Origin: Scenedesmus sp. ARA3
Lineage: Eukaryota; Chlorophyta; Chlorophyceae; Sphaeropleales; Scenedesmaceae
Direction of reading: 5' to 3'
DNA length: 64,000 nucleotides
Assembly (NCBI GenBank): GCA_004335835.1
Contig: RWJK01001511.1
Coordinates: 8,561-72,560, forward strand
The stretch's first letter is position 1. Every line of letters starts with the position of its first letter. Under the pieces are notes generated by a model, which was given only the letters and a program-made list of their open reading frames with translations, was not told the DNA's origin and did no database searches. Shown here one piece after another: positions 1 to 64,000 of the stretch. The position numbers and the translations under genes are program-made.

Positions 1-59
<59 letters not shown>
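1..59. repeat. (CAG)n microsatellite
   Basis: About 20 CAG units at the window edge; on the minus-strand gene this reads (CTG)n and probably lies in an intron. Similar runs occur at 432-474 and 809-858, each just upstream (in gene sense) of the acceptors of exons 348-425 and 665-799. Confidence 0.95.
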
Positions 60-61
<2 letters not shown>

Positions 62-214
62 CGACTGTTTGATGATGGTACTCATTGTGCACATGCTATG
101 TGTGACGTTGTTGCTTTCTATGAACACAGCACCGTTGCAATGCACATCTGTCGACATCAACGTCACTCAAATTGACTGCTGTCAAGTGTATCAACTTCTG
201 TGTACTGCTGCTTG

Positions 215-262
215 CACGGCACGCATGGCTGGTGCTGTGTTCGCCTTGCAGACCACCGTGCG
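215..262 (-). repeat. Decayed tail copy of exon 348-425
   Basis: Carries the degenerate reverse-complement of the exon end (NKANTAPA-like) downstream of the true donor. A comparable tail copy of exon 665-799 lies at about 571-606. Confidence 0.55.
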
Positions 263-347
263 CATGACAATAGTACATTGGCCATAACCATTACGCTGCA
301 AGCGCTGCAGCCACGTGCTTATTGTATTTCACATGCATTGCACGCAC

Positions 348-430
348 CGCTGGCGCTGTGTTGGCCTTGTTGACCACGATCATGTCAGCGCAGCGGAAGT
401 TGACGTCACCGGGGTAGTACGACACCTGGG

Positions 431-479
<49 letters not shown>

Positions 480-806
480 CGGCGGTGCGAGTCAGGTAGC
501 GTTAGCAGCAAACACAGGGTTGTGCCTGGCGCTACTCTGCTGGATGAATTCTGCCGCAGTCAGTCGTCGATGCACAGCTACAGATATGGCTTGTAGAAGG
601 GCAGGTGTGCTGCTGGCACTGCTGATGGCTGCGCATCCACATACAATAACACGGCCCTCTTTACCTCGTGCCCTGGCCGCAGCGGGTCGGCAATGCACAG
701 CCACAGGTCAGGCTTGTAGAAGGGCAAGTCATTGTTGCCGCCATCCCACAGCACCAGGTCGGCCTCAGCCTCTGCCTGCTTCAGGATGGCAGCATAATCC
801 TGCAGC

Positions 807-859
<53 letters not shown>

Positions 860-1303
860 GTTGGATGAACTCAGGCACTGATTCACCGCTCCACAGCACC
901 AGGTCCACCTAAGCCTCAGCCTGCTTCAGGATGGCAGCGTAGTCCTGCAGCACACCAGCAGCAGCAGCAGTGTTGGATGAACTCAAGCACTCATTTGCAT
1001 CCCCACAGCACCAGGTCGGCCTCAGCCTCTGCAGCAGCCAGAATGGCAGCATAGTCCTGCGGCGGCAGCAGCAGCAGTGTTGGATGAACTCAAGCACTCA
1101 TTTGCATCCCCACAGCACCAGGTCGGCCTCAGCCTCTGCAGCAGCCAGAATGGCAGCATAGTCCTGCGGCGGCAGCAGCAGCAGCAGCAACGGCAGCAGC
1201 AACATCTTTGCATGCACTCCGGCATCGGTACGCCGCCCCGCAGCACAAGGCCACCCTCAGCGTCTCCCGCGTTTCGGAATGGCATCATAGTCCTGCAGCG
1301 GCG

Positions 1304-1356
<53 letters not shown>

Positions 1357-2753
1357 GTCGGAGACCCCTCAGGCACTCATTTGCCATCCCACAGCACCGG
1401 GTCGGCTTCAGCCTCAGCCTGCCTCAGGATGGCAGCATAGGCATGCAGAGCAGCAGCAGCAGTAGCAGCAGCAGAAGCAGCAGCGGTAGCAGCAGCCGCA
1501 GCACCTTTGCATACACCTCAAGCACTCGTTCACCATCCTACAGCACCAGGTCAGCCTCAGCCTCAGCCTCAGCCTGCCTCAGGATGGCAGCATAGTCATG
1601 CATGCCACAACATCAAAAGCAAAAGCAGCGTTAGTACTGCGGGGATCCATGTCAAGAGGTACGATTTATAGTGGCACCTTGGTGCATGATAACAACAGCT
1701 GGCGAGCAAACAAACCTGCAACACATTGCTCGCAGCGGCTCACCACGCCCGCGTACACCACCACCCCATTTGTGATGTGCTGTTCGTACTCCTCCCTCTC
1801 CTCAATCGTAGTGTGGTGCTTGTCCAGGTCAGCAACAGACTCAAAGCGCTGCACCGCCTGCGCTGCCAGGTCGCCATACGGCTGCAGCAGCGGCGGCAGC
1901 AGCAGCAAAGACAGTCTATCACTTGTATGGCGGTTGACTTGTTTCTGTGTCCAGCACGGCCAGTTGAGCAGAACGCAGCTGCATTGCAGATGGTCATCTT
2001 AGTCAGGAGTGTCAGGCGCACTCACAGCTGCACAGCTCGACATCAGTCTGTGCGCTCATGTATTGCTACATCGCATTACCACACCACGTGCAGCACTGCA
2101 GGACTGCCGCCCGCTGCCTCAGCTCATCATGATGGGGTGGCGCACCAGCACCACTTGCAGCAAGCATGACAGCGTTGCATACATCACCCCTGCCCCCAGT
2201 CCGTTTACGTGCATATGCATATCACCCGCCCGCCTCAGCTCAACATGACCACCCCATGGGGTCGCACACCAGCACTACTGGGTAGAAAAACTGGCACTGC
2301 TGCGCAGCAGAGCCAGTCTTACTAGGCAGTGGTGGGGGTCTGCCACCTCATGGGGGGGTCATGTTGCATGCGTTGCAATGCACACTGCATCTGCAGCCCT
2401 ACAGCAATGCTGCCCGCCATCTTGCAGGAAAACAGCACCACATGATGCATCTGCAAGCACAGCAGACACACTGCTCTCGCGCCCTGTCCTTCCACGATAC
2501 ACATGTGGCTTTTACGCCGCCGCCTCGCCTCACCATGGGGTGCCCCACCAGCACTACATCAGTACTGTCCTTCTAAATGGCGTGGCCAGCCACAGCCACA
2601 GCAAGCACACCCAATGAGCTGCACATGCATTTGCATTCAACCACAATGGGCCGGCTCACCATGGGGTGCCGCACCAGCACTACACGCTTGCCTGCCTGCC
2701 TGGCTGCATCGATCCCCAGGCGGCACACCTGACAGCAGCAGCAGCAGCAAGCA

Positions 2754-2790
<37 letters not shown>

Positions 2791-4950
2791 GCAGCACATC
2801 CCCAGCAGTGCGACGTTGTTGTTGCCGATATTGACCTGGTATCGCCAACCTTACGCAGGCTTGCTGCTGAGACTGGTCTTGGTAGGGAGAGCTTTTCCCC
2901 CCAGCAGCAGCATGACGGCTGCTGAGCCACCAGCGAGCTATGCTGCTCCTGCTTATACGCGACTCAACATGGGGAGCCTGAAATAGCAGCAACTCAACCA
3001 AGTGCTGCCGTGATGAGCCCCACCTGCGACTTGCCGCACCCTGTGCGCACAGCCGTCACAGCCACCACAGGCTTGGTGCTGGGCAGCATGCCCTCGCGCC
3101 TGCAGCAGCAGCAGCAACGGCATGGTGTCAAAGTATATACTGCAGCAGACATGCTGCCGTCACAGGCACCACAGGCTTGGTGCTGGGCAGCATGCCCTCA
3201 CGCCTGCAGCAGCAGCAGCAGCAGCTGCAAGTCATGTGCATTCACCACAGACCTGCACTTCAGCACCTGCTTGCTGCATTGCCCATCCCAACAACTGAAC
3301 AACTGAACAACTGAACTGCTGGATGTATTTGCTCACGCCTACAGCAGTAATGCTCCTGTTTCCTGCCACGTCACGCACCTGCCCAGCAGCACAAAGTTGG
3401 CGCCTTCTGCCCTCACGCGATCCCCCAGCTCTGCCACGTCAGCATTCGCTGTATGCCAGCATAGCAGTGTCAGCAGTGCCGGCAACTGCTGTGTATGAAC
3501 TAGATAGCATCTCAAGCAGTTGATGGCAGCGATCAGCCACCCAGCGTAACACACCGACTGCTGCAGTCTGCAATCTTTACAGAGCGCTGTCTGTAATCCC
3601 AACAAAACAACTCACCTGCCAAGCAGCACAAAGTTGGCACCTGCCGCTCTCACGCGAGCTCCAAGCTCTGCCACATCAGCATTCGCCAGGTCACTATACG
3701 CCAGCACGGCAGCATCAATGTGCTGCTCTGTTATAACAGCCTCTAGCTGGCTCTGGGGCCAGATTGGGAGGCCTTCAGGGTACAGTGGGCCTGCCAGTGC
3801 AGCTGGGTAGCGGCTGCTCGCGATGTGAGGGATCTGCACAGGGCAGCGGATGCACATCGAGCAACGTGTACAACCACATGAGGCGAAGCGTGTGTGGATG
3901 TTGCGGTGAGAGGGCATACAACACAGGTGAAGCAGCAATACATGTTTTGGTTTGCTTGAACATTATAACAGCCTCCAGCTGGCTCTGGGGCCAGATTGGC
4001 AGGCCTTCTGGGTACAGGGGGCCGGCCAGCGCAGCGGGGTAGGGGCTGCTCTCGATGTGCGGGATCTGCACACACACAGCGGATGCATGCAGGGCAGCAG
4101 AATGGCAATGTGGCCGCGGCTGTGTGTCAAGCATGCATTTGGCCGCATTGAGGTGCTGACAGCGGATGTGCCTGAGGATGTGCCTAATGGAGCTTTCGTC
4201 CCATCCTCAAAGTATTGTATTGTTGTGTTGCATGCAGGGCAGCTGCCCTCACCCTGCAGGGTGAGCCAGGATAGGTTTGTGGCAGCGCAACGCGTGTGCA
4301 CGCAACCTACTGCCTGCAGTTGAAGGTGCTGACCAACAGCAAGCAGTAGCGCAGCACCCTCGCGATAGACATGGAGATAGACAGCTGCCACCCTGCGGCG
4401 TTAACATGTTCCATTGAGCTGCGCAGCGCCACCGCGTCAGCCGCAACTGTGCACCTGTGCACCAACTGCATCAACATGCCCATGCAACTAATCAATCGAC
4501 CTACAGAAGCCACATCATAAGCTGCAAAGCTGACATACCATGTTGTGTGTTTGCCGCACATGTGCATGCACGAATCCCACCACCTCCACAGCAGCTATCA
4601 TTGCTGCAACCGAACACCGCATCTGCAGCTTGATGCTGCTACCCTGTGCCTAGTTGCATGTCCTTTCTGACCTGTTTGTGCAGTGCCGCTCCTCGCATCT
4701 GTGCACGTGTCAAGCCCAGCACCTCCGCTCAAGGGTGCTTCATCAGCATCCCAGCACTACCATACTACATGTAATGAAACATGGCAATAGCTGCCATCTC
4801 GTCTGTTTGCCGCACCTGTGCATGCGTGAAGCCCACCACCTCCACGGAGGGCTCATCCCTGTACTTGGTGTTGAACAGGTGGTAGTCGCGCCCTGGGTCA
4901 GGGGTAGCGGCAGCAGCAGCAGCAGGGGCGGCAGCAGCAGCAGCAGGGGC

Positions 4951-4986
<36 letters not shown>

Positions 4987-4995
4987 GGAGGACAT
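348..4995 (-). CDS. Cyclic 2,3-diphosphoglycerate synthetase-like P-loop protein (3' end outside window)
   Basis: Minus-strand exons, 5' to 3': 4816-4995, 3616-3833, 3024-3099, 2660-2728, 1744-1881, 665-799 and 348-425. All joins agree in phase, giving 298 codons before the gene leaves the window. The family is recognised from successive motifs: GRDYHLFNTKYRDEP, YPEGLPIWP, LAYSD, then the P-loop RTGCGKSQ, then KRVVLVRHPM, TIEEREEYE, DGGNNDLPFYKPD, DPLRPGHE and VSYYPGDVNFRCADMIVVNK. This is the order in bacterial and archaeal cyclic 2,3-diphosphoglycerate synthetases, where a Walker A motif binds ATP. Substrate and role in an alga are unknown. The 5' end is uncertain: an acceptor-like CAG sits inside exon 4816-4995 just before GRDYH, so a separate first exon may lie further upstream. 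Nearly every exon is flanked by decayed partial copies of itself. Confidence is high for the family, lower for the start. Confidence 0.85.
905..1597 (-). repeat. Array of six head copies of exon 665-799
   Basis: Six copies of the first roughly 12 codons (DYAAILKQAEAE) lie at about 905-948, 1004-1056, 1113-1165, 1241-1292, 1386-1444 and 1543-1597. Most are preceded in gene sense by a (CTG)n run and CAG acceptor. All are upstream of the true exon and lack its second half. Confidence 0.85.
2117..2559 (-). repeat. Tail copies of exon 2660-2728
   Basis: About four degenerate copies of the exon end encoding VVLVRHPM followed by a donor-like site, at about 2117-2155, 2236-2277, 2330-2352 and 2531-2559, all downstream of the true exon. 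Confidence 0.75.
3158..3213 (-). repeat. Head copy of P-loop exon 3024-3099
   Basis: Repeats the exon start (REGMLPSTKPVV) with its CAG acceptor, then loses similarity before the P-loop. It lies upstream of the true exon. Confidence 0.8.
3379..3450 (-). repeat. Tail copy of exon 3616-3833
   Basis: Repeats the exon end (ANADVAELG...GANFVLLGR) with an intact GTGCG donor, downstream of the true exon. The matching head copy is at 3963-4065. Confidence 0.85.
3963..4065 (-). repeat. Head copy of exon 3616-3833
   Basis: Repeats the first 34 codons (IPHIESSPYPAALAGPLYP onward) behind a TGCAG acceptor and breaks off inside the exon. It lies upstream of the full-length copy. Confidence 0.85.
4549..4733 (-). 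repeat. Two tail copies of exon 4816-4995
   Basis: Copies at about 4549-4593 and 4686-4733 resemble the last roughly 40 nt of the exon plus donor region. Both are downstream of the exon in gene sense. Confidence 0.65.
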
Positions 4996-6358
4996 CGTAC
5001 ACCGCCTGACCAAGAGCGTGCGTCGCTTGTACTCACAGTACTGACAAACCAGCTGTACATGGCAACGTGCAAGGTTTACTGGTCCTGATGATACCCTGTA
5101 TGTGGTTTGGTTTGCCTGTGGCAGGCCCATGCATACATGCAGTGTCAAGAACAGCACAACAGCAACAGCGGCACCACAGCAGTTGGCAGGGTGACACTAC
5201 GAGCGCGTCCAGCGGAAGTAGGCATCAGATGAGGCACCACAATCTTGCTTTGCTGCTTTATTTACATACCAGCTGCACCCAAGATCAAGATCCTCTCCTT
5301 TCTGTGCGCTGCCCCGTTTACGTGACTGCCGTTCTCCATCTCTACCAGAACGAAGCTGCTTCAATCCCGTTGAATCACACTCGATGTTAAGTTGGTTTAC
5401 TCTGTGAGAAGCACAGCTATCGAGCGTTGAAGAAAAAGCTGGGAGAAGTTTTGCCGGGATCAACCAGAGCAAGCGTAGTATGAGCTCGATGAGCACAAAA
5501 CACCGTCAGTACTTGACTGTGATGATATCGATTGTCGTTGAAGCTGAGTGCAGGTTGTCCTTTGCAAAGCAATTCTGACTGACAATGCTGACCTGGCACC
5601 TGCGTCCTGCAAGCATTAACTGTGTCGAGAGCTGGTTCTCACGCCCTATGTTTGACTGAGACTGGCATGTAACATGATAGCAATGCATGCTTCTGTGCCA
5701 CCACCGTGCTGGTGCGCCAATGCTGTACCTGCATCTGATGTCAACACACGGCTCAGCGCATCTGCATTGCAATACATTGGTTTTTTGCTTGGCGCGTTCA
5801 CAGTACTGAATTGCCAGAATGTTGACACTTGTATCAACGAATGGCTCCATACGGCACAATTTTGCACGCTTGCTGCTCTTTGTCTACCCAGTGCTGCCAT
5901 GCCAACCGTTGGCATGCGGCATGGCAGGAGTCTGACTCTCCAGCAGCTGCTGCTGATCGTGAACAGCCACATGCTGGTATCCTGCTTGTAAACATTTTTG
6001 TGTGTGATAGTTTGAGAGTGTGTCACGCAGCAACCTGTCGGTGAAGTTTGATTTGGCTTGCTGGCGCAACTTCTTGACACCTGCAGGTGTCACCAGCTGG
6101 TGACATCTGGTGATCCGTTTATTGGTGTTCCGTGCCCAGAACCGTGTAGAAACCCGTGTGAACCAAGCTCAGTGACTTTTATTCCTTATTTATTAGTTAT
6201 TTCAAATACGTGCTTGGCACGCTTTCAAACCGTGGTTCTGTTCCCACTGTCCTCGGTGCCTCGCAATAGTGCTGCTGCTGTTTAGCTTGCTTCGTTCAGA
6301 TCCGTAACTTCAGGACGTCGTTTCACATCAAAGCTGATATTATTCAACTCATGCTCGG
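4996..6358. other. Intergenic region between divergent genes
   Basis: Separates the minus-strand P-loop gene from the plus-strand LRR copy. It should hold both promoters and possibly an undetected first exon of the P-loop gene. I recognise no protein motif, RNA gene or promoter element. Only short unrecognised frames are present. Confidence 0.5.
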
Positions 6359-7117
6359 ATGCTGGCCATGAAACATGCCTCCGTGCGCGGGGCGCCCACT
6401 CAAGGCCTGCACCCCGCCATTCCGCTGCTGCTGCAGCACGATTGCTTCTGCAGTGACCAGGCGATAGTATGTGCTCTGCTGCGTAGCTCCAAAACACTAC
6501 AGGAAGAGTGTGTCGCCTACTGCAATGGCAGGCTTGCAGTGACATGAAGCTTGCCAGGGCAGCAGAAAGAGCTACTGCATGACAGCACACCCTGCGTATG
6601 CTACTCACTTCTGCCCATGGACGAGAAGACCCCGCACGCCAAGTACTTTGCAGGATGGCTAGCCAAGCACGCAGCGCTTGCCAGGTCACTTACACTGCCT
6701 TGGGAGTGGACGCACTACAGCAGCAGCTGGCAGCGTGCAGCGGCAGCAGACCTGGCAGCTGGCTTGCAAGCAGCAGCAGCAGCAGGGCCAGCTGGCCTTG
6801 GCCTGCAGGCCCTTTCTGCTTGCAGCATAGAAGCTCCCATCCTTGAGCACCTGCCAGCCAACCAGCTGACATCGCTCAACCTGTCACACCACGGGGAACT
6901 GTGCGGCGTGGCAGCGGTCAACGCTGCCCTGTTACGTTTGACCAACCTGCGAGCCCTAGACCTGGACCACGCATCCTGGAAGGACGGAGCCGTGTGCTAC
7001 GACAGTGACCGACCCTGGAGTGTGCCTGAGCTGGCGCCGCAGTCCTGGCAGGACGCCTGCAGCAGTGCTGACAAGCTGCTGCCTGGCTTGACCGCCATGC
7101 AGCAGCTGACAAGGTGA

Positions 7118-7119
<2 letters not shown>

Positions 7120-7209
<90 letters not shown>
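7120..7209 (+). repeat. (CAG)30 directly after the donor of LRR-A intron 1
   Basis: Thirty perfect CAG units begin six bases into the intron (GTGAGG then CAG). They are the reverse complement of the (CTG)30 at 7529-7618. Confidence 0.95.
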
Positions 7210-7211
<2 letters not shown>

Positions 7212-7215
7212 CTTG

Positions 7216-7259
7216 ATCGGCTGCCGCCTGGCTTGACAGCCATGCAGCAGCTGACACGG
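7216..7259 (+). repeat. Tail copy of LRR-A exon 1
   Basis: Repeats the exon end (PGLTAMQQLTR) with a second GTGAGG donor, immediately after the (CAG)30. A short tail copy of exon 2 with GTGGGT donor lies at about 7879-7902. Confidence 0.85.
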
Positions 7260-7525
7260 TGAGGTGGCTGGTGCTGGCAGCAGCTGAGCAAGGGCGGATG
7301 AGGCATGGGGTGCATACACCTACGCAGCGCTGCTGGCAGCAGCTGTGTGCAAGAGTATGTGGGGGTTTGTGTGCGCTGAGCTCTGATGTGCTGCGCGGTG
7401 CTGCGCTGCCAGTGCTATATAGAGAATCGCCATCAATTTCTTGTGCAACACTGCGCTGCTGAAGTGGAGTGTGTTATATTGTTTTCACATGCTGCTGTAT
7501 CAGTCCCATACCACTGACACAAAAC

Positions 7526-7528
<3 letters not shown>

Positions 7529-7618
<90 letters not shown>
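7529..7618 (+). repeat. (CTG)30 before the acceptor of LRR-A intron 1
   Basis: Thirty perfect CTG units end 14 bases before exon 7633. Frames reading poly-Leu or poly-Ala through it are artefacts of the triplet. Confidence 0.95.
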
Positions 7619-7831
7619 ATGCTGCTGCTTAGGCTTGACCTGTCAGGCGTGTACGATGCAGCAAGACTGACACAGCTGCAGGCTGCACAGCTGCTGCAGT
7701 TGAAGCTGTTTGTGGGCGGAGGCTATGACCCGATGACAGAGTTCAACCCTCATGACGGCCAGCAGCTGCCACTGGGCCACCTGACAAGTGTCACACTGTT
7801 GGACTGCGGGTGAGTCGTGTGTGCTGTTACC

Positions 7832-7879
<48 letters not shown>

Positions 7880-9218
7880 GTCACACTCTTGGACTGCGGG
7901 TGGGTAGTGTGTGCTGTTACCGGCGGCCGAGTAGCTCTGCTATCACGGGAAGCCCAGTGACTGCGCTGTGTGACAGCTTGAGGGGTGTGCTAGCTGTGCT
8001 GTCGGGCCTTGGTTATTCTGTGCAGCTTGCAGCAATGCTGCACTACTGCTACCTCACGCACGCCGTCAGCATGTACTCTACGTGCTGCAGCACATGTGCA
8101 GTTGTCAATGCTGCCCGCTGTGCTCTGGTTCTGTGGCTTGCTGCCATGTTGCTGCAACCATCCAGCATCCCGTGCACAGCTAGCACTTCACAAAGGTCCA
8201 CGCTACTTCATGCTGCTGCTGTTGCTGGCTGTCATCCGATGCAGGAACAACATTGTGTCTGGCACAGAGCTGCCTCCGCAGCTGCGGGTGCTGCACGCGG
8301 GCAACTGCACAAGCACAGAGCCGCTGCTGCCGCTGCAGCACCTGACAGAGCTGCGCCTGTGGGAAATAAACACGCCAGATTATGAGCTCACGCAGCTGCG
8401 CAGACTCACCAACTTGAGCAGCATTGCGTTGCGCTACGCCTGGGATGTCAACATGTTTGATGCAGCGGAGGCGTTTGGGCAGCTGCCCGCACTTAAGAGC
8501 TTAGAGATCGACGATGAAGGCGGCGACGGAGGGCTACCTGCAGAGTATGTTCTGCACCACTTGGCACAAGCAACACAGCTGACGCGGCTGGTGATAAAAA
8601 AACCCTGATTTTGTTGATGTGACAGCTGAGCAGCTGGCTGATGTCATCAAGCAGTTGACCAGGCTGCAGGTGCTGGTGCTGCGGGATGTGCGGCTCATGC
8701 AGCAGGGACTCTTGGAGCTGGGAGCTGAGGAGGAGCCAGCAGCAGCAGCAGCAGCACCAGCAGCAGTAGCAGCAGCAGCAGCAGAGGGCAACCGGGTGCT
8801 AGCAGCAGCTGTCTCTGGGCTGCCGCAGCTGCAGCGCGTCATTCTGGATCGTTGCAGCATCAGTGAAGCAGATCTTGATGGAACAGGTGAAGCTGCGGCA
8901 GCTGCTGCTGCAGCAGCTGAGGGCTGGCACGAGTTTGACGCCTGGCGGAAGAAGTGAAGCTGCACGCTGCTTGAATGTGCGATCAAAAGCCAGTGTGTGA
9001 CCAGAGTACTTTGCGGGATGGCTGGCCTAGCACGTAGCCATTGTCAGTTCACTGACGCTGCCGCTGTTGCATGTCCATTTGCTGCTGTGCAGCGCTCAAA
9101 GATTTGATATTGTTGTTGAGGCGGCAGCTCCAGTCCCAACCCTGAACCGCAACCAGCTCGAGTTACATGAAGGCCGCACCGTACAAGTTACAGTAAGCGA
9201 GCCGCCTCAACTTCCACC

Positions 9219-9223
9219 TGTAA
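9219..9223 (+). terminator. TGTAA poly(A) signal, LRR-A
   Basis: TGTAA, the usual chlorophyte polyadenylation signal, lies about 260 nt after the stop at 8957. Confidence 0.4.
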
Positions 9224-9644
9224 CTTTATCGCCCCTCGCGATGTGTTCCCAAAACACGGTAACACAGATATCAGGTTACCATTTTACCACAGTAGCGCCA
9301 CAGTCCCACCCACTAAGGAGCTACTAGGAGGCAAGGCTCATGGGGCCCAGAAATAACCATAACAAAGATCACAGCTAACACCAAAAATTTTAGGGGCCTG
9401 AAGCCTCAACGAGCTCTGAGTATTCAGGCTCTCAAGCACTAGACTATGTTTCGCTGAGGCAGACATGCCCATGCAGCAAGTGGTGGCAGGCGAGCCCTGC
9501 CTCTAGGAATAAACTCAAGCACTGAGCAGCCATGCGGAAGGGTGCCACACTGTGCCGGGCTCGTCACAGGCAGCAGTCCATGCCACCTGTCACATGGGAC
9601 ATGCGCCTGCACTGCAATTGACCCTTGCCAGCTCGCAGTAACAG

Positions 9645-9649
9645 TTACA
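9645..9649 (-). terminator. TGTAA poly(A) signal, LRR-B
   Basis: Minus-strand TGTAA about 110 nt beyond the stop at 9757. Confidence 0.5.
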
Positions 9650-9756
9650 AGCACACTGGCTTGAAGCAGCGTCACAGGCCAGCAGGCCACGTCACGATCT
9701 TTTGGCGTAACTTGACCTTCCAATGCTAGGATTTTTTAGTTGCTGACAACGCCCTG

Positions 9757-9928
9757 TCATTCGTCCTGCCAAAACGCAAACTCGCTCCAGCGCTCATCTA
9801 CTGTTGCTGCAGCTGCAGCGTAACCCGTGCCGCTGAGCTCCGCCTCACTAACGCTGCACTGCTCAAGAATGACGCGCCGCAGCTGCGGCAGCCCAGAGAT
9901 GGCTGCTACCAGCTGATGGTCGTTCATA

Positions 9929-9971
<43 letters not shown>

Positions 9972-11031
9972 CTGCTGCTGGTTCCTGTCCATCGTCCACC
10001 AGCTGCTGCTGCTGCTGCCTAAATTCCACGTTCTGCAGCACCAGCTCCTGCAGCCCAGTCAGCTGCTTGATGACGTCAGCAAGCTGCTGCGGAGTCCCCT
10101 CTTCAAACTCGGGAAACTTTATCACCAGCCGCGTCAGCTGAGTGGCCTGGGCCAGCTGCTGCAGCATCTGCTCAGCAGGCAACCCTTCCTCAAAGCGCCA
10201 GTCACTGATATCCAACGCCTGGAGTGCCGGCAGCTGCCCAAAAGCCTCTGCTGCTGCCGCAAGACAGCTGTCCCAGCTGTAGCACACTGCCATGTTTTGA
10301 AGGTTGGTGAGGTTGCGCAACTGCAGAAGCTCATCTGCTGGCATCCGAGCGTCCCGTATGCGCAGCTGGCGCAGCTGCTGCAGCGGCAGCAGCGGCCTTG
10401 CGCTTCGACAGCTGTGCGCACGCAGCACACGCAGCTGCGGCGGCAGCACTGTCTCGGGATGGATGGAGTTGCTGTAGTCCCAGACGTAGCAGCAGCCGCC
10501 GCAATAGCAGCAACAGGAGCAGCAGCCGCAAAATCATTTCATGATTGCACGCATATCTTACTCAAGTTGTAGCTGGGCCGAATGTAATAACACTGTCAGG
10601 CGGAGTTCAATACTCAGAGCACACAGGCGCACATGCACCGCAACAGGTGGGGCGATATGTGAACTCCATGCATGAAATGCCAGCAGCAGCGCAAATTGCT
10701 GCATGGCGCACAGGCAATCCCTCATTGCACGCGCTATGGGGCAAAACAGTGCAGTTCAAAATTGTCAGCAAGCAACACTCCATCCAACACGCGCTATGCT
10801 ACTGCGGCTGCAGTCACTGAACAACAATCAACAACCCACTGCTCACCAGCGGCAATCCAGCAGCGTAACTGCTGTCAAGTGCCCCAGCGGCAGCTGCTGG
10901 CCATCAAATGGGTTGCTGCCGTAGCCTGTATCGTCGCCGCCACCACCCACAAACAGCTCCAGATGCAGCAGCTGTGCAGCTGGCAGCTGTGCCAGGCAAG
11001 CTGCACCGTAAACGCCTTCTAGGTTTAGCCT

Positions 11032-11086
<55 letters not shown>

Positions 11087-11671
11087 GGCAGCAGCAGCAG
11101 CAGCGGCTTGATAAGAAGGCGCAGCAAAGGCAGGAATAGACTGGCGGCAGCAGCATGTTACGTGGCTGGAGGGCCATTAAGAAGCGGCAAGCAGGCAATT
11201 GTGGCTTGCACATCAGCCAGGCTGCATTGCAGCCTGTGGGTATTGCCGCAACATGTTGAAAAGAGGAGCAGTGACACACTGCTTGGTAGCAGGTGACTGA
11301 CACATGATGAAATCGGCATCAGCCTGTTCCAAGGGGTTGCAGTGCAGCCAGTGCAACACAGTGCAGTACCGCAGAGCTTTACAGTAGGCCATGATATTGT
11401 CTGCATTCTTCATACATACTCCACTCAGCAAAAGAAGGAAGGAACCCTGAGCAAGGAGCCAACGGCAGGTGACATGAAGGCTGCCTCACCGTGTCAGCTG
11501 CTGCATCGCTGCCAGGCCAGGCAGCAGCACATCAGCACATCATGTACGTCCCACCTTGACTGCAACATCCACGCAGCTGCGCCTAACAAGTCACATATTC
11601 ACGCCAACATCTTGCACCTGTTCCTTGCCGGCTGCCCAGCAAGCAAGCATGCCACGTTGCATCCGGAAAGG

Positions 11672-11702
<31 letters not shown>

Positions 11703-12050
11703 TCACCGTGTCAGCTGCCGCATTGCTGCCAGGCCAGGCAGCAGCGCGTCACAGCTCAAGCAGGCGTCATCCTGCCCCTCCCACAATAAACGCCTCAGCG
11801 TCCAAGCTGGGGCACCAAAAAGGTTGTGCAAAAAGCCAACGCTTGATGCGTCATGAGGTCGGGATGCGTGGGACAGGCTCAGGCTCCGCAGGTTGGTCAA
11901 ACGTAACAGGGCAGCGTTGACCGCTGCGACTCCGTGCAGCTCTCCTTTGTGTGAGAGGGTGAGAGATGTCAGGTGCTGTGGTGGAAGCTCTGAAATGATG
12001 GGAGCATCTATGCTGTGGGCTGTGAAGGCTTGCAGGACAATGCCTGATGG

Positions 12051-12085
<35 letters not shown>

Positions 12086-12497
12086 GCAAGCCTGCTGCCA
12101 GCTCGGCTGCTGCTGCGTGCTGCCAGCTGCTGCTGAAGAGCTGCCACTCTTGCGGCAGTGTAAGTGACCTGGCAAGCACGGCATGCTTGCCCAGCCATCC
12201 TGCAAAGTACTTGGCAAGTGGAGCTGTCTCGTCCCTGGGCAGCTCAACAAAGCAGATCGAGCCCCTGTCCCGTGACTCTTTCCACTGCTGCTTTGGCAAG
12301 CTCCATGTCACTGCAAGCCTGCCTCTGCAGTAGCTACCAACAGCCTCCTGAAGCTCTTTAGAGCTTTGGAGCAGCTTACACACTGTGGCTTGGTCACTGC
12401 AGATGCACTCAGATGCATGCTGCAGCAGCAGGGGGATGGCAGGGTGCATGACTGCATGGGGCACCTTGCGCACATTAGCATAGTCCGTGGCCGCCAT
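9757..12497 (-). CDS. Leucine-rich-repeat protein, intact paralogue B
   Basis: Exons 11707-12497, 10847-11029 and 9757-10471 join in phase to 562 residues. Start ATG 12497 is the first in frame and its position is conserved in paralogue A. The N-terminal ~60 residues (HPAIPLLLQH...LLQSSKELQEAV) have a weak F-box-like look. After them come repeated leucine-rich segments (LTSLTLSH, LTNLRSLSL, LPALQALDI, LTRLVIKFP, LPQLRRVIL) and Ala/Gln-rich insertions. By family knowledge LRRs mediate protein binding; no partner is suggested by the neighbourhood. It faces its broken copy tail to tail. Intron 1 opens with GTGAGG(CAG)9 and closes with (CTG)17, mirroring paralogue A, and holds a tail copy of exon 1 at about 11483-11530. 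Confidence 0.8.
11035..11085 (-). repeat. (CTG)17 before the acceptor of LRR-B intron 1
   Basis: CAG on the plus strand, CTG in gene sense. The partner (CAG)9 follows the donor at 11674-11700. Confidence 0.9.
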
Positions 12498-14617
12498 AAG
12501 CGCTGATTATGACCTTATAGAGCACACGAGGCGGTTGCCGGCACTTGCATCTCAAAGGTCGAGCTCAGCAGCAGTTCTGAAAGCTTGTTGTCACCGTGGA
12601 GCAGCAGAAGTATGCTGCAACGCGTACTAAGCATGCAATGTAAATAAAGTGAAAGTAGACATTTCACTTTCAACTAAGCTCGCTTAATGCGTTTCAGTTG
12701 ATGTTACAAGACGTCCGTATCTTTCAGAGATCTCTCCGTGTCACTAGAGTGGCACTGGCCCGGTGCCGCACCATTGGTTGAACGCATCAAGAAGTTCTAT
12801 CACCAGCAGATTGTTGCATCATGGAAAGCAATTTGCAGGGATAACCTAAGAACCAGGCACAGATACACTGCAAATGTGATCTTGAAGAACCACTGGCTTG
12901 TGGCTGACGAGGACGGATGCTGTTAACAAACGTTGCTGCTGCCAACCGTGTACGGTACACTTTGGATGGTGGTCCTTGGCATGGCACGTAGTGTTCTAAG
13001 AATGATGCACAATCATGCCAGACACAGCAGTACAGCTCCGGCTGGCTATGAAATAATAGGTACCAGTAATCACCAGCCCGCCACAAAAGAGATGCCAAAA
13101 ACTTTTTGAATCATTCTTCTGTTCCACGGGATGCTGTGGTCCTGCCAACAAGCACATGCTACAGCATGCACAACCGCACCTTACGCAGCAGCACATGCAG
13201 GCCCCAGATAACAGCACAAGAGGCGGCAACACGCTGTTGCTGTTCTTTCAACCCAAGTTGGGCAGCCCGCGTACTACAGCATGCAGCATAGGCTGCAGCC
13301 GCTGCACTGCAGCAGTGAGTGCACCGCATGACGTGCAAAGCAGGCCCCCACTAGACCGCATTCCCACATCCTCTCTCTGTCAGTCCATGTTTGTGTCCAC
13401 ATAGCAGCACACTGATGCCTGCAAGTACCTGCTGTGTGTTAGTCACAGGCCTAAGCAACTGTCACAACGGTGGTGGTTGGCAGCACCGATCTGAGGCGCC
13501 ACAGTGCAGCAGCTCCACAGCGACCCTGGCTGCTGCTGGCAGCCAGTGGCCCGGTGGGTGTCCAGTCAGCCACCACATACAGCGTACGAGCAGAAGCAGA
13601 ACCGCACGCCGCCGCACCAAAAACACTTGATTGACCTACTACACATTGCTGCCAGGCACACGGCTGCGCACAGCAGCATGCGTGGCCTGGTGTTAACAGC
13701 ACTCTGCACTGCACCAGCATGGCTGAAAGCTGACTGATACAAAAGCGATGGCAGACGCTGCCAAGGCGTTGCTGAGCTGAGCAGGAAAACCTGCACCAGC
13801 AGCCGCTGCTGCAGTGGCACTGCAAGCGTACGTCGCACACGTGTGCACAGCACCAGCAATGCAAGTATGGTCCGGCAACATACGCCAGAAGGTGATGCAT
13901 TGCAAGCTGTTGTAGCAAACTACGGTGCATTGCAACACGTCAGCCCTGTCTTCAAAAGACCACATCTGCAAAATTGTCAGCTACCTGCATGACATACTCT
14001 CTGATGTATTTTCTTCGCCCCACAAACATCAAACATGCCACGTGCCGTCTTTGTGGCAGACAATTTCAGGAGTACGACTACCTAGAATGCATGAAATGTA
14101 CTGCCGCACATTCAGCAGCCGATCGTTGCTGTACGATGCAAAAGTTTAAAAGTATGGATATGTTGTGGCTGAATCAATACAGCAAGCTTGGTGCGCAAGC
14201 ATGCATAGCCAATAGTATGTGTTTGGTGAAGGCCTAGGCTTACCACACAGGATAAGCTGAAAATTATGCCTACAAAATGCATCATTTACCCTTGTTATAC
14301 GGTATGCTGATGTGACTGCAGCACTCTGTAATATACAACACCAGCCAGCGTTTGCACACAGCTGACATGGGCTTGCTTGCTGTCTGCAGCTGTCATCGTC
14401 AAAGCCGAGTGCGGACGCTGGTGCAACAAGGCACAACATTCGAGTGCCAGCATGCACATCACATCAGCCCTCAGCAGGTCCATCATCGCAAGGCTTGCCA
14501 GGCTGGCTTAATCCAGCAGACACGCTGTCAGCAACAGCCAACGTGTCAAGCTACAATGCATTGCACCCTCAGCATGCATGCGGATGCTGTTCCTGCCATG
14601 GCAGCAGCAGCAGCCAC
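12498..14617. other. Gene-poor region with no confident gene
   Basis: Contains short unrecognised frames. One on the plus strand (about 12738-12926, no ATG) reads like basic coding sequence (ERIKKFYHQQIVASWKAI). One near 13974-14160 has two CxxC pairs (CRLCG...CMKC) suggestive of a decayed zinc-binding motif. These could be mobile-element remnants, but I cannot name a family. No RNA gene is seen. Confidence 0.4.
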
Positions 14618-16475
14618 CTAGCACGTGACCTCCATTGCACTCTGTTGCCTGCTGCCTGGCGTGCCCAGCTGTGTGCGCTCCTTCTCAGGTGTGAGCCTCG
14701 CCTGCACCCGCGAGAACTCCCCAAGCAGGAACGAGCCCCGGCGCGCAGCAGAGGGCGTCACACACCCGCTGTGCACTGCAGCAGCAGCAGCAGCCTGGGT
14801 CTCGCCCTCGCGCCGCGTCGGCGTGGAAGGTGCGTCAGCGGCCACAGCTGCTGCTGCTGCTGGCGGCGCAGCTGCCGCTGCTGCTGCTGCACTGGTGCTT
14901 GCACCCGCACTGTAGTTGGGCCGCACGGCAGCAGGCTGCTGCTGAGCCGCAGCTGGTGCTTGCTGCTGCTGCTGCGCTGAGCTAGGGCCTGAGCGCGGCT
15001 GGCCACTCAGCGTCAGCACTGCAAACAGGCGCTGCCACTCCTTGTCAGGGACAAGGTCCAGCGTCACATGCTCGCCATCCTCCTCATCCTCGTCTGCAGG
15101 AGGCGGGGTGTGCGCTTGCTCAGGTGCCTGCAGGAGCCGCAGTCAGAAGCAGCGCAGGTGTCAGAAGCATATTGAGCGTATCCACATTGGTCTAAGGCAC
15201 TGCGACGGTCTGAATGAGCACTGCTAGCCCAGGGGCAGCACCAGCAAGCTAGAGTTGCACGGGCTGCAAGCTCCTGCAGGTTCTTGCAACTTCCTGCGGA
15301 TTGTCCTGCAAGCTCTTGCAGGCTGCCCTGCAAGTGTGCAGGTTTGCGGATATGCACAGCAGAAATACGCAGGTCTACACTACCATGGCTTGTGACACCG
15401 ACACACCACAGCTGCTGCAAAGCAAGTGAAGCAAGAGGGGCAGCAGGGCGGGCGCAGCTGCAGCCTCTCACCTCTGCTGCTGGCCTCCTGCTGACCTGGT
15501 CTCTGCTCCTGCCATGCTGGGGTGCCTGGTCTCTGCCTCGGCTGCTCTTAGCTGCATCCCGCTCCTGCTGCGGTTCTGCATCGTCATTAGCAGCAACAGC
15601 TGCTGCTGAGCGCCTTCTCCTGGCTGCTGGTGCTGCTGACCCTGGCGCCTCATGACTCACCCTGCTTGCGCCGCTGTCATCAGCAGCACCTGAAGCAGCA
15701 GCGGCGCCCGGCTGCTGCTGTGCTGCCTGGCGCTGCTGCAGCTGCCTGCTGACGTAGGCCTGCTGCACCTCTAGGTCTGGGTCTTTTTCCAGGCCCTCAC
15801 AGGTCAGCAGCTCCTGCAAGGCTGCTGCTGTGGCGCGTGGAGACTGCGCTGCTGTGTTGCTGCCATCTGCGCGCTTGCCCTGCAAGTCATGATGTTGACA
15901 GTGAATAGGATGCTCAGCAACAGAACTGAGGATCATAGAAGATCATGTCCATGTAGATGAGCTGCAGTATGCTTGCAGGCACACCTGCTGTGTCCACTAC
16001 TGCTGTTGTAGGGGCATTGCTGAGTCATCCAACACACAGGACGGTGTCAGACCTGCTGACTTTTCACACATAACGTGATATGGCTATTATCAGCAAACAC
16101 CGTAACCTGGCAGGCTTGGGACTCACCCTCTTGCTGCTGGCTGGAGGGGAGGGCTCCTGCTGCTGTGCTCCTGCTGCTGCTCCTGCGTCGCCTGGCCGGC
16201 AGCGCTTCTTCTGGGTCTGCAGTGGCATTTAAACGCGAGTTTAGATGGACGTAACAACAAAGAACGCTGACCGAGCCGCTGTACGGTGCAGTTCAACGCA
16301 CCTTTGTGCCGTTGTTGCCCTGGTTGCAGGCTGACCCTGCAGGACTGTTGGCGAACAGCAGCCTAGGAGAGCCTAGCAGCGACTCCAACACCTTTGTCTT
16401 CTTGTTGGTCTGCACCGAGGTACCCAACTCCTCTTCAGCACACCGCTTGCGCTCGATTGGCAAGGTCACGGTCAT
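14618..16475 (-). CDS. Unrecognised low-complexity protein
   Basis: Exons 16302-16475 (ATG 16475), 16127-16216, 15472-15879 and 14618-15127 are all phase 0 and give 393 residues. A GTGAGT at 15655-15660 could instead end exon 3 at 15661, giving 330 residues. The N-terminus has basic clusters (ERKRC, TNKKTK) followed by LESLLGSPRLLF, which could be nuclear localisation signals. The middle is rich in Ala, Gln and Arg. The last exon opens with an acidic patch (DEDEEDGEH), then VPDKEWQRLFAVLTL, then Ala/Gln-rich sequence with TPT and SPS-type sites. No known domain is recognised and I assign no function. It lies in tandem with the Sua5-like gene. Unlike its neighbours, I see no partial exon copies in its introns. 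Confidence 0.5.
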
Positions 16476-17248
16476 TGTGTTTTCCTTGCTGCCTGCAAGC
16501 AGGAGAACAATGTGTCATTTGTCAGAAATAGTGATAAGACAACCAGTGCCAGCCTAGTTGTGTCCGAGGACGGACCAACGAAAGATGAAAACGTGCTGTG
16601 AGCTCTCACCAGCTGCAATGCTTCGCATCAGCTTATTGTCACAAAGATATGTGGTTATAGTCTATCACGAGACCACAAGCTGGTTGCGCTAGTGCAGGTC
16701 AGCGTGGTCTTCTGTTTCTATGACCATGTGCAAGTCTGACTTTCGAGACCCTTGTCAAATGATATGGTCAGAAAAGATGGTTGCAACAATAAGCAATGGA
16801 CCGGTCAAGAACACGCTGGGCACCGGGCATTTGAAAAGGAGAGTGACATGACAACACAGCGTTTTAAGGGCCCTCGAAAGAGTTTGCTGCGCCATTCTCT
16901 CTGCTGAAACGATAATATGCTCAGTCTGAACGGTTGATCAACTGTTTGTCTCCCTGCAGTTCCGTTTGGGCAAGCTTGGGTGACACATGTGCCACAGGAA
17001 GCCTGCTGAGAGTCGACATCAACATTGCAGCATGGATGTGGCGGTGCCAGGCACGTCAAACCTGGCACCATCCAACGCTGAACACCCCCGTCATGCTGTG
17101 GGTATCGTACCATGACACCACCACTGCTGCCAGCCGGCATTACCCCTGCTGCTAGTACCTGGTTAATACTACTGTTGCTCGCAGGATTCTGCTGACTGCT
17201 TGTGAAGCACACTCCGATAAACATTTGTTTGGTTACCAGGAGATTCAA
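16476..17248. other. Intergenic region
   Basis: Upstream of the unrecognised protein and downstream of the Sua5-like gene. The 148-codon minus-strand frame here has no recognisable motif. Nothing else is seen. Confidence 0.5.
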
Positions 17249-17328
17249 TCAGATGAACATTGAAACGTCTCCCCTGCCTTCACGTATTACTTCCGGCTCT
17301 GACGTTGTCATGTCAACCACCTGGCAGC

Positions 17329-17360
<32 letters not shown>

Positions 17361-19165
17361 GTCAGCAGCAGCAAGACAACATCATCTGCTATGCAGCAGG
17401 CTGTACATGCGCTAGCACGCAGCTAATCTGCCAGTGCTGAAACCTGTCAAATCCCACTGCAACTGAACAAATGCATCAGGGTTTCCTGCATGTCCTGACA
17501 ACCACCGCAACTGCTGATACAGCGGTCTCTTTCCTACAACAACACTTTCAGACCATGGCTGCGGCACTCTGCAGCATCGCGGCCAAACTGGCTGCCAAAC
17601 GTGACTCGGCAAGCGCTGCACCGCTGCACCAAAACCCACTGATCCAGCACTGATCCAGCAGTCAAGGCAAGCCGCCGGTCTCAACTGTGCCCGGCCCTAA
17701 GGACAAACACGTGCTAAGCCTATCAATGCTCACCGATGTTGCAGTCACTGTCCGCCGGCCCGTGTCTACTATGAAGTCAAGCCCTTTCTGCCCGTACATG
17801 TCCATGAGCATCCCGGGGTCCGGCACCTCAGTCTCTGCCCCGAGCGTCTCATCCACGTGCACGCTGTGGCTCAGCAGGCAACCACCGAGCCCTTGCAGCA
17901 CTGCCTGCAACGGCATTGTGAGAAGCGTCAGTTCAGATGGGCGAAGTCTCATGTTGCGCCAGCGTCTCGTCCACGGCGTGCTGTGGCTCAGGAGGCAACC
18001 ACCGAGCCCTTGCAGCACTGCCTGCAATGGCAGTGTAATGGGCATCGAATTGGATGTGTGACTATTTATGTGGCGCCAGCGCCTCATCCACGGCGTGCTG
18101 TGGCTCAGCAGGCAGCCAGTGCTGCAGAAGCAACGCGAGCTGCAGCGGGATGTATGTGATAGCCTGCTTGGAGCAGCCATGCAGGTTATGGCTGATGTGT
18201 GAATGCTATCACACACACTTTGGCAACAAATGTTGAAACAAATCCAAGCACAACAATTGCACACAAGCAAGAGTGAGCAACTAGGGGTCAGCGGCAGAGA
18301 AGGGAGGTGCTCCCACGGCACGTAAATGGAGCAGCCAGCCACATGCTGCAGGCGTCCCCTATGGTGCATCGCTTAGCATCCTTGACAGACATCTCTGCGC
18401 CCTTGCGGGCAACTTCTGCTGTGTGGACTGCATTAGTTTTAGTGAGCACCTCCCAGACCTCGCTGCAGCATGCTGGGGCAAACGCTTGCGTCACGAGAGT
18501 CACCGTCACACGTAACACCACAAGCTGAGTGCACCTTCAGCTGGCTGTGATGGTGAAGCAGACACTTCACAGGTGCTGATGCACTGCACTGAGCATGCCA
18601 AGCGCACGCAGTGCAAACAGCGCAGCCGCACAGCACCCACCCTACAGACTGGGTCCTCCGGCATGCGCACACCCACGCTTTTGCGCTGGCGCGTCTTGCC
18701 TTTGCGGAAGTCCACCACTTGGCTGGGCAGGTTCTTGCTGGCGCCCAGGATGAACGTGTACTGCAGGCACAGGGGTTTTAAAAAGCGAGCACATCGCAGG
18801 CTTTGTGCTGCAGCAATCAAGCAGGTGTTGACGGATAAACTTTCAGCTTGATGCATGCAAGCTGACGGGCTAGCAAGAAGTGTGCGTATAGCTCAGCACC
18901 AGCTGTGATGGTTACCAGTGGTGGCTGACTCATCACGCAAGCGCATGCACAGAGCACACAACATATCCCACGTGCAGGCTGCTGTCCTGCAGGCGCACTA
19001 GCTACTGGTCAAATGAGTAATTGCCAGTGACTGAGGAGCGCTTGCAGTTGCCACAGCCCGCTGCTGCATGTGACAACTCACGGGGCCTGGCAGCAGCCGC
19101 TGTGCCATCCTGAACAGGTCTGCCTGCCCAGCCTGCGTTGGCAGCGGGAAGCCAGCCGTGTACCT

Positions 19166-19215
<50 letters not shown>

Positions 19216-20438
19216 GCAGTATGGGCAAAGCACAGACAAAGAGACATCAGTGTTATAGTTTGCTGCACTGCGGCCCCAACACACATATGCTGCATGTTGG
19301 TGTATGCGGCCAGCAGGCCTTCAAACAGCTGCCACCACTGTCACTACTGTGACAACAGCTACTGCTGGGGTGCAACGAATCTTGGAGTCATTGGGCTCCA
19401 CTCGATAACTGAGCAGCAAGTAAGGAACAAGATTCACCATGGCACACAGCCCTGCCTAGAAAACAGCCCAGGGCACGAAACACATACACACCACCTCTGC
19501 TCCAGCTGCTGCGCCAGCGACTGAATCATGAAGCACACGCCGCTGCTGTTGCACAGCTGCCTGTCAGCATGGCACCTATGAGAGAGTGTGCCAATCTCGC
19601 TCACTTGCTAATGTCGTTGAAGCTGCCCACTAGTATGCTGAGCTGCTTCTTGGGGGCCAGCTCCATCGCGTTGTACATCTTGAGCGCTGCAGTGCGGTTC
19701 TCAAGGTCACACACCACAGCTGGCAGCGAGTCTGTAGGGATGATGCCGACCTGCACACAGGCATGAGGTGAAATCCTCAGCAGAACCCCAGCCCCGGGTC
19801 CCAAACCAGCACTCCTCTGCTGCCCAGCTCTGCTGCTACATCACATGGGCATGCCCATTGCTGACGCCGTTGCGTATGTTGCTCCTGCTGCTATTGACGG
19901 GTGGTACTGCTGGAGTCACACTCACCCCTCCATCTTTCAGCAGCTGTATAACCGGCTCCAGCCTCCAGGCGTCGCTGCCGTCAGGCTGCACACTGACAAA
20001 AAGCGGATCATGCACCGCCCGCTGGCCTATGCCTGCATACTTGAGCCGCTTGGCGCTCTTTACTGCTGAAACCTGCACACAAGATCTGCGCTGCCGGGCC
20101 TGCGAGTAGTGGGGCCCAAATGGCTGCATGTGCAACACAGCAGTCGCAGTTGTTTCTGATCAAATGCAATGGGTGACGATCGGCACTCTCCTGTGCACTG
20201 CTGGGCACACATTGGGATGTGCTGACAGAACAACAAATGTTAGTCACGACAATAATAGATTTCAATTATGCACGTGAGTGTAAGCAGACATGGAGAGTGC
20301 GAGGCCCAGCTGCTGTGGTGGCAACAGCAGCAGCAGCAGGACACAAGACGCTGCTCGCACCTGCTGGCGTAACTTCTGAGTGAAGGCAACAGGTCTGCTA
20401 TTTAATGTATGCCTGATTTGTTGGCAGTTTGCTTGCAT
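17249..20438 (-). CDS. Sua5/YciO/YrdC-family protein
   Basis: Seven phase-compatible exons give 271 residues: 20361-20438 (ATG 20438), 19926-20072, 19605-19750, 19082-19163, 18641-18760, 17734-17904 and 17249-17320. Family motifs in order: VIQLLKDGGVGIIPTDSLP, VVCDLENRTAALKMY, the basic PKKQLSIL segment, FRMAQRLLPGPYTFIL, QVVDFRKGK, SVGVRMPEDPVC, HVDETL, DFIVDTG, and a C-terminal VVDMTTSEPEVIREGRGD. The family binds double-stranded RNA or nucleotides. Sua5/YrdC members make threonylcarbamoyl-AMP for tRNA t6A37, while YciO-type members are less defined. Length and motif spelling here look closer to the YciO-like plant proteins, so t6A synthesis is not assured. The ~40 residues before the core may be a transit peptide. 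The start is divergent from the CDPK. Exon 1 is the least certain. Confidence 0.85.
17328..17357 (-). repeat. (CTG)n before the last acceptor of the Sua5-like gene
   Basis: CAG on the plus strand. In gene sense a CTG run leads into CCGCTGCCAG and exon 17249-17320. A similar run at about 19168-19210 precedes exon 19082-19163. Confidence 0.85.
17952..18127 (-). repeat. Two head copies of exon 17734-17904
   Basis: Copies at 17952-18026 and 18074-18127 repeat the first ~20 codons (AVLQGLGGCLLSHS) but carry indels just after, so they lose frame. Both lie upstream of the true exon. Confidence 0.85.
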
Positions 20439-21188
20439 GCTGCGTCTGAGCTACACGGGCGTTCGTCTCGGAGATGGCAGGGACTCTAGGTGAGGCAGGG
20501 AACGAGCGATGCGAGCTAAGATAAGAAGAAATGCATTAAATTTAGTGATAACCTATAAACGTTGCTTCTTTTCGGTGCAGGTAAGCAAACTGTGACATTG
20601 TCCTGCTGGGGTTGTGCACACTCTGATATCATCCATCACAAGGCCCAAGCTTTCCAACGAAGATTCTTTAAGTTGTTATTTTTGTCTAAACAGTGCCTCC
20701 ATTTGATCTGCTACACCGCGGAGTCCCGGGGCATCTGTATGCTCGCGACTGCAGCAACAGCGTTTTGGCATGCACTGGTGAAGTAGAACATCAGGAACCC
20801 TACATTTTTTTCTAAGCAACCAAGCAGGTGACGTCCTGCAGCGTGCGTTCGTCAGGGTTGTTTTGGACCTAAAGCATTAGTCGCGTTCCGCAAGCGCTAT
20901 CAGCTGCTTACTACTGTTATTTGAGCGCATGTCACAATGCCCCGGCTACGTGCGGGCTTGACCAGTCGAGCAGCAGCACCCCACTTGTGCCTGGCTCACC
21001 TGTGGGAAAGTTAGCCGTCCTGACGTTGCTTTTTGCTGGTTACTATCACCTGCACATCGACATTTCACGTAGGCACTGAAAGCCCAGCAGCCTTTCCTCC
21101 CTGCAGCAGCTGCTGCCACCTAGTGCGGCAGACAGCACAGCAGCAGTGGCACACCCACCCAGGAGGGCAGCAGCAGCGCACAGCAACC
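20439..21188. promoter_or_regulatory. Divergent promoter region, Sua5-like gene and CDPK
   Basis: About 750 bp between two start codons pointing away from each other, so both promoters and 5' UTRs should lie here. No specific element is recognised. Confidence 0.4.
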
Positions 21189-24100
21189 ATGCGCGGCCTC
21201 CCCTTATTAGGCCAGCAGCAAGCACTGCAGGGCAGTAGCACTAGGCGCAGCTGCAGGGCCTGCAGCGGCAGGCTTGTCTCGTTGCGGCCCTGCCCTGCAG
21301 CAGCAGTTGCCAGGCGCGCGGTCAGCAGGCGCAGCAGTGGCAGGACAGCAGCAGTGCGTGTAGCAGCATCGCTAGATTACATCGCAACAGCCAGCGATGA
21401 GGGAGTATTGAAACTTCCAGCTCGCACAGAACTGGACCCAGAAGAAATCAAGAGTGTTTATGGCTACCCCAGGTGAGCCTGGCAGAGCCCTGCAAAGTTT
21501 GTTTTGGATGCTAGGCATAAAGTGCGAGCCGATGTATGTGGCTGAGATCTGGAGCGTTCGTCAGCAGGCTTTCCTGCAAGCAGTGCAAGCAACAGCTGGA
21601 CCTGCGTTGACCAACACAGCAATTTCGACGTTTTGAAGACAGCCGCTCGCCTGTGGGCCACGCAGCAGTGACTACAGTGAACTTCACTGTGGTTATGCAG
21701 GCATAGCCGCACGTGGAAACCAACAGTGGCAGCGTAAGCTTGGTCTCTGCCAGTTTGCTGCCTTTTGGCAAGCATTTGGTGTGCGCAGCCTGCTTGCAGG
21801 AGTGTAAGCCTGCAGCGGTTTTTGCTAGCAGGAAACTTGTCTGCAGCTGTTTTTTTGTTTGCAGGAAACTGCAAGACTGCTATACTTGCGTTGTCCCAAC
21901 TCGTCACCACATCCACTACTTTTTTTGTCATGGGTATCACACTGTGTGCTGCCTGCCATGTCATGTGGTTATCGCCTGGACCTGCTCCCCGCAACTGGTT
22001 GTTGCTTGCTGCGCCTGCTGCTTGCAGGAACCTGCTGGACTCGTACTACCTGGGCCGAGTGATTGGCGCAGGCAGCTTTGGCGTGGTGCGGGAGGGCATC
22101 GAGGTGTCCACAGGGCGCCGGTTTGCTGTCAAGACTGTCAGCAAAGTGCCCAAGCGCGGCGCACCAACACCTAGGTGAGACGCGTGTGCAGCTGTGCAGC
22201 TGCAGGCGGTTGCAGTGGCACAGGAATGATGGTGTGAAGTTGGCCGGTTGTGCAGCAGCAGTTGCAGGGGACCGCCTGGCGCAGCTTGTTGCCATACATC
22301 TGTGGCCACCCCTGGGTTTCAACCCACTGTAAATCATGGTTGGCCATGTCACCTAGACCTGGCAAATTGGTCTTTTACATGCTGGATCACATCTGCGCCA
22401 CACAGGTACCTGCTCAAGCTGCGCGCTGAGGTGGAGGTGATGCAGCAACTGGGCGTGTCGCTCAACGCGGTGCACCTGCACGACGTGTTTGAGGACGACG
22501 TGAACGTGCACATGGTCATGGAGCTGTGCGAGGGCGGCGCGCTGCTGGAGCGCGTGGAGAGCGGCCGCTACAGCGAGCGCTACATCAGCTTCCTGGTGCG
22601 TAGCATCCTGCGCTTCATCGCGCAGTGCCACGCCAAGGTGAGGGCCAGAAAGCAGCTGGGCATGACAGGGGTGTGTGGTGGTGATTGTTTCGGAAGTGCT
22701 ACATCAGCTTTCTTGTGTGCAGCATCCTGCGCTTCGTCGCGCAGTGCCACGCCAAGGTGAGGGACACAAAGCAGCTGGGCATGACAGTGTTGCGCAGTGG
22801 TGATTGTTTCGGAAGTGCGACATCAGCTCCCTTGTGCGCAGCATACTGCGCTACATCGTGCAGTGCCACGCCAAGGTGGGCGGGCGCTGATTGTGGCAGA
22901 AGCGGGGGCAGTGCAGTTGCTGTATGGCGGAGCGGGGCTGTGGGCAGCACATGGCAGCCAGACGAGTTGCCATCTGTCCCAGCTGTGTGTACCACACGCT
23001 TTGACCCTGTTGTGCTTGCCCTGTGCTTGTCGACTGCCAATCATGTACCCGCAGGGCATCATCTACCGTGACGTGAAGCCGGACAACTTCCTGTTCCTGA
23101 CGCCCGAGGAGGACTCGCCGCTCAAGGCCACCGACTTTGGGCTGTCCATCCGGCACTACTCGCACGAGCCCAAGCTCACCAGCAGATCAGGTGGGCTTGA
23201 CAAGGGTGTAATCATGAGGCTGCGCTGAGCCAGCTGCACACATGCTGCCTTGGCAGTGACTGCTGCTTGGACAGCCACTTGGCACGGCTCGCACGAATCC
23301 GAGCTCACCGGCAGATCAGGTGCGGGCGGCAGGGTTGACAAACATCCAGCGGTGTGTAGCCAGCTGTAGCCGGCTGGATACATGTCTGCATTGGCAGTGT
23401 GTCAGCAGTTGCAGCAGTCCTGGCTGATCATTAAGGTGTACCTCTGCTGCCACCAGGCATCGTGGGCTGTGCTTGATTGCTGCTGTGGCTGCTGCTGCTG
23501 CGCTAGCTTATGGCGACGTCGCCACCCCTGCTGCTGGCGCGGCTGCAGGCAACCGGCGTACATGGCGCCTGAGGCGGTGATGCAGTGCACGCATTAGCAT
23601 CATTTTCTGGCTGTGTTTCAGTGCTGTGCTTGCTACTGCTGTGGTCTGCTGTAATGCGGCTGCAGGCACGCTGGCGTACTTGTCGCCCGAGCTGGTGATG
23701 CAGTGCTACAACGAGAAAGCTAGCCTGTGTGGTCGTGTATGATTGCTGCTGCTGTGACTGCTGCTGCTGCTGTATGCTGTGCTGCTGCAGGCACGCCGGC
23801 GTACATGGCGCCCGAGCTGGTGATGCAGTGCTACGACGCAAGGCTGCCTGTGTGACTGTATCTGATTGCTGCTGCTGTGGCTGCTGCTGCTGTGGCTGCT
23901 GCTGCTGCAGGCACGCCGGCGTACATGGCTCCCGAGCTGGTGATGCAGTGCTACGACGAGAAGGCCGACCTGTGGAGCGTGGGCATGCTGGGCTACCAGC
24001 TGCTGACGGGGCGCTTCCCCTTCTGGGAGGACGTGCGCAACGAGACGCTGAGCGACGTGTGGAAGGTGTGCAGCTATGACAAGAGTGACGAGGGTGACAA

Positions 24101-27100
24101 GAGTGGCGGGAGTGTAAGAGGAGCAGGAGGGGAGAGTGTGGTCAAGCAGCAGCAGGGCTCAGGCAGCACCTCGCTGCCGGCCGTGGTGATCGCGGTGCAG
24201 CTGCCGCCGCCGCCGCGGCTCAGCCTGTCAGCGCACGCGCTGCGTGCTGCGCGCTGGCTGCTGCGGTGTGCTGCCAGCGTGGCGCTGCAGAATGCTCTGC
24301 GCTGGCTGGTGCTGGGTGTGGTGCGGGTGGCGCTGCGGGTTGACCGCTGGTTTTCGCGCAGGGGGCCTCGTCAGCATGGCCCGCGGATGGTAAAGCTGGT
24401 GCACACTCCAAGCTTGGTGCTACGCACGCAGGTGGGGGTGGTGACGGCTGGAGAGAGCGCGAGAGAGTGAGAGCGAGAGAGTGAGAGAGAGGGAGTGTGA
24501 CGGAGAGGAGGGATTAGCAAGGGATGGGGAGGGGTAGTGGCTTGATGGGCTTCAGCACTCCCTGCAGTGCACTGCTTGCTTTCAACACAGAGGCTGTCTT
24601 CTGCGAGAACCGCTGGTGTGCTGCGCTGAGCCCTTCCCGTTGTCATGCCTCAACCACTGCTTACTGTCCTGTGCGATCTGTTTCCGTTCGGGTGCCAACC
24701 AACTCACTCCTCTGCTTCCCCTGGCTGGCTGTGCCCTCTGCTGGCCTACGCTATCTGTCATGTAACATGACATCACGTCACATCTCTCACCACTTGCAGG
24801 CCATTCTGTCCAACGAGATCGACTGGGACGCGCCGGAGCTGCAGCCGCTGAGCGCTGCTGCGCGCGACTTCCTGGAGCGGCTGCTGCAGCGCAACCCCGT
24901 GCTGCGGCCCAGCGCTGCTGAGGCGCTGGAGCACCCCTGGCTGGCGGTGGAGGGCGCTGCCAACGACATGCCGCTCAAGGTGCGGGGTGCTATGCGTAAA
25001 CGCATTGCGCGGGTGTGTGGATGTTGGTTGCTTTCGGCACGCGCGGGCACAGGGTGTCTGGCTTTCTTTTTGTTGCCTGCCGCGCTGTTGTGGCCGTGGT
25101 GTGCAATGCCCTGCCTGGGATCTGTTAATCCTCTCGTACTGCTTGCAGGCATCAGCTTTGAAGCAGTTTTTTCCCCAACCGTCAACCTGTTGCTGATGCT
25201 GTACGCCCGATGCTGCGCCGCCACTTCATCACCCCACCCTTGCAGGGCAGCGTGGTGCAGCGCCTGCAGCGCTTTGCCACCTACACGCACCTGAAGCAGG
25301 TGGTGCTGCGCATGATCACCGAGGACATGCGCAACCGCGGCAAGGCGCCCAGCTTCAGCAACGCGCTGCAGGTGTGGCACAGCAGCGTACAGCCTCAGCT
25401 AGCTACGCATGGCTTGTGTGGGGAGAAGAAGAGTCTGCGCTGCCGTTGCTGCGGCATATGCTCAGGGCGCCGGCACACCATTTCTGCCGACTGCAGTTGA
25501 CGCTGCAGCGGGAGCCGTTCAGCAGAGAAGTGTGCTGCTGTTGCTTCAGGTTCTGCCTAAAGGGGTTGTGAGCATGTACCGTTTTGTGCTGCCGGGTGCG
25601 CTACACCTGTTGCCATGTGTCGTGTGCCTGCTGTAATTGCCGACAACCAATGGATGTGGCTTGTCTGCTGCTGCTCCCTCCCTTTGCAGGCGCTGTTTTC
25701 AGTGTACGACACACTCCATTGCAGATGTGTGTGCTGCGTACACCCTGTTTCTGGATAGCTGTACTGTGCTGTTCATCACTGTGGCCTGACCGCTGCTGCT
25801 TGTCCCTTCCCTTGCAGGAGCTGTTTGCGGCGTACGACAACATTTCATTGCAGATGTGTGTTCTGCATACAACCTATTTCTGAATAGCTTTACTGTGCTG
25901 TTCATCGGTGTGGCCTGACCGCTGCTGCTTGTTCCCTGCCCTTGCAGGAGCTGTTTGCTGCGTACGACAAGGACAAGAGCGGCACCATCAGCTTTGAGGA
26001 GCTGGCGGACGGCCTGCGCGGCCAGGGCTACGTGGTCAACGAGTCCGAGGTGCGGCCCCTGACGCTGTTAGCTTACTTGTGGTTTGGTCTGCCAGGTGTA
26101 TATGTGGTGTCCCTGCAATTTTGGAGCGGCTTCTCCGTGTGTATGTTGCGCTACGTGGTCGACGAGGCCGCGGTGCGGCGATGCTGCAATTCACAGCGCT
26201 TGCTGTGGCCTTGTCATGCGGAGTTGAACAATCGCCAGGTTAATCGTTTTTGTGATGTACTTTGCTGACCACGTGCGGCTCGCTCCATCGCTGGCTGCTA
26301 GTGCTCCAACTGACGGAGCAGATGGTTGGTCTTGTGCTGTTCTCACTTCATATGTCGTCGCTGCTGCTGCCTCTTGCTGCTTATTGTCTTGTGCTTGCAG
26401 GTGCGGCAGCTGATGGAGAAGATGGACATGGACCACGACGGCAACGTGGGCGGCGATGAGTTCCTGGCCACGCTCATCGACTGGGGGCAGGTGAGGCGCT
26501 GTGTGTTTATCATGTAACAGGACGAGTTGTGTATGTTGGGGTGTCGTGCTGCAGCTGGTGGCTGCAATCTGGGTTGCTGGCCGCCAGCGCCGGTGCGTTG
26601 TACGCTCATCAACTGGGGGCAGGTGAGCGGCTGGCTGCTGCCAGCACTGCACTGCAGGACCCTGCCAGAGAAGCCGCTGGCATAGGTTGCGCTGCACGTG
26701 TCTGCTTGAGCTGGCTGGTACCTGGGCACTGGTTCTGCATGCAGTAGCAGCCGTGGCCATAAAGTTGCAGGCAGTGACTGTTCCTCGTGCCTGAGATGTG
26801 GTGATGTGTGTCGTGATTACATTGGCGCTCTGTCCCATCATTTGTGTTGCGCACAGCAAACTGAACACCCTCAACGGCCAATCCACAATTATCATTCGCA
26901 GGTCATGCAGGATCAGGAGTGGCAGAGTTACGTGGACCAGGTCTCAACCGCATGGACCTGCTGCTGCTGCTGCTCACCCCTCACCTTTGCCAACTGCCGT
27001 ATGTCAACTGTATCTGTGCCATTTCTTTGCTGCAGGTCATGCAGGAGCAGGAGTGGAGTCGTATGTGGACCAGGCCTTCAACCGCATGGACCTGCTGCTG

Positions 27101-28780
27101 CTACTAACACCATCACCCGTTGTTGATGATCGCAGCTCATGCAGGAGCAGGAGTGGCAGAGCTACGTGGACCTGGCCTTCTACCGCGTGGACCTGCTGCT
27201 GCTGCTGCTGATGCTGCTGCTCACCCCTCACCTTTGCCAACTGCCAAATGTCAACTTTATCTGCGCTGTTTTCCAACTGCAGGTCATGCAGGAGCAGGAG
27301 TGGCAGTCGTATGTGGACCAGGCCTTCAACCGCATGGACCTGGACGGCGACGGCTTCATCGACCTGGACGAGCTGCTGAGCGAGCTGCCGGCCGCCTACT
27401 TCAGCGAGCCCGCCAGCGAGGACGAGCGCATCGCGGAGGCCAAGCGCATGCTGCGTGAGGCGGACGAGAACGGCGACGGCCGCATTAGCAAGCAGGTGGG
27501 TGTTGAGGAGCAGGTGTGGGGTGGGGGCGGGTGGATTGCAGCTTGCCAGGGTGGCGGCTGCATGCTGCGCGAAGCGGGATGAGGAGATGACGGTTGCATA
27601 GGCAAGCAGGTGGGTGTGATTCCGACCTGGATAGGTTGGTGGGTTGCCGTGCAGCAGGGTCGCGGCTGCATGCTGCGTGAGGCGGACGAGAACTGCGACG
27701 GCTGCACGAGCAAGCAGGTGGGTGTCAAGAAGCAGGTGTGGCGTGGGGGCGGGTGGAGCGCAGCTTGCCAGGGTGGCGGCTGCATGCTGCGGGAAGCGGG
27801 ATGAGGAGATGACGGTTGCATCAGCAAGCGGGTGGGTGTGACTCCGGCCTGGATAGGTTGGGGTGGGTTGCAGTGTAGCAGGGTGGCGGCTGCTTGCTGC
27901 GTGGGGCGGACGAGAACGGCGGCGGCCGCATCATCAAGCAGGTGGGTGTGAACATGGTGGTTCCGTGGGGTTGGTTGCAGTGTACCAAGGGCGCTGCTGC
28001 ATGCTGCGCGAGGCGGACGAGCACGGCGGCGGCCGCATCAGCAAGCAGGTGGGTGTGACTCCGCCGGCCTGGATAGGTTGGGGTAGGTTTTGGTGCAGCA
28101 GGGTGGCGGCTGCCTGCTGCGCGGGGCGGACGAGAACGGCGACGGCCGCATTAGAAAGCAGGTGGGTGTTGAGAAGCCGGTGTGNNNNNNNNNNNNNNNN
28201 NNNNNNNNNNNNNNNNNNNNNNNNNNNNNNNNNNNNNNNNNNNNNNNNNNNNNNNNNNNNNNNNNNNNNNAGTGTGTCAGGGTGACGGCTGCATGCTGCG
28301 CGAAGTTGACGAGAACGGCGACGGCCGCGTCAGCAAGCAGGTGGGTGTAAATCTGGCGCGGATAGGTTGGGGCAGATTGCAGCTGGCCAGGGTGGCGGTT
28401 GCATGCTGCGCGAAGCGGATCAGGATGGGAAAGGCCGCATCAGCAGGCCGGTCGGGGGCAGTCTTGATGCTGCGTGTGTGGTGATATGGGGCTGGCGCGC
28501 TGCGCGAGCAATGAATTGCAGCCTGCTGCAGGATCTGGCATGCTGCACACACAGTCTGGTCCAGCTGTTCTTGCTGGCGAGGATGTTGCAGCTTGCCGAG
28601 AGACATACCCTCGCTGCCTTGTATGCTGCCGCCTGACTGCCTGCTGTCGCTGCCACCTGGCTGCATGCTGCTGCTGCCTTGCAGGAGTTCTACAACCTGC
28701 TGCGCGACAACGTGGCCCCTGACAGCCTCAGCATGTATGATGACCGCCTGTCCAACAACATGGCCGCCATGGCTGTGTGA
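21189..28780 (+). CDS. CDPK: Calcium-dependent protein kinase, probably organelle-targeted
   Basis: Eleven exons give 586 residues: 21189-21472, 22028-22174, 22406-22637, 23055-23190, 23911-24065, 24800-24979, 25246-25371, 25948-26049, 26401-26490, 27283-27495 and 28685-28780. Residues 1-~75 are rich in Arg, Ser and Ala with few acids, like a chloroplast or mitochondrial transit peptide. The kinase domain shows GAGSFG (~108-113), AVK (Lys ~130), YRDVKPDN (Asp ~227; Tyr replaces the usual His), DFG (~248-250) and APE. A junction segment follows, then four EF-hand loops at about 427-438, 463-474, 503-514 and 545-556. By family knowledge Ca2+ binding to the EF lobe relieves autoinhibition. The last loop is split: its position-12 Glu is the first codon of the final exon. 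The introns hold about 20 partial exon copies. ATG 21189 is chosen for its ACC context and the targeting sequence. Confidence 0.93.
22683..22875 (+). repeat. Two tail copies of CDPK exon 3
   Basis: Copies at 22683-22757 and 22805-22875 repeat YISFLV...ILRF...QCHAK with GTGAGG and GTGGGC donors, downstream of exon 22406-22637. A tail copy of exon 4 lies at about 23286-23320. Confidence 0.9.
23546..23852 (+). repeat. Three head copies of CDPK exon 5
   Basis: Copies at 23546-23592, 23663-23722 and 23785-23852 repeat [16 protein letters not shown] behind a CTG-rich tract and GCAG acceptor, upstream of exon 23911-24065. They drift out of frame after about 50 nt. Confidence 0.9.
24452..24496 (+). 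repeat. GA-rich microsatellite in a CDPK intron
   Basis: A run of GAGAGAG with interspersed GC and TGA inside intron 24066-24799. The frame reading through the start of this intron is not conserved kinase sequence. Confidence 0.8.
25688..26176 (+). repeat. Partial copies around CDPK exon 8 (EF-hand 1)
   Basis: Head copies at 25688-25725 and 25815-25850 (ELFAAYD) lie upstream of exon 25948-26049. A tail copy at about 26149-26176 lies downstream. A tail copy of exon 9 (LINWGQ then GTGAGC) lies at 26603-26622. Confidence 0.8.
26899..27198 (+). repeat. Three head copies of CDPK exon 10
   Basis: Copies at 26899-26957, 27033-27092 and 27134-27198 repeat [20 protein letters not shown] with acceptors and then diverge into CTG-rich sequence. 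All are upstream of exon 27283-27495. Confidence 0.9.
27550..28450 (+). repeat. Array of eight EF-hand mini-exon-like units
   Basis: Units, each preceded by AG and followed by GT: 27550-27609, 27658-27717, 27772-27831, 27882-27941, 27990-28048, 28102-28161, 28281-28340 and 28391-28450. Seven are exactly 60 nt and one is 59 nt. Each pairs about 12 nt of former intron with the last 48 nt of exon 10 ([16 protein letters not shown]). Units 2, 4, 6, 7 and 8 are open in phase 0. Units 1 and 3 hold a TGA and unit 5 is shifted. An N gap interrupts the array. Confidence 0.85.
28185..28270. other. Assembly gap (86 N)
   Basis: Unknown bases inside the EF-hand array; true length and unit number there are unknown. 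Another single N stands in a G run at 61886. Confidence 1.
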
Positions 28781-30541
28781 GGGCCGCAGCCCGTGCATGT
28801 GCATGAAAGCTGGACATGCAGCGCAGTGCGAATCTTACCTTGAAGGTTGATGCATGTGCATGCAGCGCAGTCGCTTGGCAGCGCAGCGTGTTGCCGGCGA
28901 GTAGTATTGCCTGGGAGAAGTTCAGATGGCGGCGACAGGGGGCAGGATTTGCTGGGTGCGGGGTAATGCATGCAGCAGCGCGCAGTGGCATGAATGACTG
29001 GGGCGGGCACGCAGGATAAAGAGCAGGGAGTTGGGGGCATGCAGGGGTTGCTGCATGCAGCGCAACTGAGAGCAGCTGACGGCACTCCATTGCCTGAGCA
29101 TGCTGTCGCAGCTCGCGCACTTGCTTTAACGTGCCTCCGCTGGTCGCCTGGCAGGGGCATGGTGTGTTTGCTGCGTCCTGCATGGCAGCAGTGTGTCTCG
29201 GTGGTGCGCGCTTCATGCAGCGCTGCAAGGCATGCGGTCTTCATATGGGTGATGTTGCGAAGGTGGTGTGCTGCTGATGATGATGGCAGCAGGGCTGTCT
29301 CGGCAAGCTTAGGGCCTTGCAGGGTACCCGCCATGCTGGCTGTGTTGCTGCTTTTACTGCAGCAGGCCCTCCTGATATGTGACACTGCTTGCAGGTGTGC
29401 GTGTCGCATGCTGCTCGGCGCGGTGACGTGTATCTACTAGTGTTTGTTTCGGCATGTATGTCGATTATGGGCGAGCTGTTTGGTGCATGGCTGCCTGCTG
29501 CATGGATAGCATGTGGCTACTTGACAGCCTGGATTGATGAGGTTAGTTTGTTTGGTTGCAGCAGAGGGCAGTGGCTTGGGGTGCAGGTAGGGACTGTCAG
29601 TGCTGTTGTGAGGCACTGTCCAATGCCAATTGTGTGGTAGCCTGCGACAACACGGTGTTGCCATGCTGCCTTCAAGAAGTTCTTACCAGTGTTTCTTGCA
29701 CAGTACTGCTGTGTTGCGGCCCTTTGCGGTGTGGTACATGTTGGTATATGCTGTGTTTGTGGTGCAGTGGTGCATGATGTGCCCTGCCATGTTTTCCTGC
29801 TCTGCACTCTGCACAGAGAAGTGCACTGCGTACAGAAGGGCGTGCTGTGAGGTGTACGTCAAGCCAGTGCTGGAGCTTGCTGGCACCCCTGTGCACTTGT
29901 GCATTTCTTTTCTGTTGCAACTCGAAATACGGTCTAGATATATGTCCTTTTACTTGTTCAACGCTTGTGGATGGGCACATGTGTGATTTAGCTACGGTTG
30001 TTTTCTGAAGCGTGTTCTGCGGGCTTAGTGCTCATACACTGTGCGCTCAGTGTATGCTCACATCGAAACGCCAGCCTTCAAGTGAACAGCACAGCCTCCT
30101 AGATGCGTGAGTGAGCAACATGTTGCATTCAGCTGCTGCAAACTGTGTTTACATGCCAATGCAAGCTTGCTGCTTTCAAAAATGTTGGGCTGGCCCAGCC
30201 CAACACTGGGCATATGTCCACGCTCAGCTTGGTTCTGTGTAACGCGTACAATTCTGTTCACTATTCAATGTAAAGGGTCCGGACTATCGTAAGCAGCGAT
30301 CTGCCGCAATGTATAGGCGCGTAATCGACTGCTCGGCTTGAAAGGGTCATTACAGAACATCAAGCTGATGACATGGCCGCAGCAGCACATCCACAGCTGC
30401 TGAACTGCTGAGATGTAAAAAGCAGCGATAACTGTGAAATCACAGCCGCACCAGCATCAGCTTTGTTGGGATAGGAGGGGCTCGATACGAAACTGCCGTG
30501 TTCGCTGGACCGCCCAAAGGAACAACAGCCATCCTGGTTTC
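28781..30541. other. CDPK 3' region, no gene seen
   Basis: Follows the CDPK stop and probably holds its 3' UTR. TGC/GCA-rich, with only short frames and no recognisable motif or RNA gene. TGTAA occurs only well downstream, near 30266. Confidence 0.5.
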
Positions 30542-30928
30542 CTAACTGTGATTCAGAACATCGATGTTTAAAACAATAAAATTCACTTTGCAGCAAGCAT
30601 GATTCCTATGTATCATGGAGTTCTTCGTCCAAGCTTCGGATGGGGTAAACAGTGTACAGGTGACGATGTGACGAAAGGACATCACCCGCCGCAGCATACC
30701 GTCACAAGAACTTGTACCACTTTTTAAAACATATTCAGAGGTCTGATGGCGCTTCTGTACAGTGCAGAATAATTCTTGCTGGCAAGCTGACACCCATTCA
30801 AAACGGGTACGATGCATATATCCACTCTCCACGGACCATCTGCGCACGAGATCAAATTTAAGTGGTTTATCGATCATCGAACCGTTTGGTATCAAGGTGA
30901 GGGGCGGAACTTGCCTGCCTTCACACAA
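30542..30928 (-). other. Unrecognised 128-codon frame
   Basis: An open minus-strand frame with less triplet bias and lower GC than its surroundings. No domain, signal peptide or homologue is recognised. It may be chance or a decayed mobile-element fragment. Confidence 0.2.
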
Positions 30929-31000
30929 ATGATTGCAGCCTTTCGGGGACAGAATACTACAGGTGTATTTTTAGTGTATTAGCGAAGGGAAGCGGTATCA

Positions 31001-34000
31001 GTGGCTTGTCGAGTTGCCTGGTTGGGTGGCATTGTCGACACCTTCTGCAAACGCCTGAATTTATGTAGCTTCAGTGCAGTCCTCAAACGCTTTTACTCCA
31101 TACTTAATCTCAACCGAATCTACTGCACGGGTACTGCGCGCAGGGTCACCTTGCCTTTGCGGGGCACTGCTGTCGTCAACAACAGCAGCACCAGTGCAGC
31201 GGCAGCAGCTCAATCCTGCCTTCGCTGCTGCCGCTGCAGCTCCTCGTACTTCCGCACTGGGCGGATACCTCCTGGGGCAATTTGGTTGCTGTGTGATGTC
31301 GCTCTAGGTACATCAGCCTGAGCTGAGGTGAGCACTCAGTGCTCCCCAACTTGGCAAGTGACTGAGGGTTTCGAAAGAATTGTGCAGTGGAGTCTGGAGG
31401 TGAATGCGTGTTCAAACTCCGTTGAGTTCAATGAGCAGTGCCACCCATGCACCTAGCACATGCTGGCAGGCCGGGCCACACTCAATGACTGGTGCTGCCC
31501 TGCAGGACATAGCTGCAGTAACTGCTGCGTAGCCATGTGCTGTGAGGCTTCCTGCAGCCACATGCAGGCCCCTTTTGTCTCAAAACATGCCACCTGCTGC
31601 GGTGCATCTGCGGTGCACCTGCCCTACTCACCTGCCGCTGTCTGCTGCTCCTGCCTGCACACCTGCCTCTGCCCCTGCTGCTGCTCCTGCTGCACAGTGT
31701 GCAGGAAACAAGAAGCCTGCCCACCTGGCACAGAACACGGGCCAGCTGCGCAACACAAGCCCACCAGCTCCAACCCACACCTCAACTTTGGGGCAGTTCA
31801 ACTGGCCGAACAACAAGGCTGCGCGCCCCGCTGCCTCTCAAGGGCCTCTTGGGTGCGCTGCATAATGTGCCAAGGCCAAGTCGCGTGCAGGTGTGCTGCA
31901 CGCGCATGACAAGCCGCGAATTCAACAGCCAGGGATGCCGCTACGACAGAGTCCTTGTCAGGGGTGGAGGAAGCAACCTGGCAGCACCATCAACTAGGGC
32001 CGCAGGCAGCTCTCACACGCAAGTACTGCTTGTCCTCTGAGAGGGAAGGCACGCACGCGATGCAGCATGCGGCACAGCTGGTTGTAGGGATGTGATCGTG
32101 GGCGCGTGGTTGTGCGTTGTGTGCCAGGTGATGCTGAGTGCTACGCACATGTGGCAGGTTTCTGGCGTGCTGTTTGTGGAGCAGTGTGGTGCGTTTGGCT
32201 GTCAAATGCCACAGCAGGGTCCTTGTTTGATAGTGCATGCAGGACTGCAAAAGTATTATGATGCACTCGCACGTGCGCAACAGCGACAGCATACACAGCA
32301 GCAAGTCACAGCGCTGTTACGATGCCGCCAGACCCCTCACGAGGTGCTTCGCTGTTGCTGTCTTTAGGAGCTGTGTACTTCAGAAAACTAGTGAGTGCTG
32401 CCGCCGCTGTGTTGCTGCAAGCGAGCTGCCATGACATACTTGGCAGGCGGCCCTCTGTGCCTGTTGTAAAGGGAAAGTTTACAGTTTACAACATGTAAGC
32501 AGTAGACTAAAGCTGGCGCTGGCCTGCTGTGTTGCTGCCCTGATGTGGCATGTAGAAGCACCATGCTGCAGCAGTGGAGCGCTGGCTTGTGGCAGGTTTG
32601 TTGTTTCTGGATCACATGGGCTGCCTGCTGCTGCAGCTTGCGTGCTGGCCGCTGCTGCTGCGGTGCAAGATGCAGCTTGCATTACATATGCACTGCACCT
32701 TGTAGCTAGTTTGAATCTGCAGCACATTTCCAGGGCTGTGCTGCTCTGCACCCTGTCTTGCTGCTCCTGGATCGTTGTTCAGGGCTTTTGAACATACTTT
32801 TTGAGGACATATGTATGAGGCGGTGCTGTGCATCTCTGCACCCTGTCCTGCTGCTCCCTTCTGCGCTTCCGACACAATACAGCGCCGTACCATCTGACTT
32901 GCACCGCAGTTGTTATGACAACAGTAATAAGTGTGCCGTAGGGCCTACCTGTGGGTACGGGGCGCTGCGCTTGCTGCACTGCTTGGCCCGCTGTTGCTGC
33001 TGTTGTGCTTGGGAGTGCTAGTGTGTGAGGCAGCAGGAGACAGCTGACTGCCGGCACTGCAGAAGTGCCTGCATGTTCCTGTTGGTGGTGTCAGCGGTTG
33101 CGGCTGCGCCTGATGTTGTCAAGTAGATTTGCATTTGTTGCCAGTTGGATCGGTTGGATGGTCACAAGCATGTCATGTGCCTGCAGTCTCTAGGTGGCTA
33201 AACATATGAGTGTGCAGCATGTGCTGCTGCTGTATCTTAGCAAACTGCACTGGGGCCCAGTAGCTGCAAAGCCTGTGTCCCTAGAGTATGGTGGTGGGAT
33301 GTTTCATAAATAAGGGATGTTACGGGTTACTTACATGTATGCGGTGTGGTCTTTTGGCAGCCTACGTAAGACATCTCGGCCAAGACTTGCTGTTGGGATG
33401 TTAGCTGGGGCACAACTTACCGTATGATTGTTGAAGATGCATGCGCAAACACATGTAGCACAAAGTGGGATCGTGCTTTGTGTCAGTCTTGTATCTTCTG
33501 TTGCCTCCACTGCGTACTTCTGAGCATCCAACCCAGTGGCATGCATGGTGCTCTGTGCTGCTACTTATCCCATATGTTACATCATGTTACGTTACATACT
33601 CTACTCAACAATGAAGGGTTAGTCATCCTATACCTTGGTTACTCATGTACCTGAACTGCTGCGCAGCCACTGCGACTGTGTGCTGGCTGAGGCACAACAC
33701 TGCAGTGATAAACCTGCAAGTGTGTGAGGCCTGCTGTTGACAGCCACCTCACAACAGCGCCTGAGCGCTACCAGAGGCATTGCGTAAGCAGGCAGCAGCA
33801 CCATGGACTGGCAGTGCACTGGAGTGTGTGACCTTGTGTGCCTGCTGCTGCTGTGCAAGAATGGATGCGCAAGGGGCTAGAGTAGGTGCGTTTGTGTTAC
33901 CTCTAGGTTTGTGTATCGTGTGTCAGTGTGCGTGGGAGATGCTGTTGGCTGAGGCTGCTGTCTGTTGCAAACCTCCTTGACTACCAGCGATGTTGTGCTG

Positions 34001-34380
34001 CAGCAACACAGCTGTGTGCTGGTGTAAGATGAGTGCGATGCTCAGCTCGTGCTGTCTTGCCAGCAGCTGCAACTTGCACACATTACTTGCACTTGGTGCA
34101 GCTGCTGCTCAGCACTTCATGTGCAAAGGAAGTCATGTGCACAATGGCTGCTGCTGGTGCTGGCGCAGTGACTGCTTCAACAGTGCGGCGCTGCACTGTT
34201 GAAACAGTGCATGGCAGCAGCTGCAGCAGCGCACATGTGCTCCTTGTTGTGTGCATTTGCTTTTGCGTTTGGTGCTGTGCCTTGAGTGCAGTGCTCCCAG
34301 ATATGCACAGCCTGGGTACGCTTCAGTTATTGCATGCTTTGGCTTTGGAAGCACACTGCTGCACATCCGTTAAGGATATT
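31001..34380. other. Gene-poor region with no confident gene
   Basis: Only unrecognised frames. A plus-strand frame ending near 32040 contains SREFNSQGCRYDR, faintly like the CCCH-type knuckle of some algal retroelement Gag proteins, but it lacks the expected cysteines. Nothing else is supported. Confidence 0.3.
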
Positions 34381-34381
34381 C

Positions 34382-34634
34382 AGTCAGCACAGGGGCGCTG
34401 CACCGTTTGATGATGTCTGGTGCATGCCCCGCGCTGCTGCTAGCACCCTCAGCGCGATGCTGCAGCAATGAATACATGCATTGCTTTGCTGTGTGTTCGC
34501 CGGGGCGCCTGTGTGTGTGGCCCCACACCTGGATGGCTCTCTGAACAGGGCTGCGACCGTGTCAGAGCCCACAGCCTGCTGATAGGTATGCTACGGTTGG
34601 CCGCTGCCACGCAGGCGCCCTGCAGCAAACACCA
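34382..34634 (+). repeat. Dispersed direct repeat, copy 1
   Basis: About 250 bp closely matching 35788-36029 in the same orientation, with local differences near the left end. No coding capacity or terminal structure is recognised. Confidence 0.85.
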
Positions 34635-35514
34635 AGGCAGGCATGAGGCCCTCATGAGAAAAGGCTAGAGGATACAGTGGTTTTGTCACTGCATCCTCTG
34701 CAGCCAGCGTTTTTGCTTTGACAAGAGATAGATACATGTGGGTCCTGGCACCAGTTTTCTTGGCCTTGAGGTTCCGGTGGAAACGGACTACCTTGTGATT
34801 GTCGCGGTTGTCTGACTGTACGACAGGGGCTGCTGCTGGGGGCACGTGTACACGTACAGGTACTGATCTTACTGCGTGACATGCACCACGTCGCATGCTG
34901 CGTGACATGCGCTCTGCTGGGCTTACGTGGGAAGACAGCGCTTGTTTACATGTAGCTGCAATCAGAGCGCGCACTGTATGGCTCGTGTTGTCATGAGAGA
35001 CTTGTTGCCGCACTGGTTGGTGGCAGTGTGCTGGGGTCTGTATGTATTGCGTGGCCGCCCGCCCCTGGCCTCACATACCTTCTCCAGCCTTAACATGCCC
35101 AGGAGCTGCAGAGCGGCCTGGGTAGCCCCTCACTCACTCGCTGTGTACTGTTTGGCTTGTAATAGTATGGGGGGAAGTGGGGGTTAAGGGAAACCTGCGG
35201 TAGTGGTGGGTGGCAGTGTGGCGCGGCATGTATGTACTGCTTGGCTGGTGTTATTCACTATGAATTGCGGCACTGGTGGGTGGTGAGGATTATACGCACT
35301 GCCTGGCTGGTGTTTGATTGGGAGCCTTGCGGCGTTGGTGGCAGTTTTGTGAGGCTTATATGTACCCCCAAAATGTGTAGCCTACGCTCTACTATGGGCT
35401 ATATGCATGCATGCATGCTGGGCCACACATTTTCAAAATACACACTTGCAGAAAGCTGCCTGAAAAGCTGCAATGTGGGAGCAGTGAAGTGATGGCATGC
35501 TGGGATAGCTGTTA

Positions 35515-35550
35515 TGTTATGTTATTTTATGTTGTGTTATGTTATGTTGC
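35515..35550 (+). repeat. TGTTA-type microsatellite
   Basis: Imperfect five-base units (TGTTA/TGTTT variants) in intergenic sequence. Confidence 0.8.
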
Positions 35551-35787
35551 TGTGGGATGCGAGGCACATTGTATTGCTGGCCATTCATGCACTGAAAGAG
35601 GACAGTAGTGAAGGGTGGTGCCAGCCTACAGCAAAGCTACCACAGCTGGCTGCTGAAGTGCCAACTGACATACATAAGTGAGCCAAGTGTTGTGGAGGTA
35701 TGCTTCTGTCACATGCACAGCCCGAACAATGTCCAGTGCCTGGACTTGTGCTGTTAGCACATTGCTGCACTTCCATATGGTGGTTCT

Positions 35788-36029
35788 AGTCAGCACAGGG
35801 GCGCTGCACCTGCAGCTAAATGCCCCGCGCTGCTGCTAGCACCCTCAGCACGATGCTGCAGCGACGAATGCATGCGCTGCTTTGCTGTGTGTTTGCTGGG
35901 GCGCCTGTGTGTGCGGCCCCACACCTGGATGGCTCTCTGAACAGGGCTGCAACCGCGTCAGAGCCCACAGCCTGCTAATAGGTATGCTACGGTTGGGTGC
36001 TGCCACGCAGGCGCCCGCAGCAAACACCA
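35788..36029 (+). repeat. Dispersed direct repeat, copy 2
   Basis: Second copy of the element at 34382-34634, about 1.4 kb further right. Confidence 0.85.
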
Positions 36030-36471
36030 GATGTTGGGATGCATGATGACACCAAATGTTGGGATGCATGAAGCGGACCTTGGTACAGCAACAGGAACTC
36101 TTGTACACTTTGTGTTGGTCTGCGATGTCTGCGGCTTGAGCAGGTTTCAACAACACATACCATGACCAATGACAGCAGGCATACACCAGGCTTGAGTGCT
36201 ATGAGCTGCCTGTGCTGGCGACTTTGCTGTTGCTGCGTACGTGACGGGCCAGAGTCTGTGGGTACGCTTGTGGTAGGAGGCTGATATAGCGCTAGGCCTT
36301 GGGGTTTGTGCTTTTGGTGCACTATAGTTTTGGTTTGAGCACATTTCCTGCAGTGCGTGCCGGGCTGCGTGTGCCAGTCTGACCAGAAACATCTGCGCGT
36401 TGCGCAGTTTGACCAGGGGGTCAGTTTGACCAAAAACATCTGCCTAACTGGCAGCCTGACCTGTTGACTTT

Positions 36472-36540
36472 GCTCTGTGTCATTCTATGTCGTTCTGTGT
36501 CACTCTGTGTCATTCGGTGTCACGCTGTGTCACTCTTTCT
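36472..36540 (+). repeat. ~11-bp tandem repeat
   Basis: Variants of CTGTGTCACTC repeated about six times, directly left of the larger minisatellite. Confidence 0.75.
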
Positions 36541-36606
36541 CATCATGTTCTCGTTATGGGGCTTCTTTTGCGGCACAGCAGCTGCACCCATACTGTGTCA
36601 GGTTGT

Positions 36607-37148
36607 GTTAGACCAGCTTGGCATATTGGGCTGTGTTTCACCAGCTTGGCAAACTGGACCGTGTTTGACCAGCTTGGGATATTGGGCTGCGTTTGACCAG
36701 CTTGGGGAATTGGACTGTGTGTGACCAGCTTGGGGTATTGGACTCTGTGTGAGCAGCTTGGGATGTTGGGCTGTGTTTGACCAGCTTGGGGAATTGGACT
36801 GTGGTTGACCAGCTTGGGATGTTAGGCTGCATTTGACCAGTTTGGGAAAAGAGGCTGTGTTTGACCAGCTTGGGATATTGGGCTGTGTTTGACCAGCTTG
36901 GGATGTTGGGCTGTGTTTGAGCAGCTTGGGATGTTGGGCTGTGTTGGAGCAGCTTGGGAGATTGGGCTGTGTTTGACCAGCTTGGGAGCTTGGGCCGTGG
37001 TTGACCAGCTTGGGATATTTGGCTGTGTTTGACCAGCTTGGGATATTGGGCTGTGTTTGACCAGCTTGGGAAATTGGGTTGTTAACAAGGAGTTTGGCTG
37101 TTAACAGGGAAACAGGGCTGTGTTTGACCAGCTTGGGAAGTTTGGCCT
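36607..37148 (+). repeat. ~27-bp minisatellite
   Basis: About 18 variant units of TTGACCAGCTTGGGATATTG followed by GGCTGTG, with one interruption near 37076-37117. The unit length is a multiple of three, so the minus strand stays open and reads a repetitive ~9-residue motif (PSWSNTAQ-like). Confidence 0.9.
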
Positions 37149-37861
37149 GGTTGGGGCTGCGCTGCTTGTGTGGCTGGCGCTGGCCAGTGCACAATAAGGC
37201 GTCAGAGCCGTTTCAGCAGCGCTGTTTTGTGTTTTAAATTCATCATTGCTGAACCAGCTCAGTTGTGGCTGCAGCTAGGGCGTGCAGAGACACTCAGACA
37301 AATGCCAGTATCTCTGGGCTTCCCCACGCAGTCTCTGTGGCTGTGTCGCCTTGTGGTCGAGGCTGCAGAACACATTTCGATGGAATAGCTGCCAGCAGCA
37401 CGTGGCAGCTGCAGAATCTAGCATGTTTGTTTGCGGTCAACATGTGAGGCATCACCTAACGCCCCAGGAGGCGGCTCAAGTTCCATGTGTCCTGCAGGAT
37501 TGGCTTCAATGCTCATGTGTAGGCTTTCCTGCAGCGCTAGCGCGCTGCTGCAGCAGTGGCTGCTGTTGTGCTGCACCGATGAAGCTGATGCCGGCTGCGG
37601 TGGCAGCTGTTTTGCTGCTGCCTGGGTTCCAGCTGGCGTCGTGGCGATCATGAAATACATGCGGCGTCATTGGCGTAATTGCAGTGACTTGGTTGGAGAC
37701 ACGATTATGATTAAATGCATGCAGGCGTTGCTAGTGGGCGCTTGGTGCCTGGTGGCCGCTAGCACCTCTCATGATGTGATCACAGCGCAGCCCAAACTGG
37801 CTGGCTGCTGCTCAGGTCGGCTGCACGTGCGTTGCTGCTGTGTTGGTGCCATGGCGACGAT

Positions 37862-37945
37862 GATGATGGTGGTGATGATGATGATGATGATGATGATGAA
37901 CGTTGTATGATGATGATGATGCTGATCATCATCATCATCATGTTA
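37862..37945. repeat. (GAT)n...(ATC)n cluster with hairpin potential
   Basis: GAT-rich units are followed near 37908-37938 by a near-perfect palindrome: TGATGATGATGAT, a GCTG loop, then ATCATCATCATCA. The sequence just right (GTTACC...AAGCCATAGCC) recurs at 62460-62490. Confidence 0.8.
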
Positions 37946-38375
37946 CCATTTAAGCCATAGCCATGATCGTCTGATGATGATGATGACGAGTGATGGTGAT
38001 GAATTTGTTGTGTGTGGTGGTGGTTGCTTCACTGGGTATCGTCCCGTGTTTGCCTCGTGACTCACTCCTTGAAGGACTTTTGCGTGGCACCGCGCATGCA
38101 ATTGTGTCTCGTCCACAATATTTTGTTGGGTGGCACCTGTGGCAGTACATCACGTACCGTACGGTTGTAACTCATGAAGGTATGCCGTGTACGTACAACT
38201 AATGTTCGCCAGGCAGTATCAGTGTTACAGCTTTACCAAACAGCTTCTGCTGTGGCAGGAGGCTCCTTGCTAGTCTCAAAGACTCAGAGTTGCAACACGC
38301 CGCTTGCAAGCCTCGCAGTGCATACTCATTGAGCAGGGCCAGCGGTAACACTGTAATAAAAAACAGTCGTGTTAC

Positions 38376-38380
38376 TTACA
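38376..38380 (-). terminator. TGTAA poly(A) signal of the YgfZ gene
   Basis: Minus-strand TGTAA about 90 nt past the stop at 38468. Confidence 0.5.
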
Positions 38381-38467
38381 CACAGCTGGCTAGCTGCCAC
38401 ATTGCATGACCTGCTGCTGCCCTGTAGAGACTGCTGGGCCACGCCATTTCTGCTGCTGATCACGACA

Positions 38468-38534
38468 TCACTGCTGCTTGGGCTTCTGCTGTGCTGCTTG
38501 AAATGCTGCCAGGCGCTCCTGCATTGCCTGCAAA

Positions 38535-38576
<42 letters not shown>

Positions 38577-39541
38577 GCCATGTGAGCAAATGGCGTACAG
38601 GAATGCACAATGCACGATAATCGTCATCGATGTGTGGAGGCGCAGGTGGCATACTGCTGTACTTGGAGTGCACGTCTTGCATGTCTGTATGCGTACTTTG
38701 ACAAATGCTGCAAAGGCACATAGACAAGACTGGTTCGTCAGAACTGGTGAGCAGGCCTCAGCTCTAAATGGTTGTCATATGTTACAATCATTTCAAATGC
38801 TGTGACAGCTCACCTTGAGCCGCTCAGCCTTTGCCGCCTCCTGCACTGCTTTCTCTGCCGCCTTGGCCTGCCTGCAAGAGCGCAACATGAATCCTTTTAC
38901 TGTAGTTTCTTGGATGCTTCAAAAGCATGCTTGCATGCAACTGATGCAATCTATCTCGACAATCAACGAACTACCTAAGAAGCGCAGCTGGGTCACGGTG
39001 CAGCACAGCAGCACAAGTACATGCGGATGGAGCAGGCCGTGTCTCAGTTACTCAAAAATGCGGCGCCAGGGGTCGAAGTACGTGCTAAGGTTGCGTTGGA
39101 TTAGTCATGCTTGAGGCAGAGCTGTACATGCAGGAGTAATGCAACACTGCTGTGCAGTTCAGCCAGCGCCTCTGAGACACTTTGTGCAGCTAAACACAAA
39201 TCAGCAGCAGCAGTAGGAGCAGCAAGGAGACCACTCACTTTGCTGCCGCGGCCCTGTCCTGCAAGCTGTCTTCAGCAGCAGCAGCAGCAGCAGCGCTGCT
39301 GGCAGCAGCTCCTGCAGAGGGCAGCTGGCGTGTTGCATATGGCACATCCACCACCTTGGCTGGCTGGCCATCGACCAGCACAGTGATGCCCTTGAGAGGA
39401 ACCTGGAAGCAGCAGCAGGAGCGGCAACGGCAGCAGCGGCAGCAAGGTTGACAGCAGTGGCAGTTTTGGCACAAGCAGCACCACCATCCACCACCTTGGC
39501 TGGCTGGCCATCAACCAGCACAGTGATGCCCTTGAGAGGCA

Positions 39542-39578
<37 letters not shown>

Positions 39579-40388
39579 GCAGCAGCGGCAGCAGCAGCAT
39601 TGTTGGCAGCAGTGGCAGTTTTGGCGCAAGCAGCATCACCATCCACCACATTTCAGAGCCACCTGGCAGCAGCAGCAGCAGCAACGATGGTGGCAGCAAC
39701 GGTAGCACAATGTCAACACCAGCAGCATGACACAAGGGGCCTTGGTTGCTGTGCTACACTGTGTATGTACCATAGTGTGTGGTACCTCAATCAGCACTTT
39801 TTGGCACGCCGTGGCTGCTGGTCAGTCATGCAAGCTCCCAAAGCGCTGAAGCACCTGTCTTGCAGAACCACCTGGAACACATCCTGCACGTCACACATGC
39901 GTATGCACTGCAGCAGCGTGGCTACTGTTGAATGCGCAGCATGCCACATGGCATGCACACACATCAGCCTGCTGCAGCTGCAGCACCGCAGCCCTGGCCC
40001 GTCTGCTCACACTCTCACATGGCATGAACCACGTCACGGTTATGTTCAAGGCATGCAAGGACACCACTTGGCCCCTCGCACCTGCACCGCCGTGCACACA
40101 CAGCATGCCCTGCCGCAGGTGCATCACCACAGCCTTGCCAGCCACCTCCTGAGGCGGTGGAGGCCACCGGTTGGCTGCCACCCCAACAGTGTTGCCAACA
40201 CTGTGAATTTAGAAGTTTCGTAGATAAGTAGTTGTGTGCATATAACGCATGCTTCCACTGATGCAAGACAGCTTCACGCCTCGCACCTGCACCCCGCCCT
40301 TCCTGCAGCGAATGTAGCCAAGCCCAAAGTGGCCGCTCTTCTCCAGATTAGCATAGCTGGTCAGCCTGCCCAGCACCTCTCCAGCCGC

Positions 40389-40423
<35 letters not shown>

Positions 40424-43400
40424 CAGCGGCTTCTGCTGCTGCTGCTGCTGCTGTGATGGCTGCGCCTGGTGTAGCGCGGCAGCTGAGCTGCAGGCCCCAC
40501 AGCTGCTGCTTGACGCCGTTGGTGTTGGACAGCTGCAGGAAAGTGCGGCAAGTGTGTGGGGGCCCAGAAAACAACAAGGTGGTACAAGAGGCGGGGCACA
40601 AAGCACGCGTTTGTGACACCATGTAATCTTTATATTCATACAACTATAAATACTGTCAAGTGGCACTGCAGTTTGTATATGTACATACCCAACACAGCAT
40701 GGCCCAAGAACAACAGCCACGCACCCTGGGTAGCCAGCTAGCAGCACAACTTGTAAATCGAAACCTCGGCTTTACAATACCTTTGCCAGTGTTTCCTGTC
40801 CAATGTAGCAGCCCTTGTCGAGTGACACAGCATGGCACAGCCCAGCCTCATAGGGATGTAAAGCCTAGTGACAGCGGTGGTTCAGGTTGGAAAAACGGCC
40901 CACCCAACCTTTGCCAGTGTTTCTTGTCTGATGTAGCAGCCCTTGTCCAGCGACACAGCATGGCACAGGCCGGCCTCGTAGGGATTGACGCCTAATGACA
41001 GCTGTGGTTCAGTGAATAATAACCCAGCCCACCTTTGCCAGTGTTTCTTGTCCGATGCAGCAGCCCTTGTCGAGTGACACAGCATGGCACAGCCCTGCCT
41101 AATGACGCATGTGATCCATGAACAAGTAACTTCGCCCACCTTTGCCAGTGTTTCTTGTCCGATGTAGCAGCCCTTGTCGAGTGACACAGCATGGCACAGC
41201 CCCGCCTCGTAGGGGTTGAAGTCCTGTGTGAGCTCGCTGCCTGCTGCTGGGCGGCCTTGAGTGACGCGTGCGCGCTCCCAATCCGCCTCACCCATTGGCA
41301 CGCAGCCCTGCAGCAGCAGTGACAAAGGGTGACAGTGTTCCGTAACACATGTAACTGTTATTTTGCTGCTGGACGGCCTTGCGTGACGCGGGCGCGCTCC
41401 CAATCCGCCTCGCCCATTGGGACATACCCCTGCGGCAGCAGAAGCAGGGGACGTTGTTAATTAACACATGTAACTGTCGCTTCTGCTGCTGATGGGCGGC
41501 CTTGAGTGATGCGGGCCCTCTCCCAGTCAGCTTCACCCATAGGGACACTGCCCTGCAGCCGCAGAAGCAGGGGACATTGTTAAGTAACACATGTAACTGT
41601 CGCTTCTGCTGCGGAGCGGCCCAATAATGCGAGCACGCTCCCAGTCTGTCTGGCCCATTGGCACACAGCCCTACGGCAGCAGCAGCAAAAGGGTGAAAGT
41701 TTTAAGTGACACGTGTAACTGCTGCTGTGCTGCTGGGCGGCCTTGCGCGACGCGTGCCCTCTCCCAATCAGCTTCACCCATGGGGACATAACCCTGCGGT
41801 AGAAGCAGCAAACAACGGTAATCAATGATCCACATGTGACTGTTACTTTGCTGCTGGGCGGCCTCGAGTGACGCGGGCGCGCTCCCAGTCTGCCTCACCC
41901 ATTGGCACACAGCCCTGCGGTAGCAGCAGCAGACAACGGCAATCAATGCAACACATGTGACTGTCACTTTGCTGCTGGGCGGCCTTGAGTGACGCGGGCC
42001 CTTTCCCAGTCTGCCTCACCCATTGGCACACAGCCCTGCGGCAAGAAGGCGTCCATTGATGTTGAGTATAATGAAAAAGTTGATGATAAGAAAGGAGAAC
42101 AACATCACTGCAGGTACAAGGGCGCAGCATGCCACAGCTGGTTGATTGAGTGATGTACAGCCCCCACGAATTTATGCATTGCCTTATCTCTGTGCAGGCA
42201 GCACCCACCTTGTTCACGAGTGCGCGTACAGGTCAGCAGCGCCGCTCTGGTCCACAATCAAGGTGTAACCAGGGATGGCCAGGCCGCTGCCCACAGCCAC
42301 AATGACTATCAAACACCATTCAACCACGTTTCGACGCACCCTGCAGGTACGGGCGTGCAGCACTCACAAAGCTCTTGTCCTGGTACCGCGATGATCACCC
42401 TCAAGCCTTGATCTGCAGCATTCCGTGCGTGTCTCACCTTGTTTACGAGTGCCGCGTACAAGTCCGCCGCACCGCTCTGGTCCACAATGAAGGTGTAACC
42501 AGGAATGGCCAGGCCGCTGCCCACAGCCACAATAACAGGCGCCCCAGGCCCGAAGCGCAGCAGCTGGTGCCTGCAGTACGGCTCGCCTTGCAGCTTAAAC
42601 GCGTCCTGCAAGCAATCCAGGCAAGGCATGCGCTGTTGTGAGTGATGCGAAGAAACAACACCACTTCCTACAAGCCAGGCACCCGCATTAGGGCCGAAGC
42701 GCAGCAGCTGGTGCCTGCAGTATGGCTCGCCTTGCAGCTTAAACGCTTCCTGCAAGCGGTTCAGGCAAGGCATGCGATGTTGTGGGTGATGCGAAGAAAC
42801 AAATCACTTCATTTAAAGCCAGACAGGTGCCCCGGGGCCGAAGCGCAGCAGCTGGTGGCGGCAGTACGGCTCGCCTTGCAGCTTGAACGCGTCCTGCAAG
42901 CAATCCATGCAAGGCATGCGGTGTTGTGAAAGTTGCAAGGAACGACTCAGCCTCCTGCAAGCGAGACATGTGCACGAGAGGGAAGCAGCAGCTGGTGGCG
43001 GCAGTACGGCTCCCCTTGCAGCTTGACCGCGTCCTGCAAGCAATACAGCCAACAAGCTATCACTGTCAGTAAGAGAAGTTGCCACCAGTGTTATTAAGGA
43101 GCGCTTAGGGCCTACTTTGCAGGCTATACACAGGTGCAGGGGCAAAGGAGCAACAGCAGCTGGATACTTCAAGGCACGCCACGTGCATCATCATCCTCCT
43201 CACATCACCAAAATAGCATTAGCACTGTCGCCGTAGAGGTGTGCCACATCTCACTGCACAAACCCACCAGCTGCTGCACAGCATTGCATCTGCAAGTCCA
43301 GCACCCACCACCACACCACGCGCAACACGCAGTACACTTCACTCGTACGCTTAAGTGCTATATGCACTTTGTTTGTCAACAGCCGTACACCCTCAAGCCC

Positions 43401-43897
43401 TCACCCCTGCAAGCTCCTGCATGACGTCATCCGCCTGCGGCCCCAGAATTGTCAGCATGCCGCAGCGGCTGCTGACGTCGGACACCGCCACGTCATCAGC
43501 AGAACATACAACCTTGTCCAGGCGCTACTGGGATGCTGCTGGTTTACGCATGGCATCAAGCTGCAAACCTCAACACCCTTCATGCAAACAAAGGCACAGA
43601 ACCCCACCACACCATGAATCTTGAACCCTATTTGCAAATACACATGTAAACCCTCACCCCTGCAAGCTCCTGCATGACGTCATCCGCCTGTGACCCCAGG
43701 ATGGTCAGCATGCCGCAGCGGCCGCTGACGTCAGACACCTCCACGTCATCAGCAGGGAAGATGAACTTGTCCAGGCGCTGCAGCAGCGGCTGCCGCATGG
43801 TGGGTGACACCAGCAGCATCACGCTGCTCTCCAGCACAAGTGCTGTTGCCAGGTCCAGGCAGCGCGCCTGCGCATTCACCAGCACCTGCAGGACGAC

Positions 43898-43931
<34 letters not shown>

Positions 43932-44072
43932 GCGGCAGCAGCACACAGCCGGTTCATGTCACTGCAACATTCCATGGCGGGTGACACCAGCAGCATTACG
44001 CTGCTCTCCAGCACAAGAGATGTTGCGAAGTCCAGGCAGCGCGCCTGCGCATTGACCAGCACCTGCAGGACG

Positions 44073-44114
<42 letters not shown>

Positions 44115-45996
44115 CAGCCAGTTCATGTCGCTGCAACATTCCATGGCGGGTGACACCAGCAGCATCACGCTGCTCTCCAACACCAGCACTGTTGCGAGGT
44201 CCAGGCAGTGCGCCTGCGCATTCACCAGCACCTACAACAAGCACAAGAGGAGCAGCAGCCGCATTGTTACTGATCACCACACGACCCCAGCACAAGAGCT
44301 GTTGCGAGGTCCAGGCAGCGCGCCTGCGCATTCACCAGCACCTGCGACAAGAACAACAGGAGCAGCAGCCGCAGCCGCGTGTTACTGACAACTATAAAAC
44401 TCTCGTGTTGTGGCTTTGCAGCAGGCACACTACATTGATATTCCAAAATCCCCAAATACCTGCCGACACCAAGAGGGCAGCAGCGCAGCAGCTTCATGTC
44501 AATCCAGGGTTGCATGGCACGCTGATTGAGGGCTCATTCAAAGCATCATTTGATAAAAACATGCACACCGAATGGGCCTCACTGTCGCCTATTCTGCACG
44601 CACCGTGTCGCAGCCCTGCCCAGGCTTCAGCTGCTTAAAGTCGGCGGTTGACTGGTTGTGCAGCAGCGACAGCCGGTCCCCGCCAGACACGCGCAGCCGG
44701 CCCCAGTGCGACCTGTGCACAAGGGAACGGACGCAAGCAGTTGGGGGAGCGGGTTGCACTGGTGTGTGTTTCAGCTGCTACGCTGCAGGCGCCTGAGGAG
44801 ACGTTATGCAGCCAGCTCAGCTGCGGCGGCCACCTGTCAACCAGACAGTTGGAGAGACAACATGCAAGCAGCTCAGCTGCGGCTATAACCTGTCAACAGA
44901 CATTTGGAGAGCTAACAACATGCAAGCAGCTCAGCTGCGGCTGTTACCTGTCGACCAGAGCCACACCATGGCTCAGTGCTTCCACAACCTTGTCGGTGTT
45001 GTTGAAGGTAACGGCAACGCCAGCCGCCTGCAGCAGCAGCAGCAGCAACAAGGTGCAGTGGAGGCAACAATTCAGTGTGATGGGTACAAGGGCATTTGCT
45101 CAGGCTGATAGTCAGGCCTCCTGGCAGCTTTGCGGTTGTTGCAAGACCAACATTGAGGGCTGTTGCAGAAACAACATTGAGCAGGCTTTGTGATGCGTAT
45201 GCTGGGCTGGCTGGACTAGTTACTCCTGCTGCCTGCTGTTGTTTGGCTGATTGCTGTAGGACGACATTGACTGCTTTGACGCTGTGCGCTAGCTGCTGCT
45301 GTTCTGTGGCGCTGCTGCATGCAGCTTGCAGCACAGCAACTTGCGTGCATCAACTGCTGCCTTCACACCCGTCACAGAGCACCTGCTGATACTACGAGCC
45401 TACTGATGCGCTGCACATTCAGCCGGCTGCCTTCAGCATTCAGCGCAACTCACATCAAACTCGGCTCCTAGCTCCTGCTGGTATGACGCAATGTCTGCTG
45501 CATCAATGTCTGGCACTTCAATGCCAAGGGCACTCAAGTCCAGCCCAGATGGGGTTGACCTGGCAACTGGCAGCAGCCTGCTGCTGCTGCTGCTGCTGCT
45601 GCTGCCGCTCGGGCATGCTGCTGCAAGGTGTCTGCAAGTGTCAACAGCAGAGCAGAGCGGAATGAGACTGGCATGCTGCCAGTATTACAGCGCCATTGTA
45701 CGCATACACATTTCAGGTACCAGGCATGAATGACACATGCGAGATTGGCGTTGAACATACGTGCAGGAAGAGCCACACTCGGCCAGTGTGTTGTGGGTGT
45801 GAAGACCAGAAACAAGCACATCCGCCATACATTGGCAGACAAAGCACAAGGTATATCAAGAGTTTACGTTACTTAATCACCTGTACCTGCAGCAGGCGCT
45901 GTTCCTTCTCTTCGGCAGAGCAGCTGCTGGTGGCACTGCTGCTGCTACTGCTGCCGGTGTGCTTCGGCTTGTTACGTAAGGCTGGCGTGATTTCAT
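38468..45996 (-). CDS. IBA57.2: YgfZ/IBA57-family folate-binding protein, likely organellar
   Basis: Eleven phase-consistent exons give 522 residues: 45887-45996 (ATG 45996; an in-frame ATG also at 46131), 45454-45631, 44948-45027, 44604-44712, 43658-43885, 42438-42605, 41140-41307, 40287-40532, 39239-39402, 38814-38871 and 38468-38527. Hallmarks: SHWGRLRVSGGDRLSLLHNQ, LKPGQGCDT, CLDLATALVLESSVMLLVSP, and the YgfZ signature KGCYIGQE with its conserved cysteine. The C-terminus ends in a basic/Ala/Gln helix (AKAAEKAVQEAAKAERLK). IBA57/YgfZ proteins bind folate and help assemble 4Fe-4S clusters. The wording around the DRSHWGR and GQGCDT region resembles the plant plastid member, and an Arg/Ser/Ala-rich N-terminus supports organelle import. 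Introns hold about 22 partial exon copies. The symbol reflects resemblance, not proven orthology. Confidence 0.88.
39470..39672 (-). repeat. Two head copies of YgfZ exon 39239-39402
   Basis: Copies at 39470-39546 (VPLKGITVLVDGQPAKVVD, almost intact) and 39640-39672, each behind a (CTG)n run and acceptor, upstream of the true exon. Confidence 0.9.
40785..41096 (-). repeat. Three tail copies of the KGCYIGQE exon
   Basis: Copies at 40785-40860, 40912-40990 and 41032-41096 repeat EAGLCHAVSLDKGCYIGQET with donor, downstream of exon 41140-41307. A shorter tail copy of the following exon lies near 40055-40090. Confidence 0.9.
41369..42040 (-). repeat. Six head copies of the KGCYIGQE exon, ~120-bp period
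   Basis: Copies begin at about 41369, 41492, 41611, 41737, 41858 and 41977. Each repeats VPMGEADWERARV...GRP behind a CCYTGCAG-like acceptor and stops before the KGCY motif. Confidence 0.9.
42207..43040 (-). repeat. Partial copies around YgfZ exon 42438-42605
   Basis: One tail copy at 42207-42295 lies downstream. Three head copies at about 42685-42760, 42828-42905 and 42985-43040 (DAFKLQGEPYCRHQLLRFG) lie upstream. Confidence 0.88.
43406..44345 (-). repeat. Partial copies around YgfZ exon 43658-43885
   Basis: A tail copy at 43406-43530 lies downstream. Head copies at about 43975-44062, 44150-44232 and 44290-44345 (VLVNAQARCLDLAT) lie upstream, two of them after (CTG)n runs. Two tail copies of exon 44948-45027 lie at 44812-44905. 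Confidence 0.88.
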
Positions 45997-46456
45997 CTTA
46001 AAAAGATCCAAAACCTGGTTCGCGACTTGAATTGGTTCAAATCGGCCGTTGTAACCTACGGCAGCAGTCTGCCAACGCTGTACTTGCAGAACAGGAAGCA
46101 CGACGTGAGGAGCCACGGCATGAAAATTCATCCAGTCCAGACAATCACAGCTAAATTGCTATCAGAACGAGTTATCGTGTGCTCGGTGCTTGTGTCAGTG
46201 ACACTGACGTGCCAGGTCAGTTGTCCATTGAAGTCCCTGATGTTGGCAGCAGTGATAGCAGCCGAACTACTCGGTGCAGATGCCTGTAAATGAACGAACA
46301 CTACCATCAGATCGCACCATAAACCTGGAACACCATATGCATGCACAGGGCCTGCTGGCTGTCCCTCATCCACAGAGCATATGTAACATCCAACAGTAGA
46401 TCCCTCCCTGCATCATTGTTTTGGCTGTGATACGGCTGAGGTTGCCTGTGAGGTGC
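45997..46456. promoter_or_regulatory. Divergent promoter region, YgfZ gene and coiled-coil gene
   Basis: Less than 500 bp separates the two opposed starts. If the YgfZ gene starts at 46131 the gap is only about 325 bp. No defined element is seen. Confidence 0.4.
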
Positions 46457-48739
46457 ATGCTAGTGGCACACTACAGCAGCAGCTCCTCTGGCGCGCTACA
46501 AATACGGCAGCACAACCATGCACGACTGCTGCACTGCGCTGTAGCCAGGGGCGGCACAACCACAACTGCAGCAGCTGCAGCTGCTGTGCGTCAGCAGTTA
46601 TGGGGCAGCAGCAGTAGCAGCAGCAGGCGCTGCCGCACCTCACATGTTGTTCATGTGGCAAAAGGTGAATGATTCTGGTGGTTGCTGCTGCAGCAGCAGC
46701 TGCTGCACAGCTTTGCAGATGACTTTGTCGCACTCCCTCACGTATCCATGTATCCATGCAACAGTGTGATGATGTGGTGGTCAGCTGCAGCTGTCTTGCT
46801 TTCTGCGTCCATGCAGCCACCACTGCTCTGAGATGGGTGCCCAGCACACCGATGTGTACAGTTTGTCAAGTTTACAGCATTTTTGTTACCCATGAAGCTG
46901 TGACAGAGGGCCCAAAGCAGCAGGCTGAAGAACAGCAGGCCAACATCTTCTGATCACACTGCTTTGACCGCTGCTTTGACTGCTGCTTTCGTTGCTTCTG
47001 CAGGCCTTCTGGACGTGATAGAGCGCCTCAAGCAGCAGGCTGACGCGCTGCAAGCCGACACGTGCTGCTCACACTGCTGTCACCACTGCTTTGACCGCTG
47101 ATCTGCCCGCCCCTGCAGGCCTGCTGGATGTGTTCAATTGCCTCAAGCAGCAGGCTGACGCGCTGCAGGCTGACACCTGCTGCTGAATTGCTTCACCTCC
47201 GCTTTTTTATTGCCGCTTTGACTGCTGCTGCAGGCCTGCTTGACGTGATAGAGCGCCTCAAGCAGCAGGCTGATGCGCTGCAGGCCAGCACCTGCTGCTG
47301 AATTGCTTCACATCCGCTGCTGTCTTTGCCGCTATGACTGCTGCTGCAGGCCTGCTGGACGTAATAGAGGGCCTCAAGCAGCAGGCTGATGGCCTGCAGG
47401 CTGAGCTGCGGGAGGCTGGCCAGGCAGCTGAGGTGGCAGCACGCCGCAGCAGGAGGCTGGCAGAGCGCTCGCGGCAGCTGCAGGTAACACCTCACCTGCT
47501 GTTGAACTGCTGTCGGGTTGGGTTTAGGTTTTATGCTGAGGTGGCAGCGTGCTGCAGCAGGAGGCTGGCGGCGCGCTCGCGGCAGCTGCAGGTGTGTAAC
47601 ACCTAACCTGCTGTTGAACTGCTGTCGGGTTGGCTTCGGTTTTATGCTGAGGTGGCAGCGTGCCGCAGCAGGAGGCTGGCTGAGCGCTCCCAGCAGCTGC
47701 AGGTGTGCGACACCTCACATGCTGTTGAGCTGCTGTCGGGTTGGGTCAGGTTTTATGCTGAGGTGGCAGCGCACCGCAGCAGGAGGCTGGCAGAGCGCTC
47801 GCGGCAGCTTCTTGTGTCGATGGCGTTCCTTGCTGCGTGGATGCGGGAGATAATTTGGGTGGCGGCAGATGGGATGTGTGTGCTGCTCGTGTGCATGCGT
47901 ATCAGGACTGTTCCTAGGTGCCATCTGCATGCAAACAAGGTCAGCCAACGCCGGCTGCTGCCTGCTTTATGACGCTAGTTGTGGATGAGATTGTTGGGCC
48001 GTGCTGCCACTGCACAGCAGGTGGCAACTTACAAGTCATTGGCAGCACGCAGCTGCAGCGCGCTCTGACGCTTTCTCAAGCTGCTTGAGTCAGCTCAAGT
48101 CAACAATGCAGCAATTTCATTGCTGCCAAAGCCAGTAACGCCTTGCCCTGCCTTTGTCTGCATTGCTGTGCAGGAGTATGCGCTGGAGCACATCATGCTG
48201 GGTGACGAGCCAGCAGCGCGGTCTGCGCTGCTGCAGAAGGCGTCTGTGGCTGACGCGCTGGCTGCTGCGTCACGCAGAGCAGAGGCCAACATAGCGCTAG
48301 CCAGGTGGGCATGGCGCTTGCGTGGCTGGTGCAGCTCTGTGTTCTTTGGCGGTATCCTGCTACATGTATCCATTGGCTGCATCAAACATAGCGCGAGGCA
48401 GGTGGGCGTGCGGGTTGTGTGGGTCATGCAGCTGTGTGGTGTGTGGTATCAGACAGCGCACGTGTGCTGCTAACCTCCTCCTCCGTGCTGGCTTTGCAGC
48501 TGTATTACACCAATGTTGTATGCATGCGGTCACGCCGCACATGCGCAACTTCTCATGTAAGTGCTGCAGCCATTGTGCCTGCGTGTCTGTGCTGTTCAAT
48601 CTGCTGTTGCTGCTGCCGTCTGATCTGCATGGCTGCGGGCTGCCTGCTTGCAGGAAGCTGGAGGTTGTGCTGACTGAGAAGCAGCTGCAGCTGCTGAAGC
48701 TGATACGGCAAGCCAAGGAGCAGGCAGATGCCAGGGATG

Positions 48740-48779
<40 letters not shown>

Positions 48780-48939
48780 TGGCAGCACTGAGCAGAGCAG
48801 CAGAGGCCTCAAGCGCTCAAAGTCAGTTGCTTGGGACTCCCCAACCATGCACACCAGCAGCAGCGCAGTCAATGGACAGCAGCAAGACAAGACAGCTAGT
48901 AGCAGTTCAGCCAGTAGCAGCAGTGACAATATGCAGTAG
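46457..48939 (+). CDS. Small coiled-coil protein of unknown function
   Basis: Exons 46457-46664 (ATG 46457), 47350-47483, 48174-48304 and 48654-48939 join in phase to 252 residues. The first exon is Ser/Arg/Ala-rich with few acids and could be a targeting peptide; it was chosen because its phase-1 donor fits the next acceptor. Exons 2 and 3 give a strongly helical, heptad-like stretch (LKQQADGLQAELREAGQ, RRLAERSRQLQ, EYALEHIMLGDEPAARSALLQKA). Exon 4 continues with LTEKQLQLLKLIRQAKEQA, then poly-Ala and a Ser-rich tail with KRSKSVAWDSP, a possible phosphorylation site. No catalytic domain is recognised. Vipp1/PspA-like helices or a general scaffold are possible, but I assign no function. Internal exons are firmer than exon 1. 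Confidence 0.6.
47003..47300 (+). repeat. Three head copies of coiled-coil exon 2
   Basis: Copies from about 47003, 47118 and 47232 (period ~115 bp) repeat GLLDVIERLKQQADALQA behind GCAG acceptors, upstream of exon 47350-47483. Confidence 0.9.
47530..47815 (+). repeat. Three tail copies of coiled-coil exon 2
   Basis: Copies at about 47530-47595, 47645-47705 and 47757-47815 repeat EVAA..RSRRLAERSRQLQ; the first two are followed by GTGTG donors. All are downstream of the exon. Confidence 0.9.
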
Positions 48940-49640
48940 GTGCGGGTATGGCAAGGAAGATGGCACAGCTCTGTCGGCACTAGCAGGGACGGTGAAAGGC
49001 ACTGCCTTCGAATTCAGCAGCTGCAGCAGCTGCTGCCTGCAGGCGTAGCAGCAGTGACAATGACGGCACTGAGGCGGTTGCTGGGAGCAACCCAAGAGGT
49101 TTGATGCGACTCGTTTTATTGTTGGTGGGCTGATACTGCAGACCCTGAGAATGTACACAGCCTGCAGGGCTGTGTGAATGCAGTCCAATGCTTTCACAAG
49201 CATCACCCCACAGGAGCATGTTCACAGCACGGCTGGCCAGGCTTGAGGACGCCTTACGCTTCTACTGCCTGTTGAAGGTAAACTGGCATGCTGCCAGGGC
49301 CTGGCATCTAGTTCTTTGTATGATTCACTTGTGGGTTGTCAGTCCAGACACTTGCAAGTCCTGCTCGAAGTTGCGGGCTGCTTGCTCTGGCAACGCCGGT
49401 GACGTGTTGCGGCCTAGAGAACGCTGCTATCCGTTAATCAAGGCCGGCGCCACAGCACATGCAAACGGGGTTGTCACATGGGCATGTTCGCAACCCTTTC
49501 CGAAAGACACGGATCCGTGAAAGATTGCTCCCTGCAGATCATAAACCTTTAATGACTTCAACTTTTTGTCGGAACGTAACTTACTATCGACAAAGAGCAA
49601 GCTTTGGAGGTCATCATGCTGCAGCTTTCGCCTAGATGTG
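48940..49640. other. Intergenic region between tandem plus-strand genes
   Basis: Separates the coiled-coil stop from the kinase start. It should contain the kinase promoter. No gene or named element is seen. Confidence 0.4.
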
Positions 49641-52600
49641 ATGCGTAAGGTCAACACGATCTGGTGCCTATATCTTCTTCTGGTATCATTGTTTTTGGCG
49701 AACGCCGGGCAGCCTGTGCCGTGCGTCTCTAGCGTTCCCCTTTCATGGTCCATCACGCAGAACTGTACGCTTAACACAGCAGACGTTCAAACCACAGGCA
49801 GCTCAGATGTAGCGGAGCTGTCGCTGGAGGGTGCTGTGGCTGGCGAGCTTTCCACGGTGCTGCTGTTGGGCCCTCCCCTGTCAGGTGTGCTGTCAGCCCA
49901 TCACCATCCCTGGTCCTGCAGCCTGAGCAGTCAACTGCCATCTGTACTGTAGCCTTACCTTCTTATGCAGCGCACTGCTCGTGCAGATCAGGCGTCACTC
50001 ACGCCTGCTTGCCAGCACATGCCTGCATGTCACGCACTGCTCCTGCCCTCGCACTGCTCCTGCCCTCGCTGCATCGCTGCAGGCATCACCTCGGCACACA
50101 TCAGCAATGTTATCCTGCAGAGCAGCGGCGTCATGCCGCCGTCTCTCAGCATCCAGGACTTGCTGCAGCCTCCGCTGCTGGCGAGGGGCGTTCCTGCAAA
50201 CCTCTCCAATGTGCAGCTGGTGTATGCGGTACCCCAGGGCAGGCACGCAGAAGCAGTAGCAGCGCTACGCGGCGTAGTCAGTGACTTGGATGTGCAGCAG
50301 GCAATAGCCAGCTGGAGCCTGAACCTGTACACGGTGAGAGGCTGGCGCAGAGGGATGCGGCGTGACTTGATGTACTGATGACAAGCAGCAGCTGCAGTGC
50401 TGGGTGCTGTGGGGTGCCGTGAGGCGCCAGCCTGGGTTGTCAGCTCAAGCAGCAGCACAAGCAGCAGCGCAAGCTTACTGCGCAGCTGGCCATGTGGTGT
50501 TGTCCCAACATGCCTGCGCATTTGTACGTGGCATTCGACAATTTTTATGCCAGCAGCGCAGTGCAGCGCAGCAACATCTCTCAGCAGGCTGTACAGCAGC
50601 AGAGGGTGATGTATGTGTGTCCAGTACATGCTGCTGATGCTGGTGGCATGCACTGCCTCACAAGAACTGGCTCCATGGTCAGGCGCAGGCCATGCAAAGC
50701 TCAGCACAGCAACAGTGCAGCGCTGCGCAGATGCCTATAGCCTGCGTAAGCCAGCTGTCGCAGCAGCAACTGTGGGGCGTGCTGTCGCTCACCGCTCTGC
50801 CTGGCTGCTGCATCGGCTGCGCTTGCTGTCATGCTGCTGTGCGTTCAACATAGAGATTGCCTTTGCAACCTTCGCAACCTTCATAAGTTCCGCATGCAAG
50901 CAGGGTAGCGACAACTCCCTACCAGCGCAGCAACTTACCTTATGTTGCCCCGCGTGCCCTTGCTTGCAGGACTACGTGAGTTATGTGTACGTTAGCAGCT
51001 TCAGCAGCGGCGGCTTCTCCTGCAGGGGCTGCGGGCTGTTCCTGCAGTTTCAGGGCTCGAACGGGCCTAGCAAAGCAGCAGATGACACCCTGCAGGGCAC
51101 CAACTATCTGTTGGGTGTGAGCAACGCCAGCTTTGTGCCGGCACTGCTGAAGTATGCCACGATTGATACTGTGCGGCCGCTGTTCGTGCTGCTTTCAAGC
51201 AACATCAGCTGGGGGCAGCACCCGTTGATGCAGCAGCAGCAGGGCGGCTCAGCGCCAGCCGCTGCGCTGGCAGTTGGAAGGCCATTAGTGCTTGCAGGAC
51301 AGCAGGGGGCTGCAACCTCACTGGACCTGGGCATGGGTGTGAACAAGGTGTCGCTTGCAGGACAGCACGCGAACTTGACCTTTGATGGTTTGGTTATCGA
51401 GAACCTGGCGTATGGCGACAGGCAGTCAGGCAACCAGCTGTCGGGGCTGTCTCTGATCAACACCTTTAACATCTGGTTCTTCTACTGGGATAGGTGCGTA
51501 TTCAAAAGGATTTGGGGCGGGTTCAGGGTTCAGAGTGTGAACTTCTGTTGAAAGAGTCACCACATGGTTTGTCTACTGAGATAGGTCTGCGAGGGCTGCA
51601 CCCTATGCAGGTGCAAAGCGCGATTTCAGCAGTGCCGGTTGTAGGAGGCGAGCATGACAGCAGCTTGTGTCTCAGCCGTTGTGCAGCTGGTGCTGCATGT
51701 GCAGGTTGGCCTGTGCTACTGTGTGCTTCAAAACCACCCTGTGTCTCCAACTCCTGCTAATGTAGCCAGATGTGACGCGGCAGAGGCGTATGTATGTTTC
51801 CTGTGATACGTCTCAATCGCTGGCGCCGTCTGTCCTGCCAACCGCCTGCTGCTGTCGCCTGTTGTTCAACCTGTCATCCTGCAGGCGCGACATTCGGCTC
51901 GTGTCAAACAATGTAACGCACGTGGCCGCAAGCCAGCGAGAGGTTGAGTACTTGGCCTACTGGCAAGTCATGTTCAGCAGCACCGACCCAGCACTGAAGG
52001 AGGAAGCAGCATGGCTGCAGCGGGGCCCTGGCATCACTGTCTGGGAGGTGCGTAGGCTTGCCCGTGCATGCTGCCGCAAGTGCACAACACACAGCGCAGC
52101 ACTGCTGTCCTGCTGAAGGCGCAGTTGCATGTGTGGTTGATGCTGTGCCGGCAGATTGGTGAGTTGTAGCTTTTCGTTGATCAGCTAAAGGTCTAGCTGT
52201 ACGCTCCTTGCTGGAGTGCGGCAGGTGGTTCAGTGCTGCATGCGCCCTTCCAACCTCACGCTGAACCAAGTCAACTCTGACCAGTGTTTGACCGGATGCT
52301 GACCTGGCATGCACCATGTTTGACCATGTTTGACCGCGCAGTCCGTGTACACAAACCGCGAGCTGCTGGACATCAAGTTCTTGTCCAGGTCAGCAATCGC
52401 AAAGGACACCTGGCGCAGCGCGCGGCAGCAGCTGGCCCCAGCGCTGCCAATGAAGCTGAGTGACCCCAGCCTGTACAGCGCCCCGCTGAAAGCACACTCC
52501 GCTGCGCCGCTGACTGCGCTAGCGCGCACAGATGCCGCGCTGCAGGTGCGTGGGAAGGCCTTGCACAGCAGCAGCAGCAGCAGTCAGGCACGAGACTTGC

Positions 52601-55600
52601 AACGAGCAGCGCCCTGCAGGTGGTTCACCACTGGCTGAGCTGAAGAGCTGAGCTGAAGACTAGCCTTGCGAATCAGCGTTGCTGCGCTGCTGCTGGCGGC
52701 GGCTTGAAATGCACTCACCATCTGCGTGTGGATCCCTTGCACACCCTGCAACCTTGCGCATCACGTCCTGCAAAGATCTCTCTTCTCATGGACTGGTGCC
52801 GTGCTTGCGCTAAGCCTTTTGCCTTCACTGATCATTCCGCAGGGCGTGCTGGAGGCCCTGTCAGGGCTGTCTCGTGACGGCCTAGCCGTCATTGCAGCCC
52901 CGCTGCTGTCTCTCAAGCCCGACCCTAGCAGCTCCTGGCCGCCAGCAGCAGGCATCGTGCTGAAAGCCACTAAAACCGAGATCGTGGGCTACAGCGTGTG
53001 CGCGTCTGCGCCGCGCTACAACAGCAGCAGCTACGCCGCAGTGCTGCCGGTGGTGGCTGCAGCTGGGGCAGGGCCTGGCGGCAGCGCCAGCCTGCAGTGG
53101 CCTGGGCCGCTGCCGCAGCAGCGGCTGGTGGCTGGGCTGGCAGCAGCAGACCAGGGGTCCCAGGTGAGGGCCTGGGGAGAGATGGCAGGGGATTGTTGGC
53201 TCTTGGGTGTGGTACGCTGTGCATGGTATGCCTGGGAATGTTAGAGCGGCAGGGTGTCACAAGGACTTGGTATGTTTGAGCAGCTACGCCGCAGTGCTGC
53301 TGGTTGTGGCAGCAGCTGGGGCTGGGCCTGGTGGCAGCGCAAGCCTGCAGTGGCCTCGCCCGCTGCCGCAGCAGCGGCTGGTGGCTGGGCTGGCAGCAGC
53401 AGACCAGGGGTCACAGGTGAGACAGCACAGTCAGGCAGATTAGTCGTAGCGCGCCATTGCAGCCATATTCTTGAGTAGTGCGGGGCCTGGGGAGAGGCGT
53501 CAGAGCGTGGTGTGGGTGCGGTGCGCTGTGCATGCATGCGCATGTTAGAGCAGCAGGGGTGACAGAAGCACAAGGGTTGTGTCAGGTGAGGGGCCTGGCG
53601 GCAGCGCCAGTCTGCAGTGGCCTGGGCCGCTGCTGCACCAGCACGTGGTGGCTGGGCTTGCAGCAGCAGACCAGGGGTCTCAGGTGAGGGCCTGGGGAGA
53701 GGCTGCAGGGAGTGGTATAGGTGTGGTGTGCTGCGCTGCTGGCGCTGCTTTCTGCAGTGGCAGGTGTTGGTTCAGGGGAGCAAGGGCTGTGTGTCGCTGG
53801 CGACGGTGGTGAGGGATCGTGTTGCAGTGATTCTGAGCGCACAGCTGCGTCTGCCCATGGTTGTTTTGTTCACGGTGCTTTGGCTGACAGAGGGCTCACC
53901 CCATGTTGCATGGGATGCGCACAACCCAAGTTTTGCGGGGAAAAGCACCTACAGTTTCCCATCCTGCCAACATCGCCTGCCTGTGACACATTTGGCCGTT
54001 GCTGTTGCCCTGCTGCGCTGCAGGTCAGCTGCCACGAGTCGCAAGACAGCAGCGCAGTGCACTGGGCCACAGAACGCCAGGCACTGCGTACATGCTGGCA
54101 TGCATGCATTCGGCAAAGCATGCATGCACAGTGTCCCATCCGGCCAGCATTGCCTGCCTGTGACACACGTCCCTGATGGCCTGGGGGGTTATTCCAGCCA
54201 TGGGAGTATGCAATTTGTTGCATTCTCCTTATATTGTGCGACCTGTAACTATTTGTACATGGCCCTTGCTGTTGCGCTGCAGGTCAGCTGCCACGAGTCA
54301 CAAGACAGCAGCACAGTGCACGGCTGGGCAACAGAAGGGGCAGCCCTGGAACGGCTGTCACATTCTGCCATGCTAGACATGGGCCATGCAGTAGACCTGT
54401 TCAAGCTGCAGCCAGATGCCAGAGCAGGCCAGCTGGAGTTACACACACTGACTCTGGTGGGCCTGGCCCAAGGGCCCGCTGTGACTGCTGCAGCAGCAGC
54501 AGCAAGCAGGGGCAGCAGCAGGCAGCGGCGCATGCTGCTGGGAGCTGCTCGGAGCGGCAGTGGTAATAAGCAGCTGCACAGGTATCGCCGCAGGCTGATG
54601 TCGGCAGACAGCAGCAGCAAAGGCGTCGTGCATTTTGGTACGGTGCCCAGACCAGCACTGCCAGCAGCAGCAGCAGCAGCAGCAGGTGGTGACGGCCGCA
54701 ATCAACCAGCAGTGCAGCAGCAGCAGCCTCTGGTCGCCAAATGCAAGGCTGCAGTGCGCTGGTTTGCTGGCCAGCTGCTTCCAGCAGCTGCAGCACCAGC
54801 AGCAGCACCAGCAGCAGCAGGGTCTGGCAGCGTGGTTGCAGTTGCAAGGGGCCCCAATGGAGCAGTCCAGTGGGTGGGGCCGCAGCAGCCTGCGTCAGCA
54901 GCAGTAGCAGAGGCAACAGGCAGCGGTGGATTGCGTTGGGTGGCTGTCCAGCAGCAGCAGCAGCAGCAAGCTGCAGTCCCAGCAGGCGGCAGTGCTGCAG
55001 ATGCATCTGTGGCGCTACTGCCGGCAGCTGCACCCTTGGCTGTACATCCAGCCGTACCGTACCTGCCACTGCAGCAGCAGAAGCAGCAGCAGAAGCCCGG
55101 AGTCAACCCTGAGTTGTTCTGGGTGGAGCAGCAGCAGCAGCAGCAGAAGCTCGCACCACCAGCAGCCCGCAGCACTGCTGCTGCCGGCCGGCGGCATCTG
55201 CTGCAGGATGCAGCCGGCCTCACCCAAGCATCGCCTGATGTGTGGACGCACCTGATCTGGGCAGTGCAGCGCAGCAGCGTGGCCACTGGCAGCAGCGATG
55301 CTGCTGCTGCTGTTGGAGGCAGGGTGGAGCTGGCTGACAGCCAGCTGCTGCTGCCGCAGCCGGAGTTTGCGCGGCTGGCTGCTGCCAGCAAGAGCAGCAG
55401 CGACGGCAGCTTCAGCCTGCCACTGACAGGTGAGGTGCTGCTGCGGTGTATGGGTAGGTGGGTGCTCTATCATGTGCCTGGTAGTTGGCGGGTTGTGTGT
55501 TGGTGCGGGCATGGCACTGCATAAGCAGTGCTGGCAGCTTCGCCCTGCCGCGGACAGGTGAGCACATGCTGATGCGTTGTATGCCCTAGCGTTGCATATG

Positions 55601-56707
55601 AGCTCCTGCTGACTCTGCCCTGAATGCTGCTGCTCCTGCTGCTGCATTATGCGCGTGTACTGCAGGTGATGACGGCGCGCGCAGCTTCCTGCGTGCAAAC
55701 GCCTCGCAGCTCGTGGACGGCTGCTGCCTGCTGATCCTCAACTACACAGCACCGGGCCTGACAGCGCGCAACCTGGTGCTAGCGCCAGACCCTGACACAG
55801 CACGCAGCATGCCGCCAGGCTACTTCTGGCCCTATGATGGAAGTGAGGCTCAAGGCATGGATGCCCTGAAAGGCGCCAACTCAGCAGCAGCAGCAGCAGC
55901 GCATAGCAAGCGACAGACGCAGCTGGCGCCTGGTGCGATTGCTGGCGTTGTGGTTGGGTGCATTGTGGGTGTTGTGCTGGCTGGGCTGCTCGGCCTGCTG
56001 GTGCGGCGGCGGCGGCAGCAGCAGCGGCAGCAGCAGAAGCAGGGTGTGCTGGAGGACTCTGTTGGAGGTTTTGTGCCGGTGGTTTTGGGCAGGGGTGGAG
56101 GTTCAGGGCTTGATGGCTCAGGTATGGATGGCTGCTCGTCTGCAATTGCGGATAGCGATCAGCTGCACAAGCACAAACACAAGCTCAGCAGCAGCGGCAA
56201 CGGGGCCTTGTACGGCGCTGGGTACAGCGACGGCGCAGCTGCAGCTGTTGCATGTGGGCCTGCAGCTGTGCATGCTAGCACAGACAGCAGCAAGCAGGCG
56301 ATACGGCGTGCAGGCAGCGGCACAGGCAGTACACCAAGTGGTGGCACCGGGAGTACAACAGCTCGAGGTCTGCAGCGGGCATCTGCTGCTGGCTCATCAT
56401 CTGCTGGCGCTGGCGGCAGCAGCAGCGGCGCAACAGCAGGCGACGCGCCTGACGCTGCTGCTGCTGGTGGTCCTGCTGCTGTGCTGTCTGACCGGCGCTG
56501 GCTGGCGCTGACAAGTGCGATCAGCGGCAAGGTTCAAGACATCCACAAGAACCGCCTGAAATCAGCGCTGCTGAGTTCTCAACCGCTGTTTGGAGCTGAT
56601 GCTGATTGCAGCAGCACAGCCGCTGATGGCGCCAGCGCTGCAGCAGCAGCAGCTGGCGGGGACAGTGGCACCAGCAGCAGCAGCGAGCAGGTGCCGGGGA
56701 GTGCTGG

Positions 56708-56744
<37 letters not shown>

Positions 56745-59700
56745 GCGGATGGCAGTGCAGTGAGTGCTGGTGCTGCACTCAGCAGCAGCGGCGGCAAGCA
56801 GCAGCAGCAGTCGCCAGCGCAGAGCAACATGCTGCAGCTGAAGGAAGTGATAGGCCAGGGCAGCTTTGGCATTGTGTACAGGTGAGGGCAGGGCTGTGCT
56901 GTGGTGTTTGTGGCTTTGTCAGGGCCAGTGTGAGGCTGGGTGCTTGGTTTGCGGGATGTGCAGCAGCTGTGATTGCAGGAAGCAACGGCTTCAGCCCCTG
57001 TTTGCTTGCGCGCTTGCGTGCTTGCCCATGCACAGCAGCTGCACAGCTCTCCGTGCTCTTCGTGCGTGCCTCCGTGCCTGTCTGGCTGCAACTGCCGCGC
57101 TGCATTCAAGTCGCTCTGAACATACCTTTACAGTTGACATGTCACTGTACTTGCAAAAGGCTGTTCCTGCTGCACGGCACTCTCATGTTAATGGGTATGT
57201 TCTGCTTCTGAACCACAGGGCCACCTGGCAGGGCGTGAGTGTGGCAGTGAAGCGGCCGCAGCTGCCTCTCCTGTTGCTGCTGATGCTCGTGTTGCACGTG
57301 ACCATGCTGTCATCTTCTATGCTGTAAGATAGAACCCACATGTAACTTGCCTCTCTCTCTGTATGCACCACATGCAGGGCCACCTGGCAGGGCGTGAGTG
57401 TGGCAGTGAAGCGGCTGCAGCTGCCGCTCATGTTGCTCCTGCTGCTCCTGTTGCACCTAATTATTCGGCCATCTTCTATGCTATAATATAGGACCCACAT
57501 GTAACTGCCCTCTCTCTCTGTATGCACCACATGCAGGGCCACCTGGCAGGGTGTCAGTGTGGCAGTGAAGCGGCTGCAGCTGCCGCCTGGTGCGCGTGCG
57601 CTGGGCGCTGCTGCTGCCGGCACGCACAACAGCTGGGGTGCTGGCTGCAGCTACACTGTGGGCAGCATGGCGGATGGCCGCACAGCAGGCCCGGGCAGCG
57701 GGGGCAAGCCTGACAAGCACGGCGGGCTGCTGAAGCAGGAGCACATGGCGGTGCAGGTGCGCACAAAATGAACCATTGTTTATGTTAACATTTGGTGTGA
57801 AATTCGTTGTCTGGGCAAGCATTAGCACATGGCGGTGCAGGTGAGGATATGCAGATCCAAGTAGATCGTACTTTTGCCTTGTGCAACAGCTGGGGTGCTG
57901 GCTGCAGCTACACCGTGGGCAGCATGGCAGATGGCCGCACAGTAGGCCTGGGCAGCGGGGGCAAGCCTGGACACGCATGGTGGCCTGCTGCAGCAGGAGC
58001 ACATGGCGGTACAGGTGCGCTCAAGTTGTAACATTGTTTTGTTCGTGCATTGGGTCGAAAGACACTGGACTGCTCAAGCAGAAGCGCATGGCGGTGCAGG
58101 TGCGCGCAAGTTGTATCCTTGGTTTGTTTTGCATTGGGTAGAAAGACACTGGGCTGTTGAAGCAGGAGCACATGGCGGTGCAGGGGTGAAGATGCACAGA
58201 ATCAAGGTGGTTGTACTTTAGCAGCCTGCTCCAACTTCCTTAACCGTTTTGTCTGCATTGCACTGTTTTTTGCTCGCAGGAAGCGGCTATTGGCAGCACC
58301 ATGGTGCACCCCAACATCGTGGCAGTCTACTCCATCACACTGCGGCCCAGCACAGCGCCCAACCCACCCGCCCAGGGCCTGCAGCCGGGCAGCGGCAGCA
58401 GCGGCGGCGTGCTGATGCTGGACCAGGGGCCGTCCAGCGGCGCTGCTGCTGCTGCTGCTGCTGCCGCGTCTGGCGGCACCGGGGGGCTGCAGGTGGTGGC
58501 GGGGGCTGCGGAGCTGCTGCCGTGGGAGATGCAGCTGGTGATGGAGTACTGCGACCAGGTGGGGCTGCAGATATGAGCCTGAATTTGTGACTTGCGGGAC
58601 TTTGTGTCACTTGGTGGGGCTGCTGCACATTCATGACGTGGTGATGCAGATGGTGATGGAGTACTGCAACCAGGTGATTCTGCATCCCAGTATGTGGTTC
58701 CAGCTGGGCTGCGTGGGTGGCGGTATGTGTTGCGTGACCTAGTGCGGTTGCTGCACATTGCGTGACATGGCAATGCAGCTGGTGTTGGAGTACTGCGACC
58801 AGGTGCGGCTTGCAGGCGATTGTGTTGTTTAGGTTGGGCTGCGTGGGTGGCGGTGGTGTGTTGCGTGACCTAGTGCGGCTGCTGCACATTGCGGGACGTG
58901 GCAATGCAGCTGGTGATAGAGTGCTGCTGTGCCGTGTGGATCTGGCGACTTGTGTGGTATTGAGTGACTTGTGTAACTTTTGTGACCTGGTGGGGCTGCG
59001 GAGCTGCTGCCGTGGGAGATGCAGCTGGTGATGGAGTACTGCGACCAGGTGCGGCTGATTGTGTTATAATGTACGGACAGTATGACATGTGTGGTTTGGT
59101 GAGTGTGCAGCAGATTCCTTGGCTTGGTGCGCTTGCAGGACACTACTGCACTACCCCGCCCTGCCCTGCAGAACACTGTTGCCAGCAGGAGTTCATAATA
59201 TACACAGCGCTGCTTTTCACAGCACACAAAACATACGCTGGTGTTTTGTGGTTTACAGGATGCATTGATGTATGTAACGCCGCTGTGCTCTGCAGGGCAC
59301 GCTGCACCAGGCGCTGGACGCAGGCCTGCTGGTCAACAACGCCATCATCGACTGCCACCTGCTTGCCTGTGTTACAACAATGCTATGTAACAACACCGCT
59401 TTGTGCTGCAGGGCACGCTGCGCCAGGCGCTGGACGCAGGCCTGCTGGTCAACAAGGCCACTGGCTGCCACCTGCTTGCCTGTCTTTCAACACTGTTATG
59501 TAACAATGTTATGTAACAACACCGCTTTGTGCTGCAGGGCACGCTGCGCCAGGCGCTGGATGCAGGGCTGCTGGTCAACAAGGCCACCGGCTGCCACTTG
59601 CTTGCCTGTGTTATAACATTGTTTTGTTATGTGACAATATATGTGTATGCTGCAGGGCACGCTGCGCCAGGCGCTGGATGCAGGGCTGCTGGTCAACAAG

Positions 59701-62700
59701 GCCACCGGCTGCCACTTGCTTGCCTGTGTTATAACATTGTTTTGTTATGTGACAATATATGTGTATGCTGCAGGGCACGCTGCGCCAGGCGCTGGATGCA
59801 GGGCTGCTGGTCAACAAGGCCACCGGCTGCCACTTGCTGCCTACGGTGCTGTCTCTGGCGCACAACATCGCCTGCGCGATGCACTACCTGCACCAGGTGC
59901 GGCTGGTGTCCCAGCATCGTAGCAATATGGTTGTAGGGTTGTAAAGGGAGAGTTTTCATTTTACAACATATAAGCAGTTGTTTTTGTTGATTCAAGCACG
60001 TGCGGGGTGGGCGTACGGTTGCATGGCTTGCAATCAGCGTCCGCTTCACTGGCAGGTTGCCGGGTGGGCCAGCCAGCCAGAAGCCAGCACACTTTATGCG
60101 CACAGGCAAGTTCACAACCTGCTGCTGCTGCTGCTCGTTTGTTGTGCTGGCTGCAACAACAGGAGCACATCATCCACGGAGATCTGAAGGCCAGCAACGT
60201 GCTGCTCCAACCATGCACTCCGCAAATGCTCACACACACTGCTGTCACTGCCTCTGTTTGGGGTGGCCTTGTACCACTGTGTTTCAGGAGCACATAATCC
60301 ACGGAGACCTGAAGGCCAGCAACGTGCTGCTGAAGACGTGCATCCCAGCCATGATCAGTAGCGGTAGCAACTGTGTCAGCGGCAACAGCGCCGCGGCAGC
60401 CGTGGCAGCCGCCGCTGCTGTGTCGGCAGCAGCAGCAGGCACCAGCAGCAGCCAGTGGCTGAGCACATCGGGGTCAACAACAGCAGCAGGTGGCTCAGAT
60501 CGTGCTGACGCACAGTCAGCAGCAGCAGCAGCAGGTGCGGCAGCGGTGCCTGCCAGCAATGCGATCATGGGCGTGGCGGCAGCAGCAGCGGAGGAGAGCA
60601 GCAGCGGCATGCATTGCCTGATCAAGGGAGGCTGGGTGGTGGGCAAGGTGAGGGCTGCGGGCTGCTGCTGCACCACTGGAGCAGCTGTGACTTCTCCCTT
60701 TGACGGACATGAAATTTGGTGCCTGGAGTGGCATGCTGCTCCTACCTGCTGTGCCGCAGGCGACTGATGTGCATGCCAGCATGCACTAGATGCTATCCGG
60801 TGTTTGGAGTGCTGGCCTATACGTGGGGCAGATGCGCTGTAGTGTGTGCCGCATTTGTTACACAAACCGATGTCCATGCTGCTGCTGCTGTTGCAGGTCT
60901 CTGACTTTGGGCTGAGCCTGTGCGTAGACCCTGGCGAGACGCATGTGTCCAGCGTGCACGCGGTGAGGCATGAAGCAACACATCGGTTGCATGCTTCTGA
61001 TTGTATTGTAGGCTGCCTTTGCATTGCCATTTCATAGTCTACACCTGATGCCGCTGCAATGTAACCATCATCGTCAACCCTGCAATGTTGCGCTGTACTC
61101 TGCTGCAAAAGCTCGTATGACAATGTGCCTTAACCCCCTTCTGCACGCCATGCCCTACATTAAGATGGCACCAACGCCCTTGTGGCCTCTGCTGTGCACG
61201 CATGCATGCATTAGGTTGTGTGCTGATGCATTAGGTTGTGGCCTCTGCTGAGCACGCATGCATGCATTAGGTTGTGTGGCCTCTGCTGTGCACGCATGCA
61301 TGCATTAGGTTGTGTGGCCTCTGCTGTGCACGCATGCATGCATTCTAGGTTGTGTGGCCTCTGCTGTGCACGCATGCATGCATTAGGTTGTGTGGCCTCT
61401 GCTGAGCACGCATGCATGCATTCTAGGTTGTGTGCTGATGCACGGGCATGCTAGCTCAGCCACAGCAACCTGTATGCCTGCTGACATGTCCTTTTGCTGT
61501 CATCTCATGTGTTGCTCTATGCCTGCAGGGCACGCTGACGCACATGGCGCCGGAGCTGCTGATGCATGGCCGCTGCAGCAGGGCCAGCGATGTGTACAGC
61601 TGCGGCGTGCTGCTGTGGGAGCTGGCTACGGGCGGCAAGGCCTTCGCAGGTGAGAGGGATGGGCTTGTGACTGCCGTTTTGATTGACAGTGATGTGTATG
61701 CAGTGAATTGTGCATGTGCATGACGTGTACAGCTACGGCGTGCTGCTGTGGCAGCTGGCCACCGGTGGCAAGGCCTTTGCAGGTGAGAGAGCCTTGTGAC
61801 AGTGACAGTGATGCGTATGCAGTGGACTGTGCATATGTGTGAAGGTGTACAGCTACGGCGTGCTGCTGTGGGAGCTGGCTAGGGGNGGGGGGGGGGAAGG
61901 CCTTTGCAGGTGAGAGGGGGTCGGCTTTATTGTCAGTTGAGGTGGCTTTTTTGCACAAGCAGCTTTGGGCATTGTTTGCTGTTTGGCATTCCTTTCAGGG
62001 GATCTGGACACAAGGGGCAAGGCCTCCGCAGGTGAGAGCGGCTGGGCTTCTGAGGGCCGTCTTGATTGACAGTGATGTATGCAGTGGAATGTGCATGTGC
62101 ATGACGTGTACAGCTACAGCGTGCTGCTGTGGGAGCTGGCCACAGGCGGCAAGGCATTTGCAGGTGAGAGTCGCTTGCTAGATGAGCTTGGTACATGCAT
62201 TCCACAGTGCAGCAAAGACAGGTGTCTTCTGGCAGATCCACGGCAGCCTGCTGTGGGAGCTGGCGACAGGCGGCAAGGCCTTCGCAGGGAGAGGGGGTGG
62301 GCTGCATGGTCAGTTGAGTGGCCCTGGCCCTGTTGTTGTGGCCTTTGGTCCTGGACTTGATGACTGAAACCTTGATAATATTTGCGCCGCAGGCATCCCC
62401 AAGCCGCTGCTGGGCCACTGCATCGTGAGCCAGGCCACGCTCATCATCATCATCATCATCACGTTACCCATCAAGCCATAGCATAGCCATAGCCAGGCCA
62501 CGCTGCCCTGCCGTAACCTGAATCTAACTACTGCTGATATATTCTTGAGTACTGATGCGCCGCAGGCATCCCAAAGCCGCTGCTGGGCCACTGCATCGTG
62601 AGCCAGGCCACGCGGCCGTGCTGTCACCTGATATTATATAATTAGGTTTCAAACTTGATGATGTAAACCTTCATAACTTATGTAATCTTGATTAATATTG

Positions 62701-64000
62701 ATTATTTTTGCGCCGCAGGCATCCCCAAGCCGCTGCTGGGCCACTGCATTGTGAGCCAGGCCATGCGGCCCTGCTGGCCGCCTGCCATGCGGCTCAACCC
62801 GGCCTGGGGCGGCATCATCCGGCTGGCTGAGGCGTGCTGGGCGCAGGAGCCGCACGCACGGTGAGGCTGTGGTTTTAACTTTTTACTGGCGACTATTTGG
62901 CTGTGTTGGTTGCGCGGTGTTTGAGGGAATGTGGCACAGACTGCCAATTGCATGTTTGCTGGTTGTACGTTTGGCAGAGGATTGTTGGGTGTACGGCATA
63001 CACAGTTGCCTGAGGCCGGCCCTGCTAGCCGCCCGCCATGCGGCTCAACCCGGCCTTATCCGGCTGACTGAGGCGTGCTGGGCGCAGGAGCCACACGCAC
63101 GGTGAGAAGTGCGCTGTTGTATAGCACATGCCATTGGGGTTATTGTGCAGGCAGGGAAGCCGTCGCAGATGTGCTGTACAACCATGGCAGAGCAGCGCAA
63201 CGTCTGCAAGCAAGCACACAAAGGTTTGCGGGCTGCAGACTTGCGTTGCGCATGCACAGCTGCTGATGCTCAGCAGGCGCATGCTGATTTTATCTGCTCG
63301 TGTCTCACACACATGTGTGCCTGCCTGTGCTTGTGCATGTGCTTGCGCGCAGGCCCACGTTTGCCAACATCGTGCAGTCGCTGAACCGCATGCTCAAGCA
63401 GAACCCCACTGATGCACTCAGCCCAGCAGCACCCAGCAGCAGCGCGACACTCAGCACACCTGGCAGCAGCATGCTACAGCAGTGGCACGCCGCACCAGCA
63501 GCAGCAGCAGCAGGGTCTGGCAGTGCCGGGCTCCCGGAGTTAAACCCCGGGGTTCAGCAGGCAGCTGTAAACCCTGCCGGCCAGCCAAGCCCGAGCGGTG
63601 CCCTGCTGGCCAACTTGGCAAAGTATGGCATAGAGCCTGCTGGTACTGCTGCTGCGGCGGCTGGGGCCATTGCTGCTGCTAGGGCCGATGCTGCAGGGAA
63701 TCCTGCTGGTGCCATGCAGGGCTTGCAGCCAGGCGTGGCAGCAGCAGCAGCAGCAGGAGGTGCAGCTGGGCCCAAAGATGTGCTGCAATGGCTGCAGGGC
63801 CTCACAGAGTCCCATGTGACATCTTCTACAGGGACCTTTGAGTTTGGGGACAGTAACACGATGGTTGTGCCAATGGCAGGACAGCAGATGGCGCAGCCGT
63901 GGAGCAGCGACGCAGCAGCAGCAGCAATAGTGCCGGCGGCCAGTCAGCAGCAGCAGCTGCCGCCGGCTGGGTGGCAGCCGCCGCAGCCGTCAGCACAGCA
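49641..64000 (+). CDS. Membrane-spanning TKL-type protein kinase (3' end outside window)
   Basis: Exons: 49641-49884, 50083-50333, 50970-51493, 51885-52047, 52342-52545, 52843-53163, 54283-55429, 55666-56881, 57537-57756, 58280-58558, 59774-59896, 60288-60647, 60897-60962, 61529-61649, 62719-62860 and 63353 to the edge. All phases agree, giving about 2,009 residues so far. Residues 1-22 look like a signal peptide. A ~1,000-residue presumed extracellular region, with NxS/T sites and a Gln/Ala-rich second half, precedes a membrane helix (AIAGVVVGCIVGVVLAGLLGLL, ~55937-56005) followed by RRRR. The kinase domain starts at IGQGSFG and has VAVKR, HGDLKASNVLL, SDFGLS, APELL, SDVYSCGVLLWEL and a closing CWAQEPHARPTF, typical of tyrosine-kinase-like (TKL) Ser/Thr kinases. 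The catalytic loop reads HGD rather than HRD, and long Ala/Ser inserts lie between subdomains. A low-complexity tail follows. The ligand is unknown. Confidence 0.87.
53278..53683 (+). repeat. Two tail copies of kinase exon 52843-53163
   Basis: Copies at about 53278-53417 and 53590-53683 repeat GPGGSASLQWPGPLPQQ...AADQGSQ with GTGAG donors, downstream of the true exon. Confidence 0.92.
54022..54078 (+). repeat. Head copy of kinase exon 54283-55429
   Basis: Repeats VSCHESQDSS-VHWATE with its GCTGCAG acceptor, upstream. A short tail copy (FALPRTG-like, then GTGAGC) lies at about 55530-55560. Another tail copy, of exon 50970-51493, lies at 51566-51585. Confidence 0.85.
57219..57430 (+). repeat. 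Two head copies of kinase exon 57537-57756
   Basis: Copies from 57219 and 57377 (period ~158 bp) repeat ATWQGVSVAVKR including the ATP-binding lysine, with acceptor, and then turn into CTCTCT-rich intron sequence. Confidence 0.92.
57824..58186 (+). repeat. Four tail copies of kinase exon 57537-57756
   Basis: Copies end with donor at about 57841, 58014, 58104 and 58183. The second is long (57880-58014, NSWGAGCSYTVGSMADGR...MAVQ). All are downstream of the exon. Confidence 0.88.
58640..59049 (+). repeat. Four tail copies of kinase exon 58280-58558
   Basis: Copies of MQLVMEYCDQ plus GT donor end near 58673, 58801, 58926 and 59049, separated by a shared GGCTGC-rich spacer. Confidence 0.88.
59297..59773 (+). 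repeat. Four head copies of kinase exon 59774-59896
   Basis: Starts at 59297, 59412, 59539 and 59656 (periods 115, 127, 117, then 118 to the true exon) repeat GTLRQALDAGLLVNKATGCHL behind a CTGCAG acceptor. The last 118-bp unit is a virtually perfect duplicate of the one before it. Confidence 0.93.
60160..60212 (+). repeat. Head copy of the catalytic-loop exon 60288-60647
   Basis: Repeats EHIIHGDLKASNVLL behind an acceptor-like CAACAG, upstream of the true exon. Confidence 0.9.
61182..61430 (+). repeat. ~43-bp intronic tandem repeat
   Basis: Six units of GTGGCCTCTGCTGTGCACGC followed by ATGCATGCATTAGGTT inside intron 60963-61528. Unlike the other arrays it has no exon sequence. Confidence 0.9.
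61720..62289 (+). repeat. About five tail copies of kinase exon 61529-61649
   Basis: Copies ending near 61781, 61910, 62031 (fragment), 62162 and 62288 repeat VYSYGVLLWELATGGKAFAG with GTGAGAG donors (the last has GGAGAG). They are downstream of the true exon. Confidence 0.88.
62381..62615 (+). repeat. Two head copies of kinase exon 62719-62860
   Basis: Copies at 62381-62441 and 62556-62615 repeat IPKPLLGHCIVSQAT behind CGCCGCAG acceptors. The first is interrupted by a 49-nt insertion. A tail copy (CWAQEPHAR, GTGAGA) lies downstream at 63003-63104. Confidence 0.92.
62442..62490 (+). mobile_element. 49-nt insertion flanked by a 14-bp direct repeat
   Basis: AGCCAGGCCACGCT occurs at 62428-62441 and again at 62491-62504, framing an (ATC)n-ACGTTACCCATCAAGCCATAG insert. 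A close relative of the insert lies at 37925-37965. It resembles a short insertion with target-site duplication, but no terminal inverted repeat is evident and replication slippage is also possible. Confidence 0.35.

Follow-up and report, generated by a model that had tools for sequence, protein, structure and literature searches.

Gene models and intron sample

The window, the whole stretch of 64,000 nucleotides analyzed here, carries a CDPK gene on the plus strand (21300-28777), a GcvT/YgfZ-like gene on the minus strand (45996-38471) and a protein kinase gene on the plus strand (modelled part 56826-63407). Judged by its sequence, it is nuclear DNA of Tetradesmus obliquus, the encoded CDPK being identical to P0001. 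The CDPK and GcvT-like genes were modelled by spliced alignment to the T. obliquus proteins P0001 and P0122, respectively, without regard to the copies described below. The protein kinase was mapped from our own exon concatenation, and this model is less independent. Together, the three genes provided 28 introns. Another 22 were taken from CCT/Cpn60 chaperonin loci on other contigs, where 27 introns were found and five were left out for weak or frame-inconsistent borders; exon borders at these loci were set by applying a scoring rule to HMM hits, without full proteins. The resulting 50 modelled introns (100 splice junctions) come from three genes that neighbour one another and from a single gene family, a non-random part of the genome. 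Splicing was assigned from protein homology and database gene models only.

Junction arrays in the three window genes

Introns of all three genes contain tandem arrays of partial exon copies, each copy carrying one exon end and its splice site. In the CDPK gene (plus strand), exon 22406-22637 is followed by a donor array (22576..22878) with two tail-plus-donor copies at offsets 119 and 238, and exon 23055-23190 by one (23152..23322) with a single tail copy at offset 129. Acceptor arrays precede exon 23911-24065 (23533..23974; three head copies with acceptor) and exon 25948-26049 (25655..25970; only about 23 exon nt per unit). Exon 27283-27495, encoding an EF hand, is flanked on both sides, by an acceptor array with three upstream head copies (26896..27342) and by a donor array with seven tail copies (27446..28452).

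The last of these includes an assembly gap (28185-28270), which would fit an origin of the copies in misassembled or duplicated reads. Such an artefact is extremely improbable, as most copies are not identical to the exon or to one another, arrays recur on many contigs, and the window copy 41552-41475 encodes the copy peptide of P0121, a protein recorded as OEZ85_004730 on a 4.7-Mb contig.

In the GcvT-like gene (minus strand), three exons are flanked by an acceptor and a donor array each: exon 43885-43658 (43796..44373, three head copies; 43395..43779, one tail copy at offset 253), exon 42605-42438 (42535..43052, three head copies; 42206..42536, one tail copy at offset 229) and exon 41307-41140 (41241..42043, six head copies with a period of about 121; 40779..41219, three tail copies). 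Exon 39402-39239 has an acceptor array with one head copy (39345..39652). A short donor array at exon 45027-44948 (44806..44959) holds about 12 exon nt per unit; it is the weakest of the 39 junction arrays, lies at the score threshold and was missed by the junction templates.

In the protein kinase gene (plus strand), arrays on both sides were found for exon 57537-57756 (acceptor, 57216..57586, two head copies; donor, 57627..58222, three tail copies) and exon 62719-62860 (acceptor, 62383..62776, two head copies; donor, 62766..63106, one tail copy at offset 241). Donor arrays follow exon 58280-58558 (58506..59057, three tail copies) and exon 61529-61649 (61589..62292, five tail copies), and acceptor arrays precede exon 59774-59896 (59276..59842, four head copies) and exon 60288-60647 (60160..60331, one head copy). 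In the alignment stack of 59276..59842, the exon part of the nearest copy is identical to the exon.

Copy number and polarity

Using a copy score threshold of 50, copies were found at 38 of the 100 splice junctions, amounting to 95 copies (48 donor-side, 47 acceptor-side). The 28 window introns held 56 (CDPK 17, GcvT-like 18, kinase 21) and the 22 CCT/Cpn60 introns 39. In 300 controls, where templates were scored against foreign introns, scores reached at most 61, with a 99th percentile of 36, so that at least one control passed the threshold.

Donor copies lay downstream of their source exon and acceptor copies upstream throughout the 50 introns. The wrong-side introns of the same gene, taken as the previous or next modelled intron, that is, the nearest one and not always the adjacent one, contained no copies (0/38 and 0/38). 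An earlier note on this DNA had claimed that introns carry exon copies of fixed polarity, with 5′ exon fragments upstream and 3′ fragments downstream, and had proposed aligning exons to their flanking introns; run on the 50-intron sample, this alignment confirmed the head/tail order. Taken alone, the polarity is weak evidence, because the geometry of any junction-straddling tandem duplication automatically forces that order, and it does not discriminate between explanations. The note's further statement that whole-exon duplicates are not seen holds in the three window genes, where no whole-exon copy was found.

A check on a low-power table of 294 HMM exon hits from four families gave 15 overlapping pairs. 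Head copies lying upstream accounted for six and tail copies lying downstream for three. A further three pairs were classed as whole, two of them comparing copy with copy and one involving a short hit (C1400) that was read as a head copy. The remaining three matched neither pattern (C899, C577 and C1075 22098-22199); C899 and C577 were taken as alignment artefacts, since no repeat scoring at least 40 is present there.

Association of arrays with splice junctions

A splice junction lies within 39 of the 40 tandem arrays in the modelled introns. The remaining one, the sole intron-only array, is a 38-bp minisatellite (61180..61434, plus strand) with a 69.5% match to the next exon. Thus, the arrays do not behave as minisatellites with a unit unrelated to gene structure. 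None of the 40 reached both exons of one intron. Eleven further array entries in exon-side flanks comprise seven that repeat counted arrays and four at junctions outside the 50 introns. This association, the strongest feature of the arrays, had been missed by the earlier note.

The unit geometry was estimated from exon overlaps and first-step offsets in 34 arrays with a unit below 200 bp, excluding five arrays with larger offsets; permissive extension of unit boundaries ran through entire arrays and was excluded from the estimate. The junction lies near the unit middle, with a mean exon share of 0.44 (SD 0.12, range 0.11-0.75), departing from a uniform distribution (Kolmogorov-Smirnov p = 3e-4). 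In 33 of 38 arrays the first-step offset was 97-177 bp; the other five had offsets of 229-258 bp. These first-step offsets were a multiple of three in 13 of 38, and plain exon extension would therefore often break the frame.

These figures bear on the possibility that tandem duplication is random and that survivorship alone shapes the pattern, exon-internal duplications being purged while those at junctions or within introns persist, without targeting. Such a process requires nothing new, accounts for the polarity and the missing exon-only duplications, and predicts that about 58% of the survivors span a junction when placed at random in introns of 231-287 bp (36% at present intron lengths). 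At 0.58, the chance of at least 39 junction-spanning arrays in 40 is 1.2e-8. In addition, a search of 14,778 bp of intron outside the arrays, with simple repeats masked, gave no direct repeat (score at least 36, offset 25-400), and a junction near the unit middle likewise argues against random placement, so that we consider survivorship alone quite unlikely. As decay is quicker in intron sequence than in the exon parts, old intron-only duplications could escape detection, which weakens the contrast between junction and intron-only arrays without removing it: by our count, the best intron-flank identity was at least 0.75 in 18 of 24 multi-copy arrays, against an average of 0.57-0.60 for unrelated flanks.

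Alternatively, the junction itself may cause the duplication. In this wholly conjectural scheme, repair would take place between diverged alleles that share homology in exons but lack it in introns; synthesis would lose homology at the exon-intron border, and a microhomology restart nearby would duplicate that border. Variants would invoke paired nicks or a polymerase that pauses at splice sites. It would account for the junction specificity, the centring, the missing intron-only arrays and the exon-limited likeness of the copies. The GcvT-like protein of the window, in our reading, mixes residues of P0122 and P0123 (the latter sharing 97% identity with P0121), a mixture that hints at alleles which have diverged and recombine. 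We regard this cause as possible, though rather doubtful.

Divergence of the copies

Relative to the true exon, the 95 copies carry changes at 4.6% of codon positions 1-2, 16.5% of position 3 and 18.1% of the outer intron flank. The codon-position ratio is 0.28 (95% CI 0.20-0.39; bootstrap over 38 arrays), where a simple neutral copy predicts 0.5. Exon-part indels reach 0.22 (0.09-0.41) and base changes in aligned AG/GT (3/185) 0.18 (0-0.42) of the neutral expectation. One of 329 classified changes makes a stop, compared with an expected share of 3.8% under the observed spectrum. A net frameshift occurs in 6 of 95 copies over the aligned 45 exon nt; a different template gave 10 of 74. Identity in the exon part shows almost no correlation with that in the intron flank (r = 0.12). 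Simple neutral decay therefore fails, given the ratio of 0.28 against 0.5 and the almost independent decay of exon and intron parts. The copies had been described in the earlier note as decayed, a term that does not suit them: exon parts and splice dinucleotides are better preserved than intron parts, and 90 of 95 copies retain AG/GT.

The low ratio and the scarcity of indels, AG/GT changes and stops suggest selection on the copies, and two annotated isoforms use one; the copies might thus be working alternative exons, a stock from which cassette or alternative-end exons are drawn, and not debris that is merely tolerated. On the other hand, donor arrays alone give a ratio of 0.35 with an interval (0.22-0.54) that contains 0.5, and five of 95 copies lack AG/GT when unaligned ones are counted. 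Changes unique to a single copy (103 nonsynonymous, 59 synonymous, one stop) are only mildly codon-biased (4.2, 3.5 and 6.6%), close to neutral. Moreover, no function is inferred for the copies, because exchange with the exon or duplication between diverged alleles could mimic such constraint. Together with the scarcity of opposite splice sites reported below, this makes a general role as working exons unlikely. Since the copies evolve more slowly than under the simple neutral model, to call them inert decoys may nevertheless oversimplify.

Splicing of the copies

Copied splice sites scored above the 5th percentile of true sites for 44 of 48 donors and 37 of 47 acceptors, which supports, in the sample, the earlier suggestion that the spliceosome is offered many decoy sites. 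That the extra pieces are removed with the intron is supported in the sample, as P0001 and P0122 omit the copies in spliced alignment; it does not hold for two annotated database isoforms, P0003 and P0121, which each retain one. P0003 includes a 12-nt cassette exon (22745..22756, plus strand; CHAK repeated) assigned by spliced alignment to the first tail copy; the second tail copy contains the identical 12 nt, and which copy P0003 uses is ambiguous. P0121 includes a 78-nt in-frame cassette exon (41475..41552, minus strand) formed by one head copy and absent from P0122.

For 59 of the 95 copies, no strong splice site of the opposite kind was found 12-124 nt away, and the best candidate yields an open in-frame exon in 14 of 95, by a criterion so strict that both annotated cassette exons fall outside the 14. 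By this strict measure, a general use of copies as cassette exons is unsupported. Copies may occasionally supply a new exon.

Intron length and occurrence in the genome

Junction arrays, excluding the minisatellite, make up 14,184 of 30,576 intron bp (46%) in the 50 introns; the length left outside the arrays is, in the median, 264.5 bp per intron. Median length is 720 bp in the 29 introns with copies versus 287 bp in the 21 without, and intron length follows 392 + 116 × copies (r = 0.79). According to Table 1 of PMC5966456, T. obliquus introns average 462 bp, as against 230-302 bp in three relatives and Chlamydomonas. As far as the available text of that paper goes, no within-intron cause is stated for the long introns; the arrays described here offer one, and junction copying may be a route to them.

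Further arrays were seen in the window outside the three modelled genes. Twenty-five arrays outside modelled genes showed a stronger junction-like signal than 250 control windows (p = 5e-4), although only 10 of the 25 lay above the control 90th percentile. The chaperonin locus L034 was free of arrays, as were four of the eight 10-kb stretches chosen at random. The earlier note had seen a general mode of intron growth; growth is supported in the sample, while its generality, an extrapolation from this sample, is inferred and array-free stretches exist.

Proposed mechanism

The copies and arrays in the sample support tandem duplication across exon-intron borders, as the earlier note had proposed. 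We consider it probable that recurrent junction-straddling tandem duplication, local amplification and use of the exon-side splice site have together made these introns grow. A local tandem duplication, mostly of about 100-160 bp and comprising exon end, splice site and adjacent intron, would start the process, and the founding unit would then multiply inside the intron, with slippage or unequal exchange as the probable route. The mRNA would remain correct because the exon-side splice site is used: in donor arrays this is the first donor, in acceptor arrays the last acceptor. On the evidence of surviving arrays, exon definition, the pairing of the two closest sites across an exon, would serve as a single rule for both sides. 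Introns of about 260 bp would thereby be lengthened to 380-1580 bp. The exon parts of copies keep in register with the exon, for which exchange or conversion with it would be the simplest cause, perhaps aided by selection; this conversion and the order of events are our inference.

Only tentatively, as a prospect that may well not hold, do we extend this to a genome-wide, junction-targeting mutation that duplicates about 100-160 bp, hardly ever strikes within introns, has roughly doubled intron length and leaves in-frame, splice-competent ends from which cassette exons arise.

Comparison with known systems

Intron lengthening is usually ascribed to transposable elements and diffuse indels. In the sampled genes, intron length is largely explained by one countable event, splice-junction duplication, which makes growth, rate and mechanism measurable. 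The arrays also constitute natural experiments in splice-site choice, where near-identical sites compete and the exon-side one appears to win, and a route by which in-frame, splice-site-bearing exon ends could turn into new cassette exons. In genome annotation and RNA-seq alignment, false exons and junctions are likely to result from such arrays. No description of junction-copy arrays was found in the literature searched, whose coverage mostly left out subscription papers.

Introner elements are dispersed, related elements that add sequence to algal introns genome-wide. The repeats described here are local: self-comparison of the window (plus strand) gave 112 near direct repeats and one far, without a single dispersed family in many introns. 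In tandem exon duplication and mutually exclusive exons, whole exons are duplicated with both splice sites. The arrays resemble these in placing copies of exon sequence beside the exon, where alternative splicing may take them up, but carry one exon end and one splice site, in keeping with the absence of whole-exon copies from the three window genes.

In the AGGT model of intron gain by tandem genomic duplication, as outlined in PMC3443670, a coding segment is duplicated and an intron is born between two AGGT copies. In both cases, transcribed sequence is locally duplicated in tandem inside a gene and the duplication is hidden by splicing, and the donor/acceptor similarity on which the model draws was counted as a further likeness. 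Here, in contrast, the intron pre-exists, the unit holds one real junction and the intron lengthens by whole units; the 5′ part of the introns does not resemble the start of the downstream exon, the wrong-side test being empty on both sides. In the available text of PMC4202315, internal direct repeats in new Daphnia introns are read as repeated staggered breaks with a passive trend toward lengthening, so that recurrent local duplication is likewise proposed to lengthen introns. The Daphnia repeats described there are 4-12 bp copies of the adjacent exon end in newly gained introns, whereas the units described here are mostly 100-160 bp, include about 60 exon nt (median) plus a splice site, and occur in up to seven copies.

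Gene models and intron sample

The CDPK encoded in the window matched the T. obliquus protein P0001 with complete identity over the query in protein comparison, and, on sequence, the DNA is identified as nuclear and from the green alga Tetradesmus (Scenedesmus) obliquus. The genome containing it comprises 1,567 contigs (87,267,035 bp in total). Using a purpose-written spliced aligner, the CDPK gene (+, 21300-28777) was modelled on P0001 and the GcvT/YgfZ-like gene (-, 45996-38471) on protein P0122; both have 11 exons and GT-AG introns. A third model, a protein kinase gene (+, modelled part 56826-63407), was built from exons joined by reading. Twelve loci of the chaperonin family on 11 other contigs were added, for which intron borders were placed between consecutive Pfam hits by a rule combining HMM spacing, reading frame and splice-site score. 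Nine loci contributed the 22 introns retained out of 27. The total sample consisted of 50 introns and 100 junctions. By-eye reading also gave candidate leucine-rich, F-box-like paralogue open frames on both strands (6548-7117, 9757-10533 and 11703-12506).

Copies and their polarity

Junction copies were searched using templates of 20 nt intron and 60 nt exon with a score threshold of 50, against which foreign-intron controls (n = 300) reached a 99th percentile of 36 and a maximum of 61. In the intron adjoining their own junction, 48 donor copies (exon tail plus donor, downstream of the exon) and 47 acceptor copies (exon head plus acceptor, upstream) were found, at 17/50 donors and 21/50 acceptors. 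The fixed head/tail polarity claimed in the earlier note is real: templates compared with the nearest modelled intron across the exon gave no wrong-side copies (0/38 and 0/38). HMM tables of four families showed the expected polarity in 9 of 15 overlapping exon hits and no clear case of the reverse; two odd overlapping pairs were inspected by sequence and contained no copies. The polarity is a consequence of geometry, because a duplicated segment straddling the junction leaves a truncated exon piece on the intron side.

Position of junctions within arrays

Tandem repeats that overlapped any of the 50 introns were gathered blind to junction positions. Of the 40 arrays obtained, 39 contained a splice junction, the weakest including about 12 exon nt; the exception was a 38-bp minisatellite (61180-61434) onto which a weak match had chained the exon. 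Random placement of units predicts junction-spanning shares of 58% if introns measure 231-287 bp, as the short introns without arrays do, and 36% at present intron lengths. Assuming independent arrays, the probability of at least 39/40 at 58% is 1.2e-8. Outside arrays, 14,778 bp of masked intron yielded no further direct repeats with score ≥36, and neither did shuffled sequence. In 34 arrays the exon share of the unit had a mean of 0.44 (SD 0.12, range 0.11-0.75), differing from uniform distributions over 0-1 (KS, p = 3e-4) and 0.1-0.9 (p = 1.3e-3). The junction thus sits roughly midway along the unit, a position not predicted by plain survivorship of random duplications formed with no junction preference. 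Fast decay of intron parts could let old intron-only duplications escape detection, but intron flanks were at least 75% identical between some copy pair in 18/24 multi-copy arrays (counted by hand).

Contribution to intron length

The first-step offset was 97-177 bp in 33/38 arrays and 229-258 bp in the other five, which look like two units; it was divisible by three in 13/38. Of the 30,576 bp of intron sequence, 14,184 bp (46%) belonged to junction arrays; without them introns have a median length of 264.5 bp. Each copy was associated with a further 116 bp of intron length (r = 0.79). Table values in PMC5966456 put the mean intron at 462 bp in T. obliquus and at 230-302 bp in Raphidocelis, Monoraphidium, Chromochloris and Chlamydomonas; arrays could explain this excess. 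Two signs of assembly trouble lie inside arrays: a gap (28185-28270) in the EF-hand donor array and, in another array, a G run containing a single N (61886).

Occurrence beyond modelled genes

Model-free sequence of the window and random contigs (119.6 kb) contained 25 arrays. Their junction-like signal had a median of 13.8 versus 9.3 in 250 control windows (p = 5e-4), and only 10/25 passed the control 90th percentile. Four of eight random 10-kb stretches had no tandem arrays. Array density varies, with apparent clustering by gene: chaperonin locus L034 (G000:C837:13500-23499; 10 kb) lacks arrays and the three introns modelled in its gene measure 232-259 bp, and two other chaperonin loci had 11 arrays each. 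Further arrays with exon-like content were observed in an unmodelled coiled-coil-like gene (46900-47817) and in an unmodelled region upstream of the kinase (53026-54336). Stretches of the window without a modelled gene also hold a 28-bp minisatellite of about 17 copies (36604-37082) and a direct repeat (34350-34634 and 35756-36029; 286 aligned bp, 87% identity, 1.4 kb apart).

Annotated use of copies in splicing

In spliced alignment, copies were skipped in P0001 and P0122, and one each was included in two other T. obliquus database records, P0003 (CDPK) and P0121 (GcvT/YgfZ-like). P0003 is annotated with a 12-nt exon (22745-22756, +) inside a tail copy, its sequence being present in a second tail copy too. 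P0121 is annotated with a 78-nt in-frame exon (41552-41475, -), formed by a head copy that a chance donor terminates; since the P0121 contig is recorded separately from the window assembly, this copy is not specific to the latter. In the database model P0003, CDPK exon 23911-24065 also runs on in frame, ending at 24431; the extra peptide (24066-24431) recurs in P0002, as a long alternative exon end.

Sequence state of copies

AG/GT was intact in 90/95 copies, and 44/48 donors and 37/47 acceptors scored above the 5th percentile of true sites. Over 95 copies in 38 arrays, change relative to the true exon was 4.6% at codon positions 1-2 and 16.5% at position 3, with 18.1% in the outer intron flank; detection favours conserved exon parts, which biases the exon-intron contrast and should leave the codon-position ratio unaffected. 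This ratio was 0.28 (0.20-0.39, bootstrap by array), compared with the 0.5 predicted for copies under a simple neutral model. It was 0.22 (0.15-0.37) when only acceptor arrays were used and 0.35 (0.22-0.54) with only donor arrays, the latter interval including 0.5. Identities of exon parts and intron flanks were nearly uncorrelated (r = 0.12 in both 94 true-copy and 114 copy-copy pairs), which, with the low ratio, indicates that exon parts are held alike by exchange between copy and exon, selection, or both. Strong selection on the copies themselves would fit poorly with the mild codon bias of single-copy-unique changes and with the lack of a strong opposite splice site in 59/95 copies, a criterion that also misses both annotated cassette exons.

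Proposed mechanism and known systems

A tandem duplication spanning a splice junction would be the founding step, after which array amplification would add units. In both array types the exon-side site would stay in use as the closest pair across the exon, the choice of exon definition. Where an exon ends in AG, the unit between donor copies would run from GT to AG, and its stepwise removal should be harmless too. Tentatively, the favoured cause of hits at junctions is repair losing homology at exon-intron borders of diverged alleles. A search of the accessible literature found no description of splice-junction arrays as main intron content, and the available portions of the two nearest reports do not describe them as main intron material; these reports concern intron gain by tandem duplication (PMC3443670) and new introns bearing repeats in Daphnia (PMC4202315).
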